A stretch of 64,000 nt of DNA. Origin: a virus. The notes below the pieces were generated by a model, which saw only the letters and a list, made by a program, of their open reading frames with translations, was not told where the DNA came from and searched no databases. The first letter of the stretch is position 1, and the number at the start of each line of letters is the position of its first letter. Both the position numbers and the translations under genes were made by a program. The DNA lies in IMG/VR virus record IMGVR_UViG_3300017963_000208, positions 1 through 64,000 of that record; one strand, 5' to 3'. This document shows, piece after piece, positions 1 through 64,000 of the stretch.

Positions 1-84
1 ACCGTGGTCGCCCCATATCCAAACGCAAACGCCTGACTCACGACCTGCTTTGATCATTTTCTTAACTCTGTTAATACTAGCCAT
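1..84 (-). CDS. AAA-type ATPase, N-terminal fragment (runs off the window)
   Basis: Only the first 28 codons lie in the window. The ATG at 84 follows GGAGG with seven bases between. The visible N-terminus is a short basic helix and then VCVWIWGDHG, a hydrophobic strand leading into what looks like the opening of a Walker A loop (GxxGxGKS), as in MoxR-like AAA+ ATPases. The decisive GKS lies outside the window, so the family call is inference. A sigma70-type promoter at 123-152 lies just upstream, so the gene probably begins its own transcript. Confidence 0.5.
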   Translation of the reverse strand, partial: MASINRVKKMIKAGRESGVCVWIWGDHG

Positions 85-120
85 TGTCAAACCTCCATTA
101 AATTTCTCTGTTCATCCCTT

Positions 121-636
121 TTATCTTACCATGGTTAATTCGGTTTTGTCAAACTCTTTTTCGAGGTAAGCCAAAACTTTTTCAGCATACTGTTCGTTGG
201 TAACTATGTACCCGTTATTATAGAATAAAAGGGCCTTCTCTAGGTTCCCCCCGTACTTCCTTAGTAAGTGGCGCACAAAAAGAGTACCGCACGCAATATT
301 ATTAGCTGGTTCAAAAGCCTGTTTTTTAGTCAGTCCACAAAGTTTATTGTAGATCACAGGCCTTAACTGCATCAGTCCCACCGCTCCAGAATGGGTATTG
401 TAGGCCTCAGAATAGCCGCTAGACTCAATTTGAATGATACTCTGGGTCAAAGTGAAATCAATAGCAGAAAAGTCCTTGAGAGCCGCGTAGTGAGTTGTGA
501 CAACCTTATTTTCTAAGGCATCGACTCTTTTCTTGAGTTTATTGGCCTTGTACTTAGTCATAAATTGAGCAGCAAAGAGGCAGATAACCGCAAAAGTCAA
601 TATATTAATTCTCTTTTTGTTCTGAGTAGTTATCAT
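121..636 (-). CDS. Membrane-anchored lytic transglycosylase (SLT domain)
   Basis: Protein of 171 aa that should cleave the glycan strand of peptidoglycan. Residues about 9-26 are one hydrophobic segment (signal anchor), followed by a short coiled-coil-like stretch. From about residue 60 comes an SLT/goose-lysozyme-type domain: the catalytic glutamate is E71 in IIQIESSG, then GAVGLMQL (84-91), an EPANNIACG segment and the YNNGY motif near 140. The rest of the SLT family supports this order. It is encoded away from the tail genes and on the other strand, so it may be a lysis or cell-wall entry factor rather than a tail component; that role is inference. The last codons contain a promoter for the next gene. 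Confidence 0.85.
   Translation of the reverse strand: MITTQNKKRINILTFAVICLFAAQFMTKYKANKLKKRVDALENKVVTTHYAALKDFSAIDFTLTQSIIQIESSGYSEAYNTHSGAVGLMQLRPVIYNKLCGLTKKQAFEPANNIACGTLFVRHLLRKYGGNLEKALLFYNNGYIVTNEQYAEKVLAYLEKEFDKTELTMVR
123..152 (-). promoter_or_regulatory. sigma70-type promoter inside the 3' end of the SLT gene
   Basis: On the minus strand: TTGACA (152-147), an 18-base spacer, then TAAGAT (128-123) preceded by TGG, an extended -10. The -35 lies in codons of the EFDK motif at the end of the transglycosylase gene. It would drive the ATPase gene starting at 84. Confidence 0.6.
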
Positions 637-646
637 TCTATCCTCC

Positions 647-1738
647 CTAGTGTGGTCTAATGTTTGGAGTGGTAAATCCTAAGCTGCTAATATCACCTCT
701 TTCTAACAGTTCTTTCAACTTGTTAGTCCAAGTATAAGTGGTTTTTCCTGTCTGCCAACTATAATCCCTTTGTAAAAAGGCTTTCTTTAGGGTAACTTTT
801 CTTACGCCGGCGTAGCTAAGTCCTGAATTTCTCAGAGCTCTTTCTCCCTCGTTCTCTTTTAGCCACCGAGACATGCGCTTCATTCTGTCAATTAATTCAG
901 GGGTTTCATCGAAATTAGCATACATTTTCAACCGTCTAGCAACGGAGTTATGCTTATTGATCCGTGCCTGTAATTGTTTCAGACGGTAATGTTTCTTATT
1001 TCTGCGAGGTTTAGTATCCTCAAGGATGAATAGGTCTTTGGGCTTCAATCCCACGGACCTGCCAGTATCCATGTAGACACACCACACGGTATCTTTCATA
1101 AGATCAATGATTTTTTGCGCGTGGTCTCTCTTCTCGGTATCAGCATCAGGCCTTTGCCCATCTTGTACTGCCCACCGCTTTTGATAACTGACCACTCCCC
1201 TAAACCTATGCTCTTTCAAAGCACTATCTTTAATATGGTGACCACTAAACTTGTGCCCAGTGAGCTTTAACACAGCCATTTGAGCAAAGGTTTCAGGATG
1301 TTCTTCTTTGTAACGGTTGTACCAACTAACCCGCCCCTTATCCCCAGTCTTTTTAAACATTTGCAAGAGAGGATAAACCTCTCTCCCACCTGGAGAAGCG
1401 TAGCGGTAATCGCCCGGACTGTCTTGTGAGCGTGCCAAGATAAGATCAGCAACTGTTTTACCCAACTTCTTTTTCATACGCTTTGCCTTGTCATCCAAAG
1501 CAGCCTTCTTTAATTTCTTAATTTCTTTATCAGCGTCCGAAATTAGTTTGTAGAATCTGTCATTCAAGGCTCTACGGGTTTCCCACCGTGGATATCTACC
1601 ATGAATTTTCTCAAACTTACGTCTAAGCTCATAAGTGTCGGTAGTATTTAGAATTTTACGAAGGTTGATCTGAAGTTGTTGTAATTCCTGAATCCTGCGG
1701 TGAGCCTCACCCTTATCAAATTTCTTACGCCGACCCAT
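647..1738 (-). CDS. Large basic protein, function unknown
   Basis: 363 aa, rich in Lys and Arg, largely predicted helical with long charged stretches (residues 1-110 and 240-320). I recognise no catalytic motif. A central segment contains GHKFSGHHIKD with paired histidines, and a tryptophan-rich part lies near the C-terminus. The start ATG overlaps the stop codon of the upstream gene as TAATG, so the two are probably translationally coupled. A DNA- or RNA-binding role would fit the charge but is only inference. Confidence 0.7.
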   Translation of the reverse strand: MGRRKKFDKGEAHRRIQELQQLQINLRKILNTTDTYELRRKFEKIHGRYPRWETRRALNDRFYKLISDADKEIKKLKKAALDDKAKRMKKKLGKTVADLILARSQDSPGDYRYASPGGREVYPLLQMFKKTGDKGRVSWYNRYKEEHPETFAQMAVLKLTGHKFSGHHIKDSALKEHRFRGVVSYQKRWAVQDGQRPDADTEKRDHAQKIIDLMKDTVWCVYMDTGRSVGLKPKDLFILEDTKPRRNKKHYRLKQLQARINKHNSVARRLKMYANFDETPELIDRMKRMSRWLKENEGERALRNSGLSYAGVRKVTLKKAFLQRDYSWQTGKTTYTWTNKLKELLERGDISSLGFTTPNIRPH

Positions 1739-2067
1739 TATTGCACCTTTCCAAAAGCATCATCGGGCAAGTCACCCAACAATTTAAGTAAATCCTCAGC
1801 TTCTTTTTTGTCTTTGTCTGCTTTGGTGGGTTCCTGCTCTGGTTTCAAGCCTTTGAGCAATCCCTCTTGCACATCTTGAATGGCCTTAGCCACCCGCTTA
1901 CTTAACTCTTGTTTGCTGCATAATTGCGCTTCCTCTAGGATATCTCCAACCACCGCTTCAAGGGCTTGGACAGATAGCATAGCAAACGCAATCAGCTCTA
2001 ATTGAGCCAAAGGACTGTTGACAGCTTGCATGGCTTTGTTGATATCAATTTTCTTGTCTTTGGACAT
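1738..2067 (-). CDS. Small helical acidic protein, unknown
   Basis: 109 aa. The N-terminal two thirds read as amphipathic helices (LAQLELIAFAMLSVQALEAV), followed by a Pro/Glu/Lys-rich linker and a short acidic helix ending in DDAFGKVQ. I know no family. It overlaps the gene upstream by 23 bases and the gene downstream by TAATG, so it is embedded in a coupled chain with the large basic protein, which may be its partner. Confidence 0.65.
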   Translation of the reverse strand: MSKDKKIDINKAMQAVNSPLAQLELIAFAMLSVQALEAVVGDILEEAQLCSKQELSKRVAKAIQDVQEGLLKGLKPEQEPTKADKDKKEAEDLLKLLGDLPDDAFGKVQ

Positions 2068-2230
2068 TTTCTTCCTCCCCCTCGTCAGGTAATTGATTAA
2101 ACACCTGATTTCTTGCTTTCTTCATATCGGAATAGAGCTTACGGCCCACTCGGATAATCAGCATAGGATCATTAATCTTCTCCAAAACCTTTTCAACTTC
2201 ACTACTTGTAACTCTCTTGCCTCTAGCCAT
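2045..2230 (-). CDS. Small charged protein, unknown
   Basis: 61 aa from the second of two adjacent ATGs. The SD AGGAG lies six bases from the ATG at 2230 and only three from the one at 2233, so the second is preferred. The sequence is helical (SSEVEKVLEKINDP, then a basic helix) with an acidic C-terminus. It is the first gene after the promoter at 2253-2281. No family recognised. Confidence 0.65.
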   Translation of the reverse strand: MARGKRVTSSEVEKVLEKINDPMLIIRVGRKLYSDMKKARNQVFNQLPDEGEEENVQRQEN

Positions 2231-2252
2231 CATTTACTCCTTTGATTCTTTG

Positions 2253-2281
2253 ATCGTATCACAATCCTCTGTGGATTGCAA
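2253..2281 (-). promoter_or_regulatory. sigma70-type promoter
   Basis: Minus strand TTGCAA (2281-2276), exactly 17 bases, TACGAT (2258-2253), then AAAGGAG and the gene at 2230. The -10 TACGATC is identical to that of the promoter at 4676-4704. Confidence 0.6.
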
Positions 2282-2288
2282 GTCTAAA

Positions 2289-2636
2289 TCACTTTCCACT
2301 GTCCTCTTTAAATATAGCCCTGGCCCAGATAGACGGTTTGGAATCTGCTTTTTTACCTTTCATATATTCTGTAGTTGCATCACCAAATAAAGAGTTTAAC
2401 CATCTGTGTAGACTAGCCAAATCTGATATACTAATAAGAGTATAGTCAGCGTTGTATGCTTCCCCAAGGCTTACTTTGGTTACCGGCTCCCCGCTATCGG
2501 GAGATGAGATTTTAATATAAACATTTCCCCCTTTCCACGATAACTGTTTTTCAGCTTTATTTTTTTCTTTCTGAGCTTTCGCCAAGTCTTGATTCTTGGT
2601 TTTTAGCTCTTTCACTAGACTTTCTATGCGTTTCAT
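2289..2636 (-). CDS. Coiled-coil protein with an internal YMK motif, unknown
   Basis: 115 aa. Residues 1-34 form a Lys/Glu-rich coiled coil, followed by a beta-rich part (VYIKISSPDSG) and an amphipathic helix SLHRWLNSLFGD. Directly after it comes TTEYMKGKK, which matches the C-terminal tail of the neighbouring KOW-type proteins but is internal here, with about 18 residues following. The gene at 14681-15007 in the right-hand cluster has the same layout (coiled coil, beta strands, L-x-x-WL helix) and is a likely distant paralogue. The SD AGGAG lies six bases before ATG. Confidence 0.65.
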   Translation of the reverse strand: MKRIESLVKELKTKNQDLAKAQKEKNKAEKQLSWKGGNVYIKISSPDSGEPVTKVSLGEAYNADYTLISISDLASLHRWLNSLFGDATTEYMKGKKADSKPSIWARAIFKEDSGK

Positions 2637-2645
2637 ACCAATCTC

Positions 2646-2705
2646 CTAATGTACCACGCAACGTAGTGTGATAAAAAGAATTAGTAGCAGCAAAATAAAA
2701 CCCAT
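2646..2705 (-). CDS. 19-residue hydrophobic micropeptide
   Basis: The frame starts with an ATG that overlaps the stop of the upstream gene as TAATG. It encodes MGFILLLLILFITLRCVVH, almost wholly a membrane-length hydrophobic helix. The TAATG coupling and the tight fit between neighbours favour a real micro-gene. Its size means it could be chance, and no function is assigned. Confidence 0.4.
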   Translation of the reverse strand: MGFILLLLILFITLRCVVH

Positions 2706-3067
2706 TACTTCTTATTCTCCTTCATGTAGTCAACAGCATTGAAGAATCGTATATTGATCCCGTTGTTGCGGCAGACCTCTAAAAATTCATCCCACTCTAT
2801 ATAACCATCGTCACCTTCTTTGGTAGTGTACCTAAATCGGATCAAGGTTTCGCTGTTACGTTTGACACAGGAATCGCACTCCCCTTTTCGCAAGGTACGG
2901 GAAGCACACTTCTCACACTGTTTCGTAATGTCTAGAGAAAACCGATTACCCCTAAATCGTCCATACAATAAATAACCATCTATGGTCTTGGCGAATAACT
3001 GAGTGGGACATATACCACCAAAGTGGAAATGGTCTTTACTATCTGATCTTATGGTGAGGTTGATCAA
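2705..3067 (-). CDS. Zinc-ribbon protein with the shared YMK tail
   Basis: 120 aa. The start is TTG at 3067, overlapping the upstream stop as TTGA, with GGAG in reach. A four-cysteine knuckle pair (CEKCASR...CDSC) at about residues 51-69 should bind zinc. The protein has no KOW-type GD motif, but it ends FFNAVDYMKENKK, which matches the tail of the small KOW proteins. It therefore shows the tail on a different N-terminal domain, an argument that the tail is a separable module. Confidence 0.65.
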   Translation of the reverse strand: MINLTIRSDSKDHFHFGGICPTQLFAKTIDGYLLYGRFRGNRFSLDITKQCEKCASRTLRKGECDSCVKRNSETLIRFRYTTKEGDDGYIEWDEFLEVCRNNGINIRFFNAVDYMKENKK

Positions 3068-3249
3068 TTCTTTTTCTCCGAGACAGTGTAACGTCTATGG
3101 TTATTTTGGTGACCGTTAGAGCAGCACCACATCATTTTCTTTTTTCCCTTGAGAGGCACAACTAAGGTAGACACAGCCTCAGCATTACACTCAGCACATT
3201 GGTTATGAACAAACTGTTTAACTTTGGTTTGATGTTTTCTAGTCGCCAT
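3064..3249 (-). CDS. Small zinc-ribbon protein
   Basis: 61 aa with CAECN near residue 18 and WCCSNGH near residue 42, a compact CxxC...CCxxGH zinc-binding pattern. The rest is basic. The SD GGAGG precedes ATG. It overlaps both neighbours. Function unknown; nucleic-acid binding is likely from fold and charge but unproven. Confidence 0.6.
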   Translation of the reverse strand: MATRKHQTKVKQFVHNQCAECNAEAVSTLVVPLKGKKKMMWCCSNGHQNNHRRYTVSEKKN

Positions 3250-3682
3250 CTCTTGACCTCCCTAGAATCATGGCCGCACCACATTGACGGCAGGTTTTAG
3301 GTACATCCCTCAATCTTACTTTGACTGGATCAAAACTCAAATGGTGCGAGCAGTCATTGCTAGCGCACCGAAAAGTCATTTGCTTACCAGTGATATAGTT
3401 CCTTTCAATAGCCTGTGCTTCCTCCGGGGAAGGGGAGGGGGGAGACTGAACGGAGGGACTTTCTTCTATGATTAAAGGAGGTTCATGGTCTATGTCCTCA
3501 GTCTCCCCTAAATCTACTAAAGTTTCATTGATCATATCTAGCAGACATTGAGAATTGTTTTTGAAAGTTTTGGGCTCTTTATCAATGATTACATAACCAC
3601 AGTGGCGGCAGCGGTGGTTGCCCGAACCGTCAACAGTAAAGTGAGTAGACCCACAACCCATGCAGCGATTAATAATTTTCAT
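3239..3682 (-). CDS. Protein with two zinc ribbons
   Basis: 147 aa from the ATG at 3682, preferred over an upstream in-frame TTG because purine-rich SD sequence lies just before it. The N-terminal ribbon is CMGCGS...CRHCGY and the C-terminal ribbon is CASNDCSHH...CRQCGA, joined by a Pro/Ser/Glu-rich linker (SPSVQSPPSPSPEE). Ribbons of this type are common in small phage proteins of unknown role. It overlaps the downstream ribbon gene by 11 bases. Confidence 0.65.
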   Translation of the reverse strand: MKIINRCMGCGSTHFTVDGSGNHRCRHCGYVIIDKEPKTFKNNSQCLLDMINETLVDLGETEDIDHEPPLIIEESPSVQSPPSPSPEEAQAIERNYITGKQMTFRCASNDCSHHLSFDPVKVRLRDVPKTCRQCGAAMILGRSRDGD

Positions 3683-3836
3683 TGATTCGCTTCCTTTCCT
3701 CTTCAAGATTCATGGCGTGGAAGTATAGAATAGCCTGTTGATAATGATATCGAGCCACATGGATTGAGCCCTGCGCCTTGAACCTTTCAGCTAACTTTCT
3801 ATGGGTTAGCCATTTATGTTTGTTGTTTGTCTCCAC
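3669..3836 (-). CDS. Small helical protein, GTG start
   Basis: 55 aa, found by reading the gap between larger genes. The frame begins at GTG (3836) with GAAAGG upstream and runs to TAA at 3669, overlapping the next gene by 14 bases; its last codons supply that gene's purine-rich SD. The sequence (HRKLAERFKAQG, then HYQQAILYFHAMNLEEE) is amphipathic helix. No family recognised. Confidence 0.5.
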   Translation of the reverse strand: METNNKHKWLTHRKLAERFKAQGSIHVARYHYQQAILYFHAMNLEEERKRINENY

Positions 3837-3984
3837 CTTTCTTAAACCTTTCGTACAGCTTGTCTGCTGCTAATTCCAAAAATCTTTTCTTCTTTGGCGA
3901 AGTATTACCAGGAAAACCATACACATCATCCATTGCTTTCCTAATGATCTCTTTAACTTCGCTTATGTCTGATTTCTTGATCAT
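3814..3984 (-). CDS. Small basic helical protein
   Basis: 56 aa, read from the gap upstream of the double zinc-ribbon gene. It has the helix SDISEVKEIIRKAMDDVYG, a short loop and a second basic helix. The promoter at 3990-4018 would start transcription right at this ATG, which lacks an SD. An internal ATG at 3933 has AGGAAAG at good spacing and would give 39 aa. Which start is used is open. Confidence 0.5.
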   Translation of the reverse strand: MIKKSDISEVKEIIRKAMDDVYGFPGNTSPKKKRFLELAADKLYERFKKGGDKQQT

Positions 3985-3989
3985 ACTTC

Positions 3990-4018
3990 ATTCTATCAAA
4001 TGTCAACAGGTTTGTCAA
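3990..4018 (-). promoter_or_regulatory. sigma70-type promoter inside a gene end
   Basis: Minus strand TTGACA (4018-4013), 17 bases, TAGAAT (3995-3990). The -35 and spacer encode the final FDKPVDI residues of the gene 3996-4298. A second TTGACA (4006-4001) precedes TATGAT by 15 bases and may be an alternative. Confidence 0.6.
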
Positions 4019-4298
4019 ATTTATTTTTCCTAGTATTTTTCATATGCTGTATAGTAGAGGGTCTAAGAAGTTCCTCGGTAGTGGCCCCATTGATATCTAA
4101 ATAGCGTTTGCAACTAGGAGGAAGTTGCTGGTTGTCTAAAAATTTTATGCGATACACATTATCATTCCCTTCCTGTTCCCAATTTCCCTGACTAACTAAT
4201 TTGGTTACAGTGGCGGGAATGTGAAATGATTCGCAGTACCAACACCACACCATCACCTCATCCCCTGGAAAGTATTTCTGTTCAATGGGTTGGCTCAT
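3996..4298 (-). CDS. KOW/SH3-like small protein with YMK-type tail
   Basis: 100 aa. The GD of the KOW-type motif is at residues 12-13 (KYFPGDEVMVW), and a paired-cysteine WCWYC follows. The family tail appears as LRPSTIQHMKNTRK, but it is extended by NKFDKPVDI. The extension is the part that carries a promoter on the same strand, so its residues may be dictated by DNA function. It overlaps the zinc-binding gene upstream by 17 bases. Confidence 0.65.
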   Translation of the reverse strand: MSQPIEQKYFPGDEVMVWCWYCESFHIPATVTKLVSQGNWEQEGNDNVYRIKFLDNQQLPPSCKRYLDINGATTEELLRPSTIQHMKNTRKNKFDKPVDI

Positions 4299-4494
4299 CC
4301 TCTTCCTCTTGCAGTTCTTTTAATCTAGCTTCCATTTCTTCGGTAGTCATGTTTTTGACTCTTTCGTTGATCTCCCGAATACCTTTTTCCATAAAATCAT
4401 AATGCTCATGGCACAAATAAACCAAATCATCTCCAACTCTTATAATCCGGTTGGCGTGTTTAGAACAATTTTTGATTTGACAGGTTTTGCTCAT
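4282..4494 (-). CDS. Small zinc-finger-like protein with helical tail
   Basis: 70 aa. The Cys/His pattern CQIKNCSKHA...YLCHEHY (residues 5-32) is a compact zinc site, followed by a charged helix rich in Glu. It is coupled to the upstream gene by TAATG. Proteins of this shape occur in many phages without assigned role. Confidence 0.6.
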   Translation of the reverse strand: MSKTCQIKNCSKHANRIIRVGDDLVYLCHEHYDFMEKGIREINERVKNMTTEEMEARLKELQEEEDEPTH

Positions 4495-4652
4495 TAAATA
4501 CCCGCCAACTCGTAGGATTTCTTAAACATTTCGTAACAGAACTTCGCATGGCGCAAGGCTTTCTCACAATCATGGAGAATACCATAGTCACGAAACTTAA
4601 TCCACATCTTTTTAAAGGTAAGTGCCTGATAGTATGCTTCTATTCCTGTCAT
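4494..4652 (-). CDS. Small helical protein, unknown
   Basis: 52 aa from the ATG at 4652, which has GGGAGG eight bases upstream; the longer frame has no SD. The ATG overlaps the upstream stop as ATGA. The sequence is aromatic-rich helix (AYYQALTFKKMWIKF...FCYEMFKKSYELAG). It lies directly downstream of the promoter at 4676-4704. Confidence 0.6.
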   Translation of the reverse strand: MTGIEAYYQALTFKKMWIKFRDYGILHDCEKALRHAKFCYEMFKKSYELAGI

Positions 4653-4966
4653 TGTTTTTTCCTCCCTATTAATTGATCGTACCAAATTAATTCGCTCTTG
4701 TCAAATTCTTTTTTTACCTTATTTATCATACGGTTAAACTGCATTGTACGGATCGTATCTAGTCGATAATCGGTTAAGCACTCAACCTCTATTTGGTATA
4801 ACAAAGGAGGATTGTTCAGAAAAACTCTGGCTAAATGCTCACTTATATCATCCCCCACTGTCAATACATACATTTTATTTTCTTTTTCTGTCTCGGGTAG
4901 AGAGTAGAGAAATCGTACTTCCCACGATCTTTTCTCTGGCAAAATTCTGTAAACATTTACAATCAC
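4649..4966 (-). CDS. Unknown protein with an internal LDTIRTM motif
   Basis: 105 aa, GTG start overlapping the upstream stop as GTGA. The N-terminal 70 residues look like mixed alpha/beta. Residues about 73-80 (YRLDTIRTM) resemble the family tail of the KOW proteins, but about 25 residues follow, among them KKEFDKSELIW, which are encoded by promoter DNA. One reading is that an ancestral tail was extended when the promoter was fused to the gene end. No KOW motif is seen. Confidence 0.6.
   Translation of the reverse strand: MIVNVYRILPEKRSWEVRFLYSLPETEKENKMYVLTVGDDISEHLARVFLNNPPLLYQIEVECLTDYRLDTIRTMQFNRMINKVKKEFDKSELIWYDQLIGRKKQ
4676..4704 (-). promoter_or_regulatory. sigma70-type promoter inside a gene end
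   Basis: Minus strand TTGACA (4704-4699), 17 bases, TACGAT (4681-4676) preceded by TGG. It lies in the codons for EFDKSELIWYDQ of the gene 4649-4966. It shares the stretch CGAATTAA with the promoter at 123-152. Confidence 0.65.
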
Positions 4967-5436
4967 TTAGCCCACCCCGGTCTCTGTCTATTAGTCCACT
5001 GTGGCTTTCTCTTATCATTTTCCCACTTGTCTTTTAGACATAATCTGTAAGCCTTGAATATATTGAGCTCTTTTTTGAATTTAGTACAGTTAGGAAACAT
5101 AGTGATTTCATTAGACTCTGGCATGAACGCATAGCCGGCATAGAAAATCTCCAAATATTGCTTACACTTATGTGTTTTACCGTAACGAAAGTTATACTCA
5201 TCGCACAAGGCTCTGAAATGGTTTAATAACCACAGGTAGTTAGCTGCGTTAGTCCTTGTCCAGATTGCACAAGGATGGTTGACATGAGTGGGGCGATAGG
5301 GAGCATTAGTAGCCCCCATAACGTGCATAGCGGTAGAGAGCAACTGAGCAGATTCTAGACACATTTTGATCACTCGCTTGTTGTCCAGTACTCTAGCTGA
5401 CTTGTGAGCGTCTAAATATGTAACAAAGATGTTCAC
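4963..5436 (-). CDS. Pyrimidine-dimer-glycosylase-like protein
   Basis: 157 aa. It begins MNIFVTYLDAHKSARVLDNK and continues with RVIKMCLESAQLLSTAMH, HVNHPCAIWTRTN, NYLWLLNHF and EYNFRYGKTHK. This matches a phage family usually placed with the pyrimidine dimer DNA glycosylase/DenV fold (PF03013-like), recalled without a search. If active it would excise UV-damaged bases, but the family is poorly characterised and the phage version may act on other DNA. It sits among unrelated small genes with four-base overlaps. Confidence 0.6.
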   Translation of the reverse strand: MNIFVTYLDAHKSARVLDNKRVIKMCLESAQLLSTAMHVMGATNAPYRPTHVNHPCAIWTRTNAANYLWLLNHFRALCDEYNFRYGKTHKCKQYLEIFYAGYAFMPESNEITMFPNCTKFKKELNIFKAYRLCLKDKWENDKRKPQWTNRQRPGWAK

Positions 5437-5648
5437 GCCTTACCTCTCTTCATATATTCTATAGGAGAAACCACTTGTAATTCCCTGATGTTATCGGTTT
5501 CTACGACCCTTCCGGGGATAAACAAATCTCTCAGCAATACTCTACTAAACACATAGTTGATATCATATCTATATTCTATACGGCAGCCTTCGAAAGAGAA
5601 AAGGCATCCCTGGTAACTAACAATTTTGTTTTTTAGATTAATTACCAC
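5433..5648 (-). CDS. Small protein with YMK tail but no KOW GD motif
   Basis: 71 aa, GTG start with AGAGGG upstream. The body is beta-rich (SFEGCRIEYRYDINYVF) and lacks GDxV, but the end VVSPIEYMKRGKA fits the family tail. It is either a diverged member or an unrelated domain carrying the same tail. It overlaps both neighbours. Confidence 0.6.
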   Translation of the reverse strand: MVINLKNKIVSYQGCLFSFEGCRIEYRYDINYVFSRVLLRDLFIPGRVVETDNIRELQVVSPIEYMKRGKA

Positions 5649-5907
5649 TCTTTCCCTCTTTCATCATAGTCACTGTGTCTAATCCCTGAATATCCGTAGC
5701 ATTGATTCTACCCGTTAAATCACTCCATAAAAAACTCACATAAATAATTGAAAAGATTAGATTACCCTCAAGAGATACACCTTCTATTATATCAACTATT
5801 TCTGCTTTCTCTGTCCCGTGAGTATTATGGAAATAGGTACCAAAATCCACCTGAGAGTGCGGCCTGACAAGGATTCTGTCGCCCTTTTTGTATTTCTTGT
5901 TAGGCAT
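5638..5907 (-). CDS. KOW/SH3-like small protein with YMK-type tail
   Basis: 89 aa. The N-terminus KKYKKGDRILVR has GD at residues 9-10; strands follow, then the tail INATDIQGLDTVTMMKEGK. In the tail, M is doubled where most members have YM. The start ATG lies inside the end of the upstream paralogue. Confidence 0.65.
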   Translation of the reverse strand: MPNKKYKKGDRILVRPHSQVDFGTYFHNTHGTEKAEIVDIIEGVSLEGNLIFSIIYVSFLWSDLTGRINATDIQGLDTVTMMKEGKSGN

Positions 5908-6145
5908 ATCTTTTGTTTTTCATGTAGTAGAGGGTATTAAATCCTCTGATTTCATTTTCGTGCATTTCAATTTCTCCGTCAGCCCAGTCTGTAATCCAGT
6001 ATTTTGGAGACCAATCTCTTCGATCAATACCACGCTTTATGATAGTGGCCTCCCATCTCTGATCATACCATTCTATATCTACCCTATCCCCACATTTGTA
6101 TTTATATTTAGGTTTTGGTCTTTTCTTGCGCTTCTTTTTTCCCAC
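5900..6145 (-). CDS. KOW/SH3-like small protein with YMK tail
   Basis: 81 aa, GTG start with AAAAGGAA upstream. A very basic leader (GKKKRKKRPKPKYKYK) precedes GD at 19-20. Tryptophans and ITDWADGEIEMHENEI form the probable last strands, followed by the tail RGFNTLYYMKNKRYA. It lies just downstream of the promoter at 6183-6212. Confidence 0.65.
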   Translation of the reverse strand: MGKKKRKKRPKPKYKYKCGDRVDIEWYDQRWEATIIKRGIDRRDWSPKYWITDWADGEIEMHENEIRGFNTLYYMKNKRYA

Positions 6146-6395
6146 GATTTCTATTCCTTTTAACTTTCATCTGGTTTATTATATCATATCTAAGAATGTG
6201 TCTATCTGTCAAGTATTGACCCCACCCCATAACTTTATATTTTCTGGAATAAAGGGGCACTGACCCCGTATAAGAGTAATGTTCATAACCCGTTATTTGC
6301 TCATAGACTGATTCTATTTTGGTTCGTACCTCTGTAAGGTATGGAGGTATCCTTACCCACACCCAATCTCCCGCTTGATAGTTAGGTTTATTCAT
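6108..6395 (-). CDS. KOW/SH3-like small protein with extended YMK-type tail
   Basis: 95 aa. NYQAGDWVWVRI has GD at 9-10. The tail is RHILRYDIINQMKVKR and is extended by a basic stretch (NRNRGKKEAQEKTKT) that overlaps the start of the downstream paralogue by 38 bases, the longest overlap in the cluster. A promoter is embedded in its tail codons. Confidence 0.65.
   Translation of the reverse strand: MNKPNYQAGDWVWVRIPPYLTEVRTKIESVYEQITGYEHYSYTGSVPLYSRKYKVMGWGQYLTDRHILRYDIINQMKVKRNRNRGKKEAQEKTKT
6183..6212 (-). promoter_or_regulatory. sigma70-type promoter inside a coding region
   Basis: Minus strand TTGACA (6212-6207), 18 bases, TATGAT (6188-6183). It is wholly inside the 3' part of the gene 6108-6395, in the codons for YLTDRHILRYDI, and would drive the gene at 6145. 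Confidence 0.5.
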
Positions 6396-6951
6396 CTTCT
6401 AGACTCTTTTCTAATTTCTCCATGTTCTCTTCCGTGGCGTATTTAAAAGGAAACTTAGCCCACAAACGTACTGGATGGTACTGCTCACCACTGCTAGACT
6501 TCTTGCCAACCTTCATATTGGCGAATCTCTCACGCTTTGGGAGCTTTTTAGTGTTGAACCCTTTGTAGACCTCTAACACTTCCTTATCTAGGTCGATCAC
6601 GTAAGCGTATTCACAGAATAGAGAATCAGCAACAAAATCAATAGAGTTACATAAATCTCTAACATTACCACGACTTATCATTGATAGGATATCAGCAGCA
6701 GTATCTCTGCTAAATTCTGGGTACTTGGTGGGCCAAGCATCTCCTACTTTGTCAACTATTGCCTGTATATCCGCGTCCGATAGAAAGCTGCACTCCCTAA
6801 CTGACCACCGGAAATCCTCTAGATCCATTTCATTTTGTATAAAATCACAAATAGTTGCGCCCTGTCCAGTAGGGTATCCATCCCATTGCCCGTACTGAGC
6901 AACTTTGATCTTACCATCACAAACTACAGCGGTAATGTTCCTAGTTCCCAT
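6388..6951 (-). CDS. GTRN-type conserved phage protein, unknown function
   Basis: 187 aa. The N-terminus MGTRNITAVVCDGKIKVAQY, followed by GQWDGYPTGQG, is a pattern I associate with a conserved family found in phages and bacterial genomes, without known activity. The middle is helical (DADIQAIVDKVGDAWPTKYP), and YAYVIDLDKEVLEVYKG is a strand pair. No catalytic residues can be proposed with confidence. Confidence 0.7.
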   Translation of the reverse strand: MGTRNITAVVCDGKIKVAQYGQWDGYPTGQGATICDFIQNEMDLEDFRWSVRECSFLSDADIQAIVDKVGDAWPTKYPEFSRDTAADILSMISRGNVRDLCNSIDFVADSLFCEYAYVIDLDKEVLEVYKGFNTKKLPKRERFANMKVGKKSSSGEQYHPVRLWAKFPFKYATEENMEKLEKSLEDE

Positions 6952-7162
6952 TGTTTTTCCTCCACCCTTTTGGAATTTTTCTAGAAGTTTTATCTCTGTT
7001 ATTGTATAGAGAGATAGGGAATAAAATCAACGTCATAAAAAATCCAGCAATTATTTGGCGAGTATAATACCAATCTAACATCCTATTCCACTTAGGAATG
7101 GACAGCCCCAACCAAGCCCCGAAACCTACCAACAACCAACTAATTAACAGTAACTTAACCAT
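6941..7162 (-). CDS. Small protein with two membrane segments
   Basis: 73 aa. Hydrophobic helices lie at residues about 3-21 (LLLISWLLVGFGAWLGLSI) and 37-54 (IIAGFFMTLILFPISLY), joined by a short aromatic loop; the C-terminus is strongly basic and predicted cytoplasmic. A holin or other membrane-active role is possible, but nothing specific supports it here. Confidence 0.65.
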   Translation of the reverse strand: MVKLLLISWLLVGFGAWLGLSIPKWNRMLDWYYTRQIIAGFFMTLILFPISLYNNRDKTSRKIPKGWRKNNGN

Positions 7163-7370
7163 TTTTCCTCCCCTTCATATAACTTATTGTTTCTAAACGT
7201 AATTCATCCTCAAGGAAAAATAGTGAACAGTCCTCTAAGTAATACATATTAAAAGGTTTTCCAACTCTTTTGGATGATCTCTCTAACACAACCCCACGTA
7301 CAACTATGCCCTTATATTTCTCTTTGGCAATAACCTTATCACCTATTTTAAATTTATACTTATTTTTCAC
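7155..7370 (-). CDS. KOW/SH3-like small protein with YMK tail
   Basis: 71 aa, GTG start overlapping the end of the upstream paralogue. KYKFKIGDKVIAK has GD at 10-11, and GVVLERS is a second strand. The final strand FLEDEL runs straight into the tail RLETISYMKGRKNG. This is one of the cleanest family members and shows how the tail follows the last beta strand. Confidence 0.7.
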   Translation of the reverse strand: MKNKYKFKIGDKVIAKEKYKGIVVRGVVLERSSKRVGKPFNMYYLEDCSLFFLEDELRLETISYMKGRKNG

Positions 7371-7596
7371 GAATTGTATCCTTTTTATGTTTCAGAGTGG
7401 TAATAATATCTAATCCTGTTATTTCTCCCGGAAGCATTTTAATAGGGCTTGTCCAATGTTGCTTCTCTGGCAAAAACACACTGACCCTGTAAAATACTGT
7501 GTACTCACCGTGTTCTACCCCAGTAATATAGCCACTGAAGGTGTCACCGTACTTCACTATCACAAAATCCCCTTGTTTATATTCAGATTTAGTCAT
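7360..7596 (-). CDS. KOW/SH3-like small protein, tail variant TLK
   Basis: 78 aa. SEYKQGDFVIVKYGD has GD at 9-10. The tail reads GLDIITTLKHKKDTIREK, so the otherwise fixed methionine is leucine. This argues that the conserved Met is kept for its side chain, not as a start codon. It is the most upstream well-supported gene of the left cluster. Confidence 0.7.
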   Translation of the reverse strand: MTKSEYKQGDFVIVKYGDTFSGYITGVEHGEYTVFYRVSVFLPEKQHWTSPIKMLPGEITGLDIITTLKHKKDTIREK

Positions 7597-7690
7597 GGTT
7601 AGTTGTGCCTTTCATATCTTGTACCACCCTTTTTCCACGATTTAGGCCCTTTTTAGTCCTGTGTTTTTCATTGCTTTCTCCGCCGGCCAT
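7589..7690 (-). CDS. Possible 33-residue ORF ending in a VVQDMKG motif
   Basis: A 33-codon frame, very basic in its N-terminal two thirds, ends KRVVQDMKGTTNHD and overlaps the start of the next gene. The end resembles the family tail without any KOW domain. No SD is seen before the ATG at 7690, so this may be chance or the remnant of a family member. Confidence 0.25.
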   Translation of the reverse strand: MAGGESNEKHRTKKGLNRGKRVVQDMKGTTNHD

Positions 7691-7935
7691 ATATGACCAT
7701 ACGTGACCATATATGGTAGGTATGCCACTATATATGACATGACACTATACCTGCAAGCGCCATGCCAACCTAAGCCGGCTTGCATAAAGCGTGCCAAAGC
7801 TAGAGCTCTTGCAAGGTCCGTGCCAAGGTCAACCTAATGGCCTAACACTAAACCGCTAGGCCTAACCCTACCCTAACACGGTAACACGTACCCTTGCCAC
7901 TCCCTATAAATAATTATATAGGGGAATTTTACCCC
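7684..7935. repeat. Non-coding segment with palindromes and three 16-bp elements
   Basis: No convincing gene. It contains a 9-bp inverted repeat around 7687-7716 (CCATATATG...CATATATGG), three copies of TGCAW-N6-TGCCA at 7752-7767, 7781-7796 and 7810-7825, and CCCTATA...TATAGGG around 7902-7923. The same 16-bp element recurs four times at 11.6-12.1 kb. An operator array or replication origin are both possible. Confidence 0.6.
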
Positions 7936-7964
7936 TTGCAATTGTCAATAAATAGTGTTATGAT
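7936..7964 (+). promoter_or_regulatory. Promoter for the ArdC operon
   Basis: TTGCAA (7936-7941), 17 bases, TATGAT (7959-7964), about 40 bases before the ArdC start, which has GAAAGGGG as SD. Confidence 0.65.
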
Positions 7965-8003
7965 CAAAAGACACAAGCAAAAGACTAATGAAAGGGGTAA
8001 GTT

Positions 8004-8882
8004 ATGAGCCAGAAAGTTTTTGAAATCGTAACCAATAGGATAATTGACCAATTAGAACAAGGGGTTATACCATGGCGCAAGCCTTGGAAAAATTCCCGCC
8101 CACCGTGTAACCTGCTTTCTGGCAAGCCTTACAGGGGCATTAATGCCCTTGTATGCTTTCTAACTACCTTTAAAGAGGGGTTTAGTTCACCATTTTGGTT
8201 GACGTTTAAACAAGCCAAGCGGTTAGGCGGTAGTGTCAAGAAAGGCGAAAAGGGCACTCCTATTGTATTCTGGAAGTGGATCAACGGCACTGATAAGGAT
8301 ACAGGCAGGGAAAAAACCTTTCCTTGTGTCCGATATTATACCGCTTTTAACCTGGATCAATGCGAAAACATACCAGAAAGCAAAATTCCACAAGACAAAG
8401 GCCTTGATTTCAAACCGATTGAACAGGCGGAAAAACTTGTTTCAGAATGGTTAGGCAAGCCTGAAATCAGGCATAGCGGCAATATGGCCTGTTATTCCCC
8501 CGCGCTAGATTTCATTAACCTACCGGACCCTAACCGCTTTAAATCGGTTGAGGGGTATTATTCCACCTTGTTTCACGAATTGACGCATAGCACTGGCCAC
8601 CCTAACCGCTTAGGTAGGTTTGAACAAAACGCGGTTAATGGTTTTGGCTCTGATAGCTATAGCAAAGAGGAGCTGATAGCAGAAATTGGCGCGGCTCTGT
8701 TATGTATGCAATGCGGAATTGATAGCGCGGACCTACACCAAAACCAAGCGGCTTACGTGCAAAACTGGTTAAGGGCTCTTAAAGATGATAGGCGCTTGCT
8801 AGTCAATGCGGGACAAGCGGCACAAAAAGCGGTTGACCTTATCAACGGCACCAAACATAAGAAAGGGCCTAGCAATGAATAA
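8004..8882 (+). CDS. ardC: ArdC-like antirestriction protein
   Basis: 292 aa. The N-terminal half has the ArdC N-domain signature: IIDQLEQGVIPWRKPW, GKPYRGINALV and KQAKRLGGSVKKGEKG, an ssDNA-binding fold. The C-terminal half carries the zincin motif HELTH at residues 191-195 (HELTHSTGH) and EELIAEIGAALLC further on, as in ArdC proteins of plasmids and phages. ArdC of plasmids protects incoming DNA from type I restriction; that role is transferred by family here. It is the first gene of a four-gene rightward operon with its own promoter. Codon use (AGC, GCG, GGC) differs from the AGA/GGA-rich neighbours, suggesting acquisition from elsewhere. Confidence 0.9.
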   Translation: MSQKVFEIVTNRIIDQLEQGVIPWRKPWKNSRPPCNLLSGKPYRGINALVCFLTTFKEGFSSPFWLTFKQAKRLGGSVKKGEKGTPIVFWKWINGTDKDTGREKTFPCVRYYTAFNLDQCENIPESKIPQDKGLDFKPIEQAEKLVSEWLGKPEIRHSGNMACYSPALDFINLPDPNRFKSVEGYYSTLFHELTHSTGHPNRLGRFEQNAVNGFGSDSYSKEELIAEIGAALLCMQCGIDSADLHQNQAAYVQNWLRALKDDRRLLVNAGQAAQKAVDLINGTKHKKGPSNE

Positions 8883-9066
8883 AGATAGCTGGATCGAGGC
8901 AAGGGAAAATCTACTAATGGAAAGGGTTAACTCTTTAGAGGCAAAGCTAAACCGTTGTCTTGAACAATGGGAAATTGACGCTATAGAGGATAGCCTAACC
9001 GAAAACGATATAGTTAACGAGTATAGCGCCATGGTTGATTATACTTTTGAACTATTGAGGGGGTAA
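8875..9066 (+). CDS. Small helical protein of the ArdC operon
   Basis: 63 aa from the ATG at 8875, which overlaps the end of ardC by eight bases and has GAAAGGG upstream; a longer frame back to 8806 lies inside ardC and is not preferred. The sequence is Glu-rich helix (ARENLLMERVNSLEAKLNR), probably a coiled coil. No family known. Confidence 0.6.
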   Translation: MNKDSWIEARENLLMERVNSLEAKLNRCLEQWEIDAIEDSLTENDIVNEYSAMVDYTFELLRG

Positions 9067-9068
9067 CA

Positions 9069-9800
9069 ATGATTAAACTAAGCCACAATAACAAAAAGGT
9101 TAGTAAGTTAGACGCGGTTAGTTTTGGTATTCAGGCCTTTGCTATCCCCTTTGATATCCTGAAAATGTTTATCAACCGCTTGCCTATTGATACCGAGGCA
9201 AAGCTAGGGGCCTTTGAAAACGTCCACCTTGAGACAAAGCAAAAGACCATTGACAATCAAACCCATTGCCTAACTTGCCCTAGTGCGGGCGCTTGCGGCT
9301 CTGTATGCTATGCCTTGCAAGGGTCCTATAGGTGGAATGTAGTTAAAGCGGCTAGGGCCTGGAATACCGCTTGCACTTTTCTTGATAACTTTGCTTTTCA
9401 TATGACTAAGGCATTGACAAAGGTTAAAAGGCCTATTGTCCGGATACATGATAGCGGCGATTTTTATTCGCTCCGCTACTTCCAGCAATGGGTTAAGGTT
9501 GCAAAGGCCTTGCCGCAAAAGACGTTCTATGCCTATACCAAAAGCCTAATATTTGTCGATTTCAATGCTTTGCCTGATAACTTCAAACTGGTACAATCCC
9601 AAGGGGGAAAACATGACCACTTGTTAAACCCCCTAAAGCCTATAGCGCGTATATTTGAAAGCAGGGAGGCCCTAGAAAAAGCTGGTTTCACCTATGGCAA
9701 TGAAAATGATCTACCAGCAATTCAGGGGGTAAAGCGTATAGGCCTAGTGTACCACGGCACCAAAAAACTAACAGACCAACAAAGGCAATATTTCAAATAG
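9069..9800 (+). CDS. Gp88-like conserved phage/plasmid protein
   Basis: 243 aa. Residues about 66-80 read HCLTCPSAGACGSVCYALQG, a cysteine cluster as in the family named after mycobacteriophage gene product 88; RIHDSGDFYS, FYAYTKS and LPDNFKLVQSQGG follow in the family order. The biochemical role is unknown; the cysteines suggest a metal or Fe-S site. It lies two bases after the small helical gene, in the ArdC operon, so a role in DNA entry or plasmid-like functions is possible but inferred. Confidence 0.7.
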   Translation: MIKLSHNNKKVSKLDAVSFGIQAFAIPFDILKMFINRLPIDTEAKLGAFENVHLETKQKTIDNQTHCLTCPSAGACGSVCYALQGSYRWNVVKAARAWNTACTFLDNFAFHMTKALTKVKRPIVRIHDSGDFYSLRYFQQWVKVAKALPQKTFYAYTKSLIFVDFNALPDNFKLVQSQGGKHDHLLNPLKPIARIFESREALEKAGFTYGNENDLPAIQGVKRIGLVYHGTKKLTDQQRQYFK

Positions 9801-9811
9801 GAGTTAACCCC

Positions 9812-10093
9812 ATGAAAAACAAAAAACGCGGACCATATATTGACAACAAAGCAGAGCGGCAAGCTTTCTACCGTGACGCGCAATGGAATAAAAACTATAG
9901 AGAGCAAAACCGTTGCAAGGCTAGTGATAACCAACCTACCGCTTCACCTATGCAAAAACCGCCTATGCCATGTAGTCAATGCGGCGGTAAAGTAGTCAAG
10001 GGCCTGTTTAGGTACGCTTGCCCTACTTGCCACCCTTTCCACTTCCAAAAATGCGGTATATGCGGTGCAAAGCGCCTTTGGTGTTGCTGCTAG
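9812..10093 (+). CDS. Basic zinc-ribbon protein
   Basis: 93 aa. The first half is highly basic and disordered-looking. The second half holds CSQCGGK, ACPTCHPFHF, KCGICGAK and a terminal CCC, that is, at least two zinc knuckles. It is the last gene before the terminator at 10124. Likely a nucleic-acid-binding accessory of the operon; function not known. Confidence 0.65.
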   Translation: MKNKKRGPYIDNKAERQAFYRDAQWNKNYREQNRCKASDNQPTASPMQKPPMPCSQCGGKVVKGLFRYACPTCHPFHFQKCGICGAKRLWCCC

Positions 10094-10123
10094 GCCTTTA
10101 CCCCTTTAGCCTAGTTAGCAGCT

Positions 10124-10162
10124 AAGGCCCCTAGTTATTGCTTGGCTAGGGGCCTTTCTTTA
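10124..10162 (+). terminator. Rho-independent terminator after the ArdC operon
   Basis: AAGGCCCCTAG pairs perfectly with CTAGGGGCCTT across an 11-base loop, followed by TCTTT. It ends the four-gene rightward operon. Confidence 0.9.
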
Positions 10163-10298
10163 TGATTTCAACCACTTAAATGTTGCTCAGATTGCTTTCT
10201 AAGGGCCTTAAATGGTCTTAGGTATGCTAGGGTACCAGGGGCCTTGAAAAAATCGCTTACAAGCCAAAATAGAGAGCCATAGGACTAGCGGCAAGGCA

Positions 10299-10335
10299 AA
10301 GGAAAGGGGGTTAAGCATTGCACCTAACCCCCTAG
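10299..10335 (-). terminator. Rho-independent terminator for the leftward mini-operon
   Basis: On the minus strand AGGGGGTTA pairs with TAACCCCCT, followed by TTCCTTT. It closes the two small minus-strand genes. Between 10163 and 10298 I see no gene, only facing terminator space. Confidence 0.85.
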
Positions 10336-10356
10336 TGTAAAGCAAAGCGGCTAAGG

Positions 10357-10458
10357 CTAATAACCAGCCTTGACTATACGCTTTGCCCTAGTCAAATTGT
10401 TGCGGCGTAGCCTGATAACCACTAGCCAATGTTTCAACCTATCAATCAACCTTTGCAT
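10357..10458 (-). CDS. 33-residue basic peptide
   Basis: A frame of 33 codons starting at an ATG nine bases after the stop of the gene upstream, with GGGGGAAA as SD. The peptide is amphipathic and basic (LIDRLKHWLVVIRLRRNN). It is enclosed by a promoter at 10662 and a terminator at 10299, which supports it being expressed. Confidence 0.5.
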   Translation of the reverse strand: MQRLIDRLKHWLVVIRLRRNNLTRAKRIVKAGY

Positions 10459-10467
10459 GGTTTCCCC

Positions 10468-10629
10468 CTAGTCCTGCCTTACGATAACCCTACGCTTGCC
10501 ATTGATAGTCACGATATCAAGGCGCTTGCTAGGCTTGTTTGACTGGTTATCGCTTGCCTTGTCTTTGTCTTGTTTCCTGATAACCTTCGCTTTGTCGCTG
10601 GTTATGATTATTAGGCCTTGTTTGCTCAT
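10468..10629 (-). CDS. 53-residue basic protein, unknown
   Basis: Starts at the ATG at 10629 with AAAGGGG seven bases upstream, the same SD as ardC. It has a short hydrophobic strand (GLIIITSD), a Lys/Asp-rich middle and a second strand pair DIVTINGKRRVIVRQD, a likely small beta fold. It is the first gene behind the minus-strand promoter at 10662-10689. Confidence 0.6.
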   Translation of the reverse strand: MSKQGLIIITSDKAKVIRKQDKDKASDNQSNKPSKRLDIVTINGKRRVIVRQD

Positions 10630-10661
10630 TGTCTAACCCCTTTGTTTGTCGGTATACTTCG

Positions 10662-10689
10662 ATCATACCAGAAAAAGGGAAAATGTCAA
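10662..10689 (-). promoter_or_regulatory. Strong leftward sigma70-type promoter
   Basis: Minus strand TTGACA (10689-10684), 16 bases, TATGAT (10667-10662) preceded by TGG. It is divergent from, and ten bases apart from, the 18-bp box of the HNH gene. Confidence 0.75.
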
Positions 10690-10698
10690 TAAAAACTA

Positions 10699-10728
10699 TT
10701 TAACTATGTATAAGTAGCCACCTATAAT
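10699..10728 (+). promoter_or_regulatory. 18-bp box, copy 1, before the HNH gene
   Basis: TTTAACTATGTATAAGTA (10699-10716), six bases, TATAAT (10723-10728). TTAACT and TATAAT are 17 bases apart, a possible -35/-10, but the whole spacer is conserved too. If TATAAT were the -10, the start site would fall after the SD, so TATAAG inside the box may be the true -10. Confidence 0.6.
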
Positions 10729-10742
10729 AGGGAGTAAAAAAC

Positions 10743-11231
10743 ATGAGTGAAAATAAACTAGAGAAAATCAGGCAACATATTGAAAACACAGTGGGCTTGC
10801 ATAAATTTCTTGATAATTTCTTAGCCAATTTCAAGCGGGAATGTAAAAGAGAAGAAAGAGAGCGCAATAAGTGGCTGAAAAAACAAAGCAGCAAGCCGCA
10901 AAAGCCTTGGACTGGAAAGGCCTTTCAAGCTAGGTTTACCTATGCCAAAAAACAAGCTAGGGAGAGAAGCATTAAATGGACCTTAACAGATAAACAGTAT
11001 TATCAATTGGTTGAAAAGGCTTTATGTTCCTATTGCGGTTACCCCTTAGCAGGTAAAGGAGTGGAATTAGATCGAATAAATAGCAAAGGCATATATGAAA
11101 CAAACAACGTAACCCCCTGTTGTGGTCTATGTAACATGACTAAGGCGCGGGATAAATTTAGTTATAGAGAGATGTTAGACCATATAGGTCCATCCATATC
11201 GAAAGTCAAATACCTACGTGATAAAAAATAG
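10743..11231 (+). CDS. HNH endonuclease
   Basis: 162 aa. The first 85 residues are basic helix; the nuclease core follows: LCSYCGYPL (zinc knuckle, about residue 95), ELDRINSKGIYETNNVTP (the beta-beta part, with Asp-Arg where many have DH) and CCGLCNMTK (about residue 125). This arrangement matches phage HNH proteins with a structural CxxC pair. It may be free-standing or packaging-linked; since it is far from the terminase, a homing or host-DNA role is more likely, by inference. Confidence 0.85.
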   Translation: MSENKLEKIRQHIENTVGLHKFLDNFLANFKRECKREERERNKWLKKQSSKPQKPWTGKAFQARFTYAKKQARERSIKWTLTDKQYYQLVEKALCSYCGYPLAGKGVELDRINSKGIYETNNVTPCCGLCNMTKARDKFSYREMLDHIGPSISKVKYLRDKK

Positions 11232-11329
11232 TCAAATGAACATTTTGCCCTATTTCCATTAATCTAATAATATCCACAACATACCTACAATACAAAATAC
11301 CCGTGTAATCTACCTACTTAGTGAATATT

Positions 11330-11353
11330 AAAGGGAAATTTAGTTTTCCCTTT
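11330..11353. terminator. Hairpin with AT tails after the HNH gene
   Basis: AAAGGGAAA pairs with TTTTCCCTTT across a short loop. On the plus strand it is followed by CGAG, on the minus strand by TTTAATATT, so it may terminate in either direction but is not a textbook terminator for the HNH gene. Confidence 0.5.
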
Positions 11354-12313
11354 CGAGAGCTCGTCTATGGCATAAAATGCGTTAACTTTTGCCGGCAACG
11401 GCCGGCCAATTAAGGGGCTTTATTCCAGGCGGGACAAGCAAAGGCCTAGCAGGTAGATCAAACCCCCCTTACAAGCCAAATAAGAGCCCTATAGGTATAC
11501 ATATAGAGCCCTATACAGGCCTAGTTAGTTATTGGGTTACATACAGATAAGGTTAGGTGGTTAGTTATTGGGGTAGTAGGGTGGAAATACGGGTTGCAAG
11601 ACCCATGCCAACTCTCTATATATCTCAGAATAATTATACCCCTTACCCTATATATACCCCTATATAGGTATATATTGACTACCCTATATGACACTATATG
11701 GCTATCAGTGCTATTAGCCCGCCCCTGCAAGACCTATACCACCATATACGTAACTATAGTTACTAATATATACCCATATATTAATAAATCAGTGTATTTA
11801 TAACTATTGATTATTATGTGATTAAATGCTGGTACTCCACCGATAGAGTAAGCAAGATATATACCAACATAATGGCATAGATATTGAATGGCTATGCAAC
11901 CTTTGTGCCAGAGCTCGCGGGCCTAGATAGAGAACTATAGTTACCCAATGCAATTAATATACCAATGTAGTTATATAGAATGGTACATATATTGCAATAA
12001 ATTAAAATGACCATATATGGATATACATGTATATAGGGGTATGGTAATGTAAAGGGGTACGGTGCTATATGCAAAGACCGTGCCATGGCTCCATCCGGTA
12101 AATCACACACAAACCTAATTTAACCAACTGAACAAATATTCATACTCTATATGGGTCATAAAATAACCCAATTAAGGAATCTATTTGGGTCATTGAGAGA
12201 AGTACCAAAAACCGAGGGGAACAAATATTCAAACCCAGTAAAAATAATCATGAAGAAAAACCCAATGATTTCAAGACTAGGTTAAAACTAGAGTGCTTTT
12301 CGTATAATTATTA
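11354..12313. repeat. Long non-coding AT-rich region with four 16-bp elements and palindromes
   Basis: About 1 kb without a believable gene; short frames here have biased repetitive translations and no SD. It holds TGCAA-N6-TGCCA elements at 11595-11610, 11726-11741 (one mismatch), 11895-11910 and 12070-12085. There is a perfect 14-bp palindrome GTAACTATAGTTAC at 11750-11763 with its core repeated at 11933-11942. TGACCATATATGG near 12010 is shared with the region at 7.7 kb, and a 13-bp direct repeat GAACAAATATTCA lies at 12130 and 12219. A possible TTGCAA-17-TATATA promoter lies at 11594-11622. Confidence 0.6.
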
Positions 12314-12343
12314 TTTAACTATGTATAAGTACGCTACTATAAG
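12314..12343 (+). promoter_or_regulatory. 18-bp box, copy 2, before the right small-gene cluster
   Basis: TTTAACTATGTATAAGTA (12314-12331), six bases, TATAAG (12338-12343), followed by AGAGGGGG and the first gene at 12364. The box is identical to copies 1 and 3. Confidence 0.65.
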
Positions 12344-12363
12344 TAGAGGGGGAAAATAAGAAC

Positions 12364-12651
12364 ATGAGAGACTTAATAGATAAAGCTGACCATATATTGA
12401 GAAATAGTCATAGATTTAACGTGGGAGATAAGGTTAAATTTAGAATATCAGATGAAGCTGGAGCTAGAATAGTAAGGGGCAAAGTGCGGCGTGTAGAGAT
12501 AAATTATTTGTGGTCTGGTGTCTATGAAATAGAATTAGATAACCCCTGGGATAAGATATACAAGGACGAGGCTCCTAGAAATACTATGATGATAAGAGAG
12601 GACGTACTCACATTGGATACTTTAGACTATATGAGAAAGAATAAGAAATGA
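12364..12651 (+). CDS. KOW/SH3-like small protein with YMR tail
   Basis: 95 aa, the first gene of the right cluster. A short helix (LIDKADHILRN) precedes RFNVGDKVKFRI (GD at 21-22). Strands around GKVRRVEINYLWSGVYEIEL follow, then VLTLDTLDYMRKNKK ends the protein. The next gene starts inside its stop as ATGA. Confidence 0.75.
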   Translation: MRDLIDKADHILRNSHRFNVGDKVKFRISDEAGARIVRGKVRRVEINYLWSGVYEIELDNPWDKIYKDEAPRNTMMIREDVLTLDTLDYMRKNKK

Positions 12652-12848
12652 GATTCGAGGTCGGGGATAAGATCAAATTCAAGTGGGGTAAAGGCCATAT
12701 GGTTGGTACCCTATCTAAGTATATAGGTGAAGACTACTGGTGGGTGTTATTTACAGATGGGTGTTTTGACAGGTGTATAGAGATGAGAGGCTACATGTTC
12801 TCCCACGCCAACCCAGTGACTTATATGAGACGTAAGAGGGAAGGATGA
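12648..12848 (+). CDS. KOW/SH3-like small protein with YMR tail
   Basis: 66 aa, the shortest member. MRFEVGDKIKFKW has GD at 6-7; GTLSKYIGEDYWWVLFTDG forms the strands; the tail SHANPVTYMRRKREG lacks the usual LDT but keeps YM and basic residues. It is coupled to both neighbours by ATGA overlaps. Confidence 0.75.
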   Translation: MRFEVGDKIKFKWGKGHMVGTLSKYIGEDYWWVLFTDGCFDRCIEMRGYMFSHANPVTYMRRKREG

Positions 12849-13129
12849 GTAAATTCGAGCCAGGCGATATAGCTATACATGAGTACCTAAGCATCAGGCA
12901 GAGAGGAGACTTGCCAGATACACTAGAGATACATTGTGAGTGGGTAGCGGATAGAGTAGAGATTATTAAAGAAGCTACGGGGGAGAATCCACACTTAAGT
13001 AACTATTATCGGGATGGCCTTTACTTTGTTTGTAATAAAGACGGAAAGGCTTATATGGTTCCTGTCCAAGAGTTGAGATTGGACGTCGTTAACACTATGA
13101 GACGGAGAAAAGAATCTCGTGAGCAATAA
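12845..13129 (+). CDS. KOW/SH3-like small protein with TMR tail
   Basis: 94 aa. SKFEPGDIAIHEY has GD at 7-8 and an unusually long middle (RQRGDLPDTLEIHCEW...). The tail is VQELRLDVVNTMRRRKESREQ. It ends across the GTG start of the next gene. Confidence 0.7.
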   Translation: MSKFEPGDIAIHEYLSIRQRGDLPDTLEIHCEWVADRVEIIKEATGENPHLSNYYRDGLYFVCNKDGKAYMVPVQELRLDVVNTMRRRKESREQ

Positions 13130-13346
13130 TAAGTATAAGTTAGGTGATAGGGTTAGATTTAATAGTCAGGGGCTTAAAGGAGTAGGGGTAGTGGTGGCTA
13201 TTTCTCAATTTGCTCCAGATTGTTATGTGGTTCAAGGCCCGCCCCGAGCGGGTGGTCGCGGCCTCCGGATAGACTTACACGAGAAAGAAATGGAATACAG
13301 CGTAATTGGATACATGGTAAGGAAGAAGAATGGGCTGGAAACCTAA
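13119..13346 (+). CDS. KOW/SH3-like small protein with YM tail
   Basis: 75 aa, GTG start inside the preceding gene. NKYKLGDRVRFNS has GD at 9-10; VGVVVAISQFAPDCYVVQG gives two strands. The tail EYSVIGYMVRKKNGLET has Val where others have K/R directly after M. Confidence 0.7.
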   Translation: MSNNKYKLGDRVRFNSQGLKGVGVVVAISQFAPDCYVVQGPPRAGGRGLRIDLHEKEMEYSVIGYMVRKKNGLET

Positions 13347-13578
13347 GTTACACCTATTTCAATTAGGAGACAGGGTAAACTTTAGTTACCTAGGTAGAAA
13401 GGTAACGGGGAAGATTATAGGTATAAGGCCCACTAAATCTCCTTATTCTGGATTCCCCTTATTTCAAGAGTATACGGTAGAATTCTCGGATGGCCCCCGC
13501 ATGAATATGTGCTACTGCAAAGAAAGTGACCTTATGCTGGCAGATACTATAGAGTATATGAAAAGGAAGAAACAGTGA
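13330..13578 (+). CDS. KOW/SH3-like small protein with YMK tail
   Basis: 82 aa. LHLFQLGDRVNFSY has GD at 13-14; KVTGKIIGIRPTKSP and YTVEFSDG follow the SH3-like strand order. The tail is LADTIEYMKRKKQ. The start ATG lies 17 bases before the end of the upstream gene. Confidence 0.7.
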   Translation: MGWKPKLHLFQLGDRVNFSYLGRKVTGKIIGIRPTKSPYSGFPLFQEYTVEFSDGPRMNMCYCKESDLMLADTIEYMKRKKQ

Positions 13579-13805
13579 AATATAAGGTAGGAGACAAGAT
13601 TAAGCTGTCTACGGGGTACGAGTTTAACCCCCAGGTTTATATTGGAACGGTGGTCAAGGAGCCTACCAAGAAGAATAATCTATACCTAATAGAGTTCAAG
13701 GCAGACGAAAGAGGGACCCAGAGGATATACCTAACCGCCGAACAAATACAGCCCTTGAATGTGATGACCTATATGAAAAGGCTTAAGAAATCTCAGACTG
13801 ATTAA
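13575..13805 (+). CDS. KOW/SH3-like small protein with YMK tail
   Basis: 76 aa, GTG start overlapping the upstream stop as GTGA; the upstream tail codons AAAAGGAAGAAA serve as SD. KYKVGDKIKLS has GD at 6-7, and YLIEFKADERG is a strand pair. The tail is IQPLNVMTYMKRLKK. About 85 bases without a gene follow before the next SD. Confidence 0.7.
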   Translation: MKYKVGDKIKLSTGYEFNPQVYIGTVVKEPTKKNNLYLIEFKADERGTQRIYLTAEQIQPLNVMTYMKRLKKSQTD

Positions 13806-13890
13806 AATAGTCGGCTCAGAACACTAGAGAGCCATATTTCGACCCTATTTTGGCTTAAAAAGACCTGAGTAATACCGGAGGATACCCCAA

Positions 13891-14127
13891 ATGATTAAGA
13901 AAATCACTAAAATCACAGAAGTCGAAGAAATTCGGACAGTTAGTATTACCTGTGACGTGTGTCAGAAAAAGATTACTCCGGACGATATTTGGGAGTGGCA
14001 AGAGATATATTTCGTGGTTTTCACGGGTGGCTACGGTTCTGTGTTTGGAGACGAGACTAAGGTGAGGTGTGAAATCTGTCAACACTGTCTCAAGAAGCTT
14101 ATAGGACCATATTGCCGCTATGAATAA
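13891..14127 (+). CDS. Small zinc-ribbon protein
   Basis: 78 aa with GGAGG ahead of ATG. CDVCQKK at about residue 21 and CEICQHCLKK at about 57 form a treble-like zinc site, with FTGGYGSVFGDE between them. I have seen this arrangement in phage and bacterial proteins of unknown function. It interrupts the run of KOW genes, as the zinc-ribbon genes do in the left cluster. Confidence 0.65.
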   Translation: MIKKITKITEVEEIRTVSITCDVCQKKITPDDIWEWQEIYFVVFTGGYGSVFGDETKVRCEICQHCLKKLIGPYCRYE

Positions 14128-14392
14128 ATATCAAAAGAAGGATAGGGTCAAGGTTAGGGTGCTGATGCCCCAGAAAGAACCAGGAGTAGCTCGGGGTGAA
14201 AGATGGGTGTCGGGGGAAGTACTGGCCGTAGAACACAATGATTTATTCAATGATTCCTACATCGTATATGTAAAACCCAAGGCTGAGGATAAGTTTCCCT
14301 TCCCGGTGAATATGGCAGCTCCCATACTACACGTAGGTCCAGAGAATTTAAAAAGAGACGTTATAGAGCATATGAGGAAGAATAAGAAATGA
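14120..14392 (+). CDS. KOW/SH3-like small protein with HMR tail
   Basis: 90 aa. MNKYQKKDRVKVRV is the KOW start with Gly replaced by Lys before Asp 8. Strands GERWVSGEVLAVEHND and SYIVYVKPK follow, and the tail is ENLKRDVIEHMRKNKK. The last five residues RKNKK are identical to those of the first gene of the cluster. Confidence 0.7.
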   Translation: MNKYQKKDRVKVRVLMPQKEPGVARGERWVSGEVLAVEHNDLFNDSYIVYVKPKAEDKFPFPVNMAAPILHVGPENLKRDVIEHMRKNKK

Positions 14393-14688
14393 GTAAAGAC
14401 GATATCTTAGAAGATCTCAAGGATGTGTGTGAGGACTCCAGACACCCCTATTTAAAGAAACCTAGATTCTATAGGGTTGTAAATAAAGGTAAAAAGCCGT
14501 GTCCTAGCAGTCGGAATGGCCTCCATTACCCCGATAAGTTGGAGTGGGGCGTAGACCTGAGAGACCATATGGTAGACCTGTGGTGTGGAGATTGCGGTAA
14601 GAAATTCAGAAAGATACCCTTTAGGGACCTACCTGAAGAGTGGAAAGACCAGATAAATAAGACGTTGGAGGAATCTATTGATGACTAA
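14389..14688 (+). CDS. Small protein with one zinc knuckle pair
   Basis: 99 aa coupled by ATGA to the gene before. A helix-rich N-terminus is followed by KKPCPSSRNGLHYPDKLEWG and WCGDCGKKFRKIPF, likely one zinc site, then an acidic helix. No known family. Confidence 0.6.
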   Translation: MSKDDILEDLKDVCEDSRHPYLKKPRFYRVVNKGKKPCPSSRNGLHYPDKLEWGVDLRDHMVDLWCGDCGKKFRKIPFRDLPEEWKDQINKTLEESIDD

Positions 14689-15007
14689 GGCAGAGAGATT
14701 ATTAAAGAAAAAGAAGAAGTTTGAAGATAGGGCTGAAAGAATCCAGGGACGAATCGAGTATCGGAAGTATCAATGGAAGGATACTCTACAGTTTTCAGGA
14801 AGTGAGTCTAAGAATGAGCCTCATGTCTATTTAGCCGCTGGTAGAGATTGGAAGGACGGGTCTCTTCGTTTGGACCTAAGAATCGATGATAAGACAATAG
14901 TCTACGGAACTGATAAAATTCGGGAACTTAGGGACTGGTTAACCGAAATGCTGTCCGATTCCTTGACTTCGGAAATGCGTGAAATTAAAGGGAAAAATAA
15001 GGGGTAA
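14681..15007 (+). CDS. Coiled-coil protein, mirror of the gene at 2289-2636
   Basis: 108 aa from the ATG at 14681 (GGAGG nine bases upstream). Residues 1-35 are a Lys/Arg-rich coiled coil, followed by beta strands (PHVYLAAGRDW, SLRLDLRI) and the helix IRELRDWLTEMLSDSLTSEM with basic residues after it. The order and the L-x-x-WL helix match the coiled-coil gene of the left cluster, so the two clusters probably share ancestry. Confidence 0.6.
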   Translation: MTKAERLLKKKKKFEDRAERIQGRIEYRKYQWKDTLQFSGSESKNEPHVYLAAGRDWKDGSLRLDLRIDDKTIVYGTDKIRELRDWLTEMLSDSLTSEMREIKGKNKG

Positions 15008-15039
15008 CATTTTTTACAGGAACAATTGTTACCATTCTG

Positions 15040-15070
15040 TTTAACTATGTATAAGTATTAGCCTTATTAT
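15040..15070 (+). promoter_or_regulatory. 18-bp box, copy 3, before the virion gene cluster
   Basis: TTTAACTATGTATAAGTA (15040-15057), seven bases, TATTAT (15065-15070). Just upstream GGTAAC (15003-15008) can pair with GTTACC (15028-15033), which may weakly terminate the preceding operon. Confidence 0.65.
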
Positions 15071-15083
15071 AGAGGCATTTTTA

Positions 15084-15151
15084 AGGACATGTGCCTGGGT
15101 GGTTAGCTTGTCCTCCTAGCCTGTTTCCGGTAGCTTTCTGCTACCTACAGG
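15084..15151 (+). promoter_or_regulatory. Structured leader with two hairpins
   Basis: AGGACA (15084-15089) pairs with TGTCCT (15109-15114). GGTAGC-TTTCT-GCTACC (15129-15145) forms a second hairpin closed further by CCTG/CAGG. It contains TGTCCTCCT, an anti-SD-like string also found at 39299. It lies between the box and the first gene at 15200. Confidence 0.45.
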
Positions 15152-15199
15152 TAACACTTTATTAAATTCGTATCTATCCCCACCTGAAGACGGATTATT

Positions 15200-15388
15200 A
15201 TGAAGCCGATAGTTGACTGCCCAGGCCTAAACCAATTAGCTGAGGCCATAGAACTTTGTGATGAAATACTCGCTAGCCACACCCAGGCCAAAATAATTTC
15301 CCTTAAAGAGCATAGATTCATAAAGGAAATGAGAGCGGAACTTATGGAAGAATTCCGCCGTCTTAGCCGCAAAATGCTATTTGGATAA
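15200..15388 (+). CDS. Small helical protein at the head of the virion cluster
   Basis: 62 aa, helical (LNQLAEAIELCDEILASH, then KEMRAELMEEFRRLSRK). The SD is weak. No family recognised. It is the first gene behind the third copy of the 18-bp box. Confidence 0.5.
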   Translation: MKPIVDCPGLNQLAEAIELCDEILASHTQAKIISLKEHRFIKEMRAELMEEFRRLSRKMLFG

Positions 15389-15397
15389 TGGGCAGAT

Positions 15398-15787
15398 ATG
15401 GGTTTCAGAAAATTCCTACGGAAACTCCTTCCTAATCCGGAAGATCAAGTCAAAATTCCCATTAAAGACGTAAAATCGCTAGAAATTTCCCCTATTTGCA
15501 AGACAGAGAAAGAATACAACGACAGGATGATTCTTAGTATAGGCGGTCTTCATCGCAAGATTGGTATACTTAAACGTCCTGATGTCTATGGTCCTGAAGA
15601 TTTAATAGAGGAAAAGATAGCATTAGAGTCTGTGGGCGCTGAATTGATTATTCCTGCCATAATTATCCCACACGGAGTATCACAAGAAGGTTGGATACCT
15701 TACATAGTATTTTTTACTCATGATAAGAAGTTATTTGTATGTCCAGCCGATTATGATGCTTTTTCTGATACAGGGTATGAGAGGTAG
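15398..15787 (+). CDS. Unknown 129-residue protein
   Basis: A basic N-terminal helix (FRKFLRKLLPNP) is followed by an alpha/beta body with strongly hydrophobic strands (AELIIPAIIIPHG, WIPYIVFFTHD). No motif identifies it. Its stop codon lies in the first stem of the structured RNA that follows. Confidence 0.6.
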   Translation: MGFRKFLRKLLPNPEDQVKIPIKDVKSLEISPICKTEKEYNDRMILSIGGLHRKIGILKRPDVYGPEDLIEEKIALESVGAELIIPAIIIPHGVSQEGWIPYIVFFTHDKKLFVCPADYDAFSDTGYER

Positions 15788-15895
15788 ACGAGGGTAACTT
15801 TGGTTACTCTCATGTGATTCCTCCCATTACTTAGTAAGCCTAAGTAACTTCCTCCTCGTCTGTTGGGCGGAGGGGCTGGTTTATCTGGTCCCTCC
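15786..15895 (+). ncRNA. Three-way-junction RNA element in a leader
   Basis: Closing stem AGACGAGG (15786-15793) with CCTCGTCT (15854-15861), 8 bp perfect. Inside are GTAAC-TTTG-GTTAC (15794-15807) and TTACTTAG-taagc-CTAAGTAA (15827-15847), 8 bp perfect. A further hairpin GGAGGG/CCCTCC (15869-15874/15890-15895) precedes the next gene. No known riboswitch or structured RNA family is recognised. Confidence 0.5.
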
Positions 15896-15918
15896 CCCGA
15901 CAATTTGTGGAAATCATT

Positions 15919-16107
15919 ATGAAAATTACATTGACACCATCCAGGAAAGATGATTTACGCGAAATAAGGGGGGCTCTCAAGCTATTACAGGCCTTGGGAG
16001 GCGGAGTTCTAGAGCTTGCACCGGGCACATACACTGTTGACAACAAGCTTGAAGTACCAAATGGATGTACTATTGTTGGTGGTGGTAAGCAAACTAAAAT
16101 CAAGTAA
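15919..16107 (+). CDS. Single-turn beta-helix (pectate-lyase-like cap) mini-protein
   Basis: 62 aa from the ATG at 15919 (GGAAA six bases ahead); an in-frame GTG at 15907 is the alternative. The sequence ALGGGVLELAPGTYTV followed by VPNGCTIVGGGKQTKI is the first coil of a pectate-lyase-type right-handed beta-helix, the same start seen in the three tailspikes at 53.6, 55.3 and 56.9 kb. The helix then stops. It is either a remnant of a larger gene or a deliberately small cap protein. Confidence 0.55.
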   Translation: MKITLTPSRKDDLREIRGALKLLQALGGGVLELAPGTYTVDNKLEVPNGCTIVGGGKQTKIK

Positions 16108-16124
16108 GGAGGTACAGAGTCCAG

Positions 16125-16319
16125 ATGGACCCTGCTAGTTTATCTATTATAGAAGAAGGCGTAACCGACCCTCCCAGAGGAAGTGAATTAGTGGAATGGT
16201 ATGAATTTTTGGGCATTATGATTCTATGGGATCTAGCTCGCTCGGTATTTACAGCTTGGTTAACCAAATATTGGCTCAGTAAACGGCCAGTGAGCAAGAG
16301 GAAAGCAAAAGATGCCTAA
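16125..16319 (+). CDS. Small single-pass membrane protein
   Basis: 64 aa: an acidic N-terminus, one hydrophobic helix (FLGIMILWDLARSVFTAWL, about 28-46) and a basic C-terminus (SKRPVSKRKAKDA). AAGGAGG lies 12 bases upstream of ATG. It overlaps the next gene by eight bases. Role unknown; a holin-like or anchoring function is only a guess. Confidence 0.55.
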   Translation: MDPASLSIIEEGVTDPPRGSELVEWYEFLGIMILWDLARSVFTAWLTKYWLSKRPVSKRKAKDA

Positions 16320-16638
16320 AATTCGTCGCAGAGGACCCATCAGATACTCCGAAGCTACTGGAATTGATAAGCCTAAGAAGCTTATTGATACAGATAAGAT
16401 AGATGTTATACGGCAGAAGCCTAATCGCGTGAAATTAGGCATCGAAGAGGGTGAGACCCGCTTTCCACCCGAGGCTATAGCGCCAAATAAGCGAAAGTAC
16501 GACGAAAAAGGGCGTTATATTAAGCACAAAAATGATTTTACGAAGAAAAAAGAGGACTCCGATGAAAGAAAAGAGCCCTCTATGGTAGAAGCAATGAAGA
16601 ATACGTCCCTATCTAACCCATATCGGAAGAAAAAGTAG
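16312..16638 (+). CDS. Basic disordered protein before the terminase
   Basis: 108 aa, rich in Lys, Arg and Pro with no hydrophobic core visible (MPKIRRRGPIRYSEATG; KKKEDSDERKEPS). Its stop codon overlaps the GTG start of the small terminase gene. Possible DNA-binding accessory; no family recognised. Confidence 0.6.
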   Translation: MPKIRRRGPIRYSEATGIDKPKKLIDTDKIDVIRQKPNRVKLGIEEGETRFPPEAIAPNKRKYDEKGRYIKHKNDFTKKKEDSDERKEPSMVEAMKNTSLSNPYRKKK

Positions 16639-17189
16639 TGTCAAACAAGAAAAAAAGTGTAAAAGTTCTTGAAAATATTGCTGATGCTAAGGAAGAGGCA
16701 GCAAAAAGACGCTTAAAAGGGCTTTCGAAAGACGGTTGGAGTGTTATTCAGCTATTTTTACAAGAAATTCAGGCGAATGACCTAGTTTCAGAGGTAGTAG
16801 GTGGAACTAAAGTTACTCTTACTAACCAAATTGAGGCTCTAAAGGAACGTATTCAGTTCGAATTTGAAGACGACGAAGAGGTTAAAAAGTTAATTATGGC
16901 TAATTTCCCCACCTATAACACTATTCGTAGGTGGACCAAGGCTCAAGGTTGGCAGGATGCTGTCTATGGTAGCATTAAGTATGCCAATTTATTTGATAAT
17001 TACCATAAGGCTAAAGTTATTGACGGCGTGTATAGAAAAGCTACGGCTGATGGACGCCAGGATATGAAAGCTGCGGAGCTTTATTTCAAAATTGAGGCCG
17101 ATGTATTTGGTAAAAATAAAGATAAGGGGTCTGAGAGCTTGCAGGATGAGCTCACTAATGTGGTCTTGGGGAAAAAGAAGTCTAAGTAA
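16638..17189 (+). CDS. terS: Terminase small subunit (probable)
   Basis: 183 aa, GTG start overlapping the preceding stop. Position directly before terL, the helical composition, the segment FPTYNTIRRWTKAQGW (a helix-turn-helix-like element) and a C-terminal region VIDGVYRKATADGRQDMKAA typical of small terminases support this. The small subunit would recognise phage DNA and load the large subunit. No single invariant residue proves it. Confidence 0.7.
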   Translation: MSNKKKSVKVLENIADAKEEAAKRRLKGLSKDGWSVIQLFLQEIQANDLVSEVVGGTKVTLTNQIEALKERIQFEFEDDEEVKKLIMANFPTYNTIRRWTKAQGWQDAVYGSIKYANLFDNYHKAKVIDGVYRKATADGRQDMKAAELYFKIEADVFGKNKDKGSESLQDELTNVVLGKKKSK

Positions 17190-17198
17190 GGATAGGGA

Positions 17199-18692
17199 AT
17201 GGAAGCCTACGTAGAGTATGGTGAACCTTTAAAATTACACGAACTTCACATAGAAGAGCTTGTAAAAACACTGGAAAAAAAGGGTGTTAAGTTAGTTAGT
17301 TCTAAAATAGGACCCCTAACTCCTAAGCAATCTCTTATATGTAAGGACGAAGCAAGATTTAAGGTAGTGGCCTGTGGACGTAGGTTTGGCAAGTCTATGC
17401 TGTGTACACTTATCGCTCTGGCTGTGTTGTTACAGCCGGGACGAAAGGTGTGGGTAGTAGCTAAAGACTATGGACTCACAGATAGGGTGTTCAAGGAACT
17501 CTATCATTTGGTGGTTAATGAACTAAAACTCGCTAAGAGTAAGTCCATGTATCACCGTTTCGTAACCTTGAAGAATGGAAGTGAGTTTAGAGGCAAATCT
17601 TGCACCAACAGAACCTCCTTGGTTGGTGATGCCGTAGACCTTATAATTTGGGATGAGGCTGCTCTAGAAGAGCAAGCAGAAGATATATGGAACCAGGAGC
17701 TTCGGCCCTGTCTAACTGACCGTAAAGGGTCGGCTATCTTCATTTCTACCCCCAGAGGTCGTAATCACTTCTATGAATGGTATAGATTAGGTAAGAAAGG
17801 GGAATTACTACGTAAAGCCCTGGAAGGCTCTGATACGGAACTTACTGAAGAGGAAGTGGCCTTGTCAGACTGGTCTTCATATAAGTTTACCTCTTATGCC
17901 AATACCATTGAAGAAGGAGGATATTTAGATAGAGCTGAGATTGATGCGGCTAGGCTGACCCTACCGCCGCTGAAATTTAAGCAGGAATATCTGGCAGATT
18001 TTACGGCTGTTTCAAATAGGTCCTTTCCAGAATTCGACTTTGACGTACAAATTGTCGATGAAGATTTTGGAGGGCATATTATTCAGCCGCATAATCCAGA
18101 AGTCTTCGCCAGTATGGATTTCAACTACTCTACCCCCTGTACCACTCTGTATGCTCAGATGGATGGGAGCCTAAATGTTTTTATCTTTGATGAGTTTGTG
18201 CCCAAAGAAGCACAGACTACTGTTCATGCCCAGGCTAAACAGCTTCTGGAAATAGATAAACAGTTAGGCGGAGTAATCCACACAGTAGTAGCTGATATCG
18301 CTGGGAAACAAAAAGACTTGGCTGGAAGAAGTGCTTGGGATGATTTAGCTTCTTGGGGCATTCATCCTACGGGTAGAAAGCAGCGGATAGAAACAGGATG
18401 TGATTTAATCCGTCTTTGGTGTAGATATCCTGTTGTAGATGATAATGGAAAGATACTATTTGAAGAAGACGGAATAACTCCAGTAACTTATCCAAAATTA
18501 TTTGTACATAGTAGGTGTGAAAACCTTATTTACGCTTTAGAAACTGCTACAGCACAAGAAACACAAAATGGAATTCTGAAGGAAGGGTATAAAAAGGACG
18601 GAAAGACAGACGGACCTTTGGACGCTCTCAGGTACTTATTGGTGTATTTGCTCCATGATTCAGGATATGTTGGAGCCATTCCGGTAATTTAA
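17199..18692 (+). CDS. terL: Terminase large subunit
   Basis: 497 aa. ATPase: Walker A GRRFGKS at 60-66, Walker B LIIWDEAA with D152/E153, coupling motif STPRGRNHFYEWY. RNase H-like nuclease: first acidic residue at D307 in SMDFNYSTP, second in VVADIAG, third in DGPLDALRYLL near the C-terminus. It packages the genome into the prohead and cuts the concatemer. Length and motif order are normal for the family. The SD is AAGGATAGGGA. Confidence 0.97.
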   Translation: MEAYVEYGEPLKLHELHIEELVKTLEKKGVKLVSSKIGPLTPKQSLICKDEARFKVVACGRRFGKSMLCTLIALAVLLQPGRKVWVVAKDYGLTDRVFKELYHLVVNELKLAKSKSMYHRFVTLKNGSEFRGKSCTNRTSLVGDAVDLIIWDEAALEEQAEDIWNQELRPCLTDRKGSAIFISTPRGRNHFYEWYRLGKKGELLRKALEGSDTELTEEEVALSDWSSYKFTSYANTIEEGGYLDRAEIDAARLTLPPLKFKQEYLADFTAVSNRSFPEFDFDVQIVDEDFGGHIIQPHNPEVFASMDFNYSTPCTTLYAQMDGSLNVFIFDEFVPKEAQTTVHAQAKQLLEIDKQLGGVIHTVVADIAGKQKDLAGRSAWDDLASWGIHPTGRKQRIETGCDLIRLWCRYPVVDDNGKILFEEDGITPVTYPKLFVHSRCENLIYALETATAQETQNGILKEGYKKDGKTDGPLDALRYLLVYLLHDSGYVGAIPVI

Positions 18693-18712
18693 GCCAAGTA
18701 AAAGGAACTAAT

Positions 18713-19033
18713 ATGTCAGACAGTATTACTTACAGGAAAACAATTCGTCAGAGATTTGATGCTACCGCGTTTCATCAGACTGGTGTATTGGATGCTACAA
18801 CCTCAGTATCTAAGATTAAGTTGGATATTGTGGCAAAAAAAGTTACCATACAACCAGCCGTTGGAGTTACGGTAACTGTAGATGTTTCTCTGGACGGAGT
18901 AAGATGGACACAGATCGTTACTGGGTTAACTGCGATGTTAAGTTATGGCGATACTGTGGGAGATTATCTGGTTAAACATGTGCGTGTAACTCGTACTGCT
19001 GGATCAGGTAATGTGGTTATCGTTGGAGCCTAA
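18713..19033 (+). CDS. Small beta-rich head protein, unknown
   Basis: 106 aa with SD AAAGGAA. Strands VTVTVDVSLDGVRWTQI and VKHVRVTRTAGSGNVVIV look like a beta sandwich, as in phage decoration or fibre-base proteins. It lies between the terminase and portal genes. Function is inferred only from context. Confidence 0.6.
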   Translation: MSDSITYRKTIRQRFDATAFHQTGVLDATTSVSKIKLDIVAKKVTIQPAVGVTVTVDVSLDGVRWTQIVTGLTAMLSYGDTVGDYLVKHVRVTRTAGSGNVVIVGA

Positions 19034-19035
19034 GT

Positions 19036-19266
19036 ATGCCAGATCCCATCCCCAAGCTAGTGATATATGTGAACGGAAGGTTTCGGCTGATTAAGCCTAA
19101 CCTGCCGAGTTCAGTGCAGGGCGATGCGGAAATGCAACGTAAGTTGCTATTGCTTATGGCTCACAAATATCGCTTTTTTGACTGGGGAAATAAACTTCCA
19201 GAAGAAAAGTTTGAAGAAATCAACACTTATGTGTACAATCTAGTTAAAGACTTATACGAGGAATAA
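19036..19266 (+). CDS. Small helical protein, unknown
   Basis: 76 aa. A short strand (KLVIYVNGRFRLI) is followed by helices QRKLLLLMAHKYRFFDWG and KFEEINTYVYNLVKDLY. GGAG lies seven bases before ATG. No family. Confidence 0.6.
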   Translation: MPDPIPKLVIYVNGRFRLIKPNLPSSVQGDAEMQRKLLLLMAHKYRFFDWGNKLPEEKFEEINTYVYNLVKDLYEE

Positions 19267-19269
19267 ACC

Positions 19270-19575
19270 ATGCCCAAACGCGCAGATAAAGCTACAGGAA
19301 AGAGCACGCTGAAACATAGAGGGCATAGCCGTAAACAACAAGGGAAACCGGGTACTCAGGCGTACAAGGCCGAGACTGAAAAAGTCAAGCCTAAACGTAT
19401 GAAGGACCGTGGACCTGGTTCGGCGTTTGCACACGCTCTCTATAGGAGCGAAGCTGCTCGTCTTAAAGAAGAGTCAAAGAAGCCAGGAAATCTGGGCTAC
19501 AAAGAGACTATTCCTGCTGGCCCTCAAGCAATGAACAAATCTTTGACTAAACATCTTAAAAAAGGCAAGAAATAA
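19270..19575 (+). CDS. Basic protein, unknown
   Basis: 101 aa, strongly basic with many Gly and Pro. The segment TLKHRGHSRKQQG resembles the start of the small gene at 20782 (ALKHRGKKLNQG), so the two may be related. Probably disordered; a DNA-binding or capsid-interior role is possible. Confidence 0.6.
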   Translation: MPKRADKATGKSTLKHRGHSRKQQGKPGTQAYKAETEKVKPKRMKDRGPGSAFAHALYRSEAARLKEESKKPGNLGYKETIPAGPQAMNKSLTKHLKKGKK

Positions 19576-19832
19576 TGCCTGAAGATAAGAAGAATTCTCC
19601 TCAAGGTACAGCTCCAAATAATTCTGTACAGCAGACTCCGGTGGTGAGGCCTACCAGAACCTCTAACAAAAAGAGGATTATAGAGGCCCTAAAGAAAAAA
19701 GACCACCTATCAGGGAGTCTCTACGTTGATGCTCATAAAGATGTTGAAGTGTATCAGAAGCTGTTTGAGAAAAAGGGGCATAATATTATTGAGAATTCCA
19801 AAAATTTAAAGAAATCAAGGAGTAAAAAATAA
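19575..19832 (+). CDS. Basic protein, unknown
   Basis: 85 aa, coupled to both neighbours by TAATG-type overlaps. Residues 1-30 are Pro/Thr-rich and disordered-looking, followed by KKRIIEALKKKDHLSGSLYVD and a lysine-rich end. No recognised family. Confidence 0.6.
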   Translation: MPEDKKNSPQGTAPNNSVQQTPVVRPTRTSNKKRIIEALKKKDHLSGSLYVDAHKDVEVYQKLFEKKGHNIIENSKNLKKSRSKK

Positions 19833-20752
19833 TGGGTGTTGGACGTAGACTTATTCAACGGCGTCATAAACTTCGTGACGACGTTAGAGACGACGTTCCT
19901 AAGCGTGAAAAGGTGGATAAGCGAGATGACGTTCTGCAGGACTCCCCCGGCGCTTTTGGAGCAATGAGAGGACTGCGTCGAAGACAGGAAGAAGATTTTG
20001 GTCAAGATGTGTTCGAGGTCAAAATTGAGAAAGCCTGGGAGTCTGATGCTGACATCGAAAGAGTTGACTTCGGTGGCGGAGACTTCGGACTCAGAGTTAC
20101 CTTCGCACAGTCCATCCAAAGTTTAGACAGGGGTTTTATTGAGGGGGATGAACTCCAAATCATAGAAGAAGGTTCTGCCCTTGAATCGTACAGGTATGAG
20201 GGAATTGAAGAAGCGAATAGTGGTGACGTTGCAGCCGGTCGGGTCCGTGTTGTTTCTGATACAGTTCTTCGACTCCCAGATGCCTCCCCGACTGCAGCCG
20301 TTGCAGCATGGGGCTTCATAACCTTAGATGCTGCGTTTACGGGTGGAGACTTAATTGATGGAGAAACTATCGTTCTAGACGATGGAACCAACCCTGCAGT
20401 AACTTTTGAGTTTGATGATGGTCTTGGTGGTGGTGTGACCCCTGGAAACGTAGCCGTTGGATTCGTGCCAGGAGATACTGCCTCAGACATCAGAGATGCA
20501 CTCGTTACAGCTATCAATGGCGTAGGGGCGGGATTAGCAATTACAGCCTCGCCTGGACCTGGATCAAATCCTAGTGTTGCATTGGTAAATGATACCCCCG
20601 GAGTCGCTGGTAACGTTGCTATAACGGAGACAGTTGCTGATACTGGATTAACGGTAGCAGGAATGTCGGGAGGTGCAGATGCCTCTCTTAGTTGGGCGGA
20701 TGAATTAGGCGTAAGAGTGCGAGCAAAACTAGCTGCTGGTGCCCGCCTGTAA
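19832..20752 (+). CDS. Structural protein with a beta module shared with gpJ
   Basis: 306 aa. The N-terminus (1-60) is basic; the middle has charged beta strands. Residues about 175-280 form a Gly/Thr/Val-rich module beginning DGETIVLDDGTNPAVTFEF and continuing with ASDIRDALVTAIN and TPGVAGNVAIT. The same module occurs near the C-terminus of the gpJ protein (48442-51327). It is likely a virion protein of the head or portal region; its exact place is unknown. Confidence 0.65.
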   Translation: MGVGRRLIQRRHKLRDDVRDDVPKREKVDKRDDVLQDSPGAFGAMRGLRRRQEEDFGQDVFEVKIEKAWESDADIERVDFGGGDFGLRVTFAQSIQSLDRGFIEGDELQIIEEGSALESYRYEGIEEANSGDVAAGRVRVVSDTVLRLPDASPTAAVAAWGFITLDAAFTGGDLIDGETIVLDDGTNPAVTFEFDDGLGGGVTPGNVAVGFVPGDTASDIRDALVTAINGVGAGLAITASPGPGSNPSVALVNDTPGVAGNVAITETVADTGLTVAGMSGGADASLSWADELGVRVRAKLAAGARL

Positions 20753-20781
20753 AATGATCATTTTCAAAAGGAGATTGTATA

Positions 20782-20928
20782 ATGGCTAAAGAGAAACGTA
20801 AAGTTTCGGATAAGGCTTTTGCGTTAAAGCATCGTGGCAAAAAGCTCAACCAGGGTGACCAGGTTGGCATGCCTAAACCTTTGGCAAAAGAAGAAGTTGC
20901 TAAAAGCCTAAAAAAGAAAAAAAAGTAA
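20782..20928 (+). CDS. 48-residue basic protein
   Basis: ATG at 20782 with AAAAGGAG upstream, TAA at 20926. MAKEKRKVSDKAFALKHRGK is followed by a Gly/Pro turn and a lysine tail. It is one of several tiny basic genes in the head region. No known family. Confidence 0.6.
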   Translation: MAKEKRKVSDKAFALKHRGKKLNQGDQVGMPKPLAKEEVAKSLKKKKK

Positions 20929-20939
20929 CATTTGGAAAT

Positions 20940-21026
20940 GGGGAGCAAGATTACAGTTCGAGTGTCCTGGTACCGGGTAGAACAGAGTAATGCAGCTCCC
21001 CTTCCTTTAATTTAGGAGAGAGGAAG
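20940..21026 (+). promoter_or_regulatory. Long nested hairpin leader before the portal gene
   Basis: GGGGAGC (20940-20946) pairs with GCTCCCC (20995-21001); inside, ATTAC/GTAAT (20950/20987) and GTTC/GAAC (20956/20980) stack. Directly after, CTTCCT (21001-21006) can pair with AGGAAG (21021-21026), part of the portal SD. The element may control portal translation or act as an RNA processing site. U-runs after the stem are weak, so a terminator is less likely. Confidence 0.5.
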
Positions 21027-21027
21027 T

Positions 21028-22917
21028 ATGTCCTTTAATCTCGGTGTTCAAAACTATCCTGGTGGTTATCTAGGAGGGTTTGGATTTGGTACAGTAGGTA
21101 TCTATCTATATGAGGATATTTACTATCGCCAATGGATCACCGAAATTGCTTTAGCTTTTTATGAAGGCCGACAAGACGAGTTTGTTTGGCTTGATTTACT
21201 AAAGCAGTTTAGGAATCCTGAAAAGCAACAAATCCTACCTTTAAATCTCACTAAAGAGATTATTGATGAAACTGCCATTTTGTACCGAGAGCCACCTATT
21301 TACGTGGTCAAGAGTAGAAAAACTGGTAAACCTCTAAAGAATGACCAGAGACTCTGGGAACAAATTATGCAGGATTGCCGGTATCTTCAAACCATGGATA
21401 GAGTGGACAGATGGTGCAGGCTACTGGGCACAGTTCTCCTGAAGGTTTCATTCATTGATGAATCCACAGGGAAAGTGGTCGAGAAGAACGAGGGAGGAAA
21501 AGTTCAACTCGACGTACTCCATGGTGGAGTTTACGATGTTAAGTACATAGACAGCCCTTATTATATTTCTGAGCTTCTTATTGGCTTTGGTCAAGGATTC
21601 TTGGGATTTAATCGTGGTGCTGGTGGTATGGGACAAACTCGTAGAGGACCTTTGGGGCAGTTGACCGGAATTGGAGCCGGTGCAGTAGGTAAGATGGGGA
21701 ACTCCCAACATGGGCAGATTAGTACTATTTACTGGTCACCCACTTCTCATAAAGTCACTGGAGAAGATGGTGAAGATATGCATGATGGGCAAAACCCGTA
21801 TGGATGTATTCCCGCAGTTCCTTTCTTTAATGCTGACCCAGCTCACTACTATTTCTTACCTATTAATGAGCCTCTGGTTTATGCTAATCACGCCATTAAT
21901 ATGCGTATAACAGACCTTAACCACATAGCGAAGTTTCAATCTTTTGGTGTACCGGTTCTGTCGGGTGTAGAAAGAGGAACTTCTATACGTAGAGGAAGAC
22001 CTGTCGATGATTTCAACTTTTTTAGGGCAGGTTCTGCCACTCGTAGCCACGTTGGAGCTGTCGCCCGTTTTGGCCAAGGGGCTCAATTTCGGACTTTTGA
22101 TAACAGCTTCGGATTCTTCGCTGATGGTAATGCTGACGCTAACGCTGTAGGAGCTAGTATAGGTCCTGATACTGCAATAGCGGTTGGTGAGAAGGGTGAC
22201 TTCAAGTTCGCTAACCCCGATGCAGATATTACGGGGCTCGCTAAAACTATTCAACAATTACAAGACTGGGTAAGGGTTAGTCATGGACTAAATCCCAAAG
22301 GTGGGTCTTTTGACCAACCCCAAAAAGAATCTGGTTTTAGTAAGATGTTGGAGAAGATTGGCGTTATAGAAGAGAATGTTCGTCGCCAGAAGCTTTTTAT
22401 GGAGAGAGAACAACAGCTTTTTGACACTATCAAGAAGTTGTGGAATACTCACTATTCTTCTGGTAAGAACAGATTTGCAGAAGACGCCTACTTAGAAATC
22501 AATTATGTAGAACCACACTTTCCTACCGATCCTCTGACCAAGATAAATCTCCTTGAGGGGGAGAGAAAGATCATTGAGTCGGGAGACCGTAGAGCTATTC
22601 ATACCCTGTTCAAACACCTATCTGAAGATGAAATTACTCAAATGATTAATGACTATCATAAGGATAGAATGGAACAGATGGATAGAGAGATGCAGTTAAT
22701 GAAAAAACAAGCCTCGGCTATGGAAGCTATGGGCTTACAATATAACGCTTCAGAGACTGCTACTCAATATAATGCTTCCGTTAAAGCTAAAGGAGCAGAT
22801 CCTTCTGTATCGAGTCAAGATAATCGAACCAAACATGCTGTAGATAGTTCTAAGCAGAAAGGTAAGAATATGGATACTCGTAAACAGAAGAAAGAGGAGA
22901 GAGCGAAAAAGAAGTAA
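21028..22917 (+). CDS. Portal protein
   Basis: 629 aa. The position after terL and before scaffold and capsid fits. So does the body: YYRQWITEIALAFYEG, LTKEIIDETAILYREPP (the usual portal stretch ahead of the wing), a Gly-rich insertion at about 185-215, the helix QLQDWVRVSHGLNPKG, and a Lys/Glu-rich C-terminal helix. It forms the dodecameric ring at the head vertex through which DNA passes. The C-terminal 60 residues are Ala/Thr/Gln-rich, then basic. Confidence 0.85.
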   Translation: MSFNLGVQNYPGGYLGGFGFGTVGIYLYEDIYYRQWITEIALAFYEGRQDEFVWLDLLKQFRNPEKQQILPLNLTKEIIDETAILYREPPIYVVKSRKTGKPLKNDQRLWEQIMQDCRYLQTMDRVDRWCRLLGTVLLKVSFIDESTGKVVEKNEGGKVQLDVLHGGVYDVKYIDSPYYISELLIGFGQGFLGFNRGAGGMGQTRRGPLGQLTGIGAGAVGKMGNSQHGQISTIYWSPTSHKVTGEDGEDMHDGQNPYGCIPAVPFFNADPAHYYFLPINEPLVYANHAINMRITDLNHIAKFQSFGVPVLSGVERGTSIRRGRPVDDFNFFRAGSATRSHVGAVARFGQGAQFRTFDNSFGFFADGNADANAVGASIGPDTAIAVGEKGDFKFANPDADITGLAKTIQQLQDWVRVSHGLNPKGGSFDQPQKESGFSKMLEKIGVIEENVRRQKLFMEREQQLFDTIKKLWNTHYSSGKNRFAEDAYLEINYVEPHFPTDPLTKINLLEGERKIIESGDRRAIHTLFKHLSEDEITQMINDYHKDRMEQMDREMQLMKKQASAMEAMGLQYNASETATQYNASVKAKGADPSVSSQDNRTKHAVDSSKQKGKNMDTRKQKKEERAKKK

Positions 22918-22935
22918 TCGCTAAGGGAGGATCAC

Positions 22936-23262
22936 ATGGCTGTTACACACCAGCTAGTATTGGATACCTTACCGGCTACTTTTGCCGTAGACGAAGGCAC
23001 TGAAGATCAGATGATCAAGCTCCACAAAAAGTGGAAACAGAAAGTCTTCTATGGTAAGAGCAAGACCATAAGTATCCCTAATCCGGAAGATTTGCCTGTT
23101 GATGTCCGTCCTGAATCCATTATTGGTATTAGGGTGGTCAGAATTCCGGAGGATGAACAATTAAGACGACGGGCAATGCAAGACCCTAGATCCAGAATGT
23201 TCTTAGACAAAACTAATGAGTTTGAGGAGGGCATTGACTTACTGGATCAGGGTAGAAAATAA
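22936..23262 (+). CDS. Small head protein, unknown
   Basis: 108 aa with GGGAGG before ATG. Beta strands (SKTISIPNPEDLPVDVRPE, then IIGIRVVRIPEDEQ) are followed by a charged helical tail. Between portal and scaffold; the spot often holds a protease or head accessory, but no catalytic motif is visible. Confidence 0.6.
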   Translation: MAVTHQLVLDTLPATFAVDEGTEDQMIKLHKKWKQKVFYGKSKTISIPNPEDLPVDVRPESIIGIRVVRIPEDEQLRRRAMQDPRSRMFLDKTNEFEEGIDLLDQGRK

Positions 23263-23321
23263 ACCCGAGTAGACCTCGGTAAGGGTTAATTTTAACCAGG
23301 GTAGACCCCAAAGGAGGCGAT
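23263..23321 (+). promoter_or_regulatory. Leader with three short hairpins before the scaffold gene
   Basis: CCGAG-tagac-CTCGG, GGTTAA-tt-TTAACC and GGG-TAGA-CCC follow each other in 59 bases, then AAAGGAGG and the scaffold ATG. Each stem is short; a regulatory role is possible but weakly supported. Confidence 0.35.
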
Positions 23322-24206
23322 ATGCCAGATCTTCTTGACACTCTCGGAAAAGACGCTGAAGCTAAGGCTCAAGCATCTGATGATGCTGCTGCAGCAAAGG
23401 CTGATAATGATATGTTGGACGGAGACCCTAAAAAGGTCGATACAACTACGGTTGATCCTACTCCGCCCACAGACGAGGGTAAAAGCACAAAGAAAACCGA
23501 TGAACCAGCAGAGGACGATCCCTATAAGGATTGGACCCCAAAAGATTTTGAAAAAGCTCTTAAAGATGCTCGTAAGGATGCGGGAAAGTACCGCACCAAG
23601 GCTAAAGACCTTGAGGATCAAATGGATTCCAAATTAGAATCCAAGCTTAGAGAAATCGATGATAAATATGCTCCTCTCAAAAAGAAAGCCGATGAGTTGG
23701 ATAAACTTAAGGCTGAGCAAGAAGATAAAAAGAGGGACATGTCACAAAAGCTGGCTCACAGGGAATCTTTAATTCGTGAATTAGAAGAAAAACTGGAAGA
23801 AGCCAAAAACCTTTCTCACAAGGAGAAGGTAGCATTACAAGAAGAGCTTACAAAGACCAAGGGCGATCTGGAAGGTCATTTGGCCTACTACAGAGAGCAG
23901 CTTGACAAGGAGTTGGACGCAATTCCAGCTCAGTGGAAAGAAGTTGCAGACGCTATGGTGAAAGGCACAAGTGATACAAGAGAAGCTCTAGCTCTGATTC
24001 GTGATGCTAAAAATAAGAATTTCTTCGGAGATAAAAAGGTAGATGTCTACCACGGGGCTCCTAAAAAAGCTAGCGAAGGCGCTAGAATGAGTTCCACTCC
24101 ATCTGAAGACCAGAAGAAAGACATGAAGTCCAAAGATAAGATTAAAGCCGGTCTGAAAGGTCTAGTTTCCGAAGTAAAGACAACAAGAGGTAAGTTCGGT
24201 ATCTAA
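23322..24206 (+). CDS. Prohead scaffold protein
   Basis: 294 aa. An Ala/Asp-rich acidic N-terminus, a long Lys/Glu coiled coil (about residues 80-205, such as LEEKLEEAKNLSHKEKVALQ) and a basic C-terminal end (KSKDKIKAGLKGLVSEVKTT) that would bind the capsid protein. This composition and its place just before the major capsid gene are typical of phage scaffolds. Confidence 0.85.
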   Translation: MPDLLDTLGKDAEAKAQASDDAAAAKADNDMLDGDPKKVDTTTVDPTPPTDEGKSTKKTDEPAEDDPYKDWTPKDFEKALKDARKDAGKYRTKAKDLEDQMDSKLESKLREIDDKYAPLKKKADELDKLKAEQEDKKRDMSQKLAHRESLIRELEEKLEEAKNLSHKEKVALQEELTKTKGDLEGHLAYYREQLDKELDAIPAQWKEVADAMVKGTSDTREALALIRDAKNKNFFGDKKVDVYHGAPKKASEGARMSSTPSEDQKKDMKSKDKIKAGLKGLVSEVKTTRGKFGI

Positions 24207-24228
24207 CCTAGACAGAGGTAATTAATCA

Positions 24229-25596
24229 ATGGCACAAGTTGTTACTCTTTCCGAAGCTGCAAAACTTTCGAACAACCTTCTGGTCGAGGGCATTATCGAG
24301 GATATCGTAACGGTTGATGACTGGTATCAGTACCTTCCGTTCGTGGTGTTTGAAGGCTTAGCCTACACTTTCACCCGTGAAGCGACCCTCGCTAAAGCCG
24401 ATTTTGCGGCTCCTGGCACTTCCCTTGCTGCTACTAAGTTTCAAGGTGGTGCAACGTTCCAAAATGTGAACGTGAACCTAGCGGCCATCATTGGCGACAT
24501 CATTCTCGATGGTCAAATCGAGGATCAACTCAGCGACCATAATGATCAGCTTCAGGTGCAAATTTCTTCCAAAGCGAAGCAGATTGCACGTATCTATATG
24601 AACGCGATCATCAACGGTCGTAGAATTCCTGGTGGCGCTCTGACTCAGGCCAATAGTGGTCCTATCGGCATCGAAGCCAAATTCGACGGCATGAAGAGAA
24701 TTCTTGAAGCCGAAGCTGGCAACGTCGATGACGTCAACCATCCTTTCTATAACGCCGGTGCGTCTACTCAGACCTTGGCTCTCGTTGAAGATGATGCTTC
24801 GTCTTCGCGTGTTGGTCGTCCAGGTCGTGTGTTCTCACTTGAAGATTTGGACAATCTGATTGACCGTGTTACGGTTGGTCGTCCTGACTTCTTGATGATG
24901 AACGCTCGTGAGATTCGGACGCTGCGTGTCCTCTTAAGGAACACCGGTGGTGGTACGGATGCGTATCAAATCCAACAGCAGGGTCTTGGTAACATGAAGC
25001 CTATGCTTTATTATCAAGATATTCCTATTTTCCGGAATGACTTCATTTCGAAAGAAGACGGTGTCAACCTGGTTGATACTGGTGCTGTTGCGGCAGTTGG
25101 TGCTACGAGCATTACTACGGCTGAAGACTACAGTGTTGCCGTTCCCCAGGCTCTCCTGGATGGTATCGCTGCTGGTACGGCTGAAGTCCGTGTTCGTGAC
25201 GACGACGCTATCCTTCGTCGCTGGAAAGTTACGAATGCCACTGGAGCTAACCCTTCAGTGCTAACCGTGACGGCGACTGGGCAGTTCCTAGATGTCGAGA
25301 ACAACCGCGTGGAAAGCGTGTTGGCTCCTGACGACGCAGCCTTGAGTCTCGTGGCTGAAACCTATGAGATTTTTGAGAGAGCTGACGGCTCTACCGTTTA
25401 CGCTGGTAAATGGGGTGAGTACGAAGGCGTCGTGGGCTTTACATCCGCTCAAAACGCTGGTCTTAAGCTTGAGTATGTCGGTCCTCGTGAAGATGAGAAC
25501 GCCTATCAGTATCGCCTTAAATGGTACTGTGGTTTCGACCTTTACAACCGTCTCGCTCTTGCTAGGGCTAAAGACGTTCTGCCGCTGGGTGCTTAA
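24229..25596 (+). CDS. Major capsid protein
   Basis: 455 aa. It follows the scaffold gene and has HK97-type features: an extended N-arm, FTREATLAKADFAAPGTS, the QISSKAKQIARIYMNAIING spine helix, NAREIRTLRVLLRNTGG and a late YRLKWYCGFDLYNRLALARA segment. An insertion with beta strands (about 285-385) may be a surface domain. Codon use is markedly CGT/GGT-rich compared with the AGA-rich genes around it, as expected for the most abundant virion protein. Confidence 0.9.
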   Translation: MAQVVTLSEAAKLSNNLLVEGIIEDIVTVDDWYQYLPFVVFEGLAYTFTREATLAKADFAAPGTSLAATKFQGGATFQNVNVNLAAIIGDIILDGQIEDQLSDHNDQLQVQISSKAKQIARIYMNAIINGRRIPGGALTQANSGPIGIEAKFDGMKRILEAEAGNVDDVNHPFYNAGASTQTLALVEDDASSSRVGRPGRVFSLEDLDNLIDRVTVGRPDFLMMNAREIRTLRVLLRNTGGGTDAYQIQQQGLGNMKPMLYYQDIPIFRNDFISKEDGVNLVDTGAVAAVGATSITTAEDYSVAVPQALLDGIAAGTAEVRVRDDDAILRRWKVTNATGANPSVLTVTATGQFLDVENNRVESVLAPDDAALSLVAETYEIFERADGSTVYAGKWGEYEGVVGFTSAQNAGLKLEYVGPREDENAYQYRLKWYCGFDLYNRLALARAKDVLPLGA

Positions 25597-25618
25597 TCTA
25601 GCGTAGAAATTATAGTAC

Positions 25619-25649
25619 GGGCGGGGCATTAAGCCCCGTCCCTACTTTT
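25619..25649 (+). terminator. Terminator or attenuator after the capsid gene
   Basis: GGGCGGGGC pairs with GCCCCGTCCC (one bulge) across ATTAA, followed by TACTTTT. It would end or reduce transcription after the capsid gene, or protect the 3' end of its mRNA. Confidence 0.7.
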
Positions 25650-25664
25650 CCTTGAGGAGGGAAA

Positions 25665-26300
25665 ATGTACTGGAATCGCAAGGTTACAGACAATGAATAT
25701 ATTGTCGTGAAGCATCCTTTGCGGGATTCTTCAAATACCTATTATCATGGAATCAAATTTACTAGAGGCTTTGCGGTCATAGTAAAAAATTCCAAAAGTC
25801 ATCAGTTTATCAAAACTGCTCCGTTTCTAAGAAATCATAAAGTATTCGATTTAACCTACCTAAAAAACATCTTCAGACTTAAAGAAATCGAGATGATCTA
25901 TGGTAAGGATGTTTACTGGCATTATTTAAAAGCCATAGGTCTCCATGCAAACGAATTACCCACTGAGAAAACGGAGGTCACACCACAAGACGAAGTAATT
26001 ACACAAGAAGAACAGCCAGTTACAGAGGCTCTCGTAGAGGAACCTGTATCTGAACTGTCAGGTTTGGGTGATGACGACGCTCCTCAATATATACTTGAGG
26101 AAAAAGAAGAGGAAGAGGAACCTCTTAATCTAGAAGAACTTACACCAGAACAAAGAGCTGAAGCTCATAAAACTCTGGGGCTTTGTTCATATATCCGTAA
26201 AAAAGACGGAAAAGTGTGTGACAACAAGGCGTTAAAAAGTAGCCCAGCAGGTTACTGTTTCGCCCATGTTAGGTTTGATCCTGAAAAGAGGAAGAAATAG
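25665..26300 (+). CDS. Head-region protein with a C-terminal zinc site
   Basis: 211 aa. The N-terminal half (1-95) is alpha/beta; residues 100-165 are very acidic and probably disordered. The end holds LCSYIRKKDGKVC and SSPAGYCFAHV, a C-x9-C-x12-C-x2-H zinc finger. SD GAGGAGGG. It follows the capsid gene; a head completion or capsid-associated role is inferred from position. Confidence 0.65.
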   Translation: MYWNRKVTDNEYIVVKHPLRDSSNTYYHGIKFTRGFAVIVKNSKSHQFIKTAPFLRNHKVFDLTYLKNIFRLKEIEMIYGKDVYWHYLKAIGLHANELPTEKTEVTPQDEVITQEEQPVTEALVEEPVSELSGLGDDDAPQYILEEKEEEEEPLNLEELTPEQRAEAHKTLGLCSYIRKKDGKVCDNKALKSSPAGYCFAHVRFDPEKRKK

Positions 26301-26309
26301 GGAGGAATT

Positions 26310-26645
26310 ATGGGTCTTTTAAGATTAGACAGACAACGTCTAGAAATTAATATGATTTTGGGTGTACTAGAAGAGTATAAACCCACAGCTCAGGTGAAAC
26401 GTCTCCAAAAACGTTTAGAAGGTCTTCGTAAGAAGTATTCAGATGCTATGGAAGTTTTCCGTAAGGTAACTCAAGACGAAATATCTCCAGAGCTGAACTC
26501 TATTGAAGAAGAAGTTAACGAAATTAATAATACAGCTTATCCGGAATTAGCTCAATTACAACAAGGTGATGTTGTAGAACCCCTTAAAATCAAAAAAGAT
26601 AAGCCTAAATCCAAAAAGAAAGCTACCAAAAAAGCTAAGAAATAA
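26310..26645 (+). CDS. Coiled-coil protein, unknown
   Basis: 111 aa, mostly helix (VKRLQKRLEGLRKKYSDAME, then SPELNSIEEEVNEINN), with a lysine-rich C-terminal tail (KKDKPKSKKKATKKAKK). SD GGGAGG. It is placed before the probable head-fibre genes; it may be a fibre-assembly or trimerisation factor, by inference. Confidence 0.6.
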   Translation: MGLLRLDRQRLEINMILGVLEEYKPTAQVKRLQKRLEGLRKKYSDAMEVFRKVTQDEISPELNSIEEEVNEINNTAYPELAQLQQGDVVEPLKIKKDKPKSKKKATKKAKK

Positions 26646-26653
26646 GGGACTCC

Positions 26654-27391
26654 ATGGGCGCTAAAGGCAGTACAGGAGCAGGAATTCAACACACGTCTAA
26701 AGGACCTACCCAAGGTGTCTCTATAGTTGGACCTAATGGGCGACCCGTAGATGTGCTTATAGACGGAGATGGTAAAGTACGTCTCCTGGTTGATGCTAAT
26801 GTAACTGTTGAGAATGCTACAATAAATGTAGATTTAGACTCTGAAGACGGCGATAACGTCGCTATAGGCAATCTATCTAATTCCGATAAACTTTTTGTGC
26901 ATTCTGATGGCACTGTCAGCATTCGTTTACTAGATGAAGCTGGTGCTGCTTTTTCTGCTCTCAACCCCCTTCATACTGAAATAGTTATCCCCGCTGGGGG
27001 CTTAGAGGTAAAATTAGAAGCCTCTAGTGGAGATACTGTAGCTGTTTCAGGTCACCAAACACAAATATACGCTGAGAACGAAGTAACTATCAATGCAGGA
27101 GGGAGTTATACCAACGTTCTAACGTATGTAGTTCCATTTAATGATACATACATAGCCTTTGCAGAGATTACTGGTCCAGTAGACTCTGTGGTTCGTATGA
27201 GACTAAATGGAGTAACTATTAGAAAGAAGCATCTTACGGCTGGGTCTCCAAATGTGGAATTTCCTTTCTTGGAGCCTAGACGGTTAGCTTCTGGGCAAAC
27301 CTTAACCATAGACGTAAAACCTGATAAGACTCCTCCGGCATTTCTGTCTGGAGTGGAATTTTTTGCATCTATTCAGGGGTTTAGGGATTAG
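26654..27391 (+). CDS. Probable head fibre or decoration protein 1
   Basis: 245 aa. The N-terminal half repeats short strands (VRLLVDANVTVENATINVDL; DNVAIGNLSNSDKLFVHSDG; TVSIRLLDEAG), the DG-x-VxVRL repeat also seen in the next two genes. The C-terminal 95 residues form a jelly-roll-like domain (DTYIAFAEITGPVDSVVRMR). The position between capsid and neck genes suggests fibres on the head, by inference. Confidence 0.65.
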   Translation: MGAKGSTGAGIQHTSKGPTQGVSIVGPNGRPVDVLIDGDGKVRLLVDANVTVENATINVDLDSEDGDNVAIGNLSNSDKLFVHSDGTVSIRLLDEAGAAFSALNPLHTEIVIPAGGLEVKLEASSGDTVAVSGHQTQIYAENEVTINAGGSYTNVLTYVVPFNDTYIAFAEITGPVDSVVRMRLNGVTIRKKHLTAGSPNVEFPFLEPRRLASGQTLTIDVKPDKTPPAFLSGVEFFASIQGFRD

Positions 27392-27450
27392 GCATCTGGG
27401 AGGATTGGAATCAAGCTCAATGACTATTCATACTGATTCAGGAGAAATAA

Positions 27451-28518
27451 ATGGCTGATTTCAATCAATTTGGAAATCTAGTAGGTGAACATCTCACCTC
27501 CTTGCCAACCCTATCTAACGGAGAAAAACGGTCTGTACAACTAGACTCATCTGGCCGGCTAATTGTAGCTGGTAATTTTGATGTTAATCTAGACCATACG
27601 GCTGGGGACTCCGTTCAGGTAGGTGACGGTACAGATGTACTTGCCATCTTTGCTGATGGTTCTATAACAGTTCGTCTTAGCGACGGTACTAATACGGCGG
27701 TGGTGGACGGTTCTGGTAACCTCCAAGTCGTGGAAACCAATAGTGCTGATATTTTAACCTCTTTACAGCTCTTAGATGATGCTGTATTTTCTGTTAGTGA
27801 CGTGGCTGGTGCCACGGATGCGGGTATACAGGCTTTAGCCGTTAGAGATGATGCTCTAGGTACCCTGACAGAAGTTGATGGAGACTATACCCGTCTTCGT
27901 ACTAACGACCGTGGTGCTTTGTGGATAGTTCCAGACGGCGACGTTAATGTTACCGCCACAGACTTAGATATTAGGAGCTTAACTGACGCTTCCGATAGTG
28001 TGTCTATTGGAGATGGTACAGATACTCTAGGCATCGAAGCTGATGGGTCAATTCTAGTTCGCTTGTATGACAGTGGTGGTACTGGCTTAACTAGTACCTT
28101 AGTTGGTGCTGACCAAGCACTAGATGTTAACGTTGTCTCCACAGTTGATGGAACCTCTGGCACAGAGACAGATACAGTTTCTGATGGAGGAGATGATGGT
28201 CTCATAGCTATGACGGGAGGCGTAGATACTCTGATTAGCCTTGCTGTCGGAGCTGGTACTACCTACCACATCTCTGCTTTTCAGTGGGCAGCTAGTGAAC
28301 AAGCTGACTTTAGATTAGAGGTCAGAGATAGTGGGGCTCTAACAGAGACTATTAGAAGGAGTTTAAACTCTGGTGCTACTCCTAGTGGAGAATATACTTT
28401 CCCCACAGAAATAGAAGTAGCTGGAGCTGCTAACCGAACCTTAGAGGTTAGAGTAAGAAATGCAGGTGGGGACGCTTCAGGTCTCGCACATGCAGCTATC
28501 AATGGATTTACTACTTAA
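27451..28518 (+). CDS. Probable head fibre or decoration protein 2
   Basis: 355 aa. At least two clear copies of the repeat DSVxIGDGTDxLxIxADGSIxVRL occur, at about residues 55-75 and 182-205, the second introduced by TDLDIRSLTDAS. A compact C-terminal beta domain (TYHISAFQWAASEQADFRLE, ending in AINGFTT) probably caps a trimeric fibre. Confidence 0.65.
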   Translation: MADFNQFGNLVGEHLTSLPTLSNGEKRSVQLDSSGRLIVAGNFDVNLDHTAGDSVQVGDGTDVLAIFADGSITVRLSDGTNTAVVDGSGNLQVVETNSADILTSLQLLDDAVFSVSDVAGATDAGIQALAVRDDALGTLTEVDGDYTRLRTNDRGALWIVPDGDVNVTATDLDIRSLTDASDSVSIGDGTDTLGIEADGSILVRLYDSGGTGLTSTLVGADQALDVNVVSTVDGTSGTETDTVSDGGDDGLIAMTGGVDTLISLAVGAGTTYHISAFQWAASEQADFRLEVRDSGALTETIRRSLNSGATPSGEYTFPTEIEVAGAANRTLEVRVRNAGGDASGLAHAAINGFTT

Positions 28519-28531
28519 TATAGTGTAATTT

Positions 28532-29788
28532 ATGGCAGATTTCGGTCCTACTGAACAAGAAGTAAAAAATGTAATTAATTCTGAAGAGAATTATTCAGTC
28601 ATTATTGACGGAACGACTCCTACCTATAAGGCTGTAGTAGATTCCACCGGGGCGTTGAAAGTGTTTGGCGCTGGTGGGGGAGAGCAGTATGTCGATGGCA
28701 CGGCTGATACTGGAGCCGAAAAGGGTAATATAGCTTTAGGTAGTGATGGAAGTAACTTTTATTACCTCTTGACTAATAATCTTGGTAGGCTTCAGGTAGA
28801 CGTAATTGGGGGCGGTGGAACTTCGGGACAGCTAGTTACTGACGCCCAAGCTGTTGCCCCAGGAGATGTAGGTCGTATTTTTGCTGGCTCAGACGGATCT
28901 AATTATAGACATGTGTCGGTAGACAGTTCAGGACAGTTACAAATTGACGTGCTTACCTTACCCGCAGACGTGGATATTAGGGATTTAGATTCCGCCCAAG
29001 ATTCAGTAGCTGCTGTGCAGAGTGGTACATGGACGGTTCAGCAGGGTACTCCTCCTTGGACAGTTTCTGCTACAGATCTAGACATAAGAGATCTGAGCCA
29101 TACCCAAGATAGTATCAGAATTGGAGATGGGACCAATCTGGTAGACGTACTGAATGATGCTGGAACATACAGACTTCAAGTAGCAGCTAAAATAGAAGCT
29201 GGTGGGGCTTCTCAAGATGTACATCCAATAGATACAAATGGAGTTGACTTAGATGTAGCACTAGATACTGCAAGACCGGCTAATACTAGAGCATTTATAT
29301 TTTCTGGTTTAGACGAATCAGATATTGTCAGGGTTCCCAGTATTACGGTTGATGCAGAAGACGGCAAACACCGTGTAGAAATTGTTGGCAAAGTATCTAC
29401 TAGTCCCCCAGAAGCACCCGCTGCAACTACACCAGTAACAATAGATGGAAGTAGTCCTCTATCTTTATCTGGTACAGATACGGAAGATTGGATTATCCCC
29501 AATGGAGAAACTTTTACCATGTCACAATTGACAGCGGGCTCAGAAGGAGATCCAACGGAGAAGGGTTCTAAAGTCGAGGTACTATATGTAGACGCAGCCT
29601 CTGTAGAGCATCTAATTAGTCGAGTCTATTTAACTGGTTTTACTACAGAAATTTATCCAAATACATCCCAAGCAAGAGATGGAACAGTGATGACAGGGAA
29701 TGGTACAACCACATTAATTAGGATTTATCGTGAGCACTTCGGTGGTGGTACTAGAGAACTCGATGCTGTAGTGAGAGGATACTACTAA
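28532..29788 (+). CDS. Probable head fibre or decoration protein 3
   Basis: 418 aa. Repeats of the type DLDIRDLSHTQDSIRIGDGT and DVDIRDLDSAQDS lie at about 148-215. From about residue 300 the IPNGET domain (DWIIPNGETFTMSQLTAGSE) begins, which recurs in the next two genes and ends here in GGGTRELDAVVRGYY. The repeats are common in fibre-like phage proteins. Confidence 0.65.
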   Translation: MADFGPTEQEVKNVINSEENYSVIIDGTTPTYKAVVDSTGALKVFGAGGGEQYVDGTADTGAEKGNIALGSDGSNFYYLLTNNLGRLQVDVIGGGGTSGQLVTDAQAVAPGDVGRIFAGSDGSNYRHVSVDSSGQLQIDVLTLPADVDIRDLDSAQDSVAAVQSGTWTVQQGTPPWTVSATDLDIRDLSHTQDSIRIGDGTNLVDVLNDAGTYRLQVAAKIEAGGASQDVHPIDTNGVDLDVALDTARPANTRAFIFSGLDESDIVRVPSITVDAEDGKHRVEIVGKVSTSPPEAPAATTPVTIDGSSPLSLSGTDTEDWIIPNGETFTMSQLTAGSEGDPTEKGSKVEVLYVDAASVEHLISRVYLTGFTTEIYPNTSQARDGTVMTGNGTTTLIRIYREHFGGGTRELDAVVRGYY

Positions 29789-30513
29789 TGTCATTCTTAG
29801 GTAAACTAGAAAAATCATGGGCAGACCTAAAGGCTTTAGTTTCCGCTAAAGAGATTGAATTCCAATACCACGAAACTACTGAGAAGTATTTTATATTTGC
29901 CTTTGAAAATTCTCTAGTATATTTTGTAGATATACATAAAGCCGGGTACGAGCCCGCAGGCATCAATATTTCACAAAATACTGCCGACAGAACAGATTTT
30001 GAAAATAATTATAAAGCCTCGGCTAATGGCAAAATAACTCTTAAAGTAATTACGGAACAGGCTAGTGGGTCTCATACAGAAATAGTTATTCGGGATAAGG
30101 ATAATTCTAACTATAAGGCTTCTGTGAGCGCCGCTGGTAGATTGTTAGTATCTCAGGAACCTCCGGAAGCTCCTCCTGGAACTACAGAAATAAGTGTGAC
30201 AGAATATAATAATATGTCTGGCACAGATACAGATTACTATACCATACCTAATGGGGAAACTGTAGTTATCCAACGCTTATCTGGAAGTTCAGAGGAAGCC
30301 AACGGTGGTTGCGCCATTGAATTGTGGTATGATTCCAACGGTAACGGGAATGGTATGACCATTATAGATGTTATACATGTTAATGCTTCTAGTGATCAAC
30401 ATGATTTGAGTTTTACCGTTGAAGGAAATGGGACCAGGAGAATTGCTTTGAGACGGAGGCGATTGGGAGGTGGTTCCGCAGAAATCTTTGGTCGCTGGGA
30501 GGGATACTATTAA
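29788..30513 (+). CDS. Fibre-cassette protein with IPNGET domain
   Basis: 241 aa. The N-terminal 110 residues differ from its neighbours; the C-terminal part (DYYTIPNGETVVIQRLSGSS, ending GGGSAEIFGRWEGYY) matches the end of the preceding protein. Its start ATG overlaps the stop of the gene before, and it runs directly into the next. Confidence 0.65.
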   Translation: MSFLGKLEKSWADLKALVSAKEIEFQYHETTEKYFIFAFENSLVYFVDIHKAGYEPAGINISQNTADRTDFENNYKASANGKITLKVITEQASGSHTEIVIRDKDNSNYKASVSAAGRLLVSQEPPEAPPGTTEISVTEYNNMSGTDTDYYTIPNGETVVIQRLSGSSEEANGGCAIELWYDSNGNGNGMTIIDVIHVNASSDQHDLSFTVEGNGTRRIALRRRRLGGGSAEIFGRWEGYY

Positions 30514-30833
30514 TGGAAGTTTTACACAAGTACTACTACAAGGAAGTATCCTCTAATACTGAAGACTCTCAAGAGTTTGTGATTCCAGACGGAGAAACGT
30601 GGGAAATTACTCGGTGGAATGGTTCTGCTAACGCTTATCGAGAAACGCACGTTTGTGTTATATGGGACTATGATGGAACACAGGAACTCATAGCCATTAC
30701 CTATAATTCAGAAAAACGAGATATATTGAGAACATTTACCGGTGATGGTACGAAAAAAATGGCCATTGTTTTGGTTAATGATTCCCCAAACGCAGAACGT
30801 TTAGGGGCAGAATTTGATTATAAGGTACTATAA
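30513..30833 (+). CDS. Stand-alone IPNGET-like domain
   Basis: 106 aa, essentially only the C-terminal domain of the two previous proteins: SQEFVIPDGETWEITRWNGS and the late TGDGTKKMAIVLVNDSPNAE. It could cap or vary the fibre, or be a duplicated copy under divergence. Confidence 0.6.
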   Translation: MEVLHKYYYKEVSSNTEDSQEFVIPDGETWEITRWNGSANAYRETHVCVIWDYDGTQELIAITYNSEKRDILRTFTGDGTKKMAIVLVNDSPNAERLGAEFDYKVL

Positions 30834-30835
30834 TC

Positions 30836-31477
30836 ATGCCAACTAAAGCTAGACCTAGAAAGAATGACAGAGCAGCCGATGGACGTCAGCTTGTACGTTC
30901 AGATAGCCGTCCTATTGACTCTACGACTTATTTTACCACGCGGGGGGATAGTTCTACAGCTATAGGGGACGGGACCATTATTCAGTGGGATTTTTCCACT
31001 TCCGATGACGTAGTTACCGATTCTATAACGACCTCGATTCCTAGTGGGTTTAAGAGAAAGAGGCTTAAGTTAAGTTTCGTAGATGATGTGCGAGTAAAAG
31101 AGGGTTGTTTATACTGGCTTAATGCGCCCTTCGGTACCTTTGTTGATTTTTGGGTTATATGTCCAACCAATGGATATTATAAAGACCCTAACGGTACAAT
31201 TCCAGCTTCTATGCTTGGGTTAGACGGAACTGATATGTACACCCAGGCAACGGCTGATACTCCTCTTGTTCATTATGTAAATCATCACATGATTATGGGT
31301 GATTGTCCCATGGGCGATGAAATGAATACGGAGGCTGCGAACGAGAATCCCATCCCCCCAAGCTATGAGTTGTGGGTGGAAATAACGGTAGATTCAAATA
31401 ATACAGACTGTGTAGGATGTGGGGAATTAGAACTCTATAGAAATCGTACTCATCTACTACCAGGAGAATCTGTATAA
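30836..31477 (+). CDS. Virion-region protein, unknown
   Basis: 213 aa. A basic N-terminus is followed by a beta-rich body containing FKRKRLKLSFVDDVRVKEGC and a conserved-looking VHYVNHHMIMGDCPMGDE with clustered His, Cys and acidic residues. It follows the fibre cassette and may be its last part (the early TAIGDGTIIQWDFSTSDD resembles the fibre repeats). Confidence 0.55.
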   Translation: MPTKARPRKNDRAADGRQLVRSDSRPIDSTTYFTTRGDSSTAIGDGTIIQWDFSTSDDVVTDSITTSIPSGFKRKRLKLSFVDDVRVKEGCLYWLNAPFGTFVDFWVICPTNGYYKDPNGTIPASMLGLDGTDMYTQATADTPLVHYVNHHMIMGDCPMGDEMNTEAANENPIPPSYELWVEITVDSNNTDCVGCGELELYRNRTHLLPGESV

Positions 31478-31857
31478 TGTTACAACTTTGGGCACTTATT
31501 AATACACCCATTATGCTTCCTATGATGGTTGCTCAATTGATTCTAGGAGCATTAATTTACGTAGCTGGCAAATTATTTCGCAGTAAAAAGTTAGAGACTC
31601 ACGGTAAGGATTTAGCCATAGCGGTAGACCAGTTTATGAATGTAGTGTGGTTAGGCAACCCTGACGAAACTATTAGTTCTAGGACAGGGAGAGCAATCAG
31701 GTCAGGTAGGCCTAAGTGGTATATCAAATACCTGTTACATCCTTTTGTGGATAAGGCTGCTCAGTTCTTTGGAGATGGCCCCAACCACTGTATAAACGCA
31801 ATTGAAGAGGACGAGTACGAAGAAGGCCAATACGAAGTGTGGAAATGGCATAAATAA
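31477..31857 (+). CDS. Membrane-anchored protein with a DETISSR motif
   Basis: 126 aa. One hydrophobic helix at about 13-31 is followed by a soluble part with AVDQFMNVVWLGNPDETISSRTGRAIRSG, of a type I recognise from many phage and prophage proteins without known role. The C-terminus is acidic and aromatic (EEGQYEVWKWHK). With the next gene it forms a pair of small membrane proteins inside the virion cluster, which could be lysis-related. Confidence 0.6.
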   Translation: MLQLWALINTPIMLPMMVAQLILGALIYVAGKLFRSKKLETHGKDLAIAVDQFMNVVWLGNPDETISSRTGRAIRSGRPKWYIKYLLHPFVDKAAQFFGDGPNHCINAIEEDEYEEGQYEVWKWHK

Positions 31858-31872
31858 CTTAGGGAGAAAGAC

Positions 31873-32046
31873 ATGAGGAGGATAGAGACTAGAAAGAAAC
31901 CTAAGTCTCTGGAAGCTAAGGGGAGAATCCGTATTCTTAAAAACACTCATCACACATGGATTAAATTTTCAGTCTTTCTACAACTAATACAGGTTGCTTT
32001 ACTCATAGCAATAGCTGGAAAACTTTTTGGCTATTTTAGTTTTTAG
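31873..32046 (+). CDS. 57-residue single-pass membrane protein
   Basis: Short gene with AGGGAGAAAG before ATG. A basic N-terminus (RRIETRKKPKSLEAKGR) is followed by one membrane helix (FSVFLQLIQVALLIAIAGKLFG) at the C-terminal end. Topology with the basic end in the cytoplasm is expected. Possible holin, spanin or pinholin, by size only. Confidence 0.55.
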   Translation: MRRIETRKKPKSLEAKGRIRILKNTHHTWIKFSVFLQLIQVALLIAIAGKLFGYFSF

Positions 32047-32053
32047 GTGCCTT

Positions 32054-32404
32054 ATGAAGACTGAGAAATTGATAAAAAAGATGAAAAGCTCCAGAGATGT
32101 ACAACCCAAACAGTTGGGTAACACCCCCCAGGGTACTATACAAACACAGGCTGATTCTTCTAAAGTAAAAGAAGAAGTGATGGCAGAAGTAGAAGAAATG
32201 TTGGTTCAGAAAGAAGTAGCCGACGCAGAGTACTTTGAGGGAGAATTTAAAGCATTAAAAAATGAGATCAGGTCTCTAAAATCTAGCTACAGTACTTTGA
32301 TGGCAGAAAATGCTAAATATAAAGAGAGATTAGATACTCTTTTAGAGACTATTGAAAAAGCTAAGGAACAAAAACCTAAAGTTTTTGAAAGGTTGTTTAA
32401 GTAA
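32054..32404 (+). CDS. Coiled-coil protein, unknown
   Basis: 116 aa from the ATG at 32054; the in-frame upstream start at 32027 lies inside the preceding gene. Residues 40-110 are a long coiled coil (FKALKNEIRSLKSSYSTLMA, then a charged helix). No family recognised. It overlaps the next gene by TAATG. Confidence 0.6.
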   Translation: MKTEKLIKKMKSSRDVQPKQLGNTPQGTIQTQADSSKVKEEVMAEVEEMLVQKEVADAEYFEGEFKALKNEIRSLKSSYSTLMAENAKYKERLDTLLETIEKAKEQKPKVFERLFK

Positions 32405-33696
32405 TGTCAGTCGTTATAGATTTTACATCTCCTGGTAATCCTCCCAATAATATTACCAGTTTTCAAATAGAGAGAAGTGTTAGGGCTGCTAGCGGCACTA
32501 TAGCCGCCGCTGGAGACGTAAATAACGTAACTAAAGTTGTCACAGTTACTTTTGATGGTACTCCTCCAGCCGATAACGCCCTGTTGGGAGACCAGATGGA
32601 GATTGGCGGATTACTATACAACATTATAGCCAATACTTCCACAACTATCACTTTTTCTCCTACTACCGACCTATCCACCATCACTACGTTTCCGACAACG
32701 TTTGTCGTGCTCAATGATCTCGCAGAGTTCAGTACTTTTGAGACTGTTGGCACTGTAACTCCAGACGTTCCTTTCACAGATAACGTTGTCCACCAATATA
32801 CCGACTCTACAGGTACTATTTATGATTTTTATCAAATAAAAACAGTAGATTCTGGTGGAACGGTTAGTGCCGACCCTCTCACAGACCCCTTCAGACCTGG
32901 CCAGGTAGTCAATCTTGCTGTTGATGAAAAAAGACTCACTCCTAAAGACCAACTTGCTGGAATCATAGGAGGAAGTCTGTCTTTTGAGGTTACAGTGATA
33001 ATTGGAGGACGCCGGCAAGACCCAAAAGATAACCGGGTCGTGGCTGACGTCTTTACTCCTCCTCACATATCTCCAAATGGACGTATGACAGCGATTGCTG
33101 AGTTAGAGATGACTCGGGTGGGTCTAGGTCAGTACAGAACCACCTGGACGATTCCTACGGAAGCTCCACAGGCAGTTGGAGGGTTCACCTTATATCCTGA
33201 TGATCAGTACATTGTAGCGTACAAGGGTAACTTCACAGGTCTTATAGGAGGTGCTCCAGATAACTTCAGAGAGTTTGACAGTGAGTTATTCTCTCTGAGA
33301 TTCCTGGACGGACCTATTCACGGCAGATTTCCAGCAAACGCAACTCTTGAAGATTTAAGGCAAACTTTCTTTGAAATAGACGCCTATCTTCCAGAGGCAT
33401 TGTCAGAAAAGACTGACGTAGAAGCAAGAAATAAAGTTCTTCAATATCATCTTGAGAGAGCTTCAGATAAGCTTAATGAAGAGCTTAATATGCATCAAAT
33501 TAGAGGCAATTCCCAAGACCGCAGGGAGTATGTGACCTCTAGGGCTGTATATACTATCCTCATGGCTGCCAGGGGCCAGAATTCTTCGGCCATTTCGGAC
33601 AAAATGCTGGAGTTCTGGAGGGATAGAGCTGAGTACGTCCTAGCACAACTCAAACGCGAGGGGATTGCCCAAGGATTTCCTCTGGGTAGAGGTTAA
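32404..33696 (+). CDS. Head-tail connector with beta modules (probable)
   Basis: 430 aa. Residues about 1-130 contain the recurring beta module (VTVTFDGTPPADNALLGDQM), and the middle is beta-rich. The last 110 residues are a helix bundle (EDLRQTFFEIDAYLPEALSE, SRAVYTILMAARGQNSSAIS, FWRDRAEYVLAQLKREG) of the kind found in connector/adaptor proteins. The location between head and neck genes supports a connector, by inference. Confidence 0.55.
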   Translation: MSVVIDFTSPGNPPNNITSFQIERSVRAASGTIAAAGDVNNVTKVVTVTFDGTPPADNALLGDQMEIGGLLYNIIANTSTTITFSPTTDLSTITTFPTTFVVLNDLAEFSTFETVGTVTPDVPFTDNVVHQYTDSTGTIYDFYQIKTVDSGGTVSADPLTDPFRPGQVVNLAVDEKRLTPKDQLAGIIGGSLSFEVTVIIGGRRQDPKDNRVVADVFTPPHISPNGRMTAIAELEMTRVGLGQYRTTWTIPTEAPQAVGGFTLYPDDQYIVAYKGNFTGLIGGAPDNFREFDSELFSLRFLDGPIHGRFPANATLEDLRQTFFEIDAYLPEALSEKTDVEARNKVLQYHLERASDKLNEELNMHQIRGNSQDRREYVTSRAVYTILMAARGQNSSAISDKMLEFWRDRAEYVLAQLKREGIAQGFPLGRG

Positions 33697-34325
33697 TGGC
33701 AAAAGACAATCTCAAAATAACGGTAGAAGGGCTAGAAAGTACCGAAGCCTTTTTCGACGCCTTAGAACCTGCTTTGAGGACCAGAATCCCAAGAGGATTA
33801 CGTACGTATATCAAACGAAATCTAGTACCTCGTATAAAGAAACGTTTGTCTCAGGCCACTCAATCTAAAAACTATACCCCCAATCCTAGTGGGGCTGGAG
33901 CAGCTTCCGGGGGTTATGGAACTCCCAAGAATGCTCCGGGATATAAAGAGTGGAAAGATACTAGAGTCAATTTACCCCAAGTTGGGGGGCTGTCTACTAG
34001 AGAGTTTGTAGCTACAGGACACTTTGTAGAGTCCATTGCTCTAACTAAGGTAGATAAGGTACTAGATAGAATTACCTTTGAAGTTGGACCTACTCCAGGT
34101 CCCAGACCATCAGCTAAAGCATTTTCTGATGATGGAACAGGTGGGGCTAATATTAGTAAAGTAGTTGAAAATACGGAACTTGCAGAGTGGTTAGAGGATT
34201 CAGATTATAAATTCTGGGCAACAGAGTATGAGGACGTAGTTAGGGATATTCATCCAGTACTCACTAGAATTATTGTTCAAACTATCAGAAGTCTAGTCAA
34301 AGCCTTCTCTAGGATGAAGAAATAA
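33696..34325 (+). CDS. Neck / tail completion protein, HK97 gp10-like (probable)
   Basis: 209 aa. It has the layout of gp10-like neck proteins: an N-terminal helix pair (ALRTRIPRGLRTYIKRNLVP), a basic loop region rich in Gly/Pro, a beta hairpin GHFVESIALTKV and ITFEVGPTPGPRPSA, and a C-terminal helix PVLTRIIVQTIRSLVKAFSR. It would join the connector to the tail. Confidence 0.6.
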   Translation: MAKDNLKITVEGLESTEAFFDALEPALRTRIPRGLRTYIKRNLVPRIKKRLSQATQSKNYTPNPSGAGAASGGYGTPKNAPGYKEWKDTRVNLPQVGGLSTREFVATGHFVESIALTKVDKVLDRITFEVGPTPGPRPSAKAFSDDGTGGANISKVVENTELAEWLEDSDYKFWATEYEDVVRDIHPVLTRIIVQTIRSLVKAFSRMKK

Positions 34326-35770
34326 TGGCAATAGATTTTATTCGTGTTATTGAGGACATAGAAGAGGCTCTTTCCAGAGAGATACGCCGTATGGTGTTTT
34401 TCGAAAGGAGACAGAGAGGTAACCCCGGAGTCACTTTTAGGGAAATGTTCGACCCCTTTACCGGGGAGTTTGTTCGTAAGCCCATAGAGCCCAGATTCTT
34501 TGATGATACTGCGGATAGTCTTGTATCTACAAGTCCTCGATTTACTTTAGAACTATTGAAATTATATGAGGATTTAGAGACCAGTAGGGTTCTTCCCGCC
34601 ATTGGTAATGAGTGCGTAGAGGTTCTGCCTGGTCCTGGAGCGTATGAAGCTCTTTTTGGAGGGGCTGACCTGTTGACAACCAACGGCGGTACCTCAAGTA
34701 CTGTAACCCTCAATAACCGTAAAATTAGGTCACTTACAACCTCCCATGTGCTAAGAATTCAAAGTGGGGAAAATCAAGGGACTTACAGAATCGAATCTAT
34801 ATCCCTAGTCGGCAACGGACCCCATACCCTAACCCTTAGTAATGATTTAGTGATAGACCTACCCACTTTTAAATATAATCCAGCCGCAGGTATTATAGCT
34901 TTTGATAGTTTCGTAGACCTCACCGCAGTCAAAGCTGGTGATGAAATTGAAGATATCGCTGCAAATACCATAACAATTACTGCCGTCAATGTGGGTGATT
35001 CCACCTTAGCTGTGGCTCCAGGAAGTGTTGTTGTTTCTGGCCAAGGAGCTAAAATAGCTCGTGTGGGAGATGTTTTACAAGGTGATGATGCGGGAGATGC
35101 TCAATATTATCTGGTACTTGACCCCTCTCAACCTATCGAAGGAAAAGGAACCAGTTATAGAAAAAGAAGCTTTCCTATACCTTATACTTTCATTTACTTT
35201 ATAAAAATTACCAGTCGTGAGAGAGACGACCACATAGCCATAGCTGACAGGATGATGCAAGTCTTTAATCCTGCTAGAGGAACACTACCTATGATTGTTA
35301 GGTCAGACGAGTCATTTGAGTCAGAGGCTATTAAGGGAGTAACGGCTGGAGATACCACTATGTTTGTGGAAGATGCTACTCACTTCTATGTTAATGAAAA
35401 AGTACGTCTTTTAGATAACTTAGACATAGGAGAGGAGCTTACAATTCAGAGCGTTAATGTAGCTAGTAAGACTGTTACCTTTACTTCACCGGTTACGAAG
35501 ACTTATGCTTATGACAATTGTCCTATATTAGTAAGTAACTACCGGTATTTATATTTTCAGAGAGATTTCAGGAACCATGTAACGGAAAACAGACAGGATG
35601 AGCAATTTTGGATTCATCGTTTTACCTATAGAATCGAGGGGTGGATTGATTCTAGGATTCCTGACTACTCAACTGAACAGACTTTTGAAGACGTAGGGGA
35701 TGTTAATTTCGTGGAGTATGTAATGGAAGATATGGAGGGTACTGAAAGAAGTGACCCCCTCATTCCATAA
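34325..35770 (+). CDS. Neck or tail-terminator-region protein
   Basis: 481 aa. A helical N-terminal segment (VIEDIEEALSREIRRMVFFE) is followed by several beta modules, one reading GIIAFDSFVDLTAVKAGDEI (about residue 190), the same type as in sheath and baseplate proteins. The C-terminus RFTYRIEGWIDSRIPDYSTE resembles the end of tail-terminator-like proteins. The location just before the sheath supports a neck role. Confidence 0.5.
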   Translation: MAIDFIRVIEDIEEALSREIRRMVFFERRQRGNPGVTFREMFDPFTGEFVRKPIEPRFFDDTADSLVSTSPRFTLELLKLYEDLETSRVLPAIGNECVEVLPGPGAYEALFGGADLLTTNGGTSSTVTLNNRKIRSLTTSHVLRIQSGENQGTYRIESISLVGNGPHTLTLSNDLVIDLPTFKYNPAAGIIAFDSFVDLTAVKAGDEIEDIAANTITITAVNVGDSTLAVAPGSVVVSGQGAKIARVGDVLQGDDAGDAQYYLVLDPSQPIEGKGTSYRKRSFPIPYTFIYFIKITSRERDDHIAIADRMMQVFNPARGTLPMIVRSDESFESEAIKGVTAGDTTMFVEDATHFYVNEKVRLLDNLDIGEELTIQSVNVASKTVTFTSPVTKTYAYDNCPILVSNYRYLYFQRDFRNHVTENRQDEQFWIHRFTYRIEGWIDSRIPDYSTEQTFEDVGDVNFVEYVMEDMEGTERSDPLIP

Positions 35771-35782
35771 CATGGAGGAATC

Positions 35783-36061
35783 ATGAGATTTTATAGAAAT
35801 ATTTCTGGGAGTATGCTTCCGCTAGACTGCCTCACCTATACTAAATATCTGATGCCTGGTGAGATAGCAGCTCTTCCCGATTCACGGGACGTAAGACACA
35901 ACGCCAGACAAGGAAAATTGGTACTTGTCAGAGGCATGGTGGAGTCTAAACCCAGGAAAAAGAAGAAAAAGTACAGACCTCGGAAGAAAAAAACCAAGGT
36001 TCTGGAAAAGAAGACTAAACCCAAAAAAGAAAAACAATCAGAAAAGACGGAGAATAAATAA
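35783..36061 (+). CDS. Small protein with a lysine-rich tail
   Basis: 92 aa. The first 55 residues are folded-looking with TYTKYLMPGEIAALPDS; the last 37 are almost only Lys, Arg, Pro, Glu. SD GGAGG. Lies just before the sheath. It could be an assembly factor; no family recognised. Confidence 0.6.
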   Translation: MRFYRNISGSMLPLDCLTYTKYLMPGEIAALPDSRDVRHNARQGKLVLVRGMVESKPRKKKKKYRPRKKKTKVLEKKTKPKKEKQSEKTENK

Positions 36062-38643
36062 TGGCCATTAATACAAATACTGGTCCAGAGAGAGTAGAAG
36101 TCACTCCGGTAGCTACTGGTAGTATTCAGGTCCCTGGGGCACCTACTGCTATCACGGCTTTTGTTGTGCGTTCTACGTTGGCAGGTGCTCCGGCTGACAC
36201 CCCCGTTGAGGCTTTGAGCCTTGAAGAGGTTGTGGAGCAGTTTGGTGATGTGGAATTGGGCGACGCCTTTTATGCTATTCGAGGCTTCTTCGCTAATGCT
36301 GGTACTGGCAACAAGGTCATTATCGTGAACGTTGCTCCGACTGCTTCTGGGTCTACCGTGGATGATCGCGGTGTTGCAGAAGCGGCTGGCGCTGGTTTTG
36401 TCGAAGATGAGGGAGAAATTGTCACAAGTTTGGCAGTTTCTGGCTACACAGACACTACTGGCGTGTTGGCGTTCAGTGGCTCTCCTGACCTCTCAGAAGT
36501 GAAGGTTGGAGACTACTTTAAAGACGATGATGGACGTTTGTTCCAAATTACCGCTGTGGACGATACTGCTGATACGGTCACTATCACTACTGGTCTTTTT
36601 ACCGTTACTGGCGAAAAAGTTTTCTCTTCAGGCGGATTAAAGGTTGGTTCTACCGCAGGTAAGATTTTGCGGTTGTTTGAAGTGGATGAGCATAATGGCA
36701 AAGCACTGATTCAGGAAGGTACTTCCAAAGGTGCAGTTACGGTTGACAGCTCTGTTTCAACTACGGTTGGAGCATCTGCTGGTGGATTTCTGAATATCGG
36801 CACTAAAGTGGGTGATATCCTTGTGGATTCAGCCAGTGCAGTGTTTTATATCACGGCTGTTGTTGATGATGACCAAGTCACTGTTGACAGAGCTGGTTGT
36901 GCTGTTGGCGCAGCTACCGTGTATACGGGCGTGGTAGAGATTATTCAAGATACCCTCAGAGCGGCTGGTAGTAATGCTTCTGTGGCTCCTCAAAACAGTG
37001 TTGCTTTTGAGAGTTCAGGAGCTGGTTTTGGTATTCTGCCGACGAGTGCGGGTCCATGGCCTGCAGACGCTCTCGACGGGCATTTTGCCCTTATCGGAAG
37101 CGAAGAGAAGCAGATCCTAACCTCTACTGTGGTTGCTAGCGGTACTCTTAATGCTCAATTCGGTACTTCAGCAAATACTCTGGTTTACACTGCGGCAACG
37201 GGTGTGATTCAGTTTGGTGGTGCTGAGGACCTTTCCACAACTAATCCTGGTGACGTGTGGCGTGATGCTGGTGGTACGGATTTCATTATCAATGCAGTTG
37301 ATGATGGTACTGACCAGATTACTATTGCTCTCAATCAGACAGTTAATACAGCGGTTGGTTCGACTATCAGAGACGGTCAGGTAAGGGTCAATTTTGTTGA
37401 CACAGCCTTTGATCCGGGTACTGCTGATGTTCCTACCTTCTTTGAGCCAGCGAGTAAGCTGGAGATTCCTACTGATGCTACTGGGTTAGCTGATGATTAT
37501 TTTGTCGCTGACGCTGTGGCTCAGGATTCTGACTATCTAGGCGACGCTGCGGATGGTAAGGGGCTACATGCTCTTGATGATGTTGACGATGTCAATCTCG
37601 TTACCGTTCCTGGAGTTACCTCTCGGGTGGTACAGAATGGTCTAGTAGATTACTGTGAGACTTTTAGGGACGACTGTTTCGCCCTGTTGACTGTTCCTCA
37701 AGCTGTTCGCTATGCGGCAGTAGATAGAACTTTGGTCAACGTGGTTATCAGTTCTATTGTGAATGGTGCTATTTATAGTACAGTCACTCTGTCTGGTAGT
37801 CCCAGTCTTGCTGGAGTCTCTGAAGGCGATCTATTAAGTTTTAACAGTACTAAGTACTTGATTGTTGACGTAGACGATACTGACAAGAAATTGACTGTGG
37901 AATCTACTTCAATTTCAGGTTCTGGGGCAGCTACTATAGTGGCTCCTAGTGCGATTTCTTACAAAGAGACTATTATTAATAATCCTAGTAAGAGAGCGGC
38001 TTGGTACTTCAACTATGTCAAGGTGTTGCGTTCATCTGATAGCGCCATCTTGACTGTTGATCCTATCGGCCATGTGGCTGGTGTTATGGCTCGTATCGAC
38101 GGTCAGATTTCTCTGGGTGGCGTGAGTCGTGCTCCTGCGGGCATCGGTCCGGCTGGATTGGCAGATACGGTTGGCTTGGATCTTAGTATTTCTGAGCGTA
38201 CTGAGGCAGGTCCGTTGCGACTCAGCTTCATTAACCGGATTACTGAGTTTCCTGGCGCTGGTAGGGTAATCTTTGGTCCTTATACTGCGGATAGTGGCAC
38301 TTCCCCAGCTTTTACGGCGGAAGAGCAGCTCATCCAAGTACAAAGATCTATCCTGTTTATCAAAAAGTCTCTTGAGCCTGGTCTCAGATCGTTTATCTTT
38401 GAGAACTATTCTCCTCTGACTCGTGTTCAGGTAGAGAATGCTATCTTATCGTTCTTGAGGAATAATTCGTATCTGTTCCCTGCAGGTTTACCTGAGAGTG
38501 AGCAATTTAAAGTGGTTAGCGTTGAGCCTACCGCTGCTCAAGAAGCTGTTGGGTTGATGAAGTTTCGCATTCAAGTGAACTTCAACACTCCTGTAAGGTT
38601 CATTGACATTGACCTGGAATTCCCGATTCCAGAGGCTGCATAA
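36061..38643 (+). CDS. Tail sheath protein
   Basis: 860 aa, long for a sheath (often 400-700). The C-terminal 220 residues hold the conserved sheath core: SKRAAWYFNYVKVL, PIGHVAGVMARID, LRLSFINRITEFPGAGRVIF, SLEPGLRSFIFENYSPLTRV and the last strands VNFNTPVRFIDIDLEF. The extra length comes from at least three copies of a beta module (GVLAFSGSPDLSEVKVGDYF; GVIQFGGAEDLSTTNPGDVW; VTLSGSPSLAGVSEGDLL) inserted in the N-terminal half, likely on the outside of the tail. Contraction of this protein drives DNA delivery. Confidence 0.95.
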   Translation: MAINTNTGPERVEVTPVATGSIQVPGAPTAITAFVVRSTLAGAPADTPVEALSLEEVVEQFGDVELGDAFYAIRGFFANAGTGNKVIIVNVAPTASGSTVDDRGVAEAAGAGFVEDEGEIVTSLAVSGYTDTTGVLAFSGSPDLSEVKVGDYFKDDDGRLFQITAVDDTADTVTITTGLFTVTGEKVFSSGGLKVGSTAGKILRLFEVDEHNGKALIQEGTSKGAVTVDSSVSTTVGASAGGFLNIGTKVGDILVDSASAVFYITAVVDDDQVTVDRAGCAVGAATVYTGVVEIIQDTLRAAGSNASVAPQNSVAFESSGAGFGILPTSAGPWPADALDGHFALIGSEEKQILTSTVVASGTLNAQFGTSANTLVYTAATGVIQFGGAEDLSTTNPGDVWRDAGGTDFIINAVDDGTDQITIALNQTVNTAVGSTIRDGQVRVNFVDTAFDPGTADVPTFFEPASKLEIPTDATGLADDYFVADAVAQDSDYLGDAADGKGLHALDDVDDVNLVTVPGVTSRVVQNGLVDYCETFRDDCFALLTVPQAVRYAAVDRTLVNVVISSIVNGAIYSTVTLSGSPSLAGVSEGDLLSFNSTKYLIVDVDDTDKKLTVESTSISGSGAATIVAPSAISYKETIINNPSKRAAWYFNYVKVLRSSDSAILTVDPIGHVAGVMARIDGQISLGGVSRAPAGIGPAGLADTVGLDLSISERTEAGPLRLSFINRITEFPGAGRVIFGPYTADSGTSPAFTAEEQLIQVQRSILFIKKSLEPGLRSFIFENYSPLTRVQVENAILSFLRNNSYLFPAGLPESEQFKVVSVEPTAAQEAVGLMKFRIQVNFNTPVRFIDIDLEFPIPEAA

Positions 38644-38657
38644 GGAGATAGAAGACT

Positions 38658-39218
38658 ATGGCTAGAAGTTGCAAAGTAGACGCAATTGAAAAATTTCGCT
38701 TTACGGTGTCCTTTGATGGGCTCTCCAGAGCGGGATTTCATGAAGTCTCTGTTCCTAAGCAGACCACTACCAAAGGTGAGTACAGAGAAGGTAATGCTCC
38801 GGAAAACATGCAATTGTTTGCTGGCTTGCATCGGATGGAAGATGTTGTGATGTCGCGTGGCGTCACGACTAATAAGGATTTTTACGACTGGGTCAAACTG
38901 GTCTTCGATCCTGAAAAAGTTCCTGAAGGTCAACCCAACGTGCAGGGACCGGACATTGTTCCTCTGGGTAATGAAGAACTTTATCGCAAAGACATTACTA
39001 TCACTCTTTGGCAGCGTAAGGGTGTTCCCGCCAAGCAATGGGTTCTCTATAATGCGTTTCCAGTAGCGTTTCAACCGGGTTCGGATATGAACGCTTCTGA
39101 GGACGGTGAGAAGTCCATGGAGCAATTGACTGTGGGTTACGAGTCCTTCGTGGAACTCAGTGGCTCGGAGATTACTGCTCCCGAGGCTGGTGAAGATCAG
39201 GATACGCCAGTTACGTAA
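38658..39218 (+). CDS. Main tail tube protein (T4 gp19-like)
   Basis: 186 aa. MARSCKVDAIEKFRFTVSFD, AGFHEVSVPKQTTTKGEYRE, MSRGVTTNKDFYDWVK and YNAFPVAFQPGSDMNASEDG are the standard contractile-tube order. SD AAGGAG. Of the three tube-like genes this one shares CGN-rich codon use with sheath and capsid, so it is probably the abundant tube subunit. Confidence 0.9.
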   Translation: MARSCKVDAIEKFRFTVSFDGLSRAGFHEVSVPKQTTTKGEYREGNAPENMQLFAGLHRMEDVVMSRGVTTNKDFYDWVKLVFDPEKVPEGQPNVQGPDIVPLGNEELYRKDITITLWQRKGVPAKQWVLYNAFPVAFQPGSDMNASEDGEKSMEQLTVGYESFVELSGSEITAPEAGEDQDTPVT

Positions 39219-39230
39219 TATTTTCTAGAA

Positions 39231-39318
39231 TAGGGGAGGGCAGTAGAGTAGATGGCCTAGCTAACTCAGGTTAGTTAGTAGTGGTTTCATCCCATCGCTG
39301 TCCTCCTCTCTAGGAGAG
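39231..39318 (+). promoter_or_regulatory. Structured leader with alternative SD pairing
   Basis: TAGGGGAGGGCAG (39231-39243) can pair with CTGTCCTCCTC (39298-39308). Inside, GATGG/CCATC and the hairpin CTAGCTAAC-tcag-GTTAGTTAG stack. The pyrimidine strand overlaps CTCTC (39306-39310), which can instead pair with GAGAG (39314-39318), the SD of the next gene. The two pairings exclude each other, as in a translational switch. Confidence 0.5.
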
Positions 39319-39322
39319 TGGT

Positions 39323-39493
39323 ATGGCTAAGAAATGTATGAAGGGACAGAAAAAAGTCCGTAAGGTCATGAAGGAATATAAGAGCGGAAAGCTTCGTTCT
39401 GGTTCCAAAAAAGGACCTAAAGTTAAAAGTCGTAAACAAGCAGTTGCTATTGCTATGTCCGAGGCTGGATTGTCCAAGAAGAGGAAAAAGTAA
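39323..39493 (+). CDS. DUF6496-like small basic protein
   Basis: 56 aa. KVRKVMKEYKSGKLRSGSKK and VKSRKQAVAIAMSEAGLSKK form the pattern I associate with DUF6496 proteins of phages and bacteria, function unknown. SD GGAGAG. It lies among the tube genes with two more tiny basic genes directly coupled. Confidence 0.65.
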   Translation: MAKKCMKGQKKVRKVMKEYKSGKLRSGSKKGPKVKSRKQAVAIAMSEAGLSKKRKK

Positions 39494-39783
39494 TGGCAGC
39501 GAAGAAAAAGAGCAAATATGTTGGTTTTAGTAAACTAGTTAAAAAAATGGGTGCAAAAACCAAGAAAGCTCATAAGGATCGTCTTAAGGGTGGTTTAGCA
39601 GATAAAAGTAAACCATCAGATTTTTCTAAAAAACAGTTGGAAATGGGTATTAAAGTAGAGAGGGAACATACCAGCAATAAGAAGATTGCTAGAGAAATTG
39701 CTATGGATCACCTGAAGGAAGACCCTAAATATTATACCAAATTGAAAAAGATTGAAAAGAAAAAACCAAGGAGAAAGAAGTAA
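39493..39783 (+). CDS. DUF5661-like small protein
   Basis: 96 aa. After a basic start comes DFSKKQLEMGIKVEREHTSN followed by AREIAMDHLKEDPKYYTKL, which matches the DUF5661 pattern (LexGxxxExEHTxN...AxxIAxDHLxExPxYYxxL), function unknown. Coupled by TAATG on both sides. Confidence 0.7.
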   Translation: MAAKKKSKYVGFSKLVKKMGAKTKKAHKDRLKGGLADKSKPSDFSKKQLEMGIKVEREHTSNKKIAREIAMDHLKEDPKYYTKLKKIEKKKPRRKK

Positions 39784-39911
39784 TGGCTTTCATTCGTAGG
39801 ACTCCTGAAGAAATGGAAAAACTCCATAAGGAGATGTCTCCTAAAAAGAAGAAAAAAGAAAAGAAAAAAAAGAAAGAGAAGAAAGAAAAAGTAGAGGAAA
39901 AAGAGGAGTAG
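39783..39911 (+). CDS. 42-residue lysine/glutamate peptide
   Basis: MAFIRRTPEEMEKLHKEMSP is followed by an almost pure KKKEKK run. It is coupled to the DUF5661-like gene by TAATG. Probably a charged helix; function unknown. Confidence 0.5.
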   Translation: MAFIRRTPEEMEKLHKEMSPKKKKKEKKKKKEKKEKVEEKEE

Positions 39912-39918
39912 AATGTAA

Positions 39919-40605
39919 ATGGCTCGGTCATCTAGTGTAGACGCCGTAGAGAGATTCAGATTCAATGTATACGTCTTTAACGTAGGATTTGACCTCTCTA
40001 ATGTTGCTAAGAATTTTACTGGGTTTTTAAGAGCTGGTTTCTCTGAAGTTACTTTGCCTCGACAGAATACTCAGGCTATAGAGTACAGAGAAAATGTAGA
40101 TCAGGCTCATCCGCAACTTATACCCGGCTTAACTAGATACGAGCCAATCGTATTGAGGAGAGGAGTTACCTCTAGCTCAGACTTTTTTAGATGGGCAAAA
40201 GATACCCACAATCCTTCCGAAATCGTTTCCACAGGTATTCAGAGGCTCAGCGGTGATGCTTCTGCTGCCCCTCCCGCACAAACTGCCGATTTTCGTAGAG
40301 ACGTGTTGGTTGTCGTGTATGGGCGAGGTGGTGGAACACAAACGGAAGACCCCACAGGCATCAGTCAAAGAGTCGTGGGAGCTGCTGGAGCGGCTTCTGG
40401 ACTATCGGCTCTAGGGGATGTAAAGAAAGCGTGGCTTCTCAGGAACGCCTGGGTATCTTCATATAAACCTGGGGACGACTTATCTGCAACCGAAGATACA
40501 ACGAAGCTGGTAGAGGAAATAGAGCTTCGTTACGAGTCTTTCGAGGAAATCTCACTTGAGGCACTTACAAGTCAGGCCCTATCTCTTGGTACAGGTATTC
40601 TTTAA
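39919..40605 (+). CDS. Tail tube-like protein 2
   Basis: 228 aa. It begins MARSSSVDAVERFRFNVYVF and has RAGFSEVTLPRQNTQAIEYR, LRRGVTSSSDFFRWAKD and LLRNAWVSSYKPGDDLSATE, parallel to the main tube protein. It has a longer insertion (about 120-165, Gly/Ala-rich) before the last strands. AGA-rich codon use suggests fewer copies. Likely a tube-initiator or terminal ring. Confidence 0.8.
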   Translation: MARSSSVDAVERFRFNVYVFNVGFDLSNVAKNFTGFLRAGFSEVTLPRQNTQAIEYRENVDQAHPQLIPGLTRYEPIVLRRGVTSSSDFFRWAKDTHNPSEIVSTGIQRLSGDASAAPPAQTADFRRDVLVVVYGRGGGTQTEDPTGISQRVVGAAGAASGLSALGDVKKAWLLRNAWVSSYKPGDDLSATEDTTKLVEEIELRYESFEEISLEALTSQALSLGTGIL

Positions 40606-41147
40606 TGGCTAGAAGTAATAATGCAGATCCTTTAGATAGATTTAGATGGAAAGTATATATTGTAGCTCCTGCGGGAACACAGTTTTCTAGAGCTGGTTTT
40701 ACTACCTGTTCATCCCCTGGAATTACTATAGATTATAATGCTTATCCCGAAGGTGGAAGTCATATGGTTCCTAGATTGATCCATAATGGAGCCACTTTTA
40801 AACCTATTACCCTTACTAGAGGAGTCATTTCTCAAAAAGGGGTAGATGATTTCTCTAAATGGATGGAAGATGTATTTAAGGCCTTAAATCCTGAACCAGG
40901 CTCCGCCCCTGTTAAAAACTATCGTAGAGATATAGTGATTGAGCATTTAGACAGGGATGGAGATGTAGTGAAAAGGTATACTATGAGAAATTGTGTGCCT
41001 ACCGCCTACGAGCCTGCGTCCGATTTTAGTTCTATGGATGAGACAGCCCTCAGTATAGAAACCCTATCATTCAGCTATGAGGGGTTTGAGGAGCATACCG
41101 AAGGAGACTTAACTTCAGTTTTAGATAACCTAAGAGGCTTGTTCTAA
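40605..41147 (+). CDS. Tail tube-like protein 3
   Basis: 180 aa. MARSNNADPLDRFRWKVYIV, TRGVISQKGVDDFSKWMEDV and YTMRNCVPTAYEPASDFSSM place it in the same tube family. It starts inside the stop of the second tube-like gene. A minor ring near the baseplate, such as the T4 gp54 position, is plausible but inferred. Confidence 0.8.
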   Translation: MARSNNADPLDRFRWKVYIVAPAGTQFSRAGFTTCSSPGITIDYNAYPEGGSHMVPRLIHNGATFKPITLTRGVISQKGVDDFSKWMEDVFKALNPEPGSAPVKNYRRDIVIEHLDRDGDVVKRYTMRNCVPTAYEPASDFSSMDETALSIETLSFSYEGFEEHTEGDLTSVLDNLRGLF

Positions 41148-41159
41148 TAAGGAGGAATT

Positions 41160-41900
41160 ATGCTTATTGAACTACCTTGCGGCATCGTAAAAGATGACGT
41201 AGTGTACGATCACGTACGAATCAAAGAGCTTACAGGAAAGCAACAAAACTACTTAATGGACTTTGATTTGGCAGGAGACACTCTCGGACACATCCCGAAA
41301 ATGGTAAAGGATCTCGCCGTAGAATACCAGACCAAGGATGGTCAGATGGCAGAAATAAAGCCTGAAGAGGCCCTTGACCTTCTGACTACAGATGATATTG
41401 AAGTTATTCTGGTAAAAATTCGAGAGGCAACTTTTGGTAAGATGTTGGCCATGCAGGTCACTTGTCCTATGTGTGGTAAACAGCAGACAGTCAGTTTGGA
41501 CTTGTCTAAGCTTAAAATCAAGAAGCTAAAAAACAAGAAAAAACGTACTGCTAAAATTACGCTAAAAAAATCTAAGAAACAAGTAGTAGTCAGAATGTTG
41601 GGATTACAGCAACTTTTTGACCTTAACAAAGCTATTAGGGAATCCAATAAAGAATTCTACACCACTACCGTAGCCTTGTCTATTCAAGAAATTGATGGAA
41701 AAGTGGATGTCGTGGCAGAAGATATTGAGGAAATCCCCCTGACTGATCTACAACAAGTGGATAAAGCCTTTGATAAGATTCGGGGTTCTATAGATAATAA
41801 AGTTCAGCATGACTGCGAGGCGTGTAAGTTTGAGTTTGAGACTCCGCTGCCCGTAGTCGAGCCAGCTTTTTTCGCCCCATCGCAGACCCTTTCAATATAA
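41160..41900 (+). CDS. Tail assembly chaperone, short form
   Basis: 246 aa. Its place between tube and tape measure, and a sequence reminiscent of the T4 baseplate hub/tail chaperone-type family (IRIKELTGKQQNYLMDFD-like start, CPMCGK near 104 and CEAC near 222 as one zinc site), fit a tail chaperone. The gene carries the slippery heptamer TTTTTTC near its end, and the -1 frame stays open well beyond its stop. SD AAGGAGG. Confidence 0.75.
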   Translation: MLIELPCGIVKDDVVYDHVRIKELTGKQQNYLMDFDLAGDTLGHIPKMVKDLAVEYQTKDGQMAEIKPEEALDLLTTDDIEVILVKIREATFGKMLAMQVTCPMCGKQQTVSLDLSKLKIKKLKNKKKRTAKITLKKSKKQVVVRMLGLQQLFDLNKAIRESNKEFYTTTVALSIQEIDGKVDVVAEDIEEIPLTDLQQVDKAFDKIRGSIDNKVQHDCEACKFEFETPLPVVEPAFFAPSQTLSI

Positions 41901-42079
41901 TACCTACAGATTACATAGATCATCGATCTGATCTGTTAATGGATTACGGGTATTTAGGCGAAGCCTACAAATGGGGTCCGGACCAGGTTGATGGCCTTCC
42001 GTGGAGTTTTCGGAAGGAATTAATAGAAATTGATAAGACAGCAAGACAGGAAATAGCAAAGGATGGCAGGCGCTCATAG
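41160..42079 (+). CDS. Tail assembly chaperone, -1 frameshifted long form
   Basis: The zero-frame codons ending T-TTT-TTC at 41867-41873 are a classical slippery heptamer. After a -1 shift, translation continues RPIADPFNIIPTDYIDHRSD and on through YGYLGEAYKWGPDQ, 68 further codons to TAG at 42077, overlapping the tape-measure start at 42063. The product would be 306 aa. The long open -1 frame has protein-like composition and no SD of its own. This mirrors the lambda G/GT arrangement; the frequency of the shift is unknown. Confidence 0.8.
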
Positions 42080-44204
42080 TGTAAATATAGTCATTAGTGC
42101 TCACAACAGAGCTTCTAAACCTATAAAACAGGTTCGAAAGGACTTGAGTAGGTTCAGAACTGAGGTTGTACGCTTCAACCGAAATCTGTTTACGGCCAGT
42201 GCAATCATAGCCACTTTTGCCGCTGGATTCAGAAGGGCTTTTAACCTAGCGGGGGTGGGAGCCCAGTTTGAGTTTGTTCGGCAGCAATTCTTAAAGACTT
42301 TTGGGCCTCAGGACTATCTCCCTACTCTAAAGAAGGCCGCAAGAGGCACCATGGATTCTCTAACCATGATGCAATTGGCTGTTAAAAACTATGCTCGTGG
42401 GCTAAGTAAGTATGAAACAGAAAAGATATTTACTTTGTCCGTGGGAGCTGCAAAGATTTTGGGCACCAGTACTGCCAATGCTGCAAAACAAATGTCTTCT
42501 GCCTTTACCAACTTGAGTGTAAAAGGACTTCAAACATTTCTAGTTGCCTTAAACACCAACAACCAATTCTCCAACATGAACGTCCTTATCCAGAAGCTGA
42601 CTAAAGGACTTAACGCTGCAGGTCGGATGACCGAAAACTTTCGTAGGGTAGCTCTAGCCGAGCTATCTAAGGCTCTAATGCAGTTTGTGGATACAGGGGA
42701 TAACGCTCTCCAAGTATTTATGGCTGCCAAATCTAGTTTTCAAGATTTGCGTCAGGTCATAGGATCATTCCTAGGAAGAGCTATGGCTCCCCTGGCCAAA
42801 CAAGTAGCCATGTTGAACTTTGGTATCTTTGCCAAATTACTACCTATTTTAGATGGTGCAACCGACCACATGAAGAGTTTGCGAACAGGAGTTGTTGCTC
42901 TCGCACAGTCTATCGGCGGGTTGTTAACAATGGTTGGAGGTTTAGTAGGTGGTTGGTCTCTTTTACGTCTACTGTCTGCTACCTTGGGATTTAACTTAGC
43001 CCCATTAATCGGAATTATGGGCGTTCTAGGTGGAGCTTTTTGGGCTGCCAAAGATAAATCTAAAGGTTGGATGGAAACCCTGGCAGATATTGGGGCTGAA
43101 ATGAAGTTTTATTTCCAAGCCTTTGCCAGCTATAAAGACGGAATTTCTACCTTCTCCAGAGACGTAGCCATGAGAATTGGTGGAATGAGTGATAAGACCC
43201 AGGAAAGAATTTTAATGATTGCTAGAGCCTTAGTACACGTCAAACAAGCTCTAATGGGATTTTTTGATGGGGTAAAAGCGGTCTTTGGCCTTGTCGGGGC
43301 AATTGCGGCCAAGGTTGGAAGCGTTATAACAGGTATCGGTAAAGTCTTTGGCATGCATAAGCAGTTTTCCATAGAAACTGGGGCAGTAGTAAAGACAGGT
43401 GGTAAGCTTCTAGGGGTCGGAGCGGCTGCAGGTATTTTGGGAGGTATGGCTTTAGGCGGAGTAAACAAAGTCGCTAGATTGTTTGGCAGAGAAGGATTTG
43501 GAATAAAAGGAGGAAAGTTCTTTGACCGAATCTTTGGAAAGCGTGGAACAAGTGCTACCAAGCCTCTATATGTATTTGATGTTTCCGCAGCTCCGAAGGG
43601 CGTATTAGGTAAGTTTTTTGGAAAAGGTGCGGCAGCCGCAGGTGGAGCCGGGAGTCAGATGAGTTTATTCGGAGGAGCAGCGGCTGGCGGAATAATGGGC
43701 AAAATGGCTGCCTTCATGATGACTAGTGTGGGAGCTGCTTCTTGGACAGCTATTGCTGGAGTGGTTATTGCGGGTCTTTTGGCTGGTGGAATAATTGGAA
43801 TTCTGATAGATCACGTAATGTCCAAAATCACTGGAGAAAAGTCCTACTGGATGACAGGAGATGTCGGTCCTACTGGCAGTAGAGTCTCTTTGGAGGGAAT
43901 GACTCCTGAGCAAAGAAAAAGAATGCATGCTGGTATAGGCCAGGGAGAGGTAAGTATTGCTGGTCGAAAGGTAGACACCTCTGAACTTACTGAACAAACC
44001 AAGGAAAGATTTAGAAATCTAGTTTCTCAGGGAGGTATGGTTTCTACAGCTCAGTTGGAGCGGATATTGTCAGATATGAAGCTGACAAACGAGGAATTAC
44101 TAGAAGTCAATAAGATGATGGAGAGGGACTTGAGTAAAGAACCTTTTCAGTCTGTTAATGACAAACCCAATCAGTGGTCTAATTTTATGGGGCCTAAGAC
44201 TTAA
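42063..44204 (+). CDS. Tail tape measure protein
   Basis: 713 aa. The N-terminal helical part has VNIVISAHNRASKPIKQVRK, a common tape-measure start. Long helices, hydrophobic Gly/Ala stretches (about 275-330 and 555-585) and TAQLERILSDMKLTNEELLE near the end fit the family. It directs tail length and is likely ejected with DNA. At roughly 0.15 nm per residue the tail would be near 100 nm; this is a rule-of-thumb estimate. Confidence 0.85.
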   Translation: MAGAHSVNIVISAHNRASKPIKQVRKDLSRFRTEVVRFNRNLFTASAIIATFAAGFRRAFNLAGVGAQFEFVRQQFLKTFGPQDYLPTLKKAARGTMDSLTMMQLAVKNYARGLSKYETEKIFTLSVGAAKILGTSTANAAKQMSSAFTNLSVKGLQTFLVALNTNNQFSNMNVLIQKLTKGLNAAGRMTENFRRVALAELSKALMQFVDTGDNALQVFMAAKSSFQDLRQVIGSFLGRAMAPLAKQVAMLNFGIFAKLLPILDGATDHMKSLRTGVVALAQSIGGLLTMVGGLVGGWSLLRLLSATLGFNLAPLIGIMGVLGGAFWAAKDKSKGWMETLADIGAEMKFYFQAFASYKDGISTFSRDVAMRIGGMSDKTQERILMIARALVHVKQALMGFFDGVKAVFGLVGAIAAKVGSVITGIGKVFGMHKQFSIETGAVVKTGGKLLGVGAAAGILGGMALGGVNKVARLFGREGFGIKGGKFFDRIFGKRGTSATKPLYVFDVSAAPKGVLGKFFGKGAAAAGGAGSQMSLFGGAAAGGIMGKMAAFMMTSVGAASWTAIAGVVIAGLLAGGIIGILIDHVMSKITGEKSYWMTGDVGPTGSRVSLEGMTPEQRKRMHAGIGQGEVSIAGRKVDTSELTEQTKERFRNLVSQGGMVSTAQLERILSDMKLTNEELLEVNKMMERDLSKEPFQSVNDKPNQWSNFMGPKT

Positions 44205-44206
44205 TT

Positions 44207-44929
44207 ATGCGAAAATTTACCTCATACACTTCTAAGCCTTCCCTTCTAAAAGCCTTCCTAGTTCCAGTAGAGGCTAAGAATAATAGGATTCCTGTCAATC
44301 GTCAGGACCAAAATATCCTCGAATTGGGACAGTTTTATCTTAATCCAACTACTTGGAATGACAGTAAAGAAACCAAGTGGGTAAAACATATGGTTCCAGG
44401 TATGAGTGACCCTCATCAACAGTGGGTTGCTGGTGGTCCCAGAACTATTACGTTTGAGGCTCTAGTGACTCGGGATGTATCATCTAGTGAATCCAAGAAC
44501 AAAAAAGATAAAACTTCAGTAATTAATACCAGTAGAAAAAACTCAGTAGTTGCGGGTATTGCTTCAGCAGTACAGCAGATAGAAGGACTTACATCCTCAG
44601 AGGCTATCTTACAGCAGGGCGAGCGAGAAGGTTCCTTTTTGAACCTCGATATTACTGAAAAACTTAATTATTATCGTAGTTTACTTTATCCTAATGTGGT
44701 TTCTTCTGCGAATAGAGTTTCTAGTCCACCCAATCTGGTAAGACTTATAGTGGGAAGTACTTTGGGACAGAGAACCCAAACAGCCCGATTTGTAGTAGAC
44801 AAAATAGAAATTAGAGTAACCAAACAGTTTCCGGACCTTAGACCCATGGAAGCTGTGGTTGTGTTTACTCTCACCGAGTTTGTTGATAGACCTTTATCTT
44901 CTAAAAATGATATTCTTACGGACGTATAA
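44207..44929 (+). CDS. Baseplate tube-initiator / CIS tube-like protein
   Basis: 240 aa. QFYLNPTTWNDSKETKWVKH, GMSDPHQQWVAGGPRTITFE, then PPNLVRLIVGS, FVVDKIEIRVTKQFPDLRPM follow the order of the tube-connector proteins of contractile injection systems (Afp7-like N-domain). It would link the tube to the hub. Directly followed by a LysM-type gene as in those systems. Confidence 0.7.
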   Translation: MRKFTSYTSKPSLLKAFLVPVEAKNNRIPVNRQDQNILELGQFYLNPTTWNDSKETKWVKHMVPGMSDPHQQWVAGGPRTITFEALVTRDVSSSESKNKKDKTSVINTSRKNSVVAGIASAVQQIEGLTSSEAILQQGEREGSFLNLDITEKLNYYRSLLYPNVVSSANRVSSPPNLVRLIVGSTLGQRTQTARFVVDKIEIRVTKQFPDLRPMEAVVVFTLTEFVDRPLSSKNDILTDV

Positions 44930-45246
44930 TGGCAAATTTTAGACCTGGCTCTAGATATACCAATGGAACCTTCACTCTGAATCCAGAAGATGAAGAATTC
45001 TTAATACTTAGAGAAAACCTAGAAATCCCGGAATCTAGCGAAGACATATTCTTTGTCGTAGAAGGCGAGCACATTTACCGTCCTGAAACCATAGCGGTTG
45101 AGGTCTATGACCGTCCTGAACTGTGGTGGGTAATTGCAGACATCAATAATATTAGAGAGCCTTTATTTGACCTAGAGGTAGGACAGGAACTTAGAATTCC
45201 TCCTTTGGCCGTTGTATTAGAAGCCTTAGATATTATCAATAAGTAA
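44929..45246 (+). CDS. LysM-like baseplate protein (tail protein X / gp53-like)
   Basis: 105 aa. The end IAVEVYDRPELWWVIADINN followed by DLEVGQELRIPP is the LysM-like pattern of phage tail X and gp53 proteins. It starts inside the preceding stop codon. It likely strengthens the hub-wedge contact. Confidence 0.75.
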   Translation: MANFRPGSRYTNGTFTLNPEDEEFLILRENLEIPESSEDIFFVVEGEHIYRPETIAVEVYDRPELWWVIADINNIREPLFDLEVGQELRIPPLAVVLEALDIINK

Positions 45247-45251
45247 GGATT

Positions 45252-46961
45252 ATGCTAGCTGATTTAAATGAAATGACAGCCCCTTATTTTGAGGTTAGAG
45301 TAGGTCCCCCCTACGCCACTAGCGACCAATTAGTGTTACTCCCTCCTTATCTTCACAAGCTCATTCATGTTTTTGAGTATAGGGAAGTAGTAGACGGAGG
45401 CAAGGAATCTGCTAGCCAAGTCCGTATTTTGGTATATGAAGATAAAAATCAATCTGGTTCAGTCTTAGATTTGACCTTTGATAATCAAGCTGGTGTTAAA
45501 TCCCTGACCAAAGAAGAGGTTAGACAGGGTAGGGTACTAGCAGACAAAATTAGAGAAGAAGAAGAAATTCTTGCAAATATCTCTCTTGCTGACCAAAAAA
45601 AGAAAGAGGCTCAGGCTAAGAGAGTGGTAGAGCTTCGTAAAGAGCAGGCAGAACTAGCTTCCCAAGCCAGATTTGTTTTCCAAGAGAGAAATACTATAGA
45701 AGTTACCTGGGGTTACAGAAATACCGGTAAGCACGTTGACCTTAGCCCCAGAACTGCTAGAGGTGAAATACTTCAGATTAGGCAAAGATTCTCTAATGCT
45801 GATATCCCCGTTACTGAGGTACTGGCTGTAGACCAGGGCTTAGGAGAAATGTCAAAGATTTATCCCCAGGAAGCTGTAAATTTTACTGTAGGTAAGGTTA
45901 GACAGCTCTTAAAGGATAAGGTCATTCCTAATAGTGCTCAACCGGGGTCTAGTATAGATGAGGACAAAAGAAAAGACACCGCTCCAGCACGAGTAGACCA
46001 CCTTTTACAAGCTATCACCTATGGTGGATTCTTAAAAAATATAGACCTACGTTTATATTTGACTCCCGAGGAATTGAATCTGGACATCCAAGATGAGCGG
46101 AGTGGCAGAGTTTGGGGACTAGGTACTAACCTACACGGATTTATTAGTGAACTTGCTGAAAAGTTATTTGCCCACTATTACATTACAACTGAGGGCAAAA
46201 ATAACACTACCGTCATAAACTTTGTTTCTAGACGTAAATTTGAATCAGAGGCAGCTTTCCACTTTATGTGGAAGGTGGGGCAAAGTGACCGAGGTATTGA
46301 GACCAAAGATAAACAGACTGTTTATAATACTGTCAAAAGTGTCGATTTGGCTCTTTATCCCAAGGGAGGTTCTGGAGCTAGTTCTTCCGGTATTTGTGGA
46401 ATAACTAAGAAGCCTACAGGTCACATTGCTGGAGCTTCAGTGATTTTCTCGCCCAGGCACGGTGAATTAAAGGAACTTAGAGAGCAGTTAAAAAGAGAGA
46501 ACAAGAAGATAAAAGCCCAGCAAATGCAGGCTTCTGACCCAAAGAATGCAGAAGTCAATAATTCTACAGGGCTATCTACTTATAAAGAAAACTGCGGGTC
46601 TAACGACCACGAAGCCTCTGTGGACAGACTAGCTGGTAGAATGGAGAGAAGCCTCAAACTGTCGTTTCAGACCATTGGAATACCACTTCTGACTCCAGGA
46701 ACAATTAAAATGTCCAATATAGGTCTCAGGTATTCTGGAATCTATTATATGCTCTCTGTACACCACAAAATCACTCCCCAAGAAGGATATATCTGTAACT
46801 GCGTGGGTGAATCTAACTCAGTCACCACCGGCGGCACTTCTGTTGAGGGTCCTCCGGTAAGAACAGATTTAGCGGGTAATGTTAAGCTTCAGCTTAGATC
46901 TGACCCTGGTGAAGTGCGTAAAGGTCTGCAACCATTATTCAAGAAAGCCACTAAAAAGTAA
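45252..46961 (+). CDS. Baseplate hub protein (gp27/gpD-like)
   Basis: 569 aa. A first beta domain (PYFEVRVGPPYATSDQLVLL), a charged coiled-coil insert at about 95-140, FVFQERNTIEVTWGYRNTGK, and later YYITTEGKNNTTVINFVSR, LSFQTIGIPLLTPGTIKMSN and YYMLSVHHKITPQEGY fit the late-control D/gp27 hub family. It is followed by the spike gene as usual. Confidence 0.8.
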   Translation: MLADLNEMTAPYFEVRVGPPYATSDQLVLLPPYLHKLIHVFEYREVVDGGKESASQVRILVYEDKNQSGSVLDLTFDNQAGVKSLTKEEVRQGRVLADKIREEEEILANISLADQKKKEAQAKRVVELRKEQAELASQARFVFQERNTIEVTWGYRNTGKHVDLSPRTARGEILQIRQRFSNADIPVTEVLAVDQGLGEMSKIYPQEAVNFTVGKVRQLLKDKVIPNSAQPGSSIDEDKRKDTAPARVDHLLQAITYGGFLKNIDLRLYLTPEELNLDIQDERSGRVWGLGTNLHGFISELAEKLFAHYYITTEGKNNTTVINFVSRRKFESEAAFHFMWKVGQSDRGIETKDKQTVYNTVKSVDLALYPKGGSGASSSGICGITKKPTGHIAGASVIFSPRHGELKELREQLKRENKKIKAQQMQASDPKNAEVNNSTGLSTYKENCGSNDHEASVDRLAGRMERSLKLSFQTIGIPLLTPGTIKMSNIGLRYSGIYYMLSVHHKITPQEGYICNCVGESNSVTTGGTSVEGPPVRTDLAGNVKLQLRSDPGEVRKGLQPLFKKATKK

Positions 46962-47818
46962 TGGCCATAAAGTTATTTGATTGGACAGGAGAAACTACTT
47001 ATCTGGGCAAATCCAAAGGCCTAGTAGTAGATAATAGAGACCCAGACCACAAAGGTAGGATTAGGGTTCAGAGTCCAGTTTTTGGTATAACTGGTTGGAT
47101 TCCTTATCTTTCTCCGGACGATGGGTTTTACTCAGTTCCAGACATAGGTAACGTGGTATATTTGGAGCCGGCTGGCGGAGACCTTAGATTTCCTATAGCA
47201 ACTGCTCTAATTCATGGTGGAGAAAAAGGCAGTAGAGATATTCCTCCTGACTTTCAGAGAGATATACCTACTAACAGAGGTTGGTTCTCTCCGGGAGAAT
47301 TGGGTAGTACTGGTAAACCCACTAGTTTGAATAGTGGCCATTCTCTGCAGTTTGATGATGGTTTAGCCGTACTGGACGATGGAAGTGTCACTCACAGTGC
47401 GGAATCTAGAGGGGTTCGTATGACCACTTCTGGAGGTCATGCTCTCCGTATGATGGAAGAGGCCTCAGATGGAAGTCAAGAAAATCGCGTAGATATTAAG
47501 ACCTCCAAGGGATTGACTATAGAACTCATTGACGACACAGATGGCTCTGATCCCAATAGAATACGTATTAAAAATAGTGCTGGCACCATCTTTATCGATA
47601 TTGATATGGAGAATGATATCATAGAGATAGACGCCAATAATGTGAAAATAGGTACCAATGCTGCGGAGGCTATTGTAAGAGGAGACACTTTTAGAACTCT
47701 CTTTAATAGTCACCGACATATATCGGGTGCTCCCGGAGTTCCTACAGACGTTCCTACTCAACAGATGGACCCATCCAGTTCTAATACTCATTTAAGCTCT
47801 AAACACAAGGTAGAATAA
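46961..47818 (+). CDS. Baseplate central spike (gp5/gpV-like)
   Basis: 285 aa. An OB-fold near the N-terminus (GLVVDNRDPDHKGRIRVQSP, ITGWIPYLSPDDGFYSVPDI) is followed by strand repeats of a short beta-prism (RIRIKNSAGTIFIDIDMEND, IEIDANNVKIG). The tip region holds FNSHRHISGAPGVPTD with the paired histidines typical of a metal-binding spike tip. It pierces the outer cell surface. Confidence 0.85.
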   Translation: MAIKLFDWTGETTYLGKSKGLVVDNRDPDHKGRIRVQSPVFGITGWIPYLSPDDGFYSVPDIGNVVYLEPAGGDLRFPIATALIHGGEKGSRDIPPDFQRDIPTNRGWFSPGELGSTGKPTSLNSGHSLQFDDGLAVLDDGSVTHSAESRGVRMTTSGGHALRMMEEASDGSQENRVDIKTSKGLTIELIDDTDGSDPNRIRIKNSAGTIFIDIDMENDIIEIDANNVKIGTNAAEAIVRGDTFRTLFNSHRHISGAPGVPTDVPTQQMDPSSSNTHLSSKHKVE

Positions 47819-47820
47819 TT

Positions 47821-48042
47821 ATGGCTATGACCAAGAGTGATATGGCAGATTCCATTGAAGATGCTTTGACAGCAGCGGGTATACCTTTTAATATGAGTGC
47901 CACTACGGAAAGTGGTAAGAGTATGAGAGAAGTGTTGGAGGCTTTCTGTCAAGGACTTATTGATGGAATAGTAAATAAGGCTGAAATTACAACCACTTCT
48001 GGTGCTCCCGATAGTGAGCACACCGGGAATGTGACAGGATAA
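47821..48042 (+). CDS. Small helical baseplate-region protein
   Basis: 73 aa with SDMADSIEDALTAAGIPFNM, then MREVLEAFCQGLIDGIVN. Small proteins of this kind often sit between spike and gp25 in contractile phages. Its role is not known to me. It ends at the start of the gp25 gene. Confidence 0.6.
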   Translation: MAMTKSDMADSIEDALTAAGIPFNMSATTESGKSMREVLEAFCQGLIDGIVNKAEITTTSGAPDSEHTGNVTG

Positions 48043-48431
48043 TGGCTACTAAAAAGTATTTAGGAAAAGCTTTAAAATTTCCCATAGATACGAAATTCGT
48101 ACCTGAGGACGGAGTAGACCTAGTTTTACAGGATGTACAACTTTTGTTGCTAACTCGTCCCGGAGAGAGGGTAATGAGACCGACTTTTGGATGCGGTATA
48201 AATACCCGTCTTTTCGATAATTTAGATACAGTAGCTAGCGTAGGTGCGGTAGATATAGCAGAAGCCATACGGGAGTTCGAACCTAGAGTTAATCTCCTAG
48301 AGGTGGTTCCAGTTATAAATAGATCACAAGGTATTGTCTTGTTTAGAGTCAGAATGCTTATTAGAGACGCAAATGTAGAGACGAACCTAGTCTTTCCTTT
48401 TAAGCCTGCATCTGAACTAAGTAACAGATAA
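48042..48431 (+). CDS. Baseplate wedge protein gp25-like
   Basis: 129 aa. LKFPIDTKFVPEDGVDLVLQ, LLLLTRPGERVMRPTFGCGI and IAEAIREFEPRVNLLEVVPV are the standard gp25 pattern, including the EPRV segment. It joins sheath and wedge. Confidence 0.93.
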   Translation: MATKKYLGKALKFPIDTKFVPEDGVDLVLQDVQLLLLTRPGERVMRPTFGCGINTRLFDNLDTVASVGAVDIAEAIREFEPRVNLLEVVPVINRSQGIVLFRVRMLIRDANVETNLVFPFKPASELSNR

Positions 48432-48441
48432 GGAATAAGAC

Positions 48442-51327
48442 ATGGCTAATTCTTCAATAGATTATATTGCCAAGGACTTTGATTCCATTGTTGACGCTCT
48501 GATCACTTTTGCTACAGTCAACTTTGGAGAGGACTCGGCAGGAAACCGACAGTGGACCAACTTCAATGAGGACGATTTTAGTCGTACCTGGTTGGAAATA
48601 GTGGCCTACGTCGGAGACCTAATTTTCTATTATCTAGATGTTCAAGCTACTCAAAGTAACCTAGAAACGGCCACCATTCGTTCGGCAGTTCTAGATATAG
48701 CTAAACAATTCGGATATATTGTTCCCACAGCTTCTTCGGCTTCTGGTTTAGCTACTTTTACTTTGAATACTAGCGATACCATTCCCGTGGGATTTAGAGT
48801 TTCTGCAGACAATGGGGCAGAGTTTTTCACTACTAGTAGCTCTCCGCAGGCTGGGTCTACTACGTTAAGTGTGATTCTCCCCGTTATCCAAGGTGAGCAG
48901 AGGTCTGAGACCTTTACAGCTAAGGGTGTTCAAAATGAGGAAGTAGTGCTTGGTTTCACTCCTCTCGTTATTGATACCACTAACTCGGTATCCACTCTCA
49001 GGTCTCCAAGGATCACTGTTAATGGCAACTCCTATGATCTAGTAAATACCTTTATTGACAGTTTACCCACAGATAGGCATTATAGAGTTGTTACTAATGA
49101 GGACGGACAAACAGTAATTCGTTTTGGAGATGGTATTTTTGGAGAGGCTTTGGCTCCCAACGATACTATCGTAGTGAGCTACCGCACAGGTGGGGGCACG
49201 GTAGGAAATATTCCAGCAAGTACTCTTAATACATTAGTAGACGAAGCCACCTTTATTGATTCTGTTATAAATACAGAGTCTTTCAGTGGTGGAGCGGATG
49301 ACCCAACTATTGATAGGTTAAGAGAACTGATTCCGGCTTCTCTTCAAACTTTAGAGAGAGCTGTGGCCGTAGACGATTATGGTGACATCATTGTTGCCAA
49401 TTTTAGTAACGTTCTAAAGGCTGCTGCAGAAGAGAATATAACGGACAGCGGAGTAGACGTGGATATCTATGTGGTACCGTCTGGAACGACTATCACTCCG
49501 ATTACCACGAATTTATCTCTTTTTAACAGTATAACTGATTACATAGATAAACGGAAGACAGTCACAACCACCTTTAGACTGTTGGATGCGAATGGTGTGG
49601 ACGTTGACCTTAAGTTAACGGCCTTTCTCCTAGAGGGAGCTTCACGGACTGAGGTAGCTCAGGATATCACCACCGCGTTTACGACCTTCTTTGACCTCTC
49701 TGAAGGAGATACTGACGGAGCAGGTACGAAGTTTGGTCAACGAGTACTGCTTAATGACCTCTACGCTCTACTGGATGATATTGAGGGCATTGAGCGGTTT
49801 GAAATCACTAAGTTTAACTATATCCCAAGAATAGAACCCACTACAGCGTCTGGTACTAATTATTTGCAAAGTGAGGTTGAGGTTCTGACTCCCTCTGAAC
49901 CGTCTGAATGGTTGGTGGCCTCTGAATACAATGCTGCTTCCCCGGACTACAACCCCTTTACCGTATATAAGAGACTTACCGGAACTGTTTCTAACCTGAG
50001 TGCGGACAGTTTGGCTGATGATGATTTGAATTTGGCCGTGGTAGAAAGTACAACTTCTGCAGTAAATACAGAAGGTTCTAACAACGTAGTTTTTGATAAC
50101 AGTCGCACCTTCGTAGTAGATGAGTTTGTTGGAGGAGGTTTTCTCCTAGTAGACTCTTCCAACAATATTTGGAATATCACTGATAATGATGCTCATTCTA
50201 TCATATTGGGAGCGAACGCTATTAACAATACTGTGGTTTCGGACGTATCTTCAGGCAGTTACAAAATCGTTCGAAGCATGATAGGCCAGAACCTAATCTT
50301 TCGTAACTTAGTGTTTTCTAATATAGATTTTAATACACACAATACCCTATATCGAATAGGCTCCAGTTTTGACCTTGTGGGAACCATCGGAGATGAGTTC
50401 AAAATCTCTATTCCCCAAACAAATATTGGAAACTTTGGGGCTCCTGTAACAATTACTGCTTTCACGTCAAGTACTCCCACAGCGGGGACAGGAAGAGTGA
50501 CCTTAGCGGGTAACCCGGACTTGTCATCTGTAACTGTTGGACCCTCTAGCAACTATCTATTAATTGATAGTAATTCCAATGTATTTGAAGTAATTGCAGT
50601 CGATGATATCAATAAAACTGTTGATATTATTCATCAGGCTGGGGTTACTACGGCTCCTACAGTGTCTGGAGGAAAGCCTGCTTCTTTGGCTCCCAGGTAT
50701 TATAGTGATGATTCCGAAGTGACCTTTGTCATAGGACAGGGAAATAGAGAGACTGGTATAGGTTTTCAGGCACGGGGCAATATTCAGACAGTTGACCCGG
50801 CTAATATTAGTGACGCTGAAACATTTGTATTGAACGACGGCTCTAACCCTGCGGTTACCTTTGAGTTCGAAAAGACCGGTGGAGTCGGTGGAGGCAACGT
50901 AGCGGTAGACATATCTTCGGCTACGGATGCAGAGGATGTAAGAGATATTATAGTTTCTGCCGTTAATGGAGCACCTCTATTAGCTATTACTGCTACTCCT
51001 GGTACAGCCACTAATATGGTGATTTTACAAAATGATGCTGTAGGAAGCCAAGGCAATCAGACCATAATTAACGGTGTTGCCGATGCAGGGTTTATTACTA
51101 CGGGCATGACTGGAGGTTTGGATTCGGGTAGTTTGCCTACTCCGGTAATTCCAGCTTCTGGGAAAACTTCTACAGACTTAGGTCTGGACACAGACGGCAA
51201 TGTTATTGATATTTTCGTCTTTAGAGTGTCCGGATATGTTGACGATATTATAAATCTGAGAAAAAGCGAAATTCCTGAATTTTCAGAAGATAATTTAGAA
51301 TTAGACCTTAGAGGGGGCGTAGCCTAA
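48442..51327 (+). CDS. Baseplate J-like wedge protein (gp6-like), extended
   Basis: 961 aa. The N-terminal 480 residues are gpJ-like: DDFSRTWLEIVAYVGDLIFY, VRFGDGIFGEAL-type strand, RTGGGTVGNIPASTLN, AVAVDDYGDIIV and LNDLYALLDDIEGIERFEIT. The C-terminal half adds beta domains, one with GRVTLAGNPDLSSVTVGPSS (about 685) and one from about 790 to 895 (DAETFVLNDGSNPAVTFEFE) shared with the protein at 19832-20752. The additions presumably face outward. Confidence 0.88.
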   Translation: MANSSIDYIAKDFDSIVDALITFATVNFGEDSAGNRQWTNFNEDDFSRTWLEIVAYVGDLIFYYLDVQATQSNLETATIRSAVLDIAKQFGYIVPTASSASGLATFTLNTSDTIPVGFRVSADNGAEFFTTSSSPQAGSTTLSVILPVIQGEQRSETFTAKGVQNEEVVLGFTPLVIDTTNSVSTLRSPRITVNGNSYDLVNTFIDSLPTDRHYRVVTNEDGQTVIRFGDGIFGEALAPNDTIVVSYRTGGGTVGNIPASTLNTLVDEATFIDSVINTESFSGGADDPTIDRLRELIPASLQTLERAVAVDDYGDIIVANFSNVLKAAAEENITDSGVDVDIYVVPSGTTITPITTNLSLFNSITDYIDKRKTVTTTFRLLDANGVDVDLKLTAFLLEGASRTEVAQDITTAFTTFFDLSEGDTDGAGTKFGQRVLLNDLYALLDDIEGIERFEITKFNYIPRIEPTTASGTNYLQSEVEVLTPSEPSEWLVASEYNAASPDYNPFTVYKRLTGTVSNLSADSLADDDLNLAVVESTTSAVNTEGSNNVVFDNSRTFVVDEFVGGGFLLVDSSNNIWNITDNDAHSIILGANAINNTVVSDVSSGSYKIVRSMIGQNLIFRNLVFSNIDFNTHNTLYRIGSSFDLVGTIGDEFKISIPQTNIGNFGAPVTITAFTSSTPTAGTGRVTLAGNPDLSSVTVGPSSNYLLIDSNSNVFEVIAVDDINKTVDIIHQAGVTTAPTVSGGKPASLAPRYYSDDSEVTFVIGQGNRETGIGFQARGNIQTVDPANISDAETFVLNDGSNPAVTFEFEKTGGVGGGNVAVDISSATDAEDVRDIIVSAVNGAPLLAITATPGTATNMVILQNDAVGSQGNQTIINGVADAGFITTGMTGGLDSGSLPTPVIPASGKTSTDLGLDTDGNVIDIFVFRVSGYVDDIINLRKSEIPEFSEDNLELDLRGGVA

Positions 51328-54300
51328 TGTCTACTTTGACCATCACTAGACCGCCACAATTTTTAGATCCCTGGTTTGCAGAAATTGAGCAAGTATGGGA
51401 CGAACTTGAAGCGGCTACTAACGACCAAGAGACGAGGATTGGGAATCTAGAGATAGCTATAGTCTCAGATGTGGTCACCTCTCTGTCTGCTCAAGGGGAA
51501 CCTGCTCTTACAGGTCCTGTTGTTCTAGATAAGGGAGATGATATTACTCTCACACAGGTGGGCAATACTATTACCATCGGTGGAGGTACTTTAGACCACG
51601 GAAATCTGACTCCTGCTACTCTTTTAGATGATGACCATACCATCTATCTGCTTGCAGATGGTACGAGATCTCTTACTGGAAATATGAGTCATGGTTTAAC
51701 CCAGGCTCTAAACTTTAGAGTTGAAGGATTTGCAGTTCCTCCCGCAGCAGGTAACCAGGGACGTTTAATATTTAACCAAACGACTGGTAGATTAATGATA
51801 GACGATGGGTCTGCTTTCATTGATTCTGGTGTTACGGTCCATGCTGACTTGACTGGATTAGGTGCAGACGACCACACCCAGTACGCAAGAACAGACGGTA
51901 CCAGAGATATTACTGGAGACCAGACCTATTTACAAGACATTATAGTTACTGGCCAATACCAAGCTCCCGCCACAGAGACCTGGGAAGCCTATTCACAAGA
52001 AGATGATGGAGGTTCTGCTCTAGCATTTCTTATGGATACAGCTAACCTCATGGATACGGCTGGATCGCAGGTACTGGCAGTTAGAAATGCAGGAAATGAA
52101 TTTTTTGCTATACTTAGAGATTCTGACCCGAGCCCCCTGGGGACCTTCTCTGATGAGCATGTAATTAAACTTACTGAAAAGACAGGTTCTGATGTAGGTT
52201 ATTTAGCAATGACTACCGACCCAGCACTGGTTCTACTAGGTGTGGATGGGGTTGCTGTCAATGCTATCTCAGTAGATGCTTCTGGTGATTATCTGGGCGC
52301 AGTTCAGTTGGATGGTGATGGTCCCACCCACGCTGCTCTTTTGGCTCAAGATTTAGATGGTTCCGGTTCTCCCAAAGCTGAGGTATCGGCAGAAGATACT
52401 ATTGGTGGTGGAGAAAAAGCTGAGTTTACAGCTAGTTTAGCTGCTGGCGTTGACCCTCTCGGAAGGGTTAGAGCTACAAATGGTGCGGTAACTGCTTATG
52501 CTGACCATGTATCTCAGCTCGATGGAATTAATCCAGAGGCTTGGGTAAAAAGTACTTCTGGATCAGAAACTGCTAAAACAGAAGCTAGTTTTGATGGCTC
52601 GACGGTCCCTTTTGTGGAGTTAGAAGTCGCAGCCACTGCCGGTACAGATAAGCTTCTGATAAAGAACGCTGAATTTGATTTTCAAGTAGATTCTAATTCT
52701 GAACTACAGATTAGAGCTGGAGAAGTAGAGGTTTTTGGTACCTTAATTGGTGGCTCTTCCCCATTCTTAATCGAGTCTAAGGAAACAGACGGAGCTTCGG
52801 CTATTGCATTCACCCTAGATACTCAAAACGCTATAGCCAATGACGACGCTAAATTGTTGAGTTTACAGACAAATAGCGTTGAGAAAGCATATATAGGTGA
52901 GGATGGTAAAGCATGGCTTCCCGGAATTGTCTTGGGACGTCAGACAGGAGATCCTATAAGCAATACCGAAGGTGAGGGACTTTATGTAGATAACAACGGT
53001 GATCTTCAGTATCATGGACCAAATGATAATCTGGTACAGATAACGGATGGGGATGACCTAGTTAGTAGCCTAACCTCGGATACCTCTCTTTCGGCTTTTA
53101 TCGACAGAGATGACGACTCGACTACAGAAACTTTTACTATTTATCATAATACTTTGACTCCCAATCCTGGTGACGAATTGCTCCAGGTTAGAGAGAATGG
53201 TGAAGTTGAAATATATGGAGGTCCTCTGATTGGTGGTTCGTCTACTTTTGAACTACGGTCGAAAGAAGCAGATGGAGCCTCAGCGGTTGGATTTACACTA
53301 AATACTCAGAATAACTTAGCAAATGCTGCCGCAAAGATTCTTAGCCTCCAGAATAACTCTTCGGAGAAAGCATATTTCGGAGAAGATGGGAAAGCCTGGG
53401 TGCCAGCAGTTGTTTTAGACAGACAATCTAGTGATCCTATTGGCGCTGCAGAAGGGGAGGGTATATACTCTGATTCTTCTGGAGACCTTTACTATCACGG
53501 GCCTAATGATAATACCGTCCAAATTACTGACGGAGATATCATGGCTGGCAGCTTTGTAACCATCGTTCAGCCTGGTTCTTCAGCCAGTTCTGAAATACTA
53601 GCAGCCATAAACGCTGCAGGAACGGCTGGCGGAGGTATCGTACAACTCCTCGCTGGTACTTACGAAATTGATAGTGTCATGAATGTGGCAGTAGGAACTA
53701 GCAACGTTACTCTACAAGGTGTGGGAGATGCCACAGTACTGGAACACGATGGAGTAATTACGGGCAACCTATTGCAGTTCACAAGTTTGACAATAGCTAA
53801 CAATATTAGTATTAACAACGTCACCAAAGGTGACACTTCTATTTACGCTACCACACCAGCCCAAGCAGGATCAGTTCAAACAGGAGATATCATTTTCTTG
53901 AAGGGTACGGATTCTGGCACAGAGATAGACGCAGAAGCACATGAAGCAGCAGCTAATGGTAATGGTACTACGGGCGAGATTCAATTAAAACGGAATGTAC
54001 AAAGAACCATGACCTCAGTAACTACTCAGATTTATAGAGGCGGTGAGGGTATAAAGATTCGAGATCTCAAATTTACGACCTCTGGAGCAGTTGCAGGCAC
54101 GGCAGCTATTGAACTAGACCAAACCAAAGATGCTGTTATTGAGAATATAACCATTCAGGATTGGATGCTAGCACAAACCAGTGATATGATTACTATGGGT
54201 AGTCACGGCATCAACAATTCCTTGCAGGGATGTAAATTTATTGGATGTAATGATGATTGTATTTTAACGTCTGATCAGATTGATATGAAAGTCAAAGATT

Positions 54301-55025
54301 GTCTGTTTCAGGACGTAGCCCAATCTAAATCTATCGGCATCGCGGCCCTGAATCTAAGCGGAATCTGTGTGGATACTGAGATTATTAGAAATGAATTCAA
54401 AACCGTTGGTGGAATTGGGGTGAAAATCTTCGCAGCCAATCAAAGAAGGACAGCTATCTCAGCTAATCAGTTCTATGATATCTGGGAAACCGGTATTTAT
54501 GCAGAGAAAGAAGCTGTGATTGCTAATAACTATATGGAGAGTCTTGGGGCCGCTTCTGGAACCCAGGGAGCCATAACAGTTAACGGCAACGGAAATGATG
54601 TAGTCATTCAAGGCAACCATATTAAGGATTTTAATCTAGGAATTCTGGTTGGAGCTTTAGCCTCTAGTATAGTTGTAGATGGAAATGTCTTACGTACCGG
54701 TACCGACACCGGAATTTCCTGTGATGGTACTTTCTGTACTGTGACTGGAAATACTGTTCAGGGGGCTTACTTCGGAATGTTGGTGGCCAGAGTAGGAAAT
54801 GTTGTCTCTGGTAATATCTGTAGAAGTAGTGGCTTAGATGGTATTTTAGTTTCCGGAACAGCAGATACTTGTGTTATTTCAAATAACGTTTGTCAAAGCA
54901 ACGGTGATAATGGTATTGAATTACAAGCGTCATCGGTTGATTGTATCGTTTCAGGCAATAACTGCAACGGAGATGGTATTACTAACAACGGTACAGGCAA
55001 CAACTTAGCTAATAATATGGAGTAA
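51327..55025 (+). CDS. Large tailspike / tail fibre with beta-helix
   Basis: 1232 aa. An N-terminal attachment part (LTITRPPQFLDPWFAEIEQV) and beta-rich repeats come first, then a duplicated unit of about 105 residues (about 475-580 and 633-738, each with SKE-x-DGAS and YHGPNDN-x-VQITDGD). A pectate-lyase-type beta-helix from about 755 (AAGTAGGGIVQLLAGTYEID) runs to the C-terminus with many NxI/GNx rungs. Such spikes bind or degrade surface polysaccharide; the enzyme activity is not readable from sequence. Confidence 0.8.
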   Translation: MSTLTITRPPQFLDPWFAEIEQVWDELEAATNDQETRIGNLEIAIVSDVVTSLSAQGEPALTGPVVLDKGDDITLTQVGNTITIGGGTLDHGNLTPATLLDDDHTIYLLADGTRSLTGNMSHGLTQALNFRVEGFAVPPAAGNQGRLIFNQTTGRLMIDDGSAFIDSGVTVHADLTGLGADDHTQYARTDGTRDITGDQTYLQDIIVTGQYQAPATETWEAYSQEDDGGSALAFLMDTANLMDTAGSQVLAVRNAGNEFFAILRDSDPSPLGTFSDEHVIKLTEKTGSDVGYLAMTTDPALVLLGVDGVAVNAISVDASGDYLGAVQLDGDGPTHAALLAQDLDGSGSPKAEVSAEDTIGGGEKAEFTASLAAGVDPLGRVRATNGAVTAYADHVSQLDGINPEAWVKSTSGSETAKTEASFDGSTVPFVELEVAATAGTDKLLIKNAEFDFQVDSNSELQIRAGEVEVFGTLIGGSSPFLIESKETDGASAIAFTLDTQNAIANDDAKLLSLQTNSVEKAYIGEDGKAWLPGIVLGRQTGDPISNTEGEGLYVDNNGDLQYHGPNDNLVQITDGDDLVSSLTSDTSLSAFIDRDDDSTTETFTIYHNTLTPNPGDELLQVRENGEVEIYGGPLIGGSSTFELRSKEADGASAVGFTLNTQNNLANAAAKILSLQNNSSEKAYFGEDGKAWVPAVVLDRQSSDPIGAAEGEGIYSDSSGDLYYHGPNDNTVQITDGDIMAGSFVTIVQPGSSASSEILAAINAAGTAGGGIVQLLAGTYEIDSVMNVAVGTSNVTLQGVGDATVLEHDGVITGNLLQFTSLTIANNISINNVTKGDTSIYATTPAQAGSVQTGDIIFLKGTDSGTEIDAEAHEAAANGNGTTGEIQLKRNVQRTMTSVTTQIYRGGEGIKIRDLKFTTSGAVAGTAAIELDQTKDAVIENITIQDWMLAQTSDMITMGSHGINNSLQGCKFIGCNDDCILTSDQIDMKVKDCLFQDVAQSKSIGIAALNLSGICVDTEIIRNEFKTVGGIGVKIFAANQRRTAISANQFYDIWETGIYAEKEAVIANNYMESLGAASGTQGAITVNGNGNDVVIQGNHIKDFNLGILVGALASSIVVDGNVLRTGTDTGISCDGTFCTVTGNTVQGAYFGMLVARVGNVVSGNICRSSGLDGILVSGTADTCVISNNVCQSNGDNGIELQASSVDCIVSGNNCNGDGITNNGTGNNLANNME

Positions 55026-55027
55026 AT

Positions 55028-56701
55028 ATGGCAGATCAACCTATTAAAAATATTAGCGGAGAAGTAGACGGGGCTAGTACAGAAGGTCACGTTTTCGATA
55101 CCGAAGAGACCTATACTACTCCAGGTGCTAAAGTTGCAGTATTTAAAACCGGGGGCAACACGGTCGCGTCTATCGCTAGAGATGGAACTATTAGTTCTGC
55201 AAATGAAGTCTTGGTTTCTCCTGACGAGGGATTTGCAGGCATCGATTCCGCCGTAACATCCCTAAACGCTTCAGGTGGAGGTAAGATTGTTCTTCTGGAT
55301 GGGGAATATAGTATGGGATCTTCTCTATATACCTGGACAGAAATAGAGAATATTGAAATAGTAGGAAAGGGTGACGCTACAAAAATAATGCTGGATACCT
55401 CCCCAGGAGTTCCTTTGTTCATTACTGGAACAGTCAAGGGAACTACCAGTGTACCAGTCAATGATACGACCGCAGGAGATACCAGCATTACCTTCACTAC
55501 CCCGGCTAACGCAGGAACTTACTTAAAAGGATACTGGATTAGTCTCGCTCTAACAGATGATGAGACTGGGGATAGTCAGTGTGAGTTAGTTAAGGTAGCG
55601 GCTGATGGAAACCCCGGCACAGGGGTAGTTGACTTAGAGTGGCCAGTGGGTAGAGACGGAACCAGTGTTACTGCGTGGGGCTGCAAACCTGCAGAAAATA
55701 TTAAGATTAGTAATCTAAGATTCATTAGAGAGAATGCTCCTGGCGGTACTGAAAGATTTATGGATCTTCAATATCTATTCAATTTTACTCTAGATAGTGT
55801 ATCCTTTGAGACAGACGATGCTACTGGAGCGAGTGATCATGCTTTTAGGTCTACGGGTTACAGCGGATTTTGGCATGTGCATAGAAATAGAATTGTTAAT
55901 ACCACTCGAATGGGAATGCACATAACAGGTACCTCCTATTCAGAGTTTACTAACAATTATTTTATGAATTCCTGTCAATCAGATTTTTCCGACAGTTCTT
56001 GTATATGGATTTCGGGCAGAGTTCGACATACTCTTGTAAAAAATAATCAATTTGTATATTCCAAACAGTATGGGGTACGTTTTGATGCTACTTCAGGATA
56101 CTCTCCTTACTTCATGACTATCAAAGATAATGAATTTTTAGGTATCGAAAACACAGCTATAAACATAGGAGCTACCAAAGATACTATAATCGAGGGAAAT
56201 AAAGGAGATTGGGGAGGCTTTCAAAAATCTGGCAGCGGGGTAGGCGTCTCCATGGCCGGAGCAGAAAGATGTCGCATCACTAATAATACTTTTGTAGGAT
56301 GTGCGTTCGGTATCGGAGTGTCTACGGCCTCCAAATGTACCATAAACCACAATACTATATATGGTAGATATTATGGAGACGGTATCTCCTGTGGTGGAAA
56401 TGGAAATAACATTTCAAATAACGTTATTACTAATGTGGGTTATGGAATTACTGTAGGAAGTGACGCTCAACGCAATGTCATTTCTAGTAATACAGTAGTA
56501 GATGTAGGGAGTACTCATGCAATCCGAGTTAATACGACAGCACATAATAACGTTTTTATAGGAAATGTTCTGATGGGTTGCAACAATGCAATTAATTTGG
56601 CCGCAACAACCTATGATAATATAATGATAGGTAACCAAGGTGGGGAAGAAGGTATTGTTGACGCCGGAACTAACAATCAACAAATAGGGAACTTTGTATA
56701 A
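55028..56701 (+). CDS. Tailspike 2 with beta-helix
   Basis: 557 aa. The N-terminal 80 residues (DGASTEGHVFDTEETYTTPG) resemble the next gene; the beta-helix starts at LNASGGGKIVLLDGEYSM and runs through rungs such as NNTFVGCAFGIGVS and HNTIYGRYYGDGIS. No separate C-terminal domain is seen. It follows the first spike two bases after its stop. Confidence 0.75.
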   Translation: MADQPIKNISGEVDGASTEGHVFDTEETYTTPGAKVAVFKTGGNTVASIARDGTISSANEVLVSPDEGFAGIDSAVTSLNASGGGKIVLLDGEYSMGSSLYTWTEIENIEIVGKGDATKIMLDTSPGVPLFITGTVKGTTSVPVNDTTAGDTSITFTTPANAGTYLKGYWISLALTDDETGDSQCELVKVAADGNPGTGVVDLEWPVGRDGTSVTAWGCKPAENIKISNLRFIRENAPGGTERFMDLQYLFNFTLDSVSFETDDATGASDHAFRSTGYSGFWHVHRNRIVNTTRMGMHITGTSYSEFTNNYFMNSCQSDFSDSSCIWISGRVRHTLVKNNQFVYSKQYGVRFDATSGYSPYFMTIKDNEFLGIENTAINIGATKDTIIEGNKGDWGGFQKSGSGVGVSMAGAERCRITNNTFVGCAFGIGVSTASKCTINHNTIYGRYYGDGISCGGNGNNISNNVITNVGYGITVGSDAQRNVISSNTVVDVGSTHAIRVNTTAHNNVFIGNVLMGCNNAINLAATTYDNIMIGNQGGEEGIVDAGTNNQQIGNFV

Positions 56702-58653
56702 TGGCTAATAAACCAGTAGAAATTAAAGGGGGATTCCCGGATGGGGCGTTGGCCGAAGCTGTATCGGTGGATACCAACACTACCTATTCGGATGATGACT
56801 CAAAAATATTAGTAATTAAAAATAATGGGAGCGAAGTAGCCCATTTTAAGAAAGATGGTTCCCTTTCAAATGCTGCCGTGGTGACTGTCCTTCCCGGAGA
56901 GGGCGGAGCAGGTATTCAGGCAGCCATCAATACCGTACATGCTACAGGGGGTGGAATTGTACAGTTATTAGAGGGAACCTATAACGTTACTTCCAATATT
57001 ATTCCTACTTTAGGGGCAAGCAATATTGATATACGTGGGATGGGTGATTCTACCGTTCTTAAAGTATTCGGGGCTAGCGTTAGTTGTTTTAATTTTCAAC
57101 CCCTAAATGGTGGAAACTGGCCATTAAATAACCCAACCGCTGCAGATACTAGCATATATACTACTACCGCTTCTCATGCAGGGTCTACTTTAGAGGGAGA
57201 GTGGGTTATTTTATTCGGCACTGATTCAAGTGGAAATCCAGTTCGTGAATGGAACTTTGCAGCAGCCGATGGTAATCCCGCCACAGGTGAGATTCAATTA
57301 GTGAATCCAGTTGTTACGACCATGACTTCTGTTACTTTGTATAGTGGGACTGGGAATATAAATAACTCATTTAGTAATATGAAAATTTTAGCGGATACTG
57401 CTACATATCCATCTGCTATTACCAACGTAAACCCTATTAGACACCGTTATGAAAACATAAACTTTGTTGGAAATTTTGAACACGGTCTTCGCTTGGTAAG
57501 TCCTGGTTTTAGTAATGTTATTTCTCGCTGTCTAATGAATGATGTTGACAAAAACCCTATTCAATTAGTTAGTCAATTTCAGGTTATTATTGAAAAGTGT
57601 TGGATTAGAGATTGTGCTGCTTTAAACCTCGAAAATAGTCACGATGTTGATGTTGAAAAGTGCTTTATTATTGATAGTAGAGGTTCTGGTATTGATGCTA
57701 CTGGTCTTAATCGTCGCTCTAAAATACGTGGTTGCAGCATTGTAAATCCTGCGGGGATTTTGATAGAAGCTGGCGATTTAGAATGTACTATTGCAGACTG
57801 TCACTTTGTAGATGGAACTAATATATCTTGTAGTGCTGGTAAGCATATCGATATTGTCGGTAATATGTTCCTTCGCTGTACAAGCATGGTGAGTGGTCAG
57901 ACCGCAGAATATATAACTGCAGTAGGGAATACTGGAAAAGAGATTTCAGGATCTGCCTTTGTTGGAGGCACAAATTATTTTGTAGTCAAAGGAAATAATG
58001 TTGATCTTGGTGGCGATGCGTATGAAGGCTCTTGCGATTATTTAATTTTCGAGGGAAATACCATTCAAGGTGGTTTTAGAGGTGTTCGCCTTTTGGGCGA
58101 TTATGCAATGGTTCAGGGAAATACCTTTATTGGAAATACACAAGATGTTACGGTTGTATCTGGTGTAGGTCATTATATTGGTCCTAACCAATTTGGTACC
58201 ACTAGAAATTTTGTAAATCAAGGCCAGGTAGATGTTGCTCAAGTAACCACTAAACGAGTTACTAAGGCATTCGATGAAACAGATTTTGCAGCGGCTGCTC
58301 TAACTAATGATATTGAAATATTCTCTCTTCCAGCTAAAGCAAGTTTAGTGGATATTTATGCAGAAGTTACACAGAGATTCTTGGGTGGTTCCATATCTTC
58401 ATACACTATTTCGGTAGGAATTTCTGGGTCATTGACTAAGTATATGTTAGCAAATGATTGCTATACTGCAACGACTATGCATGAAGATTCTACTAAAAAA
58501 GGTACAGCTCTCACAACTACTGGAAATTCTAATGTTGAAAGCTCATCTGCGGCCACGAGTATTAGAGCACAAGCCACTAGTGTTGGAGATAATTTAGATC
58601 AAGCAACTGGTGGTACAATTAAATTTTATATAACCTATAGAGACATAGTGTAA
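56701..58653 (+). CDS. Tailspike 3 with beta-helix and C-terminal domain
   Basis: 650 aa. N-terminus parallel to tailspike 2 (DGALAEAVSVDTNTTYSDDD); helix start HATGGGIVQLLEGTYNVT; rungs to about 505. From there a separate domain (EIFSLPAKASLVDIYAEVTQ to FYITYRDIV) probably contacts the receptor or trimerises. From about 57.4 kb onward the DNA is lower in G+C and uses codons such as CGC and GAT more, so this half may have come by recombination. Confidence 0.75.
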   Translation: MANKPVEIKGGFPDGALAEAVSVDTNTTYSDDDSKILVIKNNGSEVAHFKKDGSLSNAAVVTVLPGEGGAGIQAAINTVHATGGGIVQLLEGTYNVTSNIIPTLGASNIDIRGMGDSTVLKVFGASVSCFNFQPLNGGNWPLNNPTAADTSIYTTTASHAGSTLEGEWVILFGTDSSGNPVREWNFAAADGNPATGEIQLVNPVVTTMTSVTLYSGTGNINNSFSNMKILADTATYPSAITNVNPIRHRYENINFVGNFEHGLRLVSPGFSNVISRCLMNDVDKNPIQLVSQFQVIIEKCWIRDCAALNLENSHDVDVEKCFIIDSRGSGIDATGLNRRSKIRGCSIVNPAGILIEAGDLECTIADCHFVDGTNISCSAGKHIDIVGNMFLRCTSMVSGQTAEYITAVGNTGKEISGSAFVGGTNYFVVKGNNVDLGGDAYEGSCDYLIFEGNTIQGGFRGVRLLGDYAMVQGNTFIGNTQDVTVVSGVGHYIGPNQFGTTRNFVNQGQVDVAQVTTKRVTKAFDETDFAAAALTNDIEIFSLPAKASLVDIYAEVTQRFLGGSISSYTISVGISGSLTKYMLANDCYTATTMHEDSTKKGTALTTTGNSNVESSSAATSIRAQATSVGDNLDQATGGTIKFYITYRDIV

Positions 58654-58664
58654 GGAGACACACG

Positions 58665-58958
58665 ATGGCTTTAGAAAAAACCTTAACCACTCCTGAGGCA
58701 CAACCTAGTCTGACTAAGGTTCGGATGTATATTAAGGAAGTTAATCCAGATAAGAAACTCCTTAAAGTGGAACTTCACAAAGGTTTTCTAGATGAAAGTA
58801 TCTTCAAAACTGTTAAAATTATTCCTGTATTTATTGTAAAGGACGAATATGATTCTGTAATGGATACTGAAGGTGCTACTGGCACAGCCGTAAGAGAGAC
58901 CTTAGCAGAAGCTATTTGGACTTGGTTACAGACAAACGGTCATATTGACGTACAATAA
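58665..58958 (+). CDS. Small tail-fibre-region protein, unknown
   Basis: 97 aa with SD AAGGAG. Mixed alpha/beta (TKVRMYIKEVNPDKKLLKVE; VRETLAEAIWTWLQTNGHID). It sits between the spikes and the gpI-like gene. It may be an assembly or attachment protein; no family recognised. Confidence 0.55.
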   Translation: MALEKTLTTPEAQPSLTKVRMYIKEVNPDKKLLKVELHKGFLDESIFKTVKIIPVFIVKDEYDSVMDTEGATGTAVRETLAEAIWTWLQTNGHIDVQ

Positions 58959-58971
58959 TAAGGAGTAGTTT

Positions 58972-60996
58972 ATGTCCGGTTGGGGAACAGGACCATGGGG
59001 CGGTGGACCCTGGGGCGGAGGAGTTTCTGACCTCAGTCTCGTAAGAGAATTTACTGCCCGAAATTCTAATCCAAATGAAATATCCTTGACATGGAAAAAA
59101 CCTCTAGGTTTTCCCAGCGATCAGGAGATAGTAGTTGTTCGACGTAAAGATTCATTTCCTATGGAACTTTACAACGACGACCCTCTCTTTTCTGCTAAGG
59201 TAAACGTCTCTGGCTTCACAGATGTAGTTCAGGTGGAGATATTCCGGGGGTCGTTAATTCGAGGTAGTAACGGAGTGGGTACCGAAGGCAAGCTCACGGA
59301 TGCTCTGATGTCTTTTCCTACTTCCCCTTCCCTAAAAGGACGGATATTAAGAGATTCTTATAGTAAAAACTACCGAATAATCAGTAATACAGCCACAGAG
59401 ATTTTTATCGATGGGAATGACATCCCAGCAGACGGACAATATGTAGTTTTGGTTGATTTTCCAAACTCCAATGAAGCTGCTATTAGTGGCACCTCCACAT
59501 CTGTAGGCTCTGGATTTTTAAGAGATACTAGTCAAAGTTTCGAGTTAGAGTCTCTCAGAGATCGTATACTGGTTGATCAGGCAGGTAACAGATTTGTTAT
59601 TATTAATAATACCTTAGACTATATCTCTGTTTCAGGAACTCCCGCGTCGGGGGACTATACCATTTTACAAGAGTTTGCCGACTTTGTTAGTCCCTCGGAG
59701 ACAGTTAAAGGTCAGTTCAGTTACGTGGATATTTATGTTAATAGTACAGAAGCAGCAGCTCGTACAGGAACTGGTCTAGAGGATAGTCAATTCTATTATT
59801 ATACTGCTTTTACTCATAAAACTGGTGAAAATGTTGCTCAGTCTGTGTTCTCTACGTTCGGCACTGCAGACGCTACTCAAAGTGCTGCTTTGTCTACATT
59901 TGATAGAGAGTTCAAAGAGATTCTTCTAAGATATTGGCCTAATGTGTTTAAATTAGGTGACCAGACTGGAGATTTCGAAGACTTGATGGCAGTATTCGGC
60001 TTCGGATTCAACGAGATATATGGTTTTGTTCATACATTTAATTTGACAAATCCTGACCGGATGTACCATACGATTCTACCAAGTTTTACAGAACAATTAG
60101 GTATATCAGTAAGGCAGGTGGGGATAGATACTAATCGACGTATTATTTCAGACCTTCTTCCTACACTTAAACAGAAGGGCTCTAAAGAAGGTATTGTAGA
60201 TTTTATAAGAATTATAACTACTTGGGATTGCACTAATGGTACTAAGGATGCCAGCTCTATTGTAGATGATGCCCCAAACCTTAATTCTTTAAGATTCTAT
60301 AGTGACACTTTGGGGTCTGATAATACGCGGTTATTTGGTTTTCAACAGGCTTTTTTAAATGACCCTTTTGTTTCCTACACCTATACTTCAGGAACAGGTG
60401 TAATTCAATGGTCTGCTACAGTGGATTTATCCAACGTAGTTGTGGGAGACTTTTTCATTGACGGAGCAGGGTCGTTTTTCGATATTCTAGGAGTAGACAA
60501 TAGTTCAAATAATATAACTATCGACGTAGGCCAAACAGTAGATACGTCTTCAGGTGGGGATATATATAAGAAGACGCCTCTCACAGATGTGGGCACATTC
60601 TTCGATACTTTACCCGGCATCATTATTCCTGGGTTCTTTACCTTTAGGGAATTTGTGGTAGAAGTTGAGGACATAGCCTTATTTGTTGGTGAGAGCACAA
60701 ATATAGAGCTTTTTGAAGATATTAGCCGGTTGACAGATTCTACGGCTAACTTCGGCGGTATTAATAATCTCGTAGGTAACTTCTTGATTCCTAAACAGGG
60801 TCAAGTTAATGATATCTTTGAGATTATTTCTAACACCGCAACTACGATTACAGTATCAGGGGTAGCTAGAGACCCAGAACCCGTAGGAGACTATGTAGTT
60901 CTTTCACCCCTGAATACAGCACGATTTAGGGTTATTTTATCTTTGATGCGTTCATTCGCACCATCCAATTCAAGAATGGGAATACAATTTACGTAA
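58972..60996 (+). CDS. Baseplate protein with gpI-like helical core
   Basis: 674 aa. It begins with the Gly/Trp-rich MSGWGTGPWGGGPWGGG. Three copies of a beta repeat (IISNTATEIFIDGNDIP; FVIINNTLDYISVSGTP; IISNTATTITVSGVARD) surround a helical centre (FKEILLRYWPNVFKLGDQTG, YHTILPSFTEQLGISVRQ, LPTLKQKGSKEGIVDFIRII) as in tail protein I/wedge proteins. A module GVIQWSATVDLSNVVVGDFF near 475 closely matches one in the sheath. Confidence 0.75.
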   Translation: MSGWGTGPWGGGPWGGGVSDLSLVREFTARNSNPNEISLTWKKPLGFPSDQEIVVVRRKDSFPMELYNDDPLFSAKVNVSGFTDVVQVEIFRGSLIRGSNGVGTEGKLTDALMSFPTSPSLKGRILRDSYSKNYRIISNTATEIFIDGNDIPADGQYVVLVDFPNSNEAAISGTSTSVGSGFLRDTSQSFELESLRDRILVDQAGNRFVIINNTLDYISVSGTPASGDYTILQEFADFVSPSETVKGQFSYVDIYVNSTEAAARTGTGLEDSQFYYYTAFTHKTGENVAQSVFSTFGTADATQSAALSTFDREFKEILLRYWPNVFKLGDQTGDFEDLMAVFGFGFNEIYGFVHTFNLTNPDRMYHTILPSFTEQLGISVRQVGIDTNRRIISDLLPTLKQKGSKEGIVDFIRIITTWDCTNGTKDASSIVDDAPNLNSLRFYSDTLGSDNTRLFGFQQAFLNDPFVSYTYTSGTGVIQWSATVDLSNVVVGDFFIDGAGSFFDILGVDNSSNNITIDVGQTVDTSSGGDIYKKTPLTDVGTFFDTLPGIIIPGFFTFREFVVEVEDIALFVGESTNIELFEDISRLTDSTANFGGINNLVGNFLIPKQGQVNDIFEIISNTATTITVSGVARDPEPVGDYVVLSPLNTARFRVILSLMRSFAPSNSRMGIQFT

Positions 60997-61011
60997 GTAG
61001 GAGATTAATCG

Positions 61012-64000
61012 ATGGCTCTGCCTACCAATACATTTAGACCACTGAGGTATTTTCGGAGCAAATTTCGGGAAGGTAAATACTTACTCGCTGCTGAAGCTAC
61101 CGATATACAATTAGAGACTTTTGAGGATCTTAGGCGGTTTATTCTAAATACCTACGGCGATGTTGCTGTTGGTCCCGCCTTTAGACCCGACCAGATATCT
61201 ACGACTGAAATTCGACTTCGCCCCGGTGAAGCGTGGGACGGAGGAGTTCCGTTTCAGCTTAAATCAGGTACCGACGCTAGAGTTGTAGCTGGAGTTTTAC
61301 CCACTGGGGTAACTTTAGTTGACACTTCGGCTGGAGCTTTGGACACTGGAGGTAAAAGTCTAGACCTGTCCGGAGGGCTCACAGACGGTTCTTATTCCGT
61401 TGTTATGGAAGCTTATGAAGAGATTGTTAAAGAAGCTGGTGCTGGAGCAGTAGACGGCTTTCTGGAAGGCGTAAACGTTGGGGAAGGTACTCAACATAAG
61501 TTTAGGTTAGTCTATAAGGTTAATGTGGTCGAAACCTCGGACTTAACTCAAACTCCTACCTACCCTCTATCTGGAGCAGGTATTGATTATCATTACGTAA
61601 ATGAAATTAATCTTACTCCTTCGGCTTCTGAAAATTACCTGGTTTCATCCATCGATATTACACCAGACGTTAATGGAGCTGATAGGCGGATTGTTCTTAA
61701 TAACTCCGCAAGCAATATCCCATTCTCAGTAGATGCCGAGGATTTCATCTTCGGTACGTTAGAAGACTCTGATGGAAATCTCTTTACAATTACAAGTATT
61801 TCCACGAGTGATGGTGGTGCGACGGTCACTATGTTGTTGGACCGCGAGGTGGACATCAACACCAACGTACCTAAAGCTGGCCTCCCAGTAATAACCAATG
61901 GCGTTGATTATAAGATTAAGAAGAGAGACTTCTTTGTAACAGACGCAACTGGAGTTCCGGAAGGCAAACGATTCTTTAGAGTGGCAGACTTTACCTTTGC
62001 TACTGGGGCTCTTACAGGCCTCACAGACCTTAGAACCGTAACTGAAATTAACAGTTTTGGGACTGACCCTAATGCTAGACTCTCCGGTGGTGGAGAGATT
62101 TCTTGGAGCCTGGTTACTAACGCCTTGACTCATAGTCAGGATTTTGACATAAGTCTGCCTGGATTAGCCTATTTGGGCAGCGTTCCAACTCCTCCAGGAA
62201 GTATTACTCTAGCCAGTGATGGAGATGTGGCTTATATTCTACTGGATAGGGAAGCCACTGCCGATTACAGTGCTACAGCTACAGTGGTTCCTAAAGCAGA
62301 TGTACCTAGTAGCGTAGATGTCTACGTTGTGGCTGAGCGTAGAGGAAGTCGAGTATACTTCCCTCACAATGGTTCTATTGGAGATGGAGAAACGGGTATT
62401 TTGGGAGCGTTCGGAGCAGCCTTTAATAAAGACTTGTCTCTGGACCTATTAACTGACGCCATTACGGAAAACCAGGTAGACGAGGTCTTCGCAGAGACCT
62501 TTGATACTCAGAACTACGTAGATTCTGGGGCTACTATCGGTATGAATTTTGAGCCGTTTCTCAAGAGGTACGTGTCTACGACCTCTGCTAGATTTGTAGA
62601 TTATGATGCTGACGTGCTTCCAGCAGCCGACCCGCAAGACCCATGGACCAAGGTGGGGGCTCAGGTAGAAGCTGTTGCAGCAGGCATCCTAACACTTACA
62701 GATAGCTCCATAGGCGACCAAATCGCTTATACTCGCACTGAGTCAAACCTAGTACCAGATTCTCAAAATGTGGGCAAAATGAGAGCCAGGATTACCGCTG
62801 AAGGTGGTACTGGTAACCCATTTACCTATGAGGTGAGAGATGGAACTAGTGGAAAACATTTTGGATTTGCCCTAAGTACTACCGCAGTTGACCTAATTGA
62901 TGGCTCTGGAGCTTCCTTGGCTACTTACGCTTTGGACGGTACTCTATTCCATACCTATGAACTTCAAAAAATAGGTCAGTTAGCAGTTCAGTTATGGGTC
63001 GATGGTGAGCTCGTAGCAACTCAAGATTATTCAAGTATTTCCACAGGTTCTGGTGGAAGTAGTGATATTGCTTGGGGAACTACAGTTACAGCTACGGCTA
63101 CAGTTGAGTTAGATTGGGTAATTTTCAATATCTATCAGTCCATTCTTCAGACTGTAGATATCTTTAAAACCGTAAGCGTGTTCTATCCTGGCGATACCGT
63201 TCCAGCTTCTGATCCAGACAATCCCTGGACAGTACAAGATGGTGGAGGAGGCATCTCCGAAGCGACATCGGGTGGTAGACTAACTATTACCGATAATATA
63301 GGAACGAACCGAATCGCTTACGAGCGGTCAGAGGCTAAATTAGCCCGTCATGGTAATCTTGAAGTTGAAATGAGAGTAGAGATTGAGACCGGCGGATTAT
63401 CTAGTTTTGATACCTTTGGCCTGCGTTTTGCGGATGGAGCTAAAGACATCGCAGCCTACATTAGAGATGTTGCTGGACAGTTAAAGGTGGGTCTCTATGA
63501 TGGTTCTAGCGTAGTCCTGAGAAGCTCTGAAATCGACCTTAATAATGACGAAGAGTATGTTATTAAGATCGTTAAGACTAGAGATGAAGAATGCGCTTTA
63601 TATGTGGACGGAGTTCTCCGAGACCAGGCTTCCTATGATTCCTTCAAGGACATAACCACAGATAAGAAGATTTATTTTGGTGGATTCACTGTTGCTTCCC
63701 AGTATGTGGCTAATATTGATTGGGTTCAATATGCTCTTCCTGGAGATGGTAGTCTAGCCAAAACCCCAGTGATTGAGTTGCTGGCTTCTATCAGTGGAGA
63801 TGACCCTGCCTACTCAGTGTTTCTAAGTACTGATGGAGGTACAACCTGGTTTGAGGCTCCCGAACGAGAGTTCATAGAAATTGCGGATAAGACTAAATCG
63901 GGCGCAAGTCTTATAGCTAGAATAGCTCTCTCAACCATTAGTTCTACCCTGACAGATTTTGGTGTCTACTATAATAGAACCGACTTAGCTCAGGTAGAAG
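61012..64000 (+). CDS. Large baseplate/fibre protein, 3' end outside the window
   Basis: Open for 996 codons from the ATG at 61012 to the window end. N-terminal FRPLRYFRSKFREGKYLLAA and LRPGEAWDGGVPFQLKSGTD resemble the start of phage proteins annotated DUF4815-like; this is tentative. From about residue 540 two laminin-G/concanavalin-like beta domains follow (PAADPQDPWTKVGAQ and PASDPDNPWTVQDGGG, each with a late WVxF/WVQY strand). These often bind sugars. Likely a receptor-facing component. Confidence 0.7.
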   Translation, partial: MALPTNTFRPLRYFRSKFREGKYLLAAEATDIQLETFEDLRRFILNTYGDVAVGPAFRPDQISTTEIRLRPGEAWDGGVPFQLKSGTDARVVAGVLPTGVTLVDTSAGALDTGGKSLDLSGGLTDGSYSVVMEAYEEIVKEAGAGAVDGFLEGVNVGEGTQHKFRLVYKVNVVETSDLTQTPTYPLSGAGIDYHYVNEINLTPSASENYLVSSIDITPDVNGADRRIVLNNSASNIPFSVDAEDFIFGTLEDSDGNLFTITSISTSDGGATVTMLLDREVDINTNVPKAGLPVITNGVDYKIKKRDFFVTDATGVPEGKRFFRVADFTFATGALTGLTDLRTVTEINSFGTDPNARLSGGGEISWSLVTNALTHSQDFDISLPGLAYLGSVPTPPGSITLASDGDVAYILLDREATADYSATATVVPKADVPSSVDVYVVAERRGSRVYFPHNGSIGDGETGILGAFGAAFNKDLSLDLLTDAITENQVDEVFAETFDTQNYVDSGATIGMNFEPFLKRYVSTTSARFVDYDADVLPAADPQDPWTKVGAQVEAVAAGILTLTDSSIGDQIAYTRTESNLVPDSQNVGKMRARITAEGGTGNPFTYEVRDGTSGKHFGFALSTTAVDLIDGSGASLATYALDGTLFHTYELQKIGQLAVQLWVDGELVATQDYSSISTGSGGSSDIAWGTTVTATATVELDWVIFNIYQSILQTVDIFKTVSVFYPGDTVPASDPDNPWTVQDGGGGISEATSGGRLTITDNIGTNRIAYERSEAKLARHGNLEVEMRVEIETGGLSSFDTFGLRFADGAKDIAAYIRDVAGQLKVGLYDGSSVVLRSSEIDLNNDEEYVIKIVKTRDEECALYVDGVLRDQASYDSFKDITTDKKIYFGGFTVASQYVANIDWVQYALPGDGSLAKTPVIELLASISGDDPAYSVFLSTDGGTTWFEAPEREFIEIADKTKSGASLIARIALSTISSTLTDFGVYYNRTDLAQVE

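Follow-up and report, generated by a model that had tools for sequence, protein, structure and literature searches.

Several dozen small, otherwise diverse proteins of one bacterial virus (record of 107.6 kb) share a terminal motif, (D/N/S)-(T/V/I)-(I/L/V)-x-(Y/T)-M-(K/R)-x-x-(K/R), an N-capped basic C-terminal segment common to all 15 ORFs of the family first recognised in the window, the 64,000 nt stretch analysed here. The constraint on this tail is mainly at the amino-acid level. It is quite plausible, if still short of probable, that the tail works as a portable docking helix at the C-terminus, addressing one common putative partner.

The 15 ORFs lie where the initial annotation had placed them and end as it had described. 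On the minus strand, KOW/Tudor-like bodies carry the tails STIQHMKNTRK (3996..4298), DTVTMMKEGK (5638..5907), NTLYYMKNKR (5900..6145), DIINQMKVKR followed by a basic extension (6108..6395), ETISYMKGRK (7155..7370) and DIITTLKHKK (7360..7596), the last of which has CTG (Leu) in place of the Met codon, as claimed. Also on this strand are 2705..3067, a 120 aa protein with Cys pairs and without a KOW profile match (tail NAVDYMKENKK), and 5433..5648, of 71 aa, in which KOW was undetected (tail SPIEYMKRGKA). On the plus strand the bodies are all KOW/Tudor-like, with the tails DTLDYMRKNK (12364..12651), NPVTYMRRKR (12648..12848), DVVNTMRRRK (12845..13129), SVIGYMVRKK (13119..13346), DTIEYMKRKK (13330..13578), NVMTYMKRLKK (13575..13805), which is retained though no start follows, and DVIEHMRKNK (14120..14392). 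At 102976-103269 the record contains a paralogue of 12845 with 42% identity. Internal tails had also been proposed for two minus-strand ORFs, 2289..2636 (TTEYMKGKK) and 4649..4966 (DTIRTMQ); matches are present there, but they are weak, at 7.9 and 7.8 bits.

A 15-column HMM built from the 15 window tails was run on every ORF of 40 aa or more in the whole record, 584 in total. Ten non-seed ORFs scored above 7 bits and seven above 9 bits, whereas 20 sets with shuffled residues averaged 0.15 and 0.05, respectively. In all ten the tail lies no more than 12 residues from the C-terminus. The family of at least 15 is therefore real and larger than claimed. Nor is it confined to 2705-14392: carriers are also found at 70.7-71.7, 77.5, 90.8, 96.8 and 103-107 kb of the record, and a further seven tail ORFs are present in an extension of the record of more than 10 kb, found in contig G005. 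An extended profile identifies 40 ORFs above 7 bits in the record and extension, a count that includes four weak or internal matches (2289, 4649, 88632 and 106728) and is partly circular because the profile was trained on hits; the result of 10 against 0.15 is not circular. The same motif emerged, at 29 sites and with a score of 391.8, from an unsupervised PWM search over the C-terminal 25 residues of 133 gene calls below 200 aa, these being greedy ORFs made without a trained gene finder; three shuffles scored 135, 101 and 93. Applied to two stretches of T4, which have 123 genes and cover about 99 of 169 kb, and to the 188 genes of phiA047, this search scored no higher than its own shuffles.

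The structural region, at 15.4-66.3 kb, has the tail in none of its 52 plus-strand gene calls, and 28 of the 133 gene calls outside it bear the tail. A signal for packaging of virion or late proteins, one of the roles suggested in the initial annotation, is rejected on these counts; co-packaging of non-structural proteins may occur. The earlier observation is confirmed and its interpretation partly supported.

Under the docking reading, a short helix would begin after the D/N/S N-cap, with hydrophobic residues at -3 and at the Met (position 0) and basic residues at +1 and +4. Inside the infected cell this tag would bring dozens of the phage's small proteins to a single shared partner, while the bodies, mostly Tudor/KOW-like SH3 barrels, would diversify and turn over fast and the tag would be retained, or exchanged for another of its class. 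Given the gene overlaps, purine-rich codons in the basic part could also act as the Shine-Dalgarno of the next gene. From the evidence below we infer docking, a single partner and early expression. A more far-reaching version, possible at a distinctly lower level of confidence, is an addressing code in which about one fifth of the small proteins, of several folds, would present one C-terminal helix to a single hub; new effector bodies would gain function by recombining onto the tag, whose codons would hold the ribosome-binding site of the next gene.

In 20 of 37 cases, or 18 of 30 if the relative G002 is left out, the tail Met stands 16-17 nt upstream of the start of the following gene, across gene overlaps of 4 to 47 nt, and the Met-to-next-start distance is tighter (SD 4.6) than the Met-to-stop distance (SD 10.3). 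This spacing leaves room for an effect in cis on translation of the next gene: the nascent motif would sit in the exit tunnel while the ribosome is on the next start region, and slowing there would favour handover or re-initiation on the overlapping gene. The peptide-level constraint is consistent with such a role, as is the overlap of 25 of 30 tail pairs compared with 60 of 85 other pairs. However, a Shine-Dalgarno inside the basic codons would yield the same spacing, and Shine-Dalgarno-like matches do overlap these codons, which often double as ribosome-binding site since the tail Met is so frequently 16-17 nt before the next start. Three clear C-terminal tails, and only these, lack a downstream start of an ORF of at least 30 codons within 44 nt (3996, 13575 and 105909), and the same is true internally of L043:9821. 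Behind 3996 the nearest such start is 59 nt after the tail Met, and behind 2705 there is only a 19-residue ORF, starting 20 nt after it. A stop-linked arrest peptide is rejected, with Met-to-stop distances of 18 to 99 nt in 33 aligned tails. In 18 of 30 tail-gene pairs, a figure high partly by construction, the sequence Y/T/H-ATG-RR lies 10-30 nt upstream of the next start; the informative half is that it is found behind just 1 of 85 tail-less genes, even though 60 of those pairs overlap. The element follows the reading frame of the tail, and no initiation element independent of the upstream frame was found. Taken together, a cis-acting nascent peptide appears unlikely.

In the 33 aligned tails, third positions vary about as the amino acids predict and are near synonymous resampling in most columns. 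Bias beyond resampling is seen at the first position of L -6 (z 4.2), the third position of -3 (z 2.6) and, at z 2.1, the first position of +1 and the third position of +3. Because the 33 rows were picked by the motif pattern, they overstate the conservation at 0, +1 and +4. Free third positions, coupled with the element at 1 of 85 other starts, suggest that selection acts mainly on the peptide. The initial annotation was right that a Shine-Dalgarno does not account for the LDTI part.

The tail might instead be the last helix of an SH3-like fold, inherited by paralogues. An AlphaFold2 (AF2) model of 13330, the one member modelled with confidence (mean pLDDT 76), has predicted strands at 15-20, 23-36, 43-54 and 57-64 and a two-residue strand at 69-70, an SH3-like barrel arrangement that is followed by a terminal helix at 73-81. 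In structural comparison this model reaches a VIA-align Z of up to 8.5, which is middling, and a best Foldseek E of 0.0093, with no Foldseek match below 0.001; Tudor, chromobarrel, PWWP and KOW domains make up most of the top rows. Weak profile matches were to Agenet/Tudor, L19 and NusG chains (best E 0.045), and among curated families the best matches of 18 members were to other or unnamed families (Pfam E 0.013, PHROG E 0.024). All 20 matches to the KOW body profile at E<0.03 bear the tail, 13 of these being members of the profile; weaker matches without the tail are 84297, 27589, 97310 and 68781 (E 0.17-0.9). The placing of the helix after the last strands, and the 20 of 20, favour a fold helix. 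Against it, the helix in the 13330 model has block pLDDT values of only 59 and 51, below those of the barrel, and nine C-terminal carriers have bodies with KOW profile E>1 and no blastp pair with any other carrier. For one carrier body outside the KOW profile, Aeromonas phage phiA047 encodes a homologue that lacks the tail. In favour of the docking reading, a terminal helix is predicted in 5433 as well, at 62-70 (block pLDDT 71) in a model that is otherwise poor (mean 44.5), and in both models it begins one residue past the N-cap position. An inherited fold helix is improbable.

Body classes were taken from the KOW body profile, the KOW regular expression being loose (it labels L134:7541 as KOW). 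The profile overlooks carriers that are KOW-like by eye (70751, 70980, 71218 and 96810), so the nine 'other' bodies may yet prove to be related, and blastp finds only 13 pairs among the 40 bodies, which makes it insensitive even inside the KOW group. Within this limited sensitivity, the same terminal motif seems to be carried by different bodies, as the initial annotation had maintained. Its assignment of 2705 and 5433 to other domains holds as far as their KOW profile E>1, but is weakened by the overlooked KOW-like carriers and the poor 5433 model.

Hydrophobic residues occupy position -3 (I/L/V) and position 0 (Met) of the tail and frequently -6 and -4 too; the residues at +1 and +4 are basic. 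Such an amphipathic, basic composition would also suit a non-specific helix for binding membrane or nucleic acid, with no specific partner. However, of the 33 aligned tails, whose rows were chosen by way of the motif, 32 have Met at position 0. This suggests a specific pocket, and the non-specific helix is as doubtful as the fold helix. Mimicry of the FtsZ C-terminus was rejected: E. coli FtsZ LDIPAFLRKQA scores -5.2 with the tail matrix and one tail scores 32.3. Among 53 of the virus's own proteins above 200 aa the mean is -9.7 and the maximum 4.0, so FtsZ is inside this range and above its mean.

Tails are exchanged between relatives. In G002, 12364 is fused to 12648, whose tail is a chimera with that of 12845, and 12845 is absent from G002 and G003. 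The 13119 body is identical at 56 of 61 codons in G002, where its tail is replaced by another class member, DTIDYMKYMRRKR. The G002 orthologue of 13575 overlaps another tail gene. In the last 16 codons, 13330 has no changes from its G002 orthologue, silent ones included, and 14120 has seven amino-acid changes with the tail class kept; three control genes have 2, 6 and 3 changes. The comparison of 13330, 14120, 13119 and these controls gave no clear extra conservation of the tail. A purely DNA-level element (Shine-Dalgarno, promoter or recombination seam) with the peptide as by-product would fit the Shine-Dalgarno-like matches, the unchanged 13330 codons and, also in G002, the crossover that joins the tail DNA of 12648 and 12845. 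The element is lacking, however, at 84 of the 85 other gene starts, and third positions are largely free, making this reading very improbable. A promoter reading of TTGGAY...TAYATG was rejected by eye, the 9-nt spacing being unfit for sigma-70.

Beyond this phage group, isolated tails may occur in other phages, judging from sequence matches. IMG/VR was searched with four exact degenerate patterns, which distant tails would escape, giving 22, 19, 16 and 17 stretches. Outside the group 41 ORFs (13 + 28) have the motif in frame, and in 13 it is no more than 7 residues from the C-terminus (L047, L060, L067, L087, L089, L095, L096, L099, L108, L112, L114, L115 and L130), several of these being copies of one protein. 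Among L084-L135 more than one ORF exceeds 7 bits only in L134, which is this phage; the loci of L046-L067 that lie outside the group each have at most one above 6 bits, and L007-L025, with a distant TerL in common, have none above 6 bits. By the patterns used, TerL relatives in GTDB contigs gave 133 matches, none confirmed, and DNA polymerase relatives in IMG/VR gave one, unconfirmed. With a short tail profile G007 and G008 have one match each and phiA047 none. There was no tblastn match of 13330 in 50,697 phage records. A full-text literature search with narrow terms found no account of the tail, which is weak evidence for its absence in print.

If the tag does dock many proteins to one partner, that partner would be a central host or phage hub. 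The tag could then serve to fish out the hub and to assign function to dozens of ORFans. It would also show a phage recruiting effectors by swapping bodies onto a fixed address, with one stretch under double selection, as peptide and as ribosome-binding site.

The body fold in many carriers resembles KOW/Tudor-type SH3-like domains such as the NusG KOW, ribosomal L19, the PHF1 Tudor and the N-terminal domain of T4 MotB; this likeness covers the fold alone and says nothing about the tag. MotB is described as one of the early phage proteins, and a KOW domain is predicted at its N-terminus (PMC7827196). In the two T4 stretches covered, every ORF of 40 aa or more, motB included, falls below 7 bits with the tail profile. 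Translational coupling of overlapping genes can use an intragenic Shine-Dalgarno, and the basic tail codons can act in this way for the next gene; coupling does not need the D-T-I-x-Y-M peptide. Terminal cargo and targeting peptides are known in the encapsulin cargo-loading peptides, the microcompartment encapsulation peptides and the N-terminal capsid-targeting sequence of T4. Their partner is a shell, whereas the carriers here are outside the structural region; the likeness is that of one short terminal peptide on many proteins for one partner.

The proposed family of tail-bearing proteins was upheld, and the coordinates of all 15 tail ORFs in the initial annotation were confirmed. A hidden Markov model seeded with only those 15 tails and searched against the 584 ORFs of the record found 10 additional ORFs above 7 bits, against a mean of 0.15 for 20 shuffled sets, and all 10 match within 12 residues of the C-terminus. 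An unsupervised search of the C-terminal 25 residues of 133 called genes shorter than 200 aa recovered the same motif at 29 sites (score 391.8, against 135, 101, and 93 for three shuffles); in two stretches of T4 and in Aeromonas phage phiA047, scores were not above those of their own shuffles. The extended tail profile identifies 40 ORFs above 7 bits, 33 of them from the record and 7 from its extension, a count that is partly circular and includes four weak or internal matches. It identifies none among 489 ORFs in the T4 stretches or 717 in phiA047, where the best scores are 6.2 and 6.8.

Numbered from the Met, the 33 aligned tails have D/N/S at -5 in 27, T/V/I at -4 in 27, I/L/V at -3 in 30, Y/T at -1 in 26, Met at 0 in 32, and K/R at +1 in 29 and at +4 in all 33, the frequencies at 0, +1, and +4 being inflated because the rows were chosen by eye and pattern. 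In both AF2 models the tail is a predicted helix beginning one residue past the N-cap position, at residues 73-81 of ORF 13330 (block pLDDT 59 and 51) and 62-70 of ORF 5433 (block pLDDT 71, the rest being poor, with a model mean of 44.5). Most likely, the tail is a C-terminal helix that would dock its carriers onto one common, putative partner, and its codons would serve also in the ribosome-binding site of the next gene.

Spacing was assessed for 46 tails: the 33 aligned, 6 weaker or internal, and 7 from the related contig G002. In 37, an ORF of at least 30 codons begins out of frame 4-44 nt from the tail Met, and in 20 of these (18/30 without G002) the distance is exactly 16 or 17 nt. This spacing places the basic tail codons at the Shine-Dalgarno (SD) position of the next gene, as had been claimed for these purine-rich codons. 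The distance from the Met to its own stop is more variable (standard deviation 10.3) than that to the next start (4.6). The main rival explanation, a nascent peptide acting in cis to couple the translation of overlapping genes, is compatible with such tight spacing. Two observations count against it: overlap is frequent without the motif (60/85 non-tail pairs), and a few tails exist with no downstream gene. For 9 of the 46, no ORF with 30 or more codons begins out of frame in the 4-44 nt range; five are weak or internal (2289, 4649, 106728, 88632, and L043:9821) and three are clear cases (3996, 13575, and 105909), while a 19-residue ORF begins 20 nt past the tail Met of 2705. A (Y/T/H)-ATG-RR element is found at starts in 1 of 85 pairs with a tail-less upstream gene, versus 18 of 30 behind tail genes, the latter figure being partly high by construction. 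This element tracks the reading frame of the tail rather than the next start.

With the tail removed, the profile of the KOW/Tudor bodies has 20 matches at E<0.03, every one tail-carrying, although 13 of them were used in building it. Weaker matches, to E 1, are carrier 102976 (E 0.39) and the tail-less 84297, 27589, 97310, and 68781. The model of ORF 13330 has an SH3-like barrel, with similarity (Z up to 8.5) to Tudor and chromobarrel domains and to the KOW domain of NusG; Foldseek gave no match to this model with E <0.001. A fold-capping helix inherited by paralogues would leave the bodies that are not matched to KOW unexplained. Nine C-terminal carriers (2705, 5433, 77473, 90848, 105285, 105909, and 106442 in the record, and 4343 and 7541 in extension locus L134) have no body-profile match to E 1 and no blastp pair with other carriers at 0.01. 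As the profile also misses 70751, 70980, 71218, and 96810, which are KOW-like by eye, and blastp pairs up the 40 bodies in just 13 cases, the strongest statement warranted on the nine is that no relation is detectable. One of them, L134:7541, is the same gene as L043:7019-7480, which matches phiA047_0155 over residues 24-80 (50.8% identity, E 7e-7). Since this homologue ends without the tail, at least one body known in tail-less form carries it.

A DNA-only element is disfavoured. The initial annotation stated that SD function does not account for the LDTI part of the tail, and the synonymous-site comparison bears this out: in most columns, third codon positions carry about as much nucleotide information as synonymous resampling gives. 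The codon columns exceeding resampling at z >=2 are the first of Leu -6 (4.2), the third of -3 (2.6), the first of +1 and third of +3 (2.1), and the first of -2 (2.0).

In G002, 12845 is absent and 12648 has a composite tail, its own followed by the end of that of 12845; 12364 and 12648 are fused. G002 has two extra KOW-tail genes, and 13119 there has the same body (56/61 codons identical) with another tail of that class. The gene overlapping 13575 downstream is present in G002 and absent from the window; the SD-like codons of 13575 differ and YMKRxKK is retained. Over the last 16 codons, 13330 has no changes, including silent ones, and 14120 has 7 amino-acid changes with the motif class retained, beside 2, 6, and 3 changes in three neighbouring control genes, so that no clear excess of conservation is seen in the tails.

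Between window positions 12400-14700 and L045 3848-6800, small overlapping genes have been gained, lost, and fused, and tails exchanged, between close relatives, with crossovers by eye in approximately 8-11 nt of shared sequence. Two tail-bearing paralogues, 102976-103269 in the record and 12845-13129 in the window, are 42% identical and 90 kb apart. By eye, 2289-2636 and 14678-15007, on opposite strands of the window, are apparently distant paralogues, one with an internal tail-like segment and the other with a degenerate terminal SEMREIKGKNK.

The 107,565-base record contains the window as positions 1-64000. Two contigs are of the same phage, G001 (99.99% over 20.0 kb) and G005 (99.995% over 19.3 kb). 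The record is a fragment, since G005 continues more than 10 kb past its start, with no blastn match to the record there. By TerL, the relatives are G002, G003, and G004 (90% identity), G006 (61%), and further contigs at 35-39%; among 50,697 phage records TerL has 1187 matches, all below 60% identity, with the 15 listed at 26-29%. Structural and terminase genes occupy the plus strand at approximately 15-66 kb. From 66 to 107 kb most genes seen are on the minus strand, with RecA-, dUTPase-, and polymerase-like genes among them by eye. The suggested packaging role is not supported: none of the 52 genes called on the plus strand between 15.4 and 66.3 kb has the tail, versus 28 of 133 gene calls outside, which disfavours a virion signal. 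For genes under 200 aa the counts are 0/24 and 28/107 (Fisher p 0.002). From their position, the tail genes may be expressed early.

Other features of the window were noted by eye. Positions 10200-12300, a long stretch with few convincing genes that separates divergent gene arrays, include TA-rich sequence that looks repetitive and an ORF resembling HNH (10743-11231), and may represent an origin or a control region. A similar block (DDGTNPAVTFEF / NDGSNPAVTFEF onward) lies within two otherwise unlike structural-region proteins, at 19832-20752 and 48442-51327. Three neighbouring proteins (38658, 39919, and 40605), perhaps tube-like, have like starts (MARS...VDA.E.FRF.V and variants). Three long proteins in series (51327, 55028, and 56701) have beta-helix-looking repeats and are possibly tail fibres or depolymerases.

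Four exact patterns found no IMG/VR locus with several tails outside the phage group; of 41 in-frame matches there, 13 are near the C-terminus. Isolated ORFs ending in the motif occur one per locus in L067, L087, L108, L112, L114, L130, and others. A narrow literature search did not find an address peptide common to roughly one in five of the small proteins of a phage, the share that carries the tail here (29/133, unsupervised search). Short terminal address peptides are already known, including encapsulin cargo peptides, microcompartment peptides, and the T4 capsid-targeting sequence, and there is a minority chance that the tail system is more distinct than this known kind.
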